NCBI GenBank assembly: GCA_963965975.1
Contig: OZ014420.1
Coordinates: 5,048,001 to 5,112,000, forward strand
Length of the DNA: 64,000 nt
Reading direction: 5' to 3'
Source: Xestospongia bergquistia
Lineage: Eukaryota > Porifera > Demospongiae > Haplosclerida > Petrosiidae
The notes below the pieces were generated by a model. It was not told where the DNA came from. It did no database searches and saw only the letters and a program-made list of their open reading frames with translations. The translations under genes and the position numbers were made by a program. Positions 1 through 64,000 of this stretch are shown in pieces; positions within the stretch are counted from its first letter, which is position 1, and the number at the start of each line of letters is the position of its first letter.

Positions 1-195
1 GTACTAGTTTGAATCCATCTGGTACTAAGGGTTCAGTATCAAAAACTGGTCGTGTCTTTACTGTACCATATACTATATCTAATGTCAATACTAGTAATGC
101 TGGAGTGTATACCTGTCAGGCTATAGTACAACATAGTGATAGTAACATACTGACATCAGATGCTGGTAGTGATACTGGAACTCTCTCTGTTAAAA
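1..195 (+). CDS. Ig exon, array copy 0 (cut by window edge)
   Basis: Reads in frame from base 3 to the donor at 196 (gtgagt) and supplies the last 65 residues of an array-type Ig domain, including the F-strand AGVYTC motif. It carries the NTS glycosylation sequon. Its start lies left of the window. Confidence 0.93.
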
Positions 196-1397
196 GTGAG
201 TATACACTATTAGTACTACTGTAGATTGGGAAATGTTTGCATTACAAAAGTTTAATGTAAAAAATTAGCATGTTAAAAAATTTCAGACACAAGAGGTGTA
301 TACGAAAAATTATTAATCCCTAAGTTTTGCTAAAAAAGAAATACAAGGCTGCATTAACATCATGATAACTAGCATTTTTACCAATTTTAGTTCATATGCC
401 TGAACTGTGCAGCTGATAAGGTCCACATTTTCTTGACATGCTTTCATGGCCTTCCTAACTTTATTATTTGGCCAAGCAATTGCCTGTAGCTGTATATATG
501 GAAGATGATAGGACCTTTGGATCATCTATAAGTTCCATATATCTCAAAAGAGCCATCTTAGTCATGCCCACACTCTCTACACTTTAAATACTTTCAACAC
601 CACCATATAACATGTGCACTACATACTGTAAATATTTTAATATGTAATAATATTAGTGTGTTTAATTTTCGTACATCGCTTAACATTCAAACTTTTTTTA
701 ACGACGAAATTTTCCCAATCTACAGTATACAATCTAAATGTTATCATTTATTATTTAACATATAGGATAACTTGGAAAGAGTCAATAATACATTGCTTCT
801 AAATATTGTCCACTAAAGTAGTCAAAAAATAATTAGTTTATCCTTTCTTTCTACTTGAACATAAAAGAGTAGCTAAACACTTATTATAATTGATTTAATT
901 CAGAGTAGCATACATAATACAGGTATAACACTTCTATTTTCATTAATACTGCTGTCAGTCTGAAAGTTTAGAGTACTTACATAAGTGCAATCCATTAAAT
1001 TGCCTCTGTCAAAGTTGGTTCTAACACTTTGGTTTTTGAGATTTGATGAAAACAGGAACAGGAAATAAAAAACAATATGTGACACTTTGATGCTCAAAAA
1101 CTGTGTTTTAATTCAATGCTGAAGTATATTCCATTTGTTTTGACTTTGTATATTGATTCTCAACAACAAACTGTTTGTAAAAGAGTTAATTTTGATATCA
1201 TTGGCTTCCTCTTATTCTTATATTTTTTATTTATGAAGTGATTTGCATTTCACAAGTATTCTTTTGACAGCTCTCCATATAATTTTATGCATATAGCCTA
1301 CTGCAAGGAATTACTGTTTGCAAAGTCAATATGAATGGAATATAATACAGATAATTCCATACAATAACTTGTTAACATTTCTGGTATATTTCTTTAG
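196..1397 (+). other. Array intron, representative of the ~1.2-kb introns between Ig exons
   Basis: All array introns share this layout: donor gtgagt; a MITE-like element beginning 24 bases after the exon end; a block rich in single-base and small indel differences between copies; then about 490 bases of more uniform sequence ending in a T-rich stretch and ttctttag. Short antisense open frames of 63 to 76 codons occur but have no recognisable domain. I see no RNA gene or second promoter in these introns. Confidence 0.85.
219..725. mobile_element. MITE-like element with inverted ends and TA flanks, copy 0
   Basis: The left end CTGTAGATTGGGAAA is matched perfectly in inverted orientation at the right end, with weaker similarity for about 30 more bases. 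Both ends are flanked by TA, which fits a Tc1/mariner-type target duplication. The element is 507 bases here and recurs at the same place in every array intron, starting 24 bases after each exon end. It was therefore inserted once and amplified with the unit. No transposase is recognised; a minus-strand open stretch of about 60-70 codons is of unknown origin. Confidence 0.6.
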
Positions 1398-1709
1398 TTC
1401 CAGTTCCAGTTGTATCACTCAATGATATATCAGCTATTGCTGGAAATACAGCTACTTTTACATGTACTATCACAGTGTCTAACTTATTTGATGACAACGG
1501 TCTCTCATTGGCTAGTACTAGTTTGAATCCATCTGGTACTAAGGGTTCAGTATCAAAAACTGGTCGTGTCTTTACTGTACCATATACTATATCTAATATA
1601 AATACTAGTAATGCTGGAGTGTATACCTGTCAGGCTATAGTACAACATAGTGATAGTAACATACTGACATCAGATGCTGGTAGTGATACTGGAACTCTCT
1701 CTGTTAAAA
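1398..1709 (+). CDS. Ig domain exon, array copy 1
   Basis: This is the first complete copy and the reference for the others. After a codon split 1+2 at the acceptor, 104 residues form an Ig-like domain. Cys23 lies in a TFTC B-strand and Cys78 in an AGVYTC F-strand, and the exon ends in a GTLSVK G-strand. The C-strand tryptophan usual in Ig domains is absent. The exon is phase 1-1 and its joint to the next copy makes an Ile codon. Copy 1 carries Ala13, Phe31, Gly35, Ile68 and the Asn69-Thr-Ser71 glycosylation sequon. It is the only Phe31 copy with Gly35. Confidence 0.95.
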
Positions 1710-1732
1710 GTGAGTATACACTATTAGTACTA

Positions 1733-2234
1733 CTGTAGATTGGGAAATGTTTGCATTACAAAAGTTTAATGTAAAAAATTAACATGTTAAAAAATTTCAG
1801 ACACAAGAGGTGTATACGAAAAATTATAAATCCCTAAGTTTTGCTAAAAAAGAAATACAAGGCTGCATTAACATCATGATAACTAGCATTTTACCAATTT
1901 TAGTTCATATGCCTGAACTGTGCAGCTGATAAGGTCCACATTTTCTTGACATGCTTTCATGGCCTTCCTAACTTTATCATTTGGCTAAGCAATTGCCTGT
2001 GGCTGTATGGAAGATGATAGAACCTTTGGATCATCTATAAGTTCCATATATCTCAGAAGAGCCATCTTAGTCATGCCTACACTCTCTACACTTTAAATAC
2101 TTTCAACACCACCATGTAACATGTGCACTACATACTGTAAATATTTTAATATGTAATAATATTAGTGTGTTTAATTTTCGTACATCGCTCAACATTCAAA
2201 CTTTTTTTAAAGACGAAATTTTCCCAATCTACAG
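1733..2234. mobile_element. MITE-like element, copy in intron 1
   Basis: This copy has the same inverted ends and TA flanks, at 502 bases. It is one of the copies lacking a four-base piece in a TATA run near its middle. The same short form follows several other exons, for example copies 5, 7, 14, 16, 20, 22, 24, 26, 29 and 34, so it is a useful marker of unit ancestry. Confidence 0.55.
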
Positions 2235-2908
2235 TATACAATCTAAATGTTATCATTTATTATTTATCATATAGGATAACTTGGAAAGTGTCATTGATAC
2301 ATTGCTTCTAAATATTGTCCACTAAAGTAGTCAAAAATTAATTAGTTTATCCTTTCTTTCTACTTGAACATAAAAGACTAGCTAAACACTTATTATAATT
2401 CATTTAATTCAGAGTAGCATACATGATACAGGTATAACACTTCTATTTTCATTAATACTGCTGTCAGTCTGAAAGTTTAGAGTACTTACATAAGTGCAAT
2501 CCATTAAATTGCCTCTGTCAAAGTTGGTTCTAACACTTTGGTTTTTGAGATTTGATGAAAACAGGAACAGGAAATAAAAAACAATATGTGACTCTTTGAT
2601 GCTCAAAAACTGTGTTTTAATTCAGTGCTGAAGTATATTCCATTTGTTTTGACTTTGTATATTGATTCTCAACAACAAACTGTTTGTAAAAATGAGTTAA
2701 TTTTGATATCATTGGCTTCCTCTTATTCTTATATTTTTTATTTATGAAGTGATTTGCATTTCACAAGTATTCTTTTGACAGCTCTCCATATAATTTTATG
2801 CATATAGTCTACTGCAAGGAATTACTGTTTGCAAAGTCAATATGAATGGAATATAATACAGATAATTCCATACAATAACTTGTTAACATTTCTGGTATAT
2901 TTCTTTAG

Positions 2909-3220
2909 TTCCAGTTCCAGTTGTATCACTCAATGATATATCAGTTATTGCTGGAAATACAGCTACTTTTACATGTACTATCACAGTGTCTAACTTAGTT
3001 GATGACAACGGTCTCTCATTGGCTAGTACCAGTTTGAATCCATCTGGTATTAAGGGTTCAGTATCAAAAACTGGTTGTGTCTTTACTGTACCATATACTA
3101 TATCTAATGTCAATACTGGTAATGCTGGAGTGTATACCTGTCAGGCTATAGTACAACATAGTGATAGTAACATACTGACATCAGATGCTGGTAGTGATAC
3201 TGGAACTCTCTCTGTTAAAA
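2909..3220 (+). CDS. Ig domain exon, array copy 2
   Basis: It has Val31, Gly35 and Gly71 (no sequon). Ile48 replaces Thr, shared only with copy 9 seven units away. It alone has Cys57 in place of Arg, which would add an unpaired cysteine to the domain. Confidence 0.95.
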
Positions 3221-4422
3221 GTGAGTATACACTATTAGTACTACTGTAGATTGGGAAATGTTTGCATTACAAAAGTTTAATGTAAAAATTAACATGTTAA
3301 AAAATTTCAGACACAAGAGGTGTATACGAAAAATTATAAATCCCTAAGTTTTGCTAAAAAAGAAATACAAGGCTGCATTAACATCATGATAACTAGCATT
3401 TTACCAATTTTAGTTCATATGCCTGAACTGTGCAGCTGATAAGGTCCACATTTTCTTGACATGCTTTCATGGCCTTCCTAACTTTATCATTTGGCCAAGC
3501 AATTGCCTGTGGCTGTATATATGGAAGATGATAGAACCTTTGGATCATCTATAAGTTCCATATATCTCAGAAGAGCCATCTTAGTCATGCCCACACTCTC
3601 TACACTTTAAATACTTTCAACACCACCATGTAACATGTGCACTAGATACTGTAAATATTTTAATATGTAATAATATTAGTGTGTTTAATTTTCATACATC
3701 ACTCAACATTGAAACTTTTTTTAACGACTAAATTTTCCCAATCTACAGTATACAATCTAAATGTTATCATTTATTATTTAACATATAGGATAACTTAGAA
3801 AGAGTCAATAATACATTGCTTCTATATATTGCCCACTAAAGTAGTCAAAAACTAATTAGTTTATCCTTTCTTTCTTCTTGAACATAAAAGATTAGCTAAA
3901 CACTTATTATAATTGATTAAATTCAGAGTAGAATACATGATACAGGTATAACACTTCTATTTTCATTAATACTGCTGTCAGTCTGAAAGTTTAGAGTACT
4001 TACATAAGTGCAATCCATTAAATTGCCTCTGTCAAAGTTGGTTCTAACACTTTGGTTTTTGAGATTTGATGAAAACAGGAACAGGAAATAAAAAACAATA
4101 TGTGACTCTTTGATGCTCAAAAACTGTGTTTTAATTCAGTGCTGAAGTATATTCCATTTGTTTTGACTTTGTATATTGATTCTCAACAACAAACTGTTTG
4201 TAAAAAAGAGTTAATTTTGATATCATTGGCTTCCTCTTATTCTTATATTTTTTATTTATGAAGTGATTTGCATTTCACAAGTATTCTTTTGACAGCTCTC
4301 CATATAATTTTATGCATATAGTCTACTGCAAGGAATTACTGTTTGCAAAGTCAATATGAATGGAATATAATACAGATAATTCCATACAATAACTTGTTAA
4401 CATTTCTGGTATATTTCTTTAG

Positions 4423-4734
4423 TTCCAGTTCCAGTTGTATCACTCAATGATATATCAGTTATTGCTGGAAATACAGCTACTTTTACATGTACTATCACAG
4501 TGTCTAACTTAGTTGATGACAACGGTCTCTCATTGGCTAGTACTAGTTTGAATCCATCTGGTACTAAGGGTTCAGTATCAAAAACTGGTCGTGTCTTTAC
4601 TGTACCATATACTATATCTAATGTCAATACTAGTAATGCTGGAGTGTATACCTGTCAGGCTATAGTACAACATAGTGATAGTAACATACTGACATCAGAT
4701 GCTGGTAGTGATACTGGAACTCTCTCTGTTAAAA
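4423..4734 (+). CDS. Ig domain exon, array copy 3
   Basis: It has Val31, Gly35 and Ser71 (sequon present). Its intron begins with a variant, cactataagt, shared only with copies 10 and 17, which marks the seven-unit higher-order repeat. Confidence 0.95.
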
Positions 4735-5936
4735 GTGAGTATACACTATAAGTACTACTGTAGATTGGGAAATGTTTGCATTACAAAAGTTTAATGTAAA
4801 AAATTAACATGTTAAAAAATTTCAGACACAAGAGGTGTTTACGAAAAATTATAAATCCCTAAGTTTTGCTAAAAAAGAAATACAAGGCTGCATTAACATC
4901 ATGATAACTAGCATTTTTACCAATTTTAGTTCATATGCCTGAACTGTACAGCTGATAAGGTCCACATTTTCTTGATATGCTTTCGTGGCCTTCCTAACTT
5001 TATCATTTGGCCAAGCAATTGCCTGTGGCTGTATATATGGAAGATGATAGAACCTTTGGATCATCTATAAGTTCCATATATCTCAGAAGAGCCATCTTAG
5101 TCATGCCTACACTCTCTACACTTTAAATACTTTCAACACCACCATGTAACATGTGCACTAGATACTGTAAATATTTTAATATGTAATAATATTAGTGTGT
5201 TTAATTTTCGTACATCGCTCAACATTCAAACTTTTTTTAACGACGAAATTTTCCCAATCTACAGTATACAATCTAAATGTTATCATTTATTATTTAACAT
5301 ATAGGATAACTTGGAAAGAGTCAATAATACATTGCTTCTAAATATTTTCAACTAAAGTAGTCAAAAATTAATTAGTTTAACCTTTCTTTCTACTTGAACA
5401 TAAAAGACTAGCTAAACACTTATTATAAATGATTAAATTCAGAGTAGCATACATGATACAGGTATAACACTTCTATTTTCATTAATACTGCTGTCAGTCT
5501 GAAAGTTTAGAGTACTTACATAAGTGCAATCCATTAAATTGCCTCTGTCAAAGTTGGTTCTAACACTTTGGTTTTTGAGATTTGATGAAAACAGGAACAG
5601 GAAATAAAAAACAATATGTGACTCTTTGATGCTCAAAAACTGTGTTTTAATTCAGTGCTGAAGTATATTCCATTTGTTTTGACTTTGTATATTGATTCTC
5701 AACAACAAACTGTTTGTAAAAGAGTTAATTTTGATATCATTGGCTTCCTCTTATTCTTATATTTTTTATTTATGAAGTGATTTGCATTTCACAAGTATTC
5801 TTTTGACAGCTCTCCATATAATTTTATGCATATAGTCTACTGCAAGGAATTACTGTTTGCAAAGTCAATATGAATGGAATATAATACAGATAATTCCATA
5901 CAATAACTTGTTAACATTTCTGGTATATTTCTTTAG

Positions 5937-6248
5937 TTCCACTTCCAGTTGTATCACTCAATGATATATCAGTTATTGCTGGAAATACAGCTACTTTTAC
6001 ATGTACTATCACAGTGTCTAACTTATTTGATGACAACAGTCTCTCATTGGCTAGTACTAGTTTGAATCCATCTGGTACTAAGGGTTCAGTATCAAAAACT
6101 GGTCGTGTCTTTACTGTACCATATACTATATCTAATGTCAATACTAGTAATGCTGGAGTGTATACCTGTCAGGCTATAGTACAACATAGTGATAGTAACA
6201 TACTGACATCAGATGCTGGTAGTGATACTGGAACTCTCTCTGTTAAAA
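5937..6248 (+). CDS. Ig domain exon, array copy 4
   Basis: It has Leu3, Phe31, Ser35 and Ser71. Leu3 is shared with copies 11 and 31 only, the first being seven units away. Confidence 0.95.
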
Positions 6249-7450
6249 GTGAGTATACACTATTAGTACTACTGTAGATTGGGAAATGTTTGCATTACAA
6301 AAGTTTAATGTAAAAAATTAACATGTTAAAAAATTTCAGACACAAGAGGTGTATACGAAAAATTATTAATCCCTAAGTTTTGCTAAAAAAGAAATACAAG
6401 GCTGCATTAACATCATGATATCTAGCATTTTACCAATTTTAGTTCATATGCCTGAACTGTGCAGCTGATAAGGTCCACATTTTCTTGACATGCTTTCATG
6501 GCCTTCCTAACTTTATCATTTGGCCAAGCAATTGCCTGTGGCTGTATATATGGAAGATGATAGAACCTTTGGATCATCTATAAGTTCCATATATCTCAGA
6601 AGAGCCATCTTAGTCATGCCCACACTCTCTACACTTTAAATACTTTCAACACCACCATGTAACATGTGCACTACATACTGTAAATATTTTAATATGTAAT
6701 AATATTAGTGTGTTTAATTTTCGTACATCGCTCAACATTCAAACTTTTTTTAACGACGAAATTTTCCCAATCTACAGTATACAATCTAAATGTTATCATT
6801 TATTATTTAATATATAGGATAACTTAGAAAGAGTTAATAATACATTGCTTCTAAATATTTTCCACTAAAGTAGTCAAAAATTAATTAGTTTATCCTTTCT
6901 TTCTTCTTGAACATAAAAGACTAGCTAAACACTTATTATAATTGATTAAATTCAGAGTAGCATACATGATACAGGTATAACACTTCTATTTTCATTAATA
7001 CTGCTGTCAGTCTGAAAGTTTAGAGTACTTACATAAGTGCAATCCATTAAATTGCCTCTGTCAAAGTTGGTTCTAACACTTTGGTTTTTGAGATTTGATG
7101 AAAACAGGAACAGGAAATAAAAAAACAATATGTGACTCTTTGATGCTCAAAAACTGTGTTTTAATTCAGTGCTGAAGTATATTCCATTTGTTTTGACTTT
7201 GTATATTGATTCTCAACAACAAACTGTTTGTAAAAGAGTTAATTTTGATATCATTGGCTTCCTCTTGTTCTTATATTTTTTATTTATGAAGTGATTTGCA
7301 TTTCACAAGTATTCTTTTGACAGCTCTCCATATAATTTTATGCATATAGTCTACTGCAAGGAATTACTGTTTGCAAAGTCAATATGAATGGAATATAATA
7401 CAGATAATTCCATACAATAACTTGTTAACATTTCTGGTATATTTCTTTAG

Positions 7451-7762
7451 TTCCAGTTCCAGTTGTATCACTCAATGATATATCAGTTATTGCTGGAAAT
7501 ACAGCTACTTTTACATGTACTATCACAGTGTCTAACTTAGTTGATGACAACGGTCTCTCATTGGCTAGTACCAGTTTGAATCCATCTGGTACTAAGGGTT
7601 CAGTATCAAAAACTGGTCGTGTCTTTACTGTACCATATACTATATCTAATGTCAATACTGGTAATGCTGGAGTGTATACCTGTCAGGCTATAGTACAACA
7701 TAGTGATAGTAACATACTGACATCAGATGCTGGTAGTGATACTGGAACTCTCTCTGTTAAAA
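7451..7762 (+). CDS. Ig domain exon, array copy 5
   Basis: It has Val31, Gly35 and Gly71, so it lacks the sequon. It encodes the same protein as copies 7, 12, 20, 22, 29 and 34. Confidence 0.95.
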
Positions 7763-8961
7763 GTGAGTATACACTATTAGTACTACTGTAGATTGGGAAA
7801 TGTTTGCATTACAAAAGTTTAATGTAAAAAATTAACATGTTAAAAAATTTCAGACACAAGAGGTGTATACGAAAAATTATTAATCCCTAAGTTTTGCTAA
7901 AAAAGAAATACAAGGCTGCATTAACATCATGATAACTAGCATTTTACCAATTTTAGTTCATATGCCTGAACTGTGCAGCTGATAAGGTCCACATTTTCTT
8001 GACATGCTTTCATGGCCTTCCTAACTTTATCATTTGGCTAAGCAATTGCCTGTGGCTGTATGGAAGATGATAGAACCTTTGGATCATCTATAAGTTCCAT
8101 ATATCTCAGAAGAGCCATCTTAGTCATGCCTACACTCTCTACACTTTAAATACTTTCAACACCACCATGTAACATGTGCACTACATACTGTAAATATTTT
8201 AATATGTAATAATATTAGTGTGTTTAATTTTCGTACATCACTCAACATTCAAACTTTTTTTAACGACTAAATTTTCCCAATCTACAGTATACAATCTAAA
8301 TGTTATCATTTATTATTTAACATATAGGATAACTTAGAAAGAGTCAATAATACATTGCTTCTATATATTGCCCACTAAAGTAGTCAAAAACTAATTAGTT
8401 TATCCTTTCTTTCTTCTTGAACATAAAAGATTAGCTAAACACTTATTATAATTGATTAAATTCAGAGTAGAATACATGATACAGGTATAACACTTCTATT
8501 TTCATTAATACTGCTGTCAGTCTGAAAGTTTAGAGTACTTACATAAGTGCAATCCATTAAATTGCCTCTGTCAAAGTTGGTTCTAACACTTTGGTTTTTG
8601 AGATTTGATGAAAACAGGAACAGGAAATAAAAAACAATATGTGACTCTTTGATGCTCAAAAACTGTGTTTTAATTCAGTGCTGAAGTATATTCCATTTGT
8701 TTTGACTTTGTATATTGATTCTCAACAACAAACTGTTTGTAAAAATGAGTTAATTTTGATATCATTGGCTTCCCCTTATTTTTATATTTTTTATTTATGA
8801 AGTGATTTGCATTTCACAAGTATTCTTTTGACAGCTCTCCATATAATTTTATGCATATAGTCTACTGCAAGGAATTACTGTTTGCAAAGTCAATATGAAT
8901 GGAATATAATACAGATAATTCCATACAATAACTTGTTAACATTTCTGGTATATTTCTTTAG

Positions 8962-9273
8962 TTCCAGTTCCAGTTGTATCACTCAATGATATATCAGTTA
9001 TTGCTGGAAATACAGCTACTTTTACATGTACTATCACAGTGTCTAACTTAGTTGAGGACAACGGTCTCTCATTGGCTAGTACTAGTTTGAATCCATCTGG
9101 TACTAAGGGTTCAGTATCAAAAACTGGTCGTGTCTTTACTGTACCATATACTATATCTAATGTAAATACTAGTAATGCTGGAGTGTATACCTGTCAGGCT
9201 ATAGTACAACATAGTGATAGTAACATACTGACATCAGATGCTGGTAGTGATACTGGAACTCTCTCTGTTAAAA
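8962..9273 (+). CDS. Ig domain exon, array copy 6
   Basis: It has Val31, Gly35 and Ser71. Glu32 in place of Asp is unique to this copy. Confidence 0.95.
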
Positions 9274-10476
9274 GTGAGTATACACTATTAGTACTACTGT
9301 AGATTGGGAAATGTTTGCATTACAAAAGTTTAATGTAAAAAATTAACATGTTAAAAAATTTCAGACACAAGAGGTGTATACGAAAAATTATTAATCCCTA
9401 AGTTTTGCTAAAAAAGAAATACAAGGCTGCATTAACATCATTATATCTAGCATTTTACCAATTTTAGTTCATATGCCTGAACTGTACAGCTGATAAGGTC
9501 CACATTTTCTTGATATGCTTTCGTGGCCTTCCTAACTTTATCATTTGGCCAAGCAATTGCCTGTGGCTGTATATATGGAAGATGATAGAACCTTTGGATC
9601 ATCTATAAGTTCCATATATCTCAGAAGAGCCATCTTAGTCATGCCTACACTCTCTACACTTTAAATACTTTCAACACCACCATGTAACATGTGCACTAGA
9701 TACTGTAAATATTTTAATATGTAATAATATTAGTGTGTTTAATTTTCATACATCGCTCAACATTCAAACTTTTTTTAACGACGAAATTTTCCCAATCTAC
9801 AGTATACAATCTAAATGTTATCATTTATTATTTAATATATAGGATAACTTAGAAAGAGTTAATAATACATTGCTTCTAAATATTTTCCACTAAAGTAGTC
9901 AAAAATTAATTAGTTTATCCTTTCTTTCTTCTTGAACATAAAAGACTAGCTAAATACTTATTATAATTGATTAAATTCAGAGTAGCATACATAATACAGG
10001 TATAACACTTCTATTTTCATTAATACTGCTGTCAGTCTGAAAGTTTAGAGTACTTACATAAGTGCAATCCATTAAATTGCCTCTGTCAAAGTTGGTTCTA
10101 ACACTTTGGTTTTTGAGATTTGATGAAAACAGGAACAGGAAATAAAAAACAATATGTGACTCTTTGATGCTCAAAAACTGTGTTTTAATTCAGTGTTGAA
10201 GTATATTCCATTTGTTTTGACTTTGTATATTGATTCTCAACAACAAACTGTTTGTAAAAAAGAGTTAATTTTGATATCATTGGCTTCCTCTTATTCTTAT
10301 ATTTTTTATTTATGAAGTGATTTGCATTTCACAAGTATTCTTTTGACAGCTCTCCATATAATTTTATGCATATAGTCTACTGCAAGGAATTACTGTTTGC
10401 AAAGTCAATATGAATGGAATATAATACAGATAATTCCATACAATAACTTGTTAACATTTCTGGTATATTTCTTTAG

Positions 10477-10788
10477 TTCCAGTTCCAGTTGTATCACTCA
10501 ATGATATATCAGTTATTGCTGGAAATACAGCTACTTTTACATGTACTATCACAGTGTCTAACTTAGTTGATGACAACGGTCTCTCATTGGCTAGTACCAG
10601 TTTGAATCCATCTGGTACTAAGGGTTCAGTATCAAAAACTGGTCGTGTCTTTACTGTACCATATACTATATCTAATGTCAATACTGGTAATGCTGGAGTG
10701 TATACCTGTCAGGCTATAGTACAACATAGTGATAGTAACATACTGACATCAGATGCTGGTAGTGATACTGGAACTCTCTCTGTTAAAA
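10477..10788 (+). CDS. Ig domain exon, array copy 7
   Basis: It has Val31, Gly35 and Gly71, with no private residue. Confidence 0.95.
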
Positions 10789-11987
10789 GTGAGTATACAC
10801 TATTAGTACTACTGTAGATTGGGAAATGTTTGCATTACAAAAGTTTAATGTAAAAAATTAACATGTTAAAAAATTTCAGACACAAGAGGTGTATACGAAA
10901 AATTATTAATCCCTAAGTTTTGCTAAAAAAGAAATACAAGGCTGCATTAACATCATGATAACTAGCATTTTACCAATTTTAGTTCATATGCCTGAACTGT
11001 GCAGCTGATAAGGTCCACATTTTCTTGACATGCTTTCATGGCCTTCCTAACTTTATCATTTGGCTAAGCAATTGCCTGTGGCTGTATGGAAGATGATAGA
11101 ACCTTTGGATCATCTATAAGTTCCATATATCTCAGAAGAGCCATCTTAGTCATGCCCACACTCTCTACACTTTAAATACTTTCAACACCACCATGTAACA
11201 TGTGCACTACATACTGTAAATATTTTAATATGTAATAATATTAGTGTGTTTAATTTTCGTACATCACTCAACATTCAAACTTTTTTTAACGACTAAATTT
11301 TCCCAATCTACAGTATACAATCTAAATGTTATCATTTATTATTTAACATATAGGATAACTTAGAAAGAGTCAATAATACATTGCTTCTATATATTGCCCA
11401 CTAAAGTAGTCAAAAACTAATTAGTTTATCCTTTCTTTCTTCTTGAACATAAAAGATTAGCTAAACACTTATTATAATTGATTAAATTCAGAGTAGAATA
11501 CATGATACAGGTATAACACTTCTATTTTCATTAATACTGTTGTCAGTCTGAAAGTTTAGAGTACTTACATAAGTGCAATCCATTAAATTGCCTCTGTCAA
11601 AGTTGGTTCTAACACTTTGGTTTTTGAGATTTGATGAAAACAGGAACAGGAAATAAAAAACAATATGTGACTCTTTGATGCTCAAAAACTGTGTTTTAAT
11701 TCAGTGCTGAAGTATATTCCATTTGTTTTGACTTTGTATATTGATTCTCAACAACAAACTGTTTGTAAAAATGAGTTAATTTTGATATCATTGGCTTCCC
11801 CTTATTTTTATATTTTTTATTTATGAAGTGATTTGCATTTCACAAGTATTCTTTTGACAGCTCTCCATATAATTTTATGCATATAGTCTACTGCAAGGAA
11901 TTACTGTTTGCAAAGTCAATATGAATGGAATATAATACAGATAATTCCATACAATAACTTGTTAACATTTCTGGTATATTTCTTTAG

Positions 11988-12299
11988 TTCCAGTTCCAGT
12001 TGTATCACTCAATGATATATCAGTTATTGCTGGAAATACAGCTACTTTTACATGTACTATCACAGTGTCTAACTTAGTTGATGACAACGGTCTCTCATTG
12101 GCTAGTACTAGTTTGAATCCATCTGGTACTAAGGGTTCAGTATCAAAAACTGGTCGTGTCTTTACTGTACCATATACTATATCTAATGTCAATACTAGTA
12201 ATGCTGGAGTGTATACCTGTCAGGCTATAGTACAACATAGTGATAGTAACATACTGACATCAGATGCTGGTAGTGATACTGGAACTCTCTCTGTTAAAA
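11988..12299 (+). CDS. Ig domain exon, array copy 8
   Basis: It has Val31, Gly35 and Ser71. The intron after it carries a cattaagatcatg variant shared with the intron after copy 15, again seven units apart. Confidence 0.95.
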
Positions 12300-13504
12300 G
12301 TGAGTATACACTATTAGTACTACTGTAGATTGGGAAATGTTTGCATTACAAAAGTTTAATGTAAAAAATTAACATGTTAAAAAATTTCAGACACAAGAGG
12401 TGTATACGAAAAATTATTAATCCCTAAGTTTTGCTAAAAAAGAAATACAAGGCTGCATTAAGATCATGATAACTAGCATTTTTACCAATTTTAGTTTTTA
12501 TGCCTGAACTGTGCAGCTGATAAGGTCCACATTTTCTTGACATGCTTTCATGGCCTTCCTAACTTTATCATTTGGCTAAGCAATTGCCTGTGGCTGTATA
12601 TATGGAAGATGATAGGACCTTTGGATCATCTATAAGTTCCGTATATCTCAGAAGAGCCATCTTAGTCATGCCCACACTCTCTACACTTTAAATACTTTCA
12701 ACACCACCATGTAACATGTGCACTACATACTGTAAATATTTTAATATGTAATAATATTAGTGTGTTTAATTTTCGTACATCACTCAACATTCAAACTTTT
12801 TTTAACGACGAAATTTTCCCAATCTACAGTATACAATCTAAATGTTATCATTTATTATTTAATATATAGGATAACTTAGAAAGAGTTAATAATACATTGC
12901 TTCTATATATTGCCCACTAAAGTAGTCAAAAATTAATTAGTTTATCCTTTCTTTCTACTTGAACATAAAAGACTAGCTAAACACTTATTATAATTGATTA
13001 AATTCAGAGTAGCATACATGATACAGGTATAACACTTCTATTTTCATTAATACTGCTGTCAGTCTGAAAGTTTAGAGTACTTACATAAGTGCAATCCATT
13101 AAATTGCCTCTGTCAAAGTTGGTTCTAACACTATGGTTTTTGAGATTTGATGAAAACAGGAACAGGAAATAAAAAACAATATGTGACACTTTGATGCTCA
13201 AAAACTGTGTTTTAATTCAGTGCTGAAGTATATTCCATTTGTTTTGACTTTGTATATTGATTCTCAACAACAAACTGTTTGTAAAAAAGAGTTAATTTTG
13301 ATATCATTGGCTTCCTCTTATTCTTATATTTTTTATTTATGAAGTGATTTGCATTTCACAAGTATTCTTTTGACAGCTCTCCATATAATTTTATGCATTA
13401 TAGTCTACTGCAAGGAATTACTGTTTGCAAAGTCAATATGAATGGAATATAATACAGATAATTCCATACAATAACTTGTTAACATTTCTGGTATATTTCT
13501 TTAG

Positions 13505-13816
13505 TTCCAGTTCCAGTTGTATCACTCAATGATATATCAGTTATTGCTGGAAATACAGCTACTTTTACATGTACTATCACAGTGTCTAACTTAGTTGATG
13601 ACAACAGTCTCTCATTGGCTAGTACCAGTTTGAATCCATCTGGTATTAAGGGTTCAGTATCAAAAACTGGTCGTGTCTTTACTGTACCATATACTATATC
13701 TAATGTCAATACTGGTAATGCTGGAGTGTATACCTGTCAGGCTATAGTACAACATAGTGATAGTAACATACTGACATCAGATGCTGGTAGTGATACTGGA
13801 ACTCTCTCTGTTAAAA
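13505..13816 (+). CDS. Ig domain exon, array copy 9
   Basis: It has Val31, Ser35, Ile48 and Gly71. Ile48 ties it to copy 2. Confidence 0.95.
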
Positions 13817-15019
13817 GTGAGTATACACTATTAGTACTACTGTAGATTGGGAAATGTTTGCATTACAAAAGTTTAATGTAAAAAATTAACATGTTAAAAA
13901 ATTTCAGACACAAGAGGTGTATACGAAAAATTATAAATCCCTAAGTTTTGCTAAAAAAGAAATACAAGGCTGCATTAACATCATGATAACTAGCATTTTA
14001 CCAATTTTAGTTCATATGCCTGAACTGTGCAGCTGATAAGGTCCACATTTTCTTGACATGCTTTCATGGCCTTCCTAACTTTATCATTTGGCCAAGCAAT
14101 TACCTGTGGCTGTATATATGGAAGATGATAGAACCTTTGGATCATCTATAAGTTCCATATATCTCAGAAGAGCCATCTTAGTCATGCCCACACTCTCTAC
14201 ACTTTAAATACTTTCAACACCACCATGTAACATGTGCACTAGATACTGTAAATATTTTAATATGTAATAATATTAGTGTGTTTAATTTTCATACATCACT
14301 CAACATTGAAACTTTTTTTAACGACTAAATTTTCCCAATCTACAGTATACAATCTAAATGTTATCATTTATTATTTAACATATAGGATAACTTAGAAAGA
14401 GTCAATAATACATTGCTTCTATATATTGCCCACTAAAGTAGTCAAAAACTAATTAGTTTATCCTTTCTTTCTTCTTGAACATAAAAGATTAGCTAAACAC
14501 TTATTATAATTGATTAAATTCAGAGTAGAATACATGATACAGGTATAACACTTCTATTTTCATTAATACTGCTGTCAGTCTGAAAGTTTAGAGTACTTAC
14601 ATAAGTGCAATCCATTAAATTGCCTCTGTCAAAGTTGGTTCTAACACTTTGGTTTTTGAGATTTGATGAAAACAGGAACAGGAAATAAAAAACAATATGT
14701 GACTCTTTGATGCTCAAAAACTGTGTTTTAATTCAGTGCTGAAGTATATTCCATTTGTTTTGACTTTGTATATTGATTCTCAACAACAAACTGTTTGTAA
14801 AAAAGAGTTAATTTTGATATCATTGGCTTCCTCTTATTCTTATATTTTTTATTTATGAAGTGATTTGCATTTCACAAGTATTCTTTTGACAGCTCTCCAT
14901 ATAATTTTATGCATATAGTCTACTGCAAGGAATTACTGTTTGCAAAGTCAATATGAATGGAATATAATACAGATAATTCCATACAATAACTTGTTAACAT
15001 TTCTGGTATATTTCTTTAG

Positions 15020-15331
15020 TTCCAGTTCCAGTTGTATCACTCAATGATATATCAGTTATTGCTGGAAATACAGCTACTTTTACATGTACTATCACAGTGT
15101 CTAACTTAGTTGATGACAACGGTCTCTCATTGGCTAGTACTAGTTTGAATCCATCTGGTACTAAGGGTTCAGTATCAAAAACTGGTCGTGTCTTTACTGT
15201 ACCATATACTATATCTAATGTCAATACTAGTAATGCTGGAGTGTATACCTGTCAGGCTATAGTACAACATAGTGATAGTAACATACTGACATCAGATGCT
15301 GGTAGTGATACTGGAACTCTCTCTGTTAAAA
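15020..15331 (+). CDS. Ig domain exon, array copy 10
   Basis: It has Val31, Gly35 and Ser71. Exon and following intron match copy 3 closely, 10,597 bases upstream. Confidence 0.95.
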
Positions 15332-16533
15332 GTGAGTATACACTATAAGTACTACTGTAGATTGGGAAATGTTTGCATTACAAAAGTTTAATGTAAAAAA
15401 TTAACATGTTAAAAAATTTCAGACACAAGAGGTGTTTACGAAAAATTATAAATCCCTAAGGTTTGCTAAAAAAGAAATACAAGGCTGCATTAACATCTTG
15501 ATAACTAGCATTTTTACCAATTTTAGTTCATATGCCTGAACTGTACAGCTGATAAGGTCCACATTTTCTTGATATGCTTTCGTGGCCTTCCTAACTTTAT
15601 CATTTGGCCAAGCAATTGCCTGTGGCTGTATATATGGAAGATGATAGAACCTTTGGATCATCTATAAGTTCCATATATCTCAGAAGAGCCATCTTAGTCA
15701 TGCCTACACTCTCTACACTTTAAATACTTTCAACACCACCATGTAACATGTGCACTACATACTGTAAATATTTTAATATGTAATAATATTAGTGTGTTTA
15801 ATTTTCGTACATCGCTCAACATTCAAACTTTTTTTAACGACGAAATTTTCCCAATCTACAGTATACAATCTAAATGTTATCATTTATTATTTAACATATA
15901 GGATAACTTGGAAAGAGTCAATAATACATTGCTTCTAAATATTTTCAACTAAAGTAGTCAAAAATTAATTAGTTTAACCTTTCTTTCTACTTGAACATAA
16001 AAGACTAGCTAAACACTTATTATAAATGATTAAATTCAGAGTAGCATACATGATACAGGTATAACACTTCTATTTTCATTAATACTGCTGTCAGTCTGAA
16101 AGTTTAGAGTACTTACATAAGTGCAATCCATTAAATTGCCTCTGTCAAAGTTGGTTCTAACACTTTGGTTTTTGAGATTTGATGAAAACAGGAACAGGAA
16201 ATAAAAAACAATATGTGACTCTTTGATGCTCAAAAACTGTGTTTTAATTCAGTGCTGAAGTATATTCCATTTGTTTTGACTTTGTATATTGATTCTCAAC
16301 AACAAACTGTTTGTAAAAGAGTTAATTTTGATATCATTGGCTTCCTCTTATTCTTATATTTTTTATTTATGAAGTGATTTGCATTTCACAAGTATTCTTT
16401 TGACAGCTCTCCATATAATTTTATGCATATAGTCTACTGCAAGGAATTACTGTTTGCAAAGTCAATATGAATGGAATATAATACAGATAATTCCATACAA
16501 TAACTTGTTAACATTTCTGGTATATTTCTTTAG

Positions 16534-16845
16534 TTCCACTTCCAGTTGTATCACTCAATGATATATCAGTTATTGCTGGAAATACAGCTACTTTTACATG
16601 TACTATCACAGTGTCTAACTTATTTGATGACAACAGTCTCTCATTGGCTAGTACTAGTTTGAATCCATCTGGTACTAAGGGTTCAGTATCAAAAACTGGT
16701 CGTGTCTTTACTGTACCATATACTATATCTAATGTCAATACTAGTAATGCTGGAGTGTATACCTGTCAGGCTATAGTACAACATAGTGATAGTAACATAC
16801 TGACATCAGATGCTGGTAGTGATACTGGAACTCTCTCTGTTAAAA
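16534..16845 (+). CDS. Ig domain exon, array copy 11
   Basis: It has Leu3, Phe31, Ser35 and Ser71, the same protein as copy 4. Confidence 0.95.
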
Positions 16846-18046
16846 GTGAGTATACACTATTAGTACTACTGTAGATTGGGAAATGTTTGCATTACAAAAG
16901 TTTAATGTAAAAAATTAACATGTTAAAAAATTTCAGACACAAGAGGTGTATACGAAAAATTATTAATCCCTAAGTTTTGCTAAAAAAGAAATACAAGGCT
17001 GCATTAACATCATGATATCTAGCATTTTACCAATTTTAGTTCATATGCCTGAACTGTGCAGTTGATAAGGTCCACATTTTCTTGACATGCTTTCATGGCC
17101 TTCCTAACTTTATCATTTGGCCAAGCAATTGCCTGTGGCTGTATATATGGAAGATGATAGAACCTTTGGATCATCTATAAGTTCCATATATCTCAGAAGA
17201 GCCATCTTAGTCATGCCCACACTCTCTACACTTTAAATACTTTCAACACCACCATGTAACATGTGCACTACATACTGTAAATATTTTAATATGTAATAAT
17301 ATTAGTGTGTTTAATTTTCATACATCGCTCAACATTCAAACTTTTTTTAACGACGAAATTTTCCCAATCTACAGTATACAATCTAAATGTTATCATTTAT
17401 TATTTAATATATAGGATAACTTAGAAAGAGTTAATAATACCTTGCTTCTAAATATTTTCCACTAAAGTAGTCAAAAATTAATTAATTTATCCTTTCTTTC
17501 TTCTTGAACATAAAAGACTAGCTAAATACTTATTATAATTGATTAAATTCAGAGTAGCATACATGATACAGGTATAACACTTCTATTTTCATTAATACTG
17601 CTGTCAGTCTGAAAGTTTAGAGTACTTACATAAGTGCAATCCATTAAATTGCCTCTGTCAAAGTTGGTTCTAACACTTTGGTTTTTGAGATTTGATGAAA
17701 ACAGGAACAGGAAATAAAAAACAATATGTGACTCTTTGATGCTCAAAAACTGTGTTTTAATTCAGTGCTGAAGTATATTCCATTTGTTTTGACTTTGTAT
17801 ATTGATTCTCAACAACAAACTGTTTGTAAAAGAGTTAATTTTGATATCATTGGCTTCCTCTTATTCTTATATTTTTTATTTATGAAGTGATTTGCATTTC
17901 ACAAGTATTCTTTTGACAGCTCTCCATATAATTTTATGCATATAGTCTACTGCAAGGAATTACTGTTTGCAAAGTCAATATGAATGGAATATAATACAGA
18001 TAATTCCATACAATAACTTGTTAACATTTCTGGTATATTTCTTTAG

Positions 18047-18358
18047 TTCCAGTTCCAGTTGTATCACTCAATGATATATCAGTTATTGCTGGAAATACAG
18101 CTACTTTTACATGTACTATCACAGTGTCTAACTTAGTTGATGACAACGGTCTCTCATTGGCTAGTACCAGTTTGAATCCATCTGGTACTAAGGGTTCAGT
18201 ATCAAAAACTGGTCGTGTCTTTACTGTACCATATACTATATCTAATGTCAATACTGGTAATGCTGGAGTGTATACCTGTCAGGCTATAGTACAACATAGT
18301 GATAGTAACATACTGACATCAGATGCTGGTAGTGATACTGGAACTCTCTCTGTTAAAA
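18047..18358 (+). CDS. Ig domain exon, array copy 12
   Basis: It has Val31, Gly35 and Gly71, and matches copy 5 seven units upstream. Confidence 0.95.
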
Positions 18359-19561
18359 GTGAGTATACACTATTAGTACTACTGTAGATTGGGAAATGTT
18401 TGCATTACAAAAGTTTAATGTAAAAAATTAACATGTTAAAAAATTTCAGACACAAGAGGTGTATACGAAAAATTATTAATCCCTAAGTTTTGCTAAAAAA
18501 GAAATACAAGGCTGCATTAACATCATTATATCTAGCATTTTACCAATTTTAGTTCATATGCCTGAACTGTGCAGCTTATAAGGTCCACATTTTCTTGACA
18601 TGCTTTCATGGCCTTCCTAACTTTATCATTTGGCCAAGCAATTGCCTGTGGCTGTATATATGGAAGATGATAGAACCTTTGGATCATCTATAAGTTCCAT
18701 ATATCTCAGAAGAGCCATCTTAGTCATGCCCACACTCTCTACACTTTAAATACTTTCAACACCACCATGTAACATGTGCACTACATACTGTAAATATTTT
18801 AATATGTAATAATATTAGTGTGTTTAATTTTCATACATCGCTCAACATTCAAACTTTTTTTAACGACGAAATTTTCCCAATCTACAGTATACAATCTAAA
18901 TGTTATCATTTATTATTTAACATATAGGATAACTTAGAAAGAGTTAATAATACATTGCTTCTAAATATTTTCCACTAAAGTAGTCAAAAATTAATTAGTT
19001 TATCCTTTCTTTCTACTTGAACATAAAAGACTAGCTAAATACTTATTATAATTGATTAAATTCAGAGTAGCATACATGATACAGGTATAACACTTCTATT
19101 TTCATTAATACTGCTGTCAGTCTGAAAGTTTAGAGTACTTACATAAGTGCAATCCATTAAATTGCCTCTGTCAAAGTTGGTTCTAACACTTTGGTTTTTG
19201 AGATTTGATGAAAACAGGAACAGGAAATAAAAAACAATATGTGACTCTTTGATGCTCAAAAACTGTGTTTTAATTCAGTGCTGAAGTATATTCCATTTGT
19301 TTTGACTTTGTATATTGATTCTCAACAACAAACTGTTTGTAAAAATGAGTTAATTTTGATATCATTGGCTTCCCCTTATTTTTATATTTTTTATTTATGA
19401 AGTGATTTGCATTTCACAAGTATTCTTTTGACAGCTCTCCATATAATTTTATGCATATAGTCTACTGCAAGGAATTACTGTTTGCAAAGTCAATATGAAT
19501 GGAATATAATACAGATAATTCCATACAATAACTTGTTAACATTTCTGGTATATTTCTTTAG

Positions 19562-19873
19562 TTTCAGTTCCAGTTGTATCACTCAATGATATATCAGTTA
19601 TTGCTGGAAATACAGCTACTTTTACATGTACTATCACAGTGTCTAACTTAGTTGATGACAACGGTCTCTCATTGGCTAGTACTAGTTTGAATCCATCTGG
19701 TACTAAGGGTTCAGTATCAAAAACTGGTCGTGTCTTTACTGTACCATATACTATATCTAATGTAAATACTAGTAATGCTGGAGTGTATACCTGTCAGGCT
19801 ATAGTACAACATAGTGATAGTAACATACTGACATCAGATGCTGGTAGTGATACTGGAACTCTCTCTGTTAAAA
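19562..19873 (+). CDS. Ig domain exon, array copy 13
   Basis: It has Val31, Gly35 and Ser71. Ser2 in place of Pro is unique, in the linker just after the splice joint. Confidence 0.95.
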
Positions 19874-21075
19874 GTGAGTATACACTATTAGTACTACTGT
19901 AGATTGGGAAATGTTTGCATTACAAAAGTTTAATGTAAAAAATTAACATGTTAAAAAATTTCAGACACAAGAGGTGTATACGAAAAATTATAAATCCCTA
20001 AGTTTTGCTAAAAAAGAAATACAAGGCTGCATTAACATCATGATAACTAGCATTTTTACCAATTTTAGTTTTTATGCCTGAACTGTGCAGCTGATAAGGT
20101 CCACATTTTCTTGACATGCTTTCATGGCCTTCCTAACTTTATCATTTGGCTAAGCAATTGCCTGTGGCTGTATATATGGAAGATGATAGGACCTTTGGAT
20201 CATCTATAAGTTCCGTATATCTCAAAAGAGCCATCTTAGTCATGCCTACACTCTCTACACTTTAAATACTTTCAACACCACCATGTAACATGTGCACTAG
20301 ATACTGTAAATATTTTAATATGTAATAATATTAGTGTGTTTAATTTTCGTACATCGCTCAACATTCAAACTTTTTTTAACGACGAAATTTTCCCAATCTA
20401 CAGTATACAATCTAAATGTTATCATTTATTATTTAATATATAGGGTAATTTAGAAAGAGTTAATAATACATTGCTTCTAAATATTTTCCACTAAAGTAGT
20501 CAAAAATTAATTAGTTTATCCTTTCTTTCTTCTTGAACATAAAAGACTAGCTAATTACTTATTATAATTGATTAAATTCAGAGTAGCATACATGATACAG
20601 GTATAACACTTCTATTTTCATTAATACTGCTGTCAGTCTGAAAGTTTAGAGTACTTACATAAGTGCAATCCATTAAATTGCCTCTGTCAAAGTTGGTTCT
20701 AACACTTTGGTTTTTGAGATTTGATGAAAACAGGAACAGGAAATAAAAAACAATATGTGACTCTTTGATGCTCAAAAACTGTGTTTTAATTCAGTGCTGA
20801 AATATATTCCATTTCTTTTGACTTTGTATATTGATTCTCAACAACAAACTGTTTGTAAAAGAGTTAATTTTGATATCATTGGCTTCCTCTTATTCTTATA
20901 TTTTCTATTTATGAAGTGATTTGCATTTCACAAGTATTCTTTTGACAGCTCTCCATATAATTTTATGCATATAGTCTACTGCAAGGAATTACTGTTTGCA
21001 AAGTCAATATGAATGGAATATAATACAGATAATTCCATACAATAACTTGTTAACATTTCTGGTATATTTCTTTAG

Positions 21076-21387
21076 TTCCAGTTCCAGTTGTATCACTCAA
21101 TGATATATCAGTTATTGCTGGAAATACAGCTACTTTTACATGTACTATCACAGTGTCTAACTTAGTTGATGACAACAGTCTCTCATTGGCTAGTACCAGT
21201 TTGAATCCATCTGGTACTAAGGGTTCAGTATCAAAAACTGGTCGTGTCTTTACTGTACCATATACTATATCTAATGTCAATACTGGTAATGCTGGAGTGT
21301 ATACCTGTCAGGCTATAGTACAACATAGTGATAGTAACATACTGACATCAGATGCTGGTAGTGATACTGGAACTCTCTCTGTTAAAA
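21076..21387 (+). CDS. Ig domain exon, array copy 14
   Basis: It has Val31, Ser35 and Gly71, the same protein as copies 16 and 26. Confidence 0.95.
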
Positions 21388-22586
21388 GTGAGTATACACT
21401 ATTAGTACTACTGTAGATTGGGAAATGTTTGCATTACAAAAGTTTAATGTAAAAAATTAACATGTTAAAAAATTTCAGACACAAGAGGTGTATACGAAAA
21501 ATTATTAATCCCTAAGTTTTGCTAAAAAAGAAATACAAGGCTGCATTAACATCATGATAACTAGCATTTTACCAATTTTAGTTCATATGCCTGAACTGTG
21601 CAGCTGATAAGGTCCACATTTTCTTGACATGCTTTCATGGCCTTCCTAACTTTATCATTTGGCTAAGCAATTGCCTGTGGCTGTATGGAAGATGATAGAA
21701 CCTTTGTATCATCTATAAGTTCCATATATCTCAGAAGAGCCATCTTAGTCATGCCTACACTCTCTACACTTTAAATACTTTCAACACCACCATGTAACAT
21801 GTGCACTACATACTGTAAATATTTTAATATGTAATAATATTAGTGTGTTTAATTTTCGTACATCACTCAACATTCAAACTTTTTTTAACGACTAAATTTT
21901 CCTAATCTACAGTATACAATCTAAATGTTATCATTTATTATTTAACATATAGGATAACTTAGAAAGAGTCAATAATACATTGCTTCTATATATTGCCCAC
22001 TAAAGTAGTCAAAAACTAATTAGTTTATCCTTTCTTTCTACTTGAACATAAAAGACTAGCTAAACACTTATTATAATTGATTAAATTCAGAGTAGAATAC
22101 ATGATACAGGTATAACACTTCTATTTTCATTAATACTGCTGTCAGTCTGAAAGTTTAGAGTACTTACATAAGTGCAATCCATTAAATTGCCTCTGTCAAA
22201 GTTGGTTCTAACACTTTGGTTTTTGAGATTTGATGAAAACAGGAACAGGAAATAAAAAACAATATGTGACTCTTTGATGCTCAAAAACTGTGTTTTAATT
22301 CAGTGCTGAAGTATATTCCATTTGTTTTGACTTTGTATATTGATTCTCAACAACAAACTGTTTGTAAAAATGAGTTCATTTTGATATCATTGGCTTCCCC
22401 TTATTTTTATATTTTTTATTTATGAAGTGATTTGCATTTCACAAGTATTCTTTTGACAGCTCTCCATATAATTTTATGCATATAGTCTACTGCAAGGAAT
22501 TACTGTTTGCAAAGTCAATATGAATGGAATATAATACAGATAATTCCATACAATAACTTGTTAACATTTCTGGTATATTTCTTTAG

Positions 22587-22898
22587 TTCCAGTTCCAGTT
22601 GTATCACTCAATGATATATCAGTTATTGCTGGAAATACAGCTACTTTTACATGTACTATCACAGTGTCTAACTTAGTTGATGACAACGGTCTCTCATTGG
22701 CTAGTACTAGTTTGAATCCATCTGGTACTAAGGGTTCAGTATCAAAAACTGGTCGTGTCTTTACTGTACCATATACTATATCTAATATCAATACTAGTAA
22801 TGCTGAAGTGTATACCTGTCAGGCTATAGTACAACATAGTGATAGTAACATACTGACATCAGATGCTGGTAGTGATACTGGAACTCTCTCTGTTAAAA
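22587..22898 (+). CDS. Ig domain exon, array copy 15
   Basis: It has Val31, Gly35, Ile68 and Ser71. Glu74 replaces the Gly of the AGVYTC motif, a private change next to the F-strand cysteine that could alter the fold. Confidence 0.95.
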
Positions 22899-24100
22899 GT
22901 GAGTATACACTATTAGTACTACTGTAGATTGGGAAATGTTTGCATTACAAAAGTTTAATGTAAAAAATTAACATGTTAAAAAATTTCAGACACAAGAGGC
23001 GTATACGAAAAATTATTAATCCCTAAGTTTTGCTAAAAAAGAAATACAAGGCTGCATTAAGATCATGATAACTAGCATTTTTACCAATTTTAGTTTTTAT
23101 GCCTGAACTGTGCAGCTGATAAGGTCCACATTTTCTTGACATGCTTTCATGGCCTTCCTAACTTTATCATTTGGCTAAGCAATTACCTGTGGCTGTATAT
23201 ATGGAAGATGATAGGACCTTTGGATCATCTATAAGTTCCGTATATCTCAAAAGAGCCATCTTAGTCATGCCTACACTCTCTACACTTTAAATACTTTCAA
23301 CACCACCATGTAACATGTGCACTAGATACTGTAAATATTTTAATATGTAATAATATTAGTGTGTTTAATTTTCGTACATCGCTCAACATTCAAACTTTTT
23401 TTAACGACGAAATTTTCCCAATCTACAGTATACAATCTAAATGTTATCATTTATTATTTAATATATAGGGTAATTTAGAAAGAGTTAATAATACATTGCT
23501 TCTAAATATTTTCCACTAAAGTAGTCAAAAATTAATTAGTTTATCCTTTCTTTCTTCTTGAACATAAAAGACTAGCTAATTACATATTATAATTGATTAA
23601 ATTCAGAGTAGCATACATGATACAGGTATAACACTTCTATTTTCATTAATACTGCTGTCAGTCTGAAAGTTTAGAGTACTTACATAAGTGCAATCCATTA
23701 AATTGCCTCTGTCAAAGTTGGTTCTAACACTTTGGTTTTTGAGATTTGATGAAAACAGGAACAGGAAATAAAAAACAATATGTGACTCTTTGATGCTCAA
23801 AAACTGTGTTTTAATTCAGTTCTGAAGTATATTCCATTTGTTTTGACTTTGTATATTGATTCTCAACAACAAACTGTTTGTAAAAGAGTTAATTTTGATA
23901 TCATTGGCTTCCTCTTATTCTTATATTTTTTATTTATGAAGTGATTTGCATTTCACAAGTATTCTTTTGACAGCTCTCCATATAATTTTATGCATATAGT
24001 CTACTGCAAGGAATTACTGTTTGCAAAGTCAATATGAATGGAATATAATACAGATAATTCCATACAATAACTTGTTAACATTTCTGGTATATTTCTTTAG

Positions 24101-24412
24101 TTCCAGTTCCAGTTGTATCACTCAATGATATATCAGTTATTGCTGGAAATACAGCTACTTTTACATGTACTATCACAGTGTCTAACTTAGTTGATGACAA
24201 CAGTCTCTCATTGGCTAGTACCAGTTTGAATCCATCTGGTACTAAGGGTTCAGTATCAAAAACTGGTCGTGTCTTTACTGTACCATATACTATATCTAAT
24301 GTCAATACTGGTAATGCTGGAGTGTATACCTGTCAGGCTATAGTACAACATAGTGATAGTAACATACTGACATCAGATGCTGGTAGTGATACTGGAACTC
24401 TCTCTGTTAAAA
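24101..24412 (+). CDS. Ig domain exon, array copy 16
   Basis: It has Val31, Ser35 and Gly71. Confidence 0.95.
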
Positions 24413-25611
24413 GTGAGTATACACTATTAGTACTACTGTAGATTGGGAAATGTTTGCATTACAAAAGTTTAATGTAAAAAATTAACATGTTAAAAAATTT
24501 CAGACACAAGAGGTGTATACGAAAAATTATAAATCCCTAAGTTTTGCTAAAAAAGAAATACAAGGCTGCATTAACATCATGATAACTAGCATTTTACCAA
24601 TTTTAGTTCATATGCCTGAACTGTGCAGCTGATAAGGTCCACATTTTCTTGACATGCTTTCATGGCCTTCCTAACTTTATCATTTGGCTAAGCAATTGCC
24701 TGTGGCTGTATGGAAGATGATAGAACCTTTGGATCATCTATAAGTTCCATATATCTCAGAAGAGCTACCTTAGTCATGCCTACACTCTCTACACTTTAAA
24801 TACTTTCAACACCACCATGTAACATGTGCACTACATACTGTAAATATTTTAATATGTAATAATATTAGTGTGTTTAATTTTCGTACATCGCTCAACATTC
24901 AAACTTTTTTTAACGACTAAATTTTCCCAATCTACAGTATACAATCTAAATGTTATCATTTATTATTTAACATATAGGATAACTTAGAAAGAGTCAATAA
25001 TACATTGCTTCTATATATTGCCCACTAAAGTAGTCAAAAACTAATTAGTTTATCCTTTCTTTCTTCTTGAACATAAAAGATTAGCTAAACACTTATTATA
25101 ATTGATTAAATTCAGAGTAGAATACATGATACAGGTATAACACTTCTATTTTCATTAATACTGCTGTCAGTCTGAAAGTTTAGAGTACTTACATAAGTGC
25201 AATCCATTAAATTGCCTCTGTCAAAGTTGGTTCTAACACTTTGGTTTTTGAGATTTGATGAAAACAGGAACAGGAAATAAAAAACAATATGTGACTCTTT
25301 GATGCTCAAAAACTGTGTTTTAATTCAGTGCTGAAGTATATTCCATTTGTTTTGACTTTGTATATTGATTCTCAACAACAAACTGTTTGTAAAAAAGAGT
25401 TAATTTTGATATCATTGGCTTCCTCTTATTCTTATATTTTTTATTTATGAAGTGATTTGCATTTCACAAGTATTCTTTTGACAGCTCTCCATATAATTTT
25501 ATGCATATAGTCTACTGCAAGGAATTACTGTTTGCAAAGTCAATATGAATGGAATATAATACAGATAATTCCATACAATAACTTGTTAACATTTCTGGTA
25601 TATTTCTTTAG

Positions 25612-25923
25612 TTCCAGTTCCAGTTGTATCACTCAATGATATATCAGTTATTGCTGGAAATACAGCTACTTTTACATGTACTATCACAGTGTCTAACTTA
25701 GTTGATGACAACGGTCTCTCATTGGCTAGTACTAGTTTGAATCCATCTGGTACTAAGGGTTCAGTATCAAAAACTGGTCGTGTCTTTACTGTACCATATA
25801 CTATATCTAATGTCAATACTAGTAATGCTGGAGTGTATACCTGTCAGGCTATAGTACAACATAGTGATAGTAACATACTGACATCAGATGCTGGTAGTGA
25901 TACTGGAACTCTCTCTGTTAAAA
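25612..25923 (+). CDS. Ig domain exon, array copy 17
   Basis: It has Val31, Gly35 and Ser71. It is the third member of the copy 3/10/17 series and has the same variant intron start. Confidence 0.95.
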
Positions 25924-27125
25924 GTGAGTATACACTATAAGTACTACTGTAGATTGGGAAATGTTTGCATTACAAAAGTTTAATGTAAAAAATTAACATG
26001 TTAAAAAATTTCAGACACAAGAGGTGTATACGAAAAATTATAAATCCCTAAGTTTTGCTAAAAAAGAAATACAAGGCTGCATTAACATCTTGATAACTAG
26101 CATTTTTACCAATTTTAGTTCATATGCCTGAACTGTACAGCTGATAAGGTCCACATTTTCTTGATATGCTTTCGTGGCCTTCCTAACTTTATCATTTGGC
26201 CAAGCAATTGCCTGTGGCTGTATATATGGAAGATGATAGAACCTTTGGATCATCTATAAGTTCCATATATCTCAGAAGAGCCATCTTAGTCATGCCTACA
26301 CTCTCTACACTTTAAATACTTTCAACACCACCATGTAACATGTGCACTAGATACTGTAAATATTTTAATATGTAATAATATTAGTGTGTTTAATTTTCGT
26401 ACATCGCTCAACATTCAAACTTTTTTTAACGACGAAATTTTCCCAATCTACAGTATACAATCTAAATGTTATCATTTATTATTTAACATATAGGATAACT
26501 TGGAAAGAGTCAATAATACATTGCTTCTAAATATTTTCAACTAAAGTAGTCAAAAATTAATTAGTTTAACCTTTCTTTCTACTTGAACATAAAAGACTAG
26601 CTAAACACTTATTATAAATGATTAAATTCAGAGTAGCATACATGATACAGGTATAACACTTCTATTTTCATTAATACTGCTGTCAGTCTGAAAGTTTAGA
26701 GTACTTACATAAGTGCAATCCATTAAATTGCCTCTGTCAAAGTTGGTTCTAACACTTTGGTTTTTGAGATTTGATGATAACAGGAACAGGAAATAAAAAA
26801 CAATATGTGACTCTTTGATGCTCAAAAACTGTGTTTTAATTCAGTGCTGAAGTATATTCCATTTGTTTTGACTTTGTATATTGATTCTCAACAACAAACT
26901 GTTTGTAAAAGAGTTAATTTTGATATCATTGGCTTCCTCTTATTCTTATATTTTTTATTTATGAAGTGATTTGCATTTCACAAGTATTCTTTTGACAGCT
27001 CTCCATATAATTTTATGCATATAGTCTACTGCAAGGAATTACTGTTTGCAAAGTCAATATGAATGGAATATAATACAGATAATTCCATACAATAACTTGT
27101 TAACATTTCTGGTATATTTCTTTAG

Positions 27126-27437
27126 TTCCAGTTCCAGTTGTATCACTCAATGATATATCAGTTATTGCTGGAAATACAGCTACTTTTACATGTACTATCA
27201 CAGTGTCTAACTTATTTGATGACAACAGTCTCTCATTGGCTAGTACTAGTTTGAATCCATCTGGTACTAAGGGTTCAGTATCAAAAACTGGTCGTGTCTT
27301 TACTGTACCATATACTATATCTAATGTAAATACTAGTAATGCTGGAGTGTATACCTGTCAGGCTATAGTACAACATAGTGATAGTAACATACTGACATCA
27401 GATGCTGGTAGTGATACTGGAACTCTCTCTGTTAAAA
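27126..27437 (+). CDS. Ig domain exon, array copy 18
   Basis: It has Phe31, Ser35 and Ser71, with the common Val3. The seven-unit match to copies 4 and 11 fades within this unit. Confidence 0.95.
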
Positions 27438-28639
27438 GTGAGTATACACTATTAGTACTACTGTAGATTGGGAAATGTTTGCATTACAAAAGTTTAATGT
27501 AAAAAATTAACATGTTAAAAAATTTCAGACACAAGAGGTTTATACGAAAAATTATAAATTTCTAAGTTTTGCTAAAAAAGAAATACAAGGCTTCATTGAC
27601 ATCATGATAACTAGCATTTTTACCAATTTTAGTTCATATGCCTGAACTGTGCAGCTGATAAGGTCCACATTTTCTTGACATGCTTTCATGGCCTTCCTAA
27701 CTTTATCATTTGGCTAAGCAATTGCCTGTGGCTGTATATATGGAAGATGATAGGACCTTTGGATCATCTATAAGTTCCATATATCTCAAAAGAGCCATCT
27801 TAGTCATGCCTACACTCTCTACACTTTAAATACTTTCAACACCACCATGTAACATGTGCACTATATACTGTAAATATTTTAATATGTAATAATATTAGTG
27901 TGTTTAATTTTCATACATCGCTCAACATTCAAACTTTTTTTAAAGACGAAATTTTCCCAATCTACAGTATACAATCTAAATGTTATCATTTATTATTTAA
28001 TATATAGGGTAACTTAGAAAGAGTTAATAATACATTGCTTCTAAATATTTTCCACTAAAGTAGTCAAAAATTAATTAGTTTATCCTTTCTTTCTACTTGA
28101 ACATAAAAGACTAGCTAAACACTTATTATAAATGATTAAATTCAGAGTAGCATACATGATACAGGTATAACACTTCTATTTTCATTAATACTGCTGTCAG
28201 TCTGAAAGTTTAGAGTACTTACATAAGTGCAATCCATTAAATTGCCTCTGTCAAAGTTGGTTCTAACACTTTGGTTTTTGAGATTTGATGAAAACAGGAA
28301 CAGGAAATAAAAAACAATATGTGACTCTTTGATGCTCAAAAACTGTGTTTTAATTCAGTGCTGAAGTATATTCCATTTGTTTTGACTTTGTATATTGATT
28401 CTCAACAACAAACTGTTTGTAAAAGAGTTAATTTTGATATCATTGGCTTCCTCTTATTCTTATATTTTTTATTTATGAAGTGATTTGCATTTCACAAGTA
28501 TTCTTTTGACAGCTCTCCATATAATTTTATGCATATAGTCTACTGCAAGGAATTACTGTTTGCAAAGTCAATATGAATGGAATATAATACAGATAATTCC
28601 ATACAATAACTTGTTAACATTTCTGGTATATTTCTTTAG

Positions 28640-28951
28640 TTCCAGTTCCAGTTGTATCACTCAATGATATATCAGTTATTGCTGGAAATACAGCTACTTT
28701 TACATGTACTATCACAGTGTCTAACTTAGTTGATGACAACAGTCTCTCATTGGCTAGTACTAGTTTGAATCCATCTGGTACTAAGGGTTCAGTATCAAAA
28801 ACTGGTCGTGTCTTTACTGTACCATATACTATATCTAATGTCGATACTAGTAATGCTGGAGTGTATACCTGTCAGGCTATAGTACAACATAGTGATAGTA
28901 ACATACTGACATCAGATGCTGGTAGTGATACTGGAACTCTCTCTGTTAAAA
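28640..28951 (+). CDS. Ig domain exon, array copy 19
   Basis: It has Val31, Ser35 and Ser71. Asp69 replaces Asn, so the sequon is lost here by a different change from the usual Ser71 to Gly. Confidence 0.95.
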
Positions 28952-30153
28952 GTGAGTATACACTATTAGTACTACTGTAGATTGGGAAATGTTTGCATTA
29001 CAAAAGTTTAATGTAAAAAATTAACATGTTAAAAAATTTCAGACACAAGAGGTGTATACGAAAAATTATTAATCCCTAAGTTTTGCTAAAAAAGAAATAC
29101 AAGGCTGCATTAACATCATGATAACTAGCATTTTTACCAATTTTAGTTCATATGCCTGAACTGTACAGCTGATAAGGTCCACATTTTCTTAATATGCTTT
29201 CATGGCCTTCCTAACTTTATCATTTGGCCAAGCAATTGCCTGTGGCTGTATATATGGAAGATGATAGAACCTTTGGATCATCTATAAGTTCCATATATCT
29301 CAAAAGAGCCATCTTAGTCATGCCTACACTCTCTACACTTTAAATACTTTCAACACCACCATGTAACATGTGCACTAGATACTGTAAATATTTTAATATG
29401 TAATAATATTAGTGTGTTTAATTTTCGTACATCGCTCAACATTCAAACTTTTTTTAAAGACGAAATTTTCCCAATCTACAGTATACAATCTAAATGTTAT
29501 CATTCATTATTTAACATATAGGATAACTTGGAAAGAGTCAATAATACATTGCTTCTATATATTGCCCACTAAAGTAGTCAAAAATTAATTAGTTTATCCT
29601 TTCTTTCTACTTGAACATAAAAGACTAGCTAAACACTTATTATAATTGATTAAATTCAGAGTAGCATACATGATACAGGTATAACACTTCTATTTTCATT
29701 AATACTGCTGTCAGTCTGAAAGTTTAAAGTACTTACATAAGTGCAATCCATTAAATTGCCTCTGTCAAAGTTGGTTCTAACACTTTGGTTTTTGAGATTT
29801 GTTGAAAACAGGAACAGGAAATAAAAAACAATACGTGACTCTTTGATGCTCAAAAACTGTGTTTTAATTCAGTGCTGAAATATATTCCATTTGTTTTGAC
29901 TTTGTATATTGATTCTCAACAACAAACTGTTTGTAAAAGAGTTAATTTTGATATCATTGGCTTCCTCTTATTCTTATATTTTTTATTTATGAAGTGATTT
30001 GCATTTCACAAGTATTCTTTTGACAGCTCTCCATATAATTTTATGCATATAGTCTACTGCAAGGAATTACTGTTTGCAAAGTCAATATGAATGGAATATA
30101 ATACAGATAATTCCATACAATAACTTGTTAACATTTCTGGTATATTTCTTTAG

Positions 30154-30465
30154 TTCCAGTTCCAGTTGTATCACTCAATGATATATCAGTTATTGCTGGA
30201 AATACAGCTACTTTTACATGTACTATCACAGTGTCTAACTTAGTTGATGACAACGGTCTCTCATTGGCTAGTACTAGTTTGAATCCATCTGGTACTAAGG
30301 GTTCAGTATCAAAAACTGGTCGTGTCTTTACTGTACCATATACTATATCTAATGTCAATACTGGTAATGCTGGAGTGTATACCTGTCAGGCTATAGTACA
30401 ACATAGTGATAGTAACATACTGACATCAGATGCTGGTAGTGATACTGGAACTCTCTCTGTTAAAA
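30154..30465 (+). CDS. Ig domain exon, array copy 20
   Basis: It has Val31, Gly35 and Gly71. Confidence 0.95.
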
Positions 30466-31664
30466 GTGAGTATACACTATTAGTACTACTGTAGATTGGG
30501 AAATGTTTGCATTACAAAAGTTTAATGTAAAAAATTAACATGTTAAAAAATTTCAGACACAAGAGGTGTATACGAAAAATTATTAATCCCTAAGTTTTGC
30601 TAAAAAAGAAATACAAGGCTGCATTAACATCATGATAACTAGCATTTTACCAATTTTAGTTCATATGCCTGAACTGTACAGCTGATAAGGTCCACATTTT
30701 CTTGACATGCTTTCATGGCCTTCCTAACTTTATCATTTGGCCAAGCAATTGCCTGTGGCTGTATGGAAGATGATAGAACCTTTGTATCATCTATAAGTTC
30801 CATATATCTCAGAAGAGCTACTATAGTCATGCCTACACTCTCTACACTTTAAATACTTTCAACACCACCATGTAACATGTGCACTACATACTGTAAATAT
30901 TTTAATATGTAATAATATTAGTGTGTTTAATTTTCGTACATCACTCAACATTCAAACTTTTTTTAACGACTAAATTTTCCCAATCTACAGTATACAATCT
31001 AAATGTTATCATTTATTATTTAACATATAGGATAACTCAGAAAGAGTCAATAATACATTGCTTCTATATATTGCCCATTAAAGTAGTCAAAAAGTAATTA
31101 GTTTATCCTTTCTTTCTTCTTGAACATAAAAGATTAGCTAAACACTTATTATAATTGATTAAATTCAGAGTAGAATACATGATACAGGTATAACACTTCT
31201 ATTTTCATTAATACTGCTGTCAGTCTGAAAGTTTAGAGTACTTACATAAGTGCAATCCATTAAATTGCCTCTGTCAAAGTTGGTTCTAACACTTTGGTTT
31301 TTGAGATTTGATGAAAACAGGAACAGGAAATAAAAAACAATATGTGACTCTTTGATGCTCAAAAACTGTGTTTTAATTCAGTGCTGAAGTATATTCCATT
31401 TGTTTTGACTTTGTATATTGATTCTCAACAACAAACTGTTTGTAAAAAAGAGTTAATTTTGATATCATTGGCTTCCTCTTATTCTTATATTTTTTATTTA
31501 TGAAGTGATTTGCATTTCACAAGTATTCTTTTGACAGCTCTCCATATAATTTTATGCATATAGTCTACTGCAAGGAATTACTGTTTGCAAAGTCAATATG
31601 AATGGAATATAATACAGATAATTCCATACAATAACTTGTTAACATTTCTGGTATATTTCTTTAG

Positions 31665-31976
31665 TTCCAGTTCCAGTTGTATCACTCAATGATATATCAG
31701 TTATTGCTGGAAATACAGCTACTTTTACATGTACTATCACAGTGTCTAACTTAGTTGATGACAACGGTCTCTCATTGGCTAGTACTAGTTTGAATCCATC
31801 TGGTACTAAGGGTTCAGTATCAAAAACTGGTCGTGTCTTTACTGTACCATATACTATATCTAATGTCAATACTAGTAATGCTGGAGTGTATTCCTGTCAG
31901 GCTATAGTACAACATAGTGATAGTAACATACTGACATCAGATGCTGGTAGTGATACTGGAACTCTCTCTGTTAAAA
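31665..31976 (+). CDS. Ig domain exon, array copy 21
   Basis: It has Val31, Gly35 and Ser71. Ser77 replaces Thr just before Cys78 and is unique to this copy. Confidence 0.95.
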
Positions 31977-33177
31977 GTGAGTATACACTATTAGTACTAC
32001 TGTAGATTGGGAAATGTTTGCATTACAAAAGTTTAATGTAAAAAATTAACATGTTAAAAAATTTCAGACACAAGAGGTGTATACGAAAAATTATTAATCC
32101 CTAAGTTTTGCTAAAAAAGAAATACAAGGCTGCATTAACATCATGATATCTAGCATTTTACCAATTTTAGTTCATATGCCTGAACTGTGCAGCTGATAAG
32201 GTCCACATTTTCTTGACATGCTTTCATGGCCTTCCTAACTTTATCATTTGGCCAAGCAATTGCCTGTGGCTGTATATATGGAAGATGATAGAACCTTTGG
32301 ATCATCTATAAGTTCCATATATCTCAGAAGAGCCATCTTAGTCATGCCCACACTCTCTACACTTTAAATACTTTCAACACCACCATGTAACATGTGCACT
32401 ACATACTGTAAATATTTTAATATGTAATAATATTAGTGTGTTTAATTTTCGTACATCGCTCAACATTCAAAATTTTTTAAGACGAAATTTTCCCAATCTA
32501 CAGTATACAATCTAAATGTTATCATTTATTATTTAATATATAGGATAACTTAGAAAGAGTTAATAATACATTGCTTCTAAATATTTTCCACTAAAGTAGT
32601 CAAAAATTAATTAGTTTAACCTTTCTTTCTTCTTGAACATAAAAGACTAGCTAAATACTTATTATAAATGATTTAATTCAGAGTAGCATACATAATACAG
32701 GTATAACACTTCTATTTTCATTAATACTGCTGTCAGTCTGAAAGTTTAGAGTACTTACATAAGTGCAATCCATTAAATTGCCTCTGTCAAAGTTGGTTCT
32801 AACACTTTGGTTTTTGAGATTTGATGAAAACAGGAACAGGAAATAAAAAACAATATGTGACTCTTTGATGCTCAAAAACTGTGTTTTAATTCAGTGTTGA
32901 AGTATATTCCATTTGTTTTGACTTTGTATATTGATTCTCAACAACAAACTGTTTGTAAAAAAGAGTTAATTTTGATATCATTGGCTTCCTCTTATTCTTA
33001 TATTTTTTATTTATGAAGTGATTTGCATTTCACAAGTATTCTTTTGACAGCTCTCCATATAATTTTATGCATATAGTCTACTGCAAGGAATTACTGTTTG
33101 CAAAGTCAATATGAATGGAATATAATACAGATAATTCCATACAATAACTTGTTAACATTTCTGGTATATTTCTTTAG

Positions 33178-33489
33178 TTCCAGTTCCAGTTGTATCACTC
33201 AATGATATATCAGTTATTGCTGGAAATACAGCTACTTTTACATGTACTATCACAGTGTCTAACTTAGTTGATGACAACGGTCTCTCATTGGCTAGTACCA
33301 GTTTGAATCCATCTGGTACTAAGGGTTCAGTATCAAAAACTGGTCGTGTCTTTACTGTACCATATACTATATCTAATGTCAATACTGGTAATGCTGGAGT
33401 GTATACCTGTCAGGCTATAGTACAACATAGTGATAGTAACATACTGACATCAGATGCTGGTAGTGATACTGGAACTCTCTCTGTTAAAA
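33178..33489 (+). CDS. Ig domain exon, array copy 22
   Basis: It has Val31, Gly35 and Gly71. Confidence 0.95.
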
Positions 33490-34688
33490 GTGAGTATACA
33501 CTATTAGTACTACTGTAGATTGGGAAATGTTTGCATTACAAAAGTTTAATGTAAAAAATTAACATGTTAAAAAATTTCAGACACAAGAGGTGTATACGAA
33601 AAATTATTAATCCCTAAGTTTTGCTAAAAAAGAAATACAAGGCTGCATTAACATCATGATAACTAGCATTTTACCAATTTTAGTTCATATGCCTGAACTG
33701 TGCAGCTGATAAGGTCCACATTTTCTTGACATGCTTTCATGGCCTTCCTAACTTTATCATTTGGCTAAGCAATTGCCTGTGGCTGTATGGAAGATGATAG
33801 AACCTTTGTATCATCTATAAGTTCCATATATCTCAGAAGAGCCATCTTAGTCATGCCTACACTCTCTACACTTTAAATACTTTCAACACCACCATGTAAC
33901 ATGTGCACTACATACTGTAAATATTTTAATATGTAATAATATTAGTGTGTTTAATTTTTGTACATCACTCAACATTCAAACTTTTTTTAACGACTAAATT
34001 TTCCCAATCTACAGTATACAATCTAAATGTTATCATTTATTATTTAATATATAGGATAACTCAGAAAGAGTCAATAATACATTGCTTCTATATATTGCCC
34101 ACTAAAGTAGTCAAAAACTAATTAGTTTATCCTTTCTTTCTTCTTGAACATAAAAGATTAGCTAAACACTTATTATAATTGATTAAATTCAGAGTAGCAT
34201 ACATGATACAGGTATAACACTTCTATTTTCATTAATACTGCTGTCAGTCTGAAAGTTTAGAGTACTTACATAAGTGCAATCCATTAAATTGCCTCTGTCA
34301 AAGTTGGTTCTAACACTTTGGTTTTTGAGATTTGATGAAAACAGGAACAGGAAATAAAAAACAATATGTGACTCTTTGATGCTCAAAAACTGTGTTTTAA
34401 TTCAGTGTTGAAGTATATTCCATTTGTTTTGACTTTGTATATTGATTCTCAACAACAAACTGTTTGTAAAAAAGAGTTAATTTTGATATCATTGGCTTCC
34501 TCTTATTCTTATATTTTTTATTTATGAAGTGATTTGCATTTCACAAGTATTCTTTTGACAGCTCTCCATATAATTTTATGCATATAGTCTACTGCAAGGA
34601 ATTACTGTTTGCAAAGTCAATATGAATGGAATATAATACAGATAATTCCATACAATAACTTCTTAACATTTCTGGTATATTTCTTTAG

Positions 34689-35000
34689 TTCCAGTTCCAG
34701 TTGTATCACTCAATGATATATCAGTTATTGCTGGAAATACAGCTACTTTTACATGTACTATCACAGTGTCTAACTTATTTGATGACAACAGTCTCTCATT
34801 GGCTAGTACTAGTTTGAATCCATCTGGTACTAAGGGTTCAGTATCAAAAACTGGTCGTGTCTTTACTGTACCATATACTATATCTAATGTCAATACTAGT
34901 AATGCTGGAGTGTATACCTGTCAGGCTATAGTACAACATAGTGATAGTAACATACTGACATCAGATGCTGGTAGTGATACTGGAACTCTCTCTGTTAAAA
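34689..35000 (+). CDS. Ig domain exon, array copy 23
   Basis: It has Phe31, Ser35 and Ser71. The sequence before its acceptor has an acttcttaac variant shared only with copy 36. Confidence 0.95.
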
Positions 35001-36202
35001 GTGAGTATACACTATTAGTACTACTGTAGATTGGGAAATGTTTGCATTACAAAAGTTTAATGTAAAAAATTAACATGTTAAAAAATTTCAGACACAAGAG
35101 GTGTATACGAAAAATTATAAATCCCTAAGTTTTGCTAAAAAAGAAATACAAGGCTGCATTAACATCATGATAACTAGCATTTTTACCAATTTTAGTTCAT
35201 ATGCCTGAACTGTACAGCTGATAAGGTCCACATTTTCTTGATATGCTTTCATGGCCTTCCTAACTTTATCATTTGGCCAAGCAATTGCCTGTGGCTTTAT
35301 ATATGGAAGATGATAGAACCTTTGGATCATCTATAAGTTCCATATATCTCAAAAGAGCCATCTTAGTCATGCCTACACTCTCTACACTTTAAATACTTTC
35401 AACACCACCATGTAACATGTGCACTACATACTGTAAATATTTTAATATGTAATAATATTAGTGTGTTTAATTTTCGTACATCGCTCAACATTCAAACTTT
35501 TTTTAAAGACGAAATTTTCCTAATCTACAGTATACAATCTAAATGTTATCATTTATTATTTAATATATAAGATAACTTGGAAAGAGTCAATAATACATTG
35601 CTTCTAAATATTGTCCACTAAAGTAGTCAAAAATTAATTAGTTTATCCTTTCTTTCTACTTGAACATAAAAGACTAGCTAAACACTTATTATAATTGATT
35701 GAATTCAGAGTAGCATACATGATACAGGTATAACACTTCTATTTTCATTAATACTGCTGTCAGTCTGAAAGTTTAGAGTACTTACATAAGTGCAATCCAT
35801 TAAATTGCCTCTGTCAAAGTTGGTTCTAACACTTTGGTTTTTGAGATTTGATGAAAACAGGAACAGGAAATAAAAAACAATATGTGACTCTTTGATGCTC
35901 AAAAACTGTGTTTTAATTCAGTGCTGAAGTATATTCCATTTGTTTTGACTTTGTATATTGATTCTCAACAACAAACTGTTTGTAAAAGAGTTAATTTTGA
36001 TATCATTGGCTTCCTCTTATTCTTATATTTTTTATTTATGAAGTGATTTGCATTTCACAAGTATTCTTTTGACAGCTCTCCATATAATTTTATGCATATA
36101 GTCTACTGCAAGGAATTACTGTTTGCAAAGTCAATATGAATGGAATATAATACAGATAATTCCATACTGTAACTTGTTAACATTTCTGGTATATTTCTTT
36201 AG

Positions 36203-36514
36203 TTCCAGTTCCAGTTGTATCACTCAATGATATATCAGTTATTGCTGGAAATACAGCTACTTTTACATGTACTATCACAGTGTCTAACTTAGTTGATGAC
36301 AACGGTCTCTCATTGGCTAGTACTAGTTTGAATCCATCTGGTACTAAGGGTTCAGTATCAAAAACTGGTCGTGTCTTTACTGTACCATATACTATATCTA
36401 ATGTCAATACTAGTAATGCTGGAGTGTATACCTGTCAGGCTATAGTACAACATAGTGATAGTAACATACTGACATCAGATGCTGGTAGTGATACTGGAAC
36501 TCTCTCTGTTAAAA
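36203..36514 (+). CDS. Ig domain exon, array copy 24
   Basis: It has Val31, Gly35 and Ser71. The intron before it carries a catactgtaac variant shared only with copy 34, ten units away. Confidence 0.95.
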
Positions 36515-37713
36515 GTGAGTATACACTATTAGTACTACTGTAGATTGGGAAATGTTTGCATTACAAAAGTTTAATGTAAAAAATTAACATGTTAAAAAAT
36601 TTCAGACACAAGAGGTGTATACGAAAAATTATTAATCCCTAAATTTTGCTAAAAAAGAAATACAAGGCTGCATTAACATCATGATAACTAGCATTTTACC
36701 AATTTTAGTTCATATGCCTGAACTGTGCAGCTGATAAGGTCCACATTTTCTTGACATGCTTTCATGGCCTTCCTTACTTTATCATTTGGCCAAGCAATTG
36801 CCTGTGGCTGTATGGAAGATGATAGAACCTTTGTATCATCTATAAGTTCCATATATCTCAGAAGAGCTACCTTAGTCATGCCTACACTCTCTACACTTTA
36901 AATACTTTCAACACCACCATGTAACATGTACACTACATACTGTAAATATTTTAATATGTAATAATATTAGTGTGTTTAATTTTCGTACATCACTCAACAT
37001 TCAAACTTTTTTTAACGAAGAAATTTTCCCAATCTACAGTATACAATCTAAATGTTATCATTTATTATTTAACATATAGGATAACTCAGAAAGAGTCAAT
37101 AATACATTGCTTCTATATATTGCCCACTAAAGTAGTCAAAAACTAATTAGTTTATCCTTTCTTTCTTCTTGAACATAAAAGATTAGCTAAACACTTATTA
37201 TAATTGATTAAATTCAGAGTAGCATACATGATACAGGTATAACACTTCTATTTTCATTAATACTGCTGTCAGTCTGAAAGTTTAGAGTACTTACATAAGT
37301 GCAATCCATTAAATTGCCTCTGTCAAAGTTGGTTCTAACACTTTGGTTTTTTAAGATTTGATGAAAACAGGAACAGGATATAAAAAACAATATGTGACTC
37401 TTTGATGCTCAAAAACTGTGTTTTAATTCAGTGCTGAAGTATATTCCATTTCTTTTGACTTTGTATATTGATTCTCAACAACAAACTGTTTGTAAAAAGA
37501 GTTAATTTTGATATCATTGGCTTCTTCTTATTCTTATATTTTTTATTTATGAAGTGATTTGCATTTCACAAGTATTCTTTTGACAGCTCTCCATATAATT
37601 TTATGCATATAGTCTACTGCAAGGAATTACTGTTTGCAAAGTCAATATGAATGGAATATAATACAGATAATTCCATACAATAACTTGTTAACATTTCTGG
37701 TATATTTCTTTAG

Positions 37714-38025
37714 TTCCAGTTCCAGTTGTATCACTCAATGATATATCAGTTATTGCTGGAAATACAGCTACTTTTACATGTACTATCACAGTGTCTAACT
37801 TAGTTGATGACAATGGTCTCGCATTGGCTAGTACTAGTTTGAATCCATCTGGTACTAAGGGTTCAGTATCAAAAACTGGTCGTGTCTTTACTGTACCATA
37901 TACTATATCTAATGTCAGTACTGGTAATGCTGGAGTGTATACCTGTCAGGCTATAGTACAACATAGTGATAGTAACATACTGACATCAGATGCTGGTAGT
38001 GATACTGGAACTCTCTCTGTTAAAA
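37714..38025 (+). CDS. Ig domain exon, array copy 25
   Basis: It has Val31, Gly35 and Gly71. Ala37 is shared only with copy 35. Ser69 replaces Asn, so both ends of the sequon are changed. Confidence 0.95.
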
Positions 38026-39228
38026 GTGAGTATACACTATTAGTACTACTGTAGATTGGGAAATGTTTGCATTACAAAAGTTTAATGTAAAAAATTAACA
38101 TGTTAAAAAATTTCAGACACAAGAGGTGTATACGAAAAATTATAAATCCCTAAGTTTTGCTAAAAAAGAAATACAAGGCTGCATTAACATCATGATAACT
38201 AGCATTTTACCAATTTTAGTTCATATGCCTGAACTGTGCAGCTGATAAGGTCCACATTTTCTTGACATGCTTTCATGGCCTTCCTAACTTTATCATTTGG
38301 CCAAGCAATTGCCTGTGGCTGTATATATGGAAGATGATAGAACCTTTGGATCATCTATAAGTTCCATATATCTCAGAAGAGCCATCTTAGTCATGCCCAC
38401 ACTCTCTACACTTTAAATACTTTCAACACCACCATGTAACATGTGCACTACATACTGTAAATATTTTAATATGTAATAATATTAGTGTGTTTAATTTTCG
38501 TACATCGCTCAACATTCAAACTTTTTTTAAAGACGAAATTTTCCCAATCTACAGTATACAATCTAAATGTTATCATTTATTATTTAATATACAGGGTAAC
38601 TTAGAAAGAGTTAATAATACATTGCTTTTAAATATTGTCCACTAAAGTAGTCAAAAATTAATTAGTTTATCCTTTCTTTCTACTTGAACATAAAAGATTA
38701 GCTAAACACTTATTATAAATGATTAAATTCAGAGTAGCATACATGATACAGGTATAACACTTCTATTTTCATTAATACTGCTGTCAGTCTGAAAGTTTAG
38801 AGTACTTACATAAGTGCAATCCATTAAATTGCCTCTGTCAAAGTTGGTTCTAACACTTTGGTTTTTGAGATTTGATGAAAACAGGAACAGGAAATAAAAA
38901 ACAATATGTGACTCTTTGATGCTCAAAAACTGTGTTTTAATTCAGTGCTGAAGTATACTCCATTTGTTTTGACTTTGTATATTGATTCTCAACAACAAAC
39001 TGTTTGTAAAAAAGAGTTAATTTTGATATCATTGGCTTCCTCTTATTCTTATATTTTTTATTTATGAAGTGATTTGCATTTCACAAGTATTCTTTTGACA
39101 GCTCTCCATATAATTTTATGCATATAGTCTACTGCAAGGAATTACTGTTTGCAAAGTCAATATGAATGGAATATAATACAGATAATTCCATACAATAACT
39201 TGTTAACATTTCTGGTATATTTCTTTAG

Positions 39229-39540
39229 TTCCAGTTCCAGTTGTATCACTCAATGATATATCAGTTATTGCTGGAAATACAGCTACTTTTACATGTACTA
39301 TCACAGTGTCTAACTTAGTTGATGACAACAGTCTCTCATTGGCTAGTACTAGTTTGAATCCATCTGGTACTAAGGGTTCAGTATCAAAAACTGGTCGTGT
39401 CTTTACTGTACCATATACTATATCTAATGTCAATACTGGTAATGCTGGAGTGTATACCTGTCAGGCTATAGTACAACATAGTGATAGTAACATACTGACA
39501 TCAGATGCTGGTAGTGATACTGGAACTCTCTCTGTTAAAA
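39229..39540 (+). CDS. Ig domain exon, array copy 26
   Basis: It has Val31, Ser35 and Gly71. Confidence 0.95.
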
Positions 39541-40739
39541 GTGAGTATACACTATTAGTACTACTGTAGATTGGGAAATGTTTGCATTACAAAAGTTTAA
39601 TGTAAAAAATTAACATGTTAAAAAATTTCAGACACAAGAGGTGTATACGAAAAATTATTAATCCCTAAGTTTTGCTAAAAAAGAAATACAAGGCTGCATT
39701 AACATCATGATAACTAGCATTTTACCAATTTTAGTTCATATGCCTGAACTGTGCAGCTGATAAGGTCCACATTTTCTTGACATGCTTTCATGGCCTTCCT
39801 AACTTTATCATTTGGCTAAGCAATTGCCTGTGGCTGTATTGAAGATGATAGAACCTTTGTATCATCTATAAGTTCCATATATCTCAGAAGAGCCATCTTA
39901 GTCATGCCTACACTCTCTACACTTTAAATACTTTCAACACCACCATGTAACATGTGCACTACATACTGTAAATATTTTAATATGTAATAATATTAGTGTG
40001 TTTAATTTTCGTACATCACTCAACTTTCAAACTTTTTTTAACGACGAAATTTTCCCAATCTACAGTATACAATCTAAATGTTATCATTTATTATTTAATA
40101 TATAGGGTAACTTAGAAAGAGTCAATAATACATTGCTTCTATATATTGTCCACTAAAGTAGTCAAAAATTAATTAGTTTATCCTTTCTTTCTTCTTGAAC
40201 ATAAAAGACTAGCTAAACACTTATTATAATTGATTAAATTCAGAGTAGCATACATAATACAGGTATAACACTTCTATTTTCATTAATACTGCTGTCAGTT
40301 TGAAAGTTTAGAGTACTTACATAAGTGCAATCCATTAAATTGCCTCTGTCAAAGTTGGTTCTAACACTTTGGTTTTTGAGATTTGATGAAAACAGGAACA
40401 GGAAATAAAAAACAATATGTGACTCTTTGATGCTCAAAAACTGTGTTTTAATTCAGTGTTGAAGTATATTCCATTTGTTTTGACTTTGTATATTGATTCT
40501 CAACAACAAACTGTTTGTAAAAAAGAGTTAATTTTGATATCATTGGCTTCCTCTTATTCTTATATTTTTTATTTATGAAGTGATTTGCATTTCACAAGTA
40601 TTCTTTTGACAGCTCTCCATATAATTTTATGCATATAGTCTACTGCAAGGAATTATTGTTTGCAAAGTCAATATGAATGGAATATAATACAGATAATTCC
40701 ATACAATAACTTGTTAACATTTCTGGTATATTTCTTTAG

Positions 40740-41051
40740 TTCCAGTTCCAGTTGTATCACTCAACGATATATCAGCTATTGCTGGAAATACAGCTACTTT
40801 TACATGTACTATCACAGTGTCTAACTTATTTGATGACAACAGTCTCTCATTGGCTAGTACTAGTTTGAATCCATCTGGTACTAAGGGTTCAGTATCAAAA
40901 ACTGGTCGTGTCTTTACTGTACCATATACTATATCTAATGTCAATACTAGTAATGCTGGAGTGTATACCTGTCAGGCTATAGTACAACATAGTGATAGTA
41001 ACATACTGACATCAGATGCTGGTAGTGATACTGGAACTCTCTCTGTTAAAA
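40740..41051 (+). CDS. Ig domain exon, array copy 27
   Basis: It has Phe31, Ser35 and Ser71, with Ala13 as in copy 1. Confidence 0.95.
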
Positions 41052-42255
41052 GTGAGTATACACTATTAGTACTACTGTAGATTGGGAAATGTTTGCATTA
41101 CAAAAGTTTAATGTAAAAAATTAACATGTTAAAAAATTTCAGACACAAGAGGTGTATACGAAAAATTATTAATCCCTAAGTTTTGCTAAAAAAGAAATAC
41201 AAGGCTGCATTAACATCATGATAACTAGCATTTTACCAATTTTAGTTCATATGCCTGAACTGTACAGCTGATAAGGTCCACATTTTCTTGATATGCTTTC
41301 ATGGCCTTCCTAACTTTATCATTTCGCCAAGCAATTGCCTGTGGCTGTATATATGGAAGATGATAGGACCTTTGGATCATCTATAAGTTCCATATATCTC
41401 AAAAGAGCCATTCTTAGTCATGCATACACTCTCTACACTTTAAATACTTTCAACACCACCATGTAACATGTGCACTACATACTGTAAATATTTTAATATG
41501 TAATAATATTAGTGTGTTTAATTTTCGTACATCGCTCAACATTCAAACTTTTTTTAACGAATAAATTTTCCCAATCTACAGTATACAATCTAAATGTTAT
41601 CATTTATTATTAAACATATAGGATAACTTGGAAAGAGTCAATAATACATTGCTTCTAAATATTGTCCACTAAAGTAGTCAAAAATTAATTAGTTTATCCT
41701 TTCTTTCTACTTGAACATAAAAGACTAGCTAAACACTTATTATAATTGATTAAATTCAGAGTAGCATACATGATACAGGTATAACACTTCTATTTTCATT
41801 AATACTGCTGTCAGTCTGAAAGTTTAGAGTACTTACATAAGTGCAATCCATTAAATTGCCTCTGTCAAAGTTGGTTCTAACACTTTGGTTTTTGAGATTT
41901 GATGAAAACAGGAACAGGAAATAAAAAACAATATGTGACTCTTTGATGCTCAAAAACTGTGTTTTAATTCAGTGCTGAAGTATATTCCATTTGTTTTGAC
42001 TTTGTATATTGATTCTCAACAACAAACTGTTTGTAAAAAAGAGTTAATTTTGATATCATTGGCTTCCTCTTATTCTTATATTTTTTATTTATGAAGTGAT
42101 TTGCATTTCACAAGTATTCTTTTGACAGCTCTCCATATAATTTTATGCATATAGTCTACTGCAAGGAATTACTGTTTGCAAAGTCAATATGAATGGAATA
42201 TAATACAGATAATTCCATACAATAACTTGTTAACATTTCTGGTATATTTCTTTAG

Positions 42256-42567
42256 TTCCAGTTCCAGTTGTATCACTCAATGATATATTAGTTATTGCTG
42301 GAAATACAGCTACTTTTACATGTACTATCACAGTGTCTAACTTAGTTGATGACAACGGTCTCTCATTGGCTAGTACTAGTTTGAATCCATCTGGTACTAA
42401 GGGTTCAGTATCAAAAACTGGTCGTGTCTTTACTGTACCATATACTATATCTAATGTCAATACTGGTAATGCTGGAGTGTATACCTGTCAGGCTATAGTA
42501 CAACATAGTGATAGTAACATACTGACATCAGATGCTGGTAGTGATACTGGAACTCTCTCTGTTAAAA
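42256..42567 (+). CDS. Ig domain exon, array copy 28
   Basis: It has Val31, Gly35 and Gly71. Leu12 replaces Ser and is unique. Confidence 0.95.
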
Positions 42568-43768
42568 GTGAGTATACACTATTAGTACTACTGTAGATTG
42601 GGAAATGTTTGCATTACAAAAGTTTAATGTAAAAAATTAACATGTTAAAAAATTTCAGACACAAGAGGTGTATACGAAAAATTATTAATCCCTAAGTTTT
42701 GCTAAAAAAGAAATACAAGGCTGCATTAACATCATGATATCTAGCATTTTACCAATTTTAGTTCATATGCCTGAACTGTGCAGCTGATAAGGTCCACATT
42801 TTCTTGACATGCTTTCATGGCCTTCCTAACTTTATCATTTGGCCAAGCAATTGCCTGTGGCTGTATATATGGAAGATGATAGAACCTTTGGATCATCTAT
42901 AAGTTCCATATATCTCAGAAGAGCCATCTTAGTCATGCCCACACTCTCTACACTTTAAATACTTTCAACACCACCATGTAACATGTGCACTACATACTGT
43001 AAATATTTTAATATGTAATAATATTAGTGTGTTTAATTTTCATACATCGCTCAACATTCAAACTTTTTTTAACGACGAAATTTTCCCAATCTACAGTATA
43101 CAATCTAAATGTTATCATTTATTATTTAATATATAGGATAACTTAGAAAGAGTTAATAATACATTGCTTCTAAATATTTTCCACTAAAGTAGTCAAAAAT
43201 TAATTAGTTTATCCTTTCTTTCTTCTTGAACATAAAAGACTAGCTAATTACTTATTATAATTGATTAAATTCAGAGTAGCATACATAATACAGGTATAAC
43301 ACTTCTATTTTCATTAATACTGCTGTCAGTCTGAAAGTTTAGAGTACTTACATAAGTGCAATCCATTAAATTGCCTCTGTCAAAGTTGGTTCTAACACTT
43401 TGGTTTTTGAGATTTGATGATAACAGGAACAGGAAATAAAAAACAATATGTGACTCTTTGATGCTCAAAAACTGTGTTTTAATTCAGTGCTGAAGTATAT
43501 TCCATTTGTTTTGACTTTGTATATTGATTCTCAACAACAAACTGTTTGTAAAAGAGTTAATTTTGATATCATTGGCTTCCTCTTGTTCTTATATTTTTTA
43601 TTTATGAAGTGATTTGCATTTCACAAGTATTCTTTTGACAGCTCTCCATATAATTTTATGCATATAGTCTACTGCAAGGAATTACTGTTTGCAAAGTCAA
43701 TATGAATGGAATATAATACAGATAATTCCATACAATAACTTGTTAACATTTCTGGTGTATTTCTTTAG

Positions 43769-44080
43769 TTCCAGTTCCAGTTGTATCACTCAATGATATA
43801 TCAGTTATTGCTGGAAATACAGCTACTTTTACATGTACTATCACAGTGTCTAACTTAGTTGATGACAACGGTCTCTCATTGGCTAGTACCAGTTTGAATC
43901 CATCTGGTACTAAGGGTTCAGTATCAAAAACTGGTCGTGTCTTTACTGTACCATATACTATATCTAATGTCAATACTGGTAATGCTGGAGTGTATACCTG
44001 TCAGGCTATAGTACAACATAGTGATAGTAACATACTGACATCAGATGCTGGTAGTGATACTGGAACTCTCTCTGTTAAAA
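43769..44080 (+). CDS. Ig domain exon, array copy 29
   Basis: It has Val31, Gly35 and Gly71. The acceptor stretch carries one G in its T-rich run (ctggtgtatt), which could slightly weaken splicing. Confidence 0.95.
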
Positions 44081-45279
44081 GTGAGTATACACTATTAGTA
44101 CTACTGTAGATTGGGAAATGTTTGCATTACAAAAGTTTAATGTAAAAAATTAACATGTTAAAAAATTTCAGACACAAGAGATGTATACGAAAAATTATTA
44201 ATCCCTAAGTTTTGCTAAAAAAGAAATACAAGGCTGCATTAACATCATGATAACTAGCATTTTACCAATTTTAGTTCATATGCCTGAACTGTGCAGCTGA
44301 TAAGGTCCACATTTTCTTGACATGCTTTCATGGCCTTCCTAACTTTATCATTTGGCTAAGCAATTGCCTGTGGCTGTATGGAAGATGATAGAACCTTTGT
44401 ATCATCTATAAGTTCCATATATCTCAGAAGAGCCATCTTAGTCATGCCTACACTCTCTACACTTTAAATACTTTCAACACCACCATGTAACATGTGCACT
44501 ACATACTGTAAATATTTTAATATGTAATAATATTAGTGTGTTTAATTTTCGTACATCACTCAACATTCAAACTTTTTTTAACGACTAAATTTTCCCAATC
44601 TACAGTATACAATCTAAATGTTATCATTTATTATTTAACATATAGGATAACTTAGAAAGAGTCAATAATACATTGCTTCTATATATTGCCCACTAAAGTA
44701 GTCAAAAACTAATTAGTTTATCCTTTCTTTCTTCTTGAACATAAAAGATTAGCTAAACACTTATTATAATTGATTAAATTCAGAGTAGCATACATGATAC
44801 AGGTATAACACTTCTATTTTCATTAATACTGCTGTCAGTCTGAAAGTTTAGAGTACTTACATAAGTGCAATCCATTAAATTGCCTCTGTCAAAGTTGGTT
44901 CTAACACTTTGGTTTTTGAGATTTGATGAAAACAGGAACAGGAAATAAAAAACAATATGTGACTCTTTGATGCTCAAAAACTGTGTTTTAATTCAGTGTT
45001 GAAGTATATTCCATTTGTTTTGACTTTGTATATTGATTCTCAACAACAAACTGTTTGTAAAAAAGAGTTAATTTTGATATCATTGGCTTCCTCTTATTCT
45101 TATATTTTTTATTTATGAAGTGATTTGCATTTCACAAGTATTCTTTTGACAGCTCTCCATATAATTTTATGCATATAGTCTACTGCAAGGAATTACTGTT
45201 TGCAAAGTCAATATGAATGGAATATAATACAGATAATTCCATACAATAACTTGTTAACATTTCTGGTATATTTCTTTAG

Positions 45280-45591
45280 TTCCAGTTCCAGTTGTATCAC
45301 TCAATGATATATCAGTTATTGCTGGAAATACAGCTACTTTTACATGTACTATCACAGTGTCTAACTTATTTGATGACAACAGTCTCTCATTGGCTAGTAC
45401 TAGTTTGAATCCATCTGGTACTAAGGGTTCAGTATCAAAAACTGGTCGTGTCTTTACTGTACCATATACTATATCTAATGTCAATACTAGTAATGCTGGA
45501 GTGTATACCTGTCAGGCTATAGTACAACATAGTGATAGTAACATACTGACATCAGATGCTGGTAGTGATACTGGAACTCTCTCTGTTAAAA
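45280..45591 (+). CDS. Ig domain exon, array copy 30
   Basis: It has Phe31, Ser35 and Ser71. Confidence 0.95.
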
Positions 45592-46793
45592 GTGAGTATA
45601 CACTATTAGTACTACTGTAGATTGGGAAATGTTTGCATTACAAAAGTTTAATGTAAAAAATTAACATGTTAAAAAATTTCAGACACAAGAGGTGTATACG
45701 AAAAATTATTAATCCCTAAGTTTTGCTAAAAAAGAAATACAAGGCTGCATTAGCATCATAATAACTAGCATTTTTACCAATTTTAGTTCATATGCCTGAA
45801 CTGTACAGCTGATAAGGTCCACATTTTCTTGATATGCTTTCATGGCCTTCCTAACTTTATCATTTGGCCAAGCAATTGCCTGTGGCTGTATATATGGAAG
45901 ATGATAGAACCTTTGGATCATCTATAAGTTCCATATATCTCAGAAGAGCCATCTTAGTCATGCCCACACTCTCTACACTTTAAATACTTTCAACACCACC
46001 ATGTAACATGTGCACTACATACTGTAAATATTTTAATATGTAATAATATTAGTGTGTTTAATTTTCGTACATCGCTCAACATTCAAAATTTTTTTAACGA
46101 CGAAATTTTCCCAATCTACAGTATACAATCTAAATGTTATCATTTATTATTTAATATATAGGATAACTTGGAAAGAGTCAATAATACATTGCTTCTAAAT
46201 ATTGTCCACTAAAGTAGTCAAAAATTAATTAGTTTATCCTTTCTTTCTACTTGAACATAAAAGACTAGCTAAACACTTATTATAATTGATTAAATTCAGA
46301 GTAGCATACATGATACAGGTATAACACTTCTATTTTCATTAATACTGCTGTCAGTCTGAAAGTTTAGAGTACTTACATAAGTGCAATCCATTAAATTGCC
46401 TCTGTCAAAGTTGGTTCTAACACTTTGGTTTTTGAGATTTGATGAAAACAGGAACAGGAAATAAAAAACAATATGTGACTCTTTGATGCTCAAAAACTGT
46501 GTTTTAATTCAGTGCTGAAGTATATTCCATTTGTTTTGACTTTGTATAGTGATTCTCAACAACAAACTGTTTGTAAAAGAGTTAATTTTGATATCATTGG
46601 CTTCCTCTTATTCTTATATTTTTTATTTATGAAGTGATTTGCATTTCACAAGTATTCTTTTGACAGCTCTCCATATAATTTTATGCATATAGTCTACTGC
46701 AAGGAATTACTGTTTGCAAAGTCAATATGAATGGAATATAATACAGATAATTCCATACAATAACTTGTTAACATTTCTGGTATATTTCTTTAG

Positions 46794-47105
46794 TTCCACT
46801 TCCAGTTGTATCACTCAATGATATATCAGTTATTGCTGGAAATACAGCTACTTTTACATGTACTATCACAGTGTCTAACTTATTTGATGACAACAGTCTC
46901 TCATTGGCTAGTACTAGTTTGAATCCATCTGGTACTAAGGGTTCAGTATCAAAAACTGGTCGTGTCTTTACTGTACCATATACTATATCTAATGTCAATA
47001 CTAGTAATGCTGGAGTGTATACCTGTCAGGCTATAGTACAACATAGTGATAGTAACATACTGACATCAGATGCTGGTAGTGATACTGGAACTCTCTCTGT
47101 TAAAA
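46794..47105 (+). CDS. Ig domain exon, array copy 31
   Basis: It has Leu3, Phe31, Ser35 and Ser71, the same protein as copies 4 and 11 although 20 units from the nearer one. Confidence 0.95.
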
Positions 47106-48307
47106 GTGAGTATACACTATTAGTACTACTGTAGATTGGGAAATGTTTGCATTACAAAAGTTTAATGTAAAAAATTAACATGTTAAAAAATTTCAGACAC
47201 AAGAGGTGTATACGAAAAATTATAAATCCCTAAGTTTTGCTAAAAAAGAAATACAAGGCTGCATTAACATCATGATAACTAGCATTTTTACCAATTTTAG
47301 TTCATATGCCTGAACTGTGCAGCTGATAAGGTCCACATTTTCTTGACATGTTTTCATGGCCTTCCTAACTTTATCATTTGGCTAAGCAATTGCCTGTGGC
47401 TGTATATATGGAAGATGATAGAACCTTTGGATCATCTATAAGTTCCATATATCTCAGAAGAGCCATCTTAGTCATGCCTACACTCTCTACACTTTAAATA
47501 TTTTCAACACCACCATGTAACATGTGCACTACATACTGTAAATATTTTAATATGTAATAATATTAGTGTGTTTAATTTTCGTACATCGCTCAACATTCAA
47601 ACTTTTTTTAAAGACGAAATTTTCCCAATCTACAGTATACAATCTAAATGTTATCATTTATTATTTAATATACAGGGTAACTTAGAAAGAGTTAATAATA
47701 CATTGCTTTTAAATATTGTCCACTAAAGTAGTCAAAAATTAATTAGTTTATCCTTTATTTCTACTTGAACATAAAAGACTAGCTAAATACTTATTATAAT
47801 TGATTAAATTCAGAGTAGCATACATAATACAGGTATAACACTTCTATTTTCATTAATACTGCTGTCAGTCTGAAAGTTTAGAGTACTTACATAAGTGCAA
47901 TCCATTAAATTGCCTCTGTCAAAGTTGGTTCTAACACTTTGGTTTTTGAGATTTGATGAAAACAGGAACAGGAAATAAAAAACAATATGTGACACTTTGA
48001 TGCTCAAAAACTGTGTTTTAATTCAGTGCTGAAATATATTCCATTTGTTTTGACTTTGTATATTGATTCTCAACAACAAACTGTTTGTAAAAGAGTTAAT
48101 TTTGATATCATTGGCTTCCTCTTATTCTTATATTTTTTATTTATGAAGTGATTTGCATTTCACAAGTATTCTTTTGACAGCTCTCCATATAATTTTATGC
48201 ATATAGTCTACTGCAAGGAATTACTGTTTGCAAAGTCAATATGAATGGAATATAATACAGATAATTCCATACAATAACTTGTTAACATTTCTGGTATATT
48301 TCTTTAG

Positions 48308-48619
48308 TTCCAGTTCCAGTTGTATCACTCAATGATATATCAGTTATTGCTGGAAATACAGCTATTTTTACATGTACTATCACAGTGTCTAACTTAGTTG
48401 ATGACAACGGTCTCTCATTGGCTAGTACTAGTTTGAATCCATCTGGTACTAAGGGTTCAGTATCAAAAACTGGTCGTGTCTTTACTGTACCATATACTAT
48501 ATCTAATGTCAATACTAGTAATGCTGGAGTGTATACCTGTCAGGCTATAGTACAACATAGTGATAGTAACATACTGACATCAGATGCTGGTAGTGATACT
48601 GGAACTCTCTCTGTTAAAA
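48308..48619 (+). CDS. Ig domain exon, array copy 32
   Basis: It has Val31, Gly35 and Ser71. Ile20 replaces Thr in the B-strand before Cys23 and is unique. Confidence 0.95.
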
Positions 48620-49821
48620 GTGAGTATACACTATTAGTACTACTGTAGATTGAAAAATGTTTGCATTACAAAAGTTTAATGTAAAAAATTAACATGTTAA
48701 AAAATTTCAGACACAATAGGTGTATGCGAAAAATTATAAATCCCTAAGTTTTGCTAAAAAAGAAATACAAGGCTACATTAACATCATGATAACTAGCATT
48801 TTTACCAATTTTAGTTCATATGCCTGAACTGTACAGCTGATAAGGTCCACATTTTCTTAATATGCTTTCATGGCTTTCCTAACTTTATCATTTGGCCAAG
48901 CAATTGCCTGTAGCTGTATATATGGAAGATGATAGAACCTTTGGATCATCTATAAGTTCCATATATCTCAAAAGAGCCATCTTAGTCATGCCTACACTCT
49001 CTACACTTTAAATACTTTCAACACCACCATGTAACATGTGCACTACATACTGTAAATATTTTAATATGTAATAATATTAGTGTGTTTAATTTTCGTACAT
49101 CGCTCAACATTCAAACTTTTTTTAAAGACGAAATTTTCCCAATCTACAGTATACAATCTAAATGTTATCATTTATTATTTAACATATAGGATAACTTGGA
49201 AAGAGTCAATAATACATTGCTTCTAAATATTGTCCACTAAAGTAGTCAAAAACTAATTAGTAAATCCTTTCTTTCTACTTGAACATAAAAGACTAGCTAA
49301 ACACTTATTATAATTGATTGAATTCAGAGTAGCATACATAATACAGGTATAACACTTCTATTTTCATTAATACTGCTGTCAGTCTGAAAGTTTAGAGTAC
49401 TTACATAAGTGCAATCCATTAAATTGCCTCTGTCAAAGTTGGTTCTAACACTTTGGTTTTTGAGATTTGATGAAAACAGGAACAGGAAATAAAAAACAAT
49501 ATGTGACTCTTTGATGCTCAAAAACTGTGTTTTAATTCAGTGCTGAAATATATTCCATTTCTTTTGACTTTGTATATTGATTCTCAACAACAAACTGTTT
49601 GTAAAAGAGTTAATTTTGATATCATTGGCTTCCTCTTATTCTTATATTTTCTATTTATGAAGTGATTTGCATTTCACAAGTATTCTTTTGACAGCTCTCC
49701 ATATAATTTTATGCATATAGTCTACTGCAAGGAATTACTGTTTGCAAAGTCAATATGAATGGAATATAATACAGATAATTCCATACAATAACTTGTTAAC
49801 ATTTCTGGTATATTTCTTTAG

Positions 49822-50133
49822 TTCCAGTTCCAGTTGTATCACTCAATGATATATCAGTTATTGCTGGAAATACAGCTACTTTTACATGTACTATCACAGT
49901 GTCTAACTTATTTGATGACAACAGTCTCTCATTGGCTAGTACTAGTTTGAATCCATCTGGTACTAAGGGTTCAGTATCAAAAACTGGTCGTGTCTTTACT
50001 GTACCATATACTATATCTAATGTCAATACTAGTAATGCTGGAGTGTATACCTGTCAGGCTATAGTACAACATAGTGATAGTAACATACTGACATCAGATG
50101 CTGGTAGTAATACTGGAACTCTCTCTGTTAAAA
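49822..50133 (+). CDS. Ig domain exon, array copy 33
   Basis: It has Phe31, Ser35 and Ser71. Asn97 replaces Asp and is unique; it makes no new sequon because Gly99 follows Thr98. Confidence 0.95.
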
Positions 50134-51332
50134 GTGAGTATACACTATTAGTACTACTGTAGATTGGGAAATGTTTGCATTACAAAAGTTTAATGTAAAA
50201 AATTAACATGTTAAAAAATTTCAGACACAAGAGGTGTATACGAAAAATTATTAATCCCTAAGTTTTGCTAAAAAAGAAATACAAGGCTGCATTAACATCA
50301 TGATAACTAGCATTTTACCAATTTTAGTTCATATGCCTGAACTGTACAGCTGATAAGGTCCACATTTTCTTGATATGCTTTCATGGCCTTCCTAACTTTA
50401 TCATTTGGCCAAGCAATTGCCTGTGGCTGTATATATGGAAGATGATAGGACCTTTGGATCATCTATAAGTTCCATATATCTCAGAAGAGCCATCTTAGTC
50501 ATGCCTACACTCTCTACACTTAAAACTTTCAACACCACCATGTAACATGTGCACTACATACTGTAAATATTTTAATATGTAATAATATTAGTGTGTTTAA
50601 TTTTCGTACATCGCTCAACATTCAAACTTTTTTTAAAGACGAAATTTTCCCAATCTACAGTATACAATCTAAATGTTATCATTTATTATTTAATATATAC
50701 GGTAACTTAGAAAGAGTTAATAATACATTGCTTCTAAATATTGTCCACTAAAGTAGTCAAAAATTAATTAGTTTATCCTTTCTTTCTACTTGAACATAAA
50801 AGATTAGCTAAACACTTATTATAATTGATTGAATTCAGAGTAGCATACATGATACAGGTATAACACTTCTATTTTCATTAATACTGCTGTCAGTCTGAAA
50901 GTTTAGAGTACTTACATAAGTGCAATCCATTAAATTGCCTCTGTCAAAGTTGGTTCTAACACTTTGGTTTTTGAGATTTGATGAAAACAGGAACAGGAAA
51001 TAAAAAACAATATGTGACTCTTTGATGCTCAAAAACTGTGTTTTAATTCAGTGCTGAAGTATATTCCATTTGTTTTGACTTTGTATATTGATTCTCAACA
51101 ACAAACTGTTTGTAAAAAAGTTAATTTTGATATCATTGGCTTCCTCTTATTCTTATATTTTTTATTTATGAAGTGATTTGCATTTCACAAGTATTCTTTT
51201 GACAGCTCTCCATATAATTTTATGCATATAGTCTACTGCAAGGAATTACTGTTTGCAAAGTCAATATGAATGGAATATAATACAGATAATTCCATACTGT
51301 AACTTGTTAACATTTCTGGTATATTTCTTTAG

Positions 51333-51644
51333 TTCCAGTTCCAGTTGTATCACTCAATGATATATCAGTTATTGCTGGAAATACAGCTACTTTTACATGT
51401 ACTATCACAGTGTCTAACTTAGTTGATGACAACGGTCTCTCATTGGCTAGTACTAGTTTGAATCCATCTGGTACTAAGGGTTCAGTATCAAAAACTGGTC
51501 GTGTCTTTACTGTACCATATACTATATCTAATGTCAATACTGGTAATGCTGGAGTGTATACCTGTCAGGCTATAGTACAACATAGTGATAGTAACATACT
51601 GACATCAGATGCTGGTAGTGATACTGGAACTCTCTCTGTTAAAA
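51333..51644 (+). CDS. Ig domain exon, array copy 34
   Basis: It has Val31, Gly35 and Gly71. Its upstream intron matches that of copy 24. Confidence 0.95.
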
Positions 51645-52842
51645 GTGAGTATACACTATTAGTACTACTGTAGATTGGGAAATGTTTGCATTACAAAAGT
51701 TTAATGTAAAAAATTAACATGTTAAAAAATTTCAGACACAAGAGGTGTATACGAAAAATTATTAATCCCTAAGTTTTGCTAAAAAAGAAATACAAGGCTG
51801 CATTAACATCATGATAACTAGCATTTTACCAATTTTAGTTCATATGCCTGAACTGTGCAGCTGATAAGGTCCACATTTTCTTGACATGCTTTCATGGCCT
51901 TCCTAACTTTATCATTTGGCCAAGCAATTGCCTGTGGCTGTATGGAAGATGATAGAACCTTTGGATCATCTATAAGTTCCATATATCTCAGAAGAGCTAC
52001 CTTAGTCATGCCTACACTCTCTACACTTTAAATACTTTCAACACCACCATGTAACATGTGCACTACATACTGTAAATATTTTAATATATAATAATATTAG
52101 TGTGTTTAATTTTCGTACATCACTCAACATTCAAACTTTTTTTAACGACTAAATTTTTCCAATCTACAGTATACAATCTAAATGTTATCATTTATTATTT
52201 AATATATAGGATAACTTAGAAAGAGTCAATAATACATTGCTTCAATATATTGCCCACTAAAGTAGTCAAGAACTAATTAGTTTATCCTTTCTTTCTTCTT
52301 GAACATAAAAGATTAGCTAAACACTTATTATAATTGATTCAATTCAGAGTAGAATACATGATACAGGTATAACACTTCTATTTTCATTAATACTGCTGTC
52401 AGTCTGAAAGTTTAGAGTACTTACATAAGTGCAATCCATTAAATTGCCTCTGTCAAAGTTGGTTCTAACACTTTGGTTTTTGAGATTTGATGAAAACAGG
52501 AACAGGAAATAAAAAACAATATGTGACTCTTTGATGCTCAAAAACTGTGTTTTAATTCAGTGCTGAAGTATATTCCATTTGTTTTGACTTTGTATATTGA
52601 TTCTCAACAACAAACTGTTTGTAAAAAGAGTTAATTTTGATATCATTGGCTTCTTCTTATTCTTATATTTTTTATTTATGAAGTGATTTGCATTTCACAA
52701 GTATTCTTTTGACAGCTCTCCATATAATTTTATGCATATAGTCTACTGCAAGGAATTACTGTTTGCAAAGTCAATATGAATGGAATATAATACAGATAAT
52801 TCCATACAATAACTTGTTAACATTTCTGGTATATTTCTTTAG

Positions 52843-53154
52843 TTCCAGTTCCAGTTGTATCACTCAATGATATATCAGTTATTGCTGGAAATACAGCTAC
52901 TTTTACATGTACTATCACAGTGTCTAACTTAGTTGATGACAACGGTCTCGCATTGGCTAGTACTAGTTTGAATCCATCTGGTACTAAGGGTTCAGTATCA
53001 AAAACTGGTCGTGTCTTTACTGTACCATATACTATATCTAATGTCAATACTAGTAATGCTGGAGTGTATACCTGTCAGGCTATAGTACAACATAGTGATA
53101 GTAACATACTGACATCAGATGCTGGTAGTGATACTGGAACTCTCTCTGTTAAAA
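52843..53154 (+). CDS. Ig domain exon, array copy 35
   Basis: It has Val31, Gly35, Ala37 and Ser71. Ala37 pairs it with copy 25, 15,129 bases upstream. Confidence 0.95.
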
Positions 53155-54356
53155 GTGAGTATACACTATTAGTACTACTGTAGATTGGGAAATGTTTGCA
53201 TTACAAAAGTTTAATGTAAAAAATTAACATGTTAAAAAATTTCAGACACAAGAGGTGTATACGAAAAATTATAAATCCCTAAGTTTTGCTAAAAAAGAAA
53301 TACAAGGCTGCTAACATCTTGATAACTAGCATTTTTACCAATTTTAGTTCATATGCCTGAACTGTGCAGCTGATAAGGTCCACATTTTCTTGATATGCTT
53401 TCATGGCCTTCCTAACTTTATCATTTGGCCAAGCAATTGCCTGTGGCTGTATATATGGAAGATGATAGAACCTTTGTATCATCTATAAGTTCCATATATC
53501 TCAGAAGAGCCATCTTAGTCATGCCTACACTCTCTACACTTTAAATACTTTCAACACCACCATGTAACATGTGCACTACATACTGTAAATATTTTAATAT
53601 GTAATAATATTAGTGTGTTTAATTTTCGTACATCGCTCAACATTCAAACTTTTTTTAAAGACGAAATTTTCCCAATCTACAGTATACAATCTAAATGTTA
53701 TCATTTATTATTTAATATATAGGGTAACTTAGAAAGAGTAAATAATACATTGCTTCTAAATATTGTCCACTAAAGTAGTCAAAAATTAATTAGTTTATCC
53801 TTTCTTTCTTCTTGAACATAAAAGACTAGCTAAACACTTATTATAATTGATTAAATTCAGAGTAGCATACATGATACAGGTATAACACTTCTATTTTCAT
53901 TAATACTGCTGTCAGTCTGAAAGTTTAGAGTACTTACATAAGTGCAATCCATTAAATTGCCTCTGTCAAAGTTGGTTCTAACACTTTGGTTTTTGAGATT
54001 TGATGAAAACAGGAACAGGAAATAAAAAACAATATGTGACTCTTTGATGCTCAAAAACTGTGTTTTAATTCAGTGTTGAAGTATATTCCATTTGTTTTGA
54101 CTTTGTATATTGATTCTCAACAACAAACTGTTTGTAAAAAAGAGTTAATTTTGATATCATTGGCTTCCTCTTATTCTTATATTTTTTATTTATGAAGTGA
54201 TTTGCATTTCACAAGTATTCTTTTGACAGCTCTCCATATAATTTTATGCATATAGTCTACTGCAAGGAATTACTGTTTGCAAAGTCAATATGAATGGAAT
54301 ATAATACAGATAATTCCATACAATAACTTCTTAACATTTCTGGTATATTTCTTTAG

Positions 54357-54668
54357 TTCCAGTTCCAGTTGTATCACTCAATGATATATCAGTTATTGCT
54401 GGAAATACAGCTACTTTTACATGTACTATCACAGTGTCTAACTTTGTTGATGACAACAGTCTCTCATTGGCTAGTACTAGTTTGAATCCATCTGGTACTA
54501 AGGGTTCAGTATCAAAAACTGGTCGTGTCTTTACTGTACCATATACTATATCTAATGTCAATACTAGTAATGCTGGAGTGTATACCTGTCAGGCTATAGT
54601 ACAACATAGTGATAGTAACATACTGACATCAGATGCTGGTAGTGATACTGGAACTCTCTCTGTTAAAA
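54357..54668 (+). CDS. Ig domain exon, array copy 36
   Basis: It has Phe30 (unique), Val31, Ser35 and Ser71. Confidence 0.95.
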
Positions 54669-55870
54669 GTGAGTATACACTATTAGTACTACTGTAGATT
54701 GGGAAATGTTTGCATTACAAAAGTTTAATGTAAAAAATTAACATGTTAAAAAATTTCAGACACAAGAGGTGTATACGAAAAATTATTAATCCCTAAGTTT
54801 TGCTAAAAAAGAAATACAAGGCTGCATTAACATCATGATAACTAGCATTTTTACCAATTTTAGTTCATATGCCTGAACTGTACAGCTGATAAGGTCCACA
54901 TTTTCTTGACATGCTTTCATGGCCTTCCTAACTTTATCATTTGGCCAAGCAATTGCCTGTGGCTGTATATATGGAAGATGATAGAACCTTTGGATCATCT
55001 ATAAGTTCCATATATCTCAGAAGAGCCATCTTAGTCATGCCTACACTCTCTACACTTTAAATACTTTCAACACCACCATGTAACATGTGCACTAGATACT
55101 GTAAATATTTTAATATGTAATAATATTAGTGTGTTTAATTTTCGTACATCGCTCAACATTCAAACTTTTTTTAACGACGAAATTTTCCCAATCTACAGTA
55201 TACAATCTAAATGTTATCATTTATTATTTAATATATAGGATAACTTGGAAAGAGTCAATAATACATTGCTTCTAAATATTGTCCACTAAAGTAGTCAAAA
55301 ATTAATTAGTTTATCCTTTCTTTCTACTTGAACATAAAAGACTAGCTAAACACTTATTATAATTGATTAAATTCAGAGTAGCATACATGATACAGGTATA
55401 ACACTTCTATTTTCATTAATACTGCTGTCAGTCTGAAAGTTTAGAGTACTTACATAAGTGCAATCCATTAAATTGCCTCTGTCAAAGTTGGTTCTAACAC
55501 TTTGGTTTTTGAGATTTGATGAAAACAGGAACAGGAAATAAAAAACAATATGTGACTCTTTGATGCTCAAAAACTGTGTTTTAATTCAGTGCTGAAGTAT
55601 ATTCCATTTGTTTTGACTTTGTATATTGATTCTCAACAACAAACTGTTTGTAAAAGAGTTAATTTTGATATCATTGGCTTCCTCTTATTCTTATATTTTT
55701 TATTTATGAAGTGATTTGCATTTCACAAGTATTCTTTTGACAGCTCTCCATATAATTTTATGCATATAGTCTACTGCAAGGAATTACTGTTTGCAAAGTC
55801 AATATGAATGGAATATAATACAGATAATTCCATACAATAACTTGTTAACATTTCTGGTATATTTCTTTAG

Positions 55871-56185
55871 TTCCAGTTCCAGTTGTATCACTCAATGATA
55901 TATCAGTTATTGCTGGAAATACAGCTACTTTTACATGTACTATCACAGTGTCTAACTTAGTTGATGACAACGGTCTCTCATTGGCTAGTACTAGTTTGAA
56001 TCCATCTGGTACTAAGGGTTCAGTATCAAAAACTGGTCGTGTCTTTACTGTACCATATACTATATCTAATGTCAATACTGGTAATGCTGGAGTGTATAAC
56101 TGTCAGGCTATAGTACAACATGATAGTAATAGTAACATGCTGACATCAGATGCTGGTAGTGATACTGGAACTCTCTCTGTTAAAA
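55871..56185 (+). CDS. Ig domain exon, array copy 37 (last, one codon longer)
   Basis: This is the only array exon of 315 bases. The loop after Gln83 reads HDSNSNM instead of HSDSNI, and Asn77 replaces Thr. It has Val31, Gly35 and Gly71. It is the most divergent copy, as expected of an end unit that takes less part in exchange with its neighbours. Confidence 0.94.
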
Positions 56186-56319
56186 GTGAGTATACACTAT
56201 TAGTACTACTGTAGATTGGGAAATGTTTGCATTACAAAAGTTTAATGTAAAAAATTAACGTGTTAAAAAATTTCAGACACAAGAGGTGTATACGAAAACT
56301 ATTAATCCCTAAATTTTGC

Positions 56320-56394
56320 AATGTGCAACACATTGAGCACTATAGAAGAGTAAGGTATGAATTATTTTATTTAAGGCTATCACGTATATAATTC
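56320..56394. other. 75-base segment found only in the last array intron
   Basis: Relative to the other units, this intron has about 75 extra bases inside the MITE-like element, between the attttgc and taaaaaagaa blocks. It begins with a small hairpin, AATGTG-CAA-CACATT. It may be an insertion, or ancestral sequence lost before the rest of the array expanded; being in the end unit, the second is plausible. Confidence 0.7.
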
Positions 56395-56818
56395 TAAAAA
56401 AGAAATACAAGGCTGCATTAACATCATGATAACTAGCATTTTTACCAATTTTAGTTTATATGCCTGAACTGTACAGCTGATAAGGTCCACATTTTCTTGA
56501 CATGCTTTCATGGCCTTCCTAACTTTATCATTTGGCCAAGCAATTGCCTGTGGCTGTATATATGGAAGATGATAGAACCTTTGGATCATCTATAAGTTCC
56601 ATATATCTCAGAAGAGCCATCTTAGTCATGCCTACACTCTCTACACTTTAAATACTTTCAACACCACCATGTAACATGTGCACTACATACTGTAAATATT
56701 TTAATATGTAATAATATTAGTGTGTTTAATTTTCGTACATCACTCAACATTCAAACTTTTTTAACAATGAAGTTTTTTAAATGTAATAATGTAACTAATG
56801 TTATATCTTTTTTTATAG

Positions 56819-57142
56819 TCCCTCCTCCAACTATCTCAAGTGCTACTGGTGATACTGTAGTTGCTGGAACTAGTGCTACAATATCTTGTGTTATAACGTT
56901 GACTAGTTTTAACAGTTACAATATGGATACTTACATTGAAGTCTTATCAACTGGAGACTTACTATCACAAATTGTCACAGCTGGCAATAGTAAAACAGTT
57001 TCTCATACTCTTAATTCAGTGGCTATTAGTCAAGCAGGAGACTATAGTTGTTCAGCTAGAGTGTTCTATAATGGAGCTTTTTCTGCTTATGTTATTAATA
57101 GTACCACATCAAATCCTATGACAGCTACTCTTAATGTTACTA
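56819..57142 (+). CDS. Ig domain exon, second type, copy A
   Basis: A 324-base phase 1-1 exon with acceptor tttttatag and donor gtaagt, encoding 108 residues. The start PPPTISSATGDTVVAG is followed by ATISC (B-strand Cys) and AGDYSC (F-strand Cys), and the exon ends MTATLNV. It resembles the array Ig in length, cysteine spacing and end but is clearly diverged, and it also lacks the C-strand tryptophan. It is likely a sister of the exon from which the array grew. Confidence 0.93.
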
Positions 57143-57501
57143 GTAAGTTTACATTATATCATCTATTAATGTGTATATCAAGCTTAATTAATTAACCTTC
57201 TTGTTTAATGGACATTAGATAATACTTAAAAGATTTTATTATGAGTTCCTAGATTGGCTTACACAATGTGATTGGAACTAATTACATTGTATATGACCAA
57301 ATAAATTAATACCATTTATTAGAATCAATGAAGATATGTGTATGTGTCTAACAACCACCAAATATGGTATTTCCTGCAAATAGTCCTCATATTTAAGTTT
57401 TTCTCCTGTACAATACACAACCCAATTTTCAGATATTCTCACAAAGCTTCAAATAGTTTTTAAAGTTAAATGTCAATAATTAGATCTGATTATTGTAATC
57501 T

Positions 57502-57532
<31 letters not shown>

Positions 57533-57893
57533 AATGGAAAGCAATTACATGTATAGGATTTTTTTATGTATAAAGTTCAGGCAGGTTCTATGTTTTTTCT
57601 TAATTGACTATAATATTTCTTGGTAATGAATGTTTATATTGTCATAATTATAAAAAATGACAAGTTTATGCTATATTTATTAGGTTACCTTAATTTCTAA
57701 GTCTTAACTTTATTTGAATAATGTATCAGTGAAGACTAGACTGGTACACAAATAGAACAAGAGGTACCATCCTTACATTTCACAAGTTAATTAAACAAAT
57801 AATCTTATAACACTCATGAAAAAGTAGTTTTGAGTAAAATAAGTGTTAAAATTGACTGGCAAGATATATTCAACTATCCTAACATTTTTATAG
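57143..57893 (+). other. 751-base intron with (AT)13 microsatellite
   Basis: This intron separates the two second-type Ig exons and is unlike the array introns. It contains an AT dinucleotide run at 57506-57531. Nothing else is recognisable in it. Confidence 0.8.
57506..57531. repeat. (AT)13 microsatellite
   Basis: An uninterrupted AT dinucleotide run of 26 bases within an intron. Confidence 0.95.
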
Positions 57894-58217
57894 TCCCTCC
57901 TCCAACTATCTCAAGTGCTATTGGTGATACTGTAGTTGCTGGAAGTAGTGCTACAATATCTTGTGTTATAACGTTGACTAGTTTTAACAGTTACAATATG
58001 GATACTTACATTGAAGTCTTATCAACTAGAGACTTACTATCACAAATTGTCACAGCTGGCAATAGTAAAACTGTTTCTCGTACTCTTAATTCAGTGGATA
58101 TTAGTCAAGCAGGAGACTATAGTTGTTTAGCTAGAGTGTTCTATAATGGAACTTTATCTACTTATGTTACTAACAGTGGTACATCAAGTCCTATGACTGC
58201 TACTCTTACAGTTATAG
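57894..58217 (+). CDS. Ig domain exon, second type, copy B
   Basis: A 324-base phase 1-1 exon, very similar to the exon at 56819 over its whole length. Differences cluster in the last third (FYNGTLSTYVTN against FYNGAFSAYVIN) and at a few single sites. The donor is gtgagt. It arose by exon duplication older than the array, since copies A and B differ more than array copies do and their flanking introns are unrelated. Confidence 0.93.
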
Positions 58218-58315
58218 GTGAGTTTTAACTGCATATATAGCTTTCTTTATTTTTAAATAGTCATATGTCTATAGTACATTTTTGTATGTATATTACACCC
58301 TACTTTCTATTACAG

Positions 58316-58609
58316 ATGCTACTGTTACTCCAACTAATGTAACACGCTTGAACACACCACCTTATGATATGTTCAGTCTTAACTGTGTAATTGGTATTAC
58401 TCCTTTTACCAATATGTACAGTGTGTATTGGCCACAAGAAGATATGTATGGAGTTGGTGATGTAATGAATAATGGACTTGAGAGTAATTTAACTGTTGAT
58501 ATAACTGATGGTTTATCAGCTAATACATATATATACACTTGTACTGTTACTGTCAATGGAACTGATGGTACAGCAATAACTACAGATAGTGTCACAGTTA
58601 TTGTTAAAG
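58316..58609 (+). CDS. Ig domain exon, third type
   Basis: A 294-base phase 1-1 exon of 98 residues. It has FSLNC (B-strand Cys), VYW (a C-strand Trp, absent from the other Ig exons here) and YIYTC (F-strand Cys), ending SVTVIVK. It is the membrane-proximal Ig, directly before the FN3 exons. NLT and NGT sequons are present. Confidence 0.88.
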
Positions 58610-58661
58610 GTATAATTATATACCCAATATATTAACATGACATATATACTAATTATTATAG

Positions 58662-58991
58662 GTCCTGCTGTTCCAGTACAACCTGTACTTCGTGAAGTTA
58701 GTGTAACTCCTAGTACAGCTACCATCTCTTGGACTATACCTCAAGTATCATATACACCAGAAAATTATACTGTATTATCTGGTACATCAATGGATGAACT
58801 CAATATGATCAGTAGTGTTGTTAATAGTAACAATATTGGCAACTTACAGTTCATAACAGCTACTGATATACAATACAATGTGACAATACAAGGACTAAAT
58901 ATCAATGTTATGTATTATTATCAAGTGGAATCTGTCAATACTATTGGTAAAAACTACAGTAGTATTAGCAGTTTTACTACTTTAGAATCAG
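58662..58991 (+). CDS. Fibronectin type III domain exon 1
   Basis: A 330-base phase 1-1 exon of 110 residues. FN3 signs are a proline-rich start (PAVPVQPV), TISWTIP in the B-strand, and YYYQVESVNTIG in the F-strand. The upstream intron is only 52 bases. Confidence 0.9.
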
Positions 58992-59038
58992 GTAAAATCA
59001 CTTTGTTTAATTATTTTATTATTACTGATCATACATAG

Positions 59039-59335
59039 CTCCTAGTAAACCTACTAATGTGAAATTGTCTCGTCCTAATTCGACTTCACTGTATCTCTCA
59101 TGGGAACCACCATCACAACCTAATGGAATCATCATTGACTATAACTACACATGTTCTGATGATAATGCTACAATGTCTTATTATAGAAGTGATATGATGA
59201 CTTATAGTTCATCATTGAGGAATGCTACACTCACTGGACTAGAACCATTTAGACAATATACATGTAATGTAACTGCTGCTACAGCTGCTGGAGTAGGACC
59301 TCCTGCTAGTGTAAGTAATGTTACTGGACAAGCAG
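59039..59335 (+). CDS. Fibronectin type III domain exon 2
   Basis: A 297-base phase 1-1 exon of 99 residues. It shows LYLSWEPP, GIIIDYNYTC, the tyrosine-corner segment YTCNVTAATAAGVGPP, and an end of VSNVTG. It resembles the FN3 domains of receptor phosphatases and Ig-FN3 adhesion molecules. Two cysteines (in YTC of the C' and F strands) may pair. Confidence 0.92.
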
Positions 59336-59381
59336 GTATGTAGTCATTATTACATTATTGATTATATTGTATGTTTGTCAG

Positions 59382-59678
59382 TTCCTAGTGGTCCTCCTCT
59401 CTCCATTACTGTCACATCAAGTGAACCTAATGTATTTATTTTATCTTGGACTCCTCCTGATATGACATTACAAAATGGTATCATTATAAGTTATACCTAT
59501 TACTGTACTGAGTTGGGAGAAAGTAATGAAGTAGAAAGAGGGACTGTTACAAGCACTACTGCTGTCATTACTAATCCAATGATTAAGGCCTACACTGAGT
59601 ATATCTGTTTTGTAAGTGCTGCAACTAAAGTTGGTTCAGGTCCTAATGGAAATGTTACTGGTAGAACTGCTGAAGATA
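59382..59678 (+). CDS. Fibronectin type III domain exon 3
   Basis: A 297-base phase 1-1 exon. It shows PSGPPLSITV, FILSWTPPD, IISYTYYC, YTEYICFVSAATKVGSGP and an end of NVTGRTAED. It is the same length as exon 2 and shares the YYC and YxC cysteines, so it looks like a tandem duplicate of it. Confidence 0.92.
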
Positions 59679-59730
59679 GTATGTGTATAAATTGTTATTG
59701 TTATAATTAATTAGTCAATTCTTTGCCCAG

Positions 59731-60027
59731 CTCCTCCAGCTATTAAAGGACTCAATGCTACTCGTATCAATGACACAGCAATATATGTGACTTGGTATCC
59801 ATTAATACTTATAAATGGTTTTGTTGGTAACTATACTGTCATATTAATTCGACCTGAGTATTCATTAATGAAGATTGTTCCATCTACTTACACGAGTGTA
59901 GTCTTTATTAACTTACAGTCAAATGTAGCTTATGCTGTGATGATATATGCCAGTACTACTGGAGGAGGAAAAGGTGAACCAACCATTATAATAGTTGATC
60001 CTTTACAATCAACTTTACCAACTGAAA
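59731..60027 (+). CDS. Fibronectin type III domain exon 4
   Basis: A 297-base phase 1-1 exon with acceptor ctttgcccag and donor gtaagt. It shows IYVTWYPL, GFVGNYTVILIRP, and VAYAVMIYASTTGGGKGEP. It lacks the cysteine pair of FN3 exons 2 and 3. It is the last ectodomain module before the membrane. Confidence 0.88.
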
Positions 60028-60074
60028 GTAAGTGTTTGTCTGATAGTATAAGGTACTATGTATTCTTGCATTAG

Positions 60075-60177
60075 ACATTTCTGACAAGAATGATGCAGGT
60101 ATTGCTATAATGGGCACAATATTAGCAATTGTCGTTATAATTCTTGTCATTATGTGCGTGTTGTTCTGTTTGTATAT
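60075..60177 (+). CDS. Transmembrane exon
   Basis: A 103-base exon, phase 1 in and phase 2 out. A short polar juxtamembrane stretch (NISDKNDA) is followed by about 24 hydrophobic residues (GIAIMGTILAIVVIILVIMC and onward to LFCLY). The next exon begins with Arg-Arg, so the topology is type I with the Ig chain outside. The phase switch marks the boundary between ectodomain and cytoplasmic modules. Confidence 0.92.
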
Positions 60178-60510
60178 GTAAGTTTTACTATTACAACACA
60201 TAGCTATAAATGGATATCATTCCTTTTAAGGAGGAGGCATCCACCATTTGGTAAGAGTGAAGAAGGAACAAGTCCTCTTTATGATGTTCCTGATATTAAA
60301 TCAAACGTACCTACTGACACTCCAAATATAGAAATGCTTTTGTATATGTAAGTTTTACTATTACAACACATAGCTATAAATGGATATCATTCCTTTTAAG
60401 GAGGAGGCATCCACCATTTGGTAAGAGTGAAGAAGGAACAAGTCCTCTTTATGATGTTCCTGATATTAAATCAAACGTACCTACTGACACTCCAAATATA
60501 GAAATGCTTT
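60169..60510 (+). repeat. Exact 170-base tandem duplication covering a small intron and exon
   Basis: The segment from the end of the transmembrane exon through the 53-base intron and the YDVP exon is repeated at a period of 170 bases, with no difference that I can find. The copies part at 60341/60511, where the first goes to a splice donor and the second continues into the long last exon. Confidence 0.95.
60231..60347 (+). CDS. Cytoplasmic exon with YDVP motif, first copy (phase 2-2)
   Basis: A 117-base symmetric exon of 39 codons. It reads RRHPPFGKSEEG, then SPLYDVPD, then the start of the tail repeat (DIKSNVPTDTPNIEML). It lies between two identical 53-base introns. YDVP fits the known Crk SH2 consensus pYDxP. 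Its acceptor AAGGAG is a NAGNAG type, so one Arg codon may be optional. It can be skipped without frame change. Confidence 0.85.
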
Positions 60511-61829
60511 CATATATTAAAGAACCCACAGGCAAGGAGTCACTCATTTATGATCTTCCTGCAGCCACTCCTACAACAGATGATGCTATTACAGTACAAG
60601 ATAATGCAGCATACACTGCTGATATTAAATCAAACGTACCTACTGATACTTCAAATATAGAAATGCTTTCATATAAAGAACACTTTATTAAAGAACCCAC
60701 AGGCAAGGAGTCACTCATTTATGATCTTCCTGTAGCCACTCCTACAACAGATGATGCTATTACAGTACAAGATAATGCAGCATACACTGCTGATATTAAA
60801 TCAAACGTACCTACTGATACTTCAAATATAGAAATGCTTTCATATAAAGAACACTTTATTAAAGAACCCACAGGCAAGGAGTCACTCATTTATGATCTTC
60901 CTGTAGCCACTCCTACAACAGATGATGCTATTACAGTACAAGATAATGCAGCATATACTGCTGATATTAAATCAAACGTACCTACTGATACTCCAAATAT
61001 AGAAATGCTTTCATATAAAGAACACTTTATTAAAGAACCCACAGGCAAGGAGTCACTCATTTATGATCTTCCTGTAGCCACTCCTACAACAGATGATGCT
61101 ATTACAGTACAAGATAATGCAGCATACACTGCTGATATTAAATCAAACGTACCTACTGATACTCCAAATATAGAAATGCTTTCATATAAAGAACACTTTA
61201 TTAAAGAACCCACAGGCAAGGAGTCACTCATTTATGATCTTCCTGTAGCCACTCCTACAACAGATGATGCTATTACAGTACAAGATAATGCAGCATACAC
61301 TGCTGATATTAAATCAAACGTACCTACTGATACTCCAAATATAGAAATGCTTTCATATAAAGAACACTTTATTAAAGAACCCACAGGCAAGGAGTCACTC
61401 ATTTATGATCTTCCTGTAGCCACTCCTACAACAGATGATGCTATTACAGTACAAGATAATGCAGCATACACTGCTGATATTAAATCAAACGTACCTACTG
61501 ATACTCCAAATATAGAAATGCTTTCATATAAAGAACACTTTATTAAAGAACCCACAGGCAAGGAGTCACTCATTTATGATCTTCCTGTAGCCACTCCTAC
61601 AACAGATGATGCTATTACAGTACAAGATAATGCAGCATACACTGCTGATATTAAATCAAACGTACCTACTGATACTCCAAATATAGAAATGCTTTCATAT
61701 AAAGAACACTTTATTAAAGAACCCACAGGCAAGGAGTCACTCATTTATGATCTTCCTGTAGCCACTCCTACAACAGATGATGCTATTACAGTACAAGATA
61801 ATGCAGCATACACTGTATTTAAGAAATAA
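60401..61829 (+). CDS. Last coding exon: cytoplasmic tail with tyrosine-motif repeats
   Basis: Enters in phase 2 after ttttaag and runs open to TAA at 61827. It starts with the same RRHPPFG/YDVP segment as the exon before, then holds eight tandem repeats: the first of 53 residues, the other seven of 57. Each repeat carries IYDLP (a YxxP motif) and DNAAY (NxxY, the form bound by PTB domains); the last seven also have LSYKEH. It ends AAYTVFKK. YDxP is the established ligand of Crk SH2 domains, as in the CAS substrate region; use in that way here is inferred. No kinase or phosphatase domain is present. Met codons inside it are internal. Confidence 0.9.
60462..61817 (+). repeat. Eight tandem coding repeats (159 bases once, then 171 bases x7)
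   Basis: Repeats start at 60462, 60621, 60792, 60963, 61134, 61305, 61476 and 61647. The first is 12 bases shorter, lacking the KEHF codons, and has Ala in place of Val after YDLP. Others differ only by Ser/Pro in the DTS/PN segment and by rare silent changes. The near-identity points to recent expansion or homogenisation. Confidence 0.97.
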
Positions 61830-61950
61830 CTTATAATGCTACATTAGTTTAGATATAGTTGTTCATTGTTGTTGTGTTGTTTCTAGTCTAACAAGTACAT
61901 TAGCTACGGGTGTGGCATCTTACAATATATAAAATAAAAGGTTTTTTATA
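61830..61950 (+). terminator. 3' untranslated region with AATAAA polyadenylation signal
   Basis: About 100 bases after the stop there is AATAAA at 61933-61938, followed by a T-rich and GT-rich stretch (gttttttatagtttgg) that fits a cleavage region. It is a short 3' UTR, in keeping with a compact genome. Confidence 0.75.
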
Positions 61951-62987
61951 GTTTGGTATGGTCTACTGTGTCATTAGCACAACTGTAGAGATTATATTTG
62001 TTACAATAACAGGTGGGCAGTAGTTATTACAGTATGGAAAGACAAGGTGCTGAGAGACATGATAAATTTACAAGCTTTAAGTATTACAATGAAGTCTTGT
62101 CTGTTCATACTAATCATTGCTGTTATTATAGAATGGTTTATTAAATAATATGTACCATTTTCTTCTTTATTCTGATGGTGACCTAATTGGTGGAGTGATC
62201 TAATATTGTAGCAGCAAGAGGTAAATATGAATAATTATATAATAATAAATCTAATAACAATCAAGTTTAATTGGCTCCACACTATATTTATGTATGCTGC
62301 ATCATCATTATTCAGTTGATAGCATTTTTACTATTGAAGAAACTATTTGGAGACACCATATTTCAAACAATCTAGTGTAGCCAAATAAACTAGATGCATT
62401 CATAGCAATTAACACTATATATATTATATAGAAATATTACTTTAAAAGATAATATAATGTTTCATACTTTACCTTAGAGTATTTTTGCTCTGGATAGGTT
62501 CTTCTTGATATGGTAGTAGTGATTAAAGACATAGGATAAAATTAAGATGTTTTATTAGTGATCGCAAAAAGTAATCCAGCTAACAGTATGAACAGATATT
62601 GCAGCTGGAGTATTCCCAGAAACATTATAGTAACATGATACTAATCAAATGATAATGTGTATTTATGAGCTTAACAACAATGCTAGTCAAAGAACTCTAT
62701 TATTAAATTTGTTTCTGTTTATAATATTGCAATAAATACAAACCACTGTATGTATGTAATCAATGAAAAGACAAAATATAGCTCTTTTGTTTGATTCTAT
62801 AAGTAAATTGATTCATTAGAAACAAGACATAAGTAGAGCCATCCAATAGATCAAAGAAGGCAACATGTTTGCTGTGAGAACCCTCAGGTACTTCAATATA
62901 CTTGTCATTATTTTCAGATATTATCACTTCAACCTATATATTAATATATGACAATTTGTCACTTGCTATTCATTAAATAATACAATT
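61951..62987. other. Intergenic stretch, nothing recognised
   Basis: AT-rich, with stops in all frames and no open frame of note, no RNA gene and no clear repeat. It separates the receptor gene's polyadenylation signal from the retrotransposon fossil. Any regulatory content cannot be judged from sequence alone. Confidence 0.7.
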
Positions 62988-63245
62988 GTATGTGAATAGA
63001 AAATATGACATGAGGAGATTCAATAGAGGAATTGACCATATTAATGAACAATAACATCTAATCAGTTTAGTGTCTTGTGTATGTGTGATATTTCTATAAT
63101 CTTTATAGGAGAGAGAACCCAACAATCTTTACAAACAAAATGAGAACTATAACAACATCAATAACAACTGACTACAACAGGAAATGCATGCTCTTATATA
63201 TCAACAAAACCATACAACTGTAACTAGTTATGACAAGTTATTACA
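62988..63245 (-). repeat. Probable 3' LTR of the Ty3/Gypsy fossil (left end tentative)
   Basis: On the minus strand the LTR would begin TGTAATAAC at 63245, immediately after the polypurine tract. A TATATAAG box lies about 45 bases in, near 63200. The far end is placed at a TGTATG on the plus strand only as a guess, because the partner LTR is outside the window. Confidence 0.35.
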
Positions 63246-64000
63246 GATCTCCCCCTCTTAATCCCAAGATTCTTCAGCAAAACGTTGAGGAGGTTGTCTG
63301 TTTCTAGTTGGATATCTTCTTGCATCGTCAGAATGTGTCACTGGTGGAGGCGTTTGGTCAAGTGAGACTTCAATCTCTGGAAAGTACTCAGACATACGTT
63401 GACGCATTTGATTCTTGTGCCTTTTACATAATTATTTGAATCTTCTAGATGTATGATGAAAGTAACATTTCCACAACGTTCTACAACTGTAGCAGGTATC
63501 CATTTAACACGACTCTCTTTTGAGAAGTTGCGTACATACACAAGATCACCAATAACAAAATCTCTATTTTTAGTATGTCTATCAAATGATTGCTTTTGTT
63601 TCTGCTGTTTTTTAAAAACTTTAGAGTTCAACTAAGGTTGTAATAAATCAAAACGAGTATTTAATTGTCTGCCAAACATTAACTCTGAGGGAGACATGCC
63701 TGTGGTACTATGAGGCGTTATTCAATAGTTAAATAAGAATCTAGCTAATTTTAAGTCTATTGTACCTTCAGATAATTTTTTCATTCCACATTTGAAAGCT
63801 TGAACCATTCTTTCAGCCAGGCCATTTGATTGAGGATGGTACGGTGCTGTCAATAAATGATTAATGCCATTGAGCTTGAGAAACTCCTCAAATTCACTAC
63901 TTGTGAAGCAACTACCATCATCTGACACTATTGTTTGAGGAATACCAAATCTAAAGAATGTGCTTCTTAACAACTGAATAGTGGCAGCTGACGTAGTTGA
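63246..64000 (-). mobile_element. Ty3/Gypsy LTR retrotransposon fossil, 3' part (integrase)
   Basis: Minus strand. From about 63973 down to 63722 lies an integrase core segment, recognised by IVSDDGS, TAPYHPQSNGLAER and VQAFK, typical of Ty3/Gypsy integrases. From 63631 to about 63262 is the integrase C-terminal region, with GDLVYVRNF, KWIPATVVE and a late PPQRF. A polypurine tract (AAGAGGGGGAGA) lies at about 63248-63262. The pattern is closest to the K02A2.6-like branch, by memory of the family. The visible part looks broken, by about one to three breaks, and the rest lies beyond the window. The coding pattern is still easy to read, so it is not very old. Confidence 0.85.

Follow-up and report, generated by a model that had tools for sequence, protein, structure and literature searches.

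The immunoglobulin exon array

The window analysed here, a stretch of 64,000 nucleotides from the sponge Xestospongia bergquistia (contig OZ014420.1, positions 5,048,001 to 5,112,000), carries on its forward strand a tandem array of immunoglobulin (Ig) exons that is followed by ten further exons in the same frame. The array comprises 37 complete exons alternating with introns (1398–56185; delimited by exon and splice-site location, reading frames, and Pfam Ig matches) and, to their left, the 3' part of another exon (1–195), which is open in the array frame and terminates at the array donor. The array thus reaches the left edge of the window, with the 5' end of the gene lying beyond it, and the count of 38 is a lower bound. 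While 36 of the complete exons measure 312 bp, the last one (55871–56185) has 315 bp owing to one extra codon. All 37 are open in the frame that begins two bases past the acceptor, and all array exons are in phase 1-1, which allows in-frame splicing to one another as well as to the exon at 56819. Successive exon starts are spaced by 1510–1517 bp, and the array introns are 1198–1205 bp long. The splice sites, initially located by patterns tolerating four mismatches, are identical at their core positions in every copy (donor AAAGTGAGT in 38/38, acceptor TTTCTTTAG in 37/37). The translated array amounts to 3,913 residues. Its last intron (56186–56818) contains a segment of ~75 bp at about 56318–56393 that is absent from units 1–36, and homology to the array intron stops at ~56776. 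These measurements bear out the preliminary description of the locus, which had counted 37 complete exons and one partial exon, open and in the same phase, had given a period of ~1.513 kb and an array end at 56765, had seen the array run off the left edge, and had put the length of the Ig chain above 3,900 residues.

The assignment of the unit to the Ig fold, likewise made previously, agrees with a Pfam search in which two units were scanned as one joined sequence (ig PF00047, 5.9e-12; I-set, 1.9e-11). Both core cysteines are kept in 37/37 array exons. Ig domains usually have a conserved tryptophan in their core; the translations of the array units contain no tryptophan. At codons 69–71, an N-glycosylation site (N-T-S) is present in 21/37 copies and lost in the others, which read N-T-G (14 copies), D-T-S (one), or S-T-G (one). 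A sequence search of the PDB returned general Ig matches only (66 at E up to 1), the best being NCAM2 with an E value of 4.9e-4. With no alignment supplied, structure prediction reached a mean pLDDT of 71.9 in its best model and 40–57 in the remaining four; Foldseek retrieved generic Ig folds with TM scores of 0.47–0.60 among the 50 matches listed, titin and Sidekick Ig domains among them. No relative of the Ig unit was detected in viral contigs or prokaryote genome contigs and none of one fibronectin type III (FN3) exon in viral contigs, that is, in collections not expected to contain animal genes.

The array introns have features of their own. Their consensus contains a 53-column inverted repeat (81 % identity; intron positions 14–63 and 487–537) that looks like the termini of a short DNA transposon, and the array breaks off within its right arm at ~56776. 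The hexamer AATAAA occurs once in 35 of the 37 introns between 196 and 55870, with none in one intron and two in another; in such AT-rich DNA it may be meaningless or may permit early polyadenylation. Long open frames of the consensus intron, which reach 70 residues at most when the exon is left out, were not counted as genes. Neither tRNAs nor Rfam matches at gathering scores were found in the window.

Downstream exons and the cytoplasmic tail

Together with the ten downstream exons, the array forms one frame of 5,183 residues (534 kDa) with a single, terminal stop at 61829 and GT-AG at the junctions of the gene model. The array is followed by two further phase 1-1 Ig exons: that at 56819–57142 is recognized by Pfam as Ig, whereas that at 57894–58217, scanned alone, matches Ig_3 below the curated cutoff (2.2e-4). 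They are 93.2 % identical, with 5 synonymous and 16 nonsynonymous differences. From 58218 onward, the introns are short (46–98 bp by exon coordinates). The third downstream exon (58316–58609) matched no Pfam family and gave a low-confidence all-beta model (pLDDT 58.8), and is probably Ig-like. Four FN3 exons, all above the Pfam curated cutoff, lie at 58662–58991 (2.7e-7), 59039–59335 (4.4e-17), 59382–59678 (1.7e-7), and 59731–60027 (3.7e-8). The ensuing transmembrane exon (60075–60177) provides the sole hydropathy peak above 1.6 in the entire 5,183-residue model. This order of Ig domains, FN3 domains, one membrane segment, and a tail of 515 residues is the layout of Ig-FN3 single-pass adhesion receptors. 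Spliceosomal introns combined with Ig, FN3, and membrane-spanning parts within a single gene also point to an animal origin. The earlier proposal, a giant single-pass receptor equipped with a signalling tail, is hence well supported as a gene model; the attribute “undescribed”, however, appears too strong, because near-identical in-frame exon arrays of such size are known, for example, LPA KIV-2 (see below).

The tail carries ten YD[V/L]P motifs and is encoded by two exons. Tail exon 1 (60231–60347), which holds one YDVP, is a duplicate of the start of tail exon 2, intron included, and the underlying 170-bp tandem duplication (60169–60517) encompasses the whole of tail exon 1 plus its intron. 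Tail exon 2 (60401–61829) contributes another YDVP and eight YDLP motifs in repeats of 57 residues and ends with the stop at 61829. The corresponding 171-bp coding unit is present in 7.6 copies (60515–61815), which constitutes a repeat array independent of the Ig array; compared with the second unit as reference, seven units differ at 0–2 of 171 bases. None of the ITIM-like or YxN patterns tried matched the tail. Beyond the gene, at the right edge of the window (63258–64000, minus strand), lies a retroelement integrase remnant (rve PF00665, E 2e-10), adjoined by a second piece that matched no Pfam family.

Exchange and constraint among the array units

Units 1–36 share a mean identity of 98.4 % (range 97.2–99.9 %), in line with the near-identity claimed at the outset, and no two of the 36 are identical. 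Unit 37, situated at the array edge, has diverged furthest, reaching no more than 96.6 % identity to any other unit; because of its truncated intron and the additional codon in its exon, it was excluded from the unit statistics. The longest exact repeat in the window spans 1,358 bp and occurs at a distance of seven units. Over the same distance, units 2–4 and 9–11 differ at merely 4, 3, and 7 positions, respectively. Comparison with 5,000 shuffled orders over 19 lags (uncorrected P values) revealed that units at lag 7 are closer to each other than by chance (P 0.0022) and that immediate neighbours are less alike (P 0.0008). In units 1–36, the informative two-state sites form 1,485 pairs, 774 of which show all four combinations of states, and the 36 exons encode 20 distinct proteins. 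A seven-unit higher-order repeat with shuffled variants is as expected of unequal multi-unit exchange plus gene conversion. For the contig as assembled, these comparisons establish that an Ig exon of phase 1-1 was copied, together with its intron of 1.2 kb, into at least 38 near-identical units, the variants of which have been reshuffled.

In units 1–36, the exon has a nucleotide diversity of 0.0105 and the intron one of 0.0175, and 23/312 exon sites vary as compared to 131/1,203 intron sites, making the exon only weakly less variable (P 0.07). Within the intron, diversity is uneven, with up to 0.045 per 100 columns in its middle and 0.004–0.011 in the last 400–500 columns, such that the last ~400 bases vary less than most of the exon. 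Among the distinct exon changes, 20 are nonsynonymous and 4 synonymous (pN 0.0110, pS 0.0089, pN/pS ~1.2), which does not depart from the site ratio (P 0.46); intron rates would predict 29.7 nonsynonymous changes, 8.4 synonymous changes, and 1.2 stops. One copy even has G replaced by E within the AGVYTC motif. Purifying selection on single copies was looked for in units 1–36 and not found. In contrast to 13 distinct indel events in the introns, none of the 36 exons has acquired an indel or a stop; an exon free of constraint that changed at mean intron rates would show neither with a joint chance of ~0.01, a figure that depends on which part of the intron is taken as neutral, because intron variation is so uneven. 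The reading frame therefore seems to be kept across the array, while individual residues look hardly constrained and, since amino-acid changes among the copies are not depleted, single copies look dispensable. For the same reason, and given that the exon is only weakly less variable than the intron, the sequence does not prove that every copy is used.

A candidate giant receptor and its precedents

Taken as a whole, the locus is best explained by a receptor for adhesion or recognition in which the Ig stalk has lengthened recently, in the manner of the kringle array of human LPA. The complete reading, to which we assign a probability of roughly 60 %, is that of a giant type I receptor, exceeding 5,000 residues and crossing the membrane once, with an exchangeable Ig stalk and a Crk-docking tail. 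The array exons would be joined into one long transcript, in which the skipping of any exon would preserve the frame. With an Ig domain measuring roughly 4 nm in length, the repeats could form a multivalent stalk with a length on the order of 150 nm that either bears an N-terminal head encoded beyond the window or itself binds weakly but many times. Upon engagement, a Src-type kinase would phosphorylate the YD[V/L]P tyrosines, which could then recruit several Crk-type SH2 adaptors. Because the units are interchangeable, unequal crossing-over would alter the length of the stalk and its avidity while leaving the frame intact, and as a consequence copy number should vary between individuals.

One alternative is an expansion that is real but functionally idle, a recent satellite-like amplification inside an intron-exon unit in which most copies are skipped or the allele is degraded. 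Amino-acid changes are not depleted, the 3' part of the intron is as well conserved as the exon, some changes touch motif residues (such as the G to E change in AGVYTC in one copy), and the higher-order repeat structure is reminiscent of satellites. Such an idle array nevertheless appears unlikely in view of 37/37 intact frames with all splice sites preserved, the lack of exon indels against 13 intron events, and the fact that the tail repeats are likewise in frame. A use of the array as a store of isoforms, with one or few Ig exons per transcript, strikes us as rather doubtful. The common phase and splice sites would keep any subset of exons in frame, 20 distinct proteins are available among 36 exons, and mutually exclusive tandem Ig exons are described for Dscam (PMC1397879). 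Yet at a mean unit identity of 98.4 %, with mostly single substitutions, choosing one exon would yield little diversity, identical splice sites offer no basis for an exclusive choice, and Rfam found no known RNA structure; exclusive choice as in Dscam is less likely precisely because the copies are so alike.

High identity might also betray an assembler that multiplied a far shorter array, and blocks such as units 2–4 and 9–11 are indeed nearly the same. We regard such an artefact as improbable, as there is no identical pair among the 36 units, the longest exact repeat is confined to 1,358 bp, runs of N are lacking, and copying one segment would not create the many variant combinations observed. 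A more daring interpretation, and one that we deem highly improbable, is that of length-coded recognition: the number of units and the order of variants along the stalk would serve as a highly mutable individual tag, and cells would compare stalk length or pattern, for example, the on/off order of N-T-S and N-T-G glycosylation, instead of a variable binding site, with the YD[V/L]P tail providing graded output.

The receptor reading with an exchangeable stalk finds partial precedents in several systems. Titin and hemicentin share long chains of Ig domains; these domains are diverged, and neither protein is a single-pass receptor, whereas units 1–36 of the present array are 97.2–99.9 % identical. 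The Sidekick/Dscam class shares the Ig block, the FN3 block, the one membrane segment, and the tail, its Ig domains being few and diverged. The exon arrays of Dscam are mutually exclusive according to PMC1397879; diverged alternative exons of that type were not found in the array described here (mean unit identity 98.4 %).

The array itself is most reminiscent of human LPA KIV-2, of which 1 to >40 copies with 98–100 % identical exons are described and in which exons for an extracellular domain are likewise tandemly copied with their introns, with duplication or gene conversion spreading the variants (PMC4378929). Near-identical exon-plus-intron units exchanging sequence are thus common to both, as an evolutionary mode and not as homology; copy-number polymorphism has been shown for LPA KIV-2, whereas here a single sequence was read. 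The LPA KIV-2 unit is a kringle and not an Ig domain, comprises two exons in 5.5 kb, and belongs to a secreted protein without a membrane segment or signalling tail. For the tail, p130Cas offers a parallel: its substrate domain is described as containing 15 YxxP motifs that bind Crk SH2 domains once phosphorylated by Src family kinases (PMC12071665), as compared to ten YD[V/L]P motifs here. By analogy, the tail would recruit Crk-type SH2 adaptors as that domain does, with the difference that its motifs sit in a receptor tail and mostly inside near-identical 57-residue repeats. The closest precedents are LPA KIV-2 for the array, p130Cas for the tail, and Ig-FN3 receptors such as Sidekick for the layout. 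Each of the three elements, tandem Ig chains, coding copy-number arrays, and YxxP repeats, has been known before; a single gene combining them, with 38 or more near-identical Ig domains on one exon each, did not turn up in searches of open-licence papers, which argues only weakly for its absence.

Should the array be used as read, the gene would encode an extreme receptor: the number of copies of one interchangeable exon would determine its reach and avidity, and its own tail would hold a second, independent repeat array. The gene would then allow a clean test for selection on, or polymorphism in, receptor length itself, as well as a test of how the spliceosome handles ~38 nearly identical consecutive exons and introns. 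If individuals of this sponge differ in copy number, the receptor would naturally come into consideration for individual recognition or for length-tuned adhesion.
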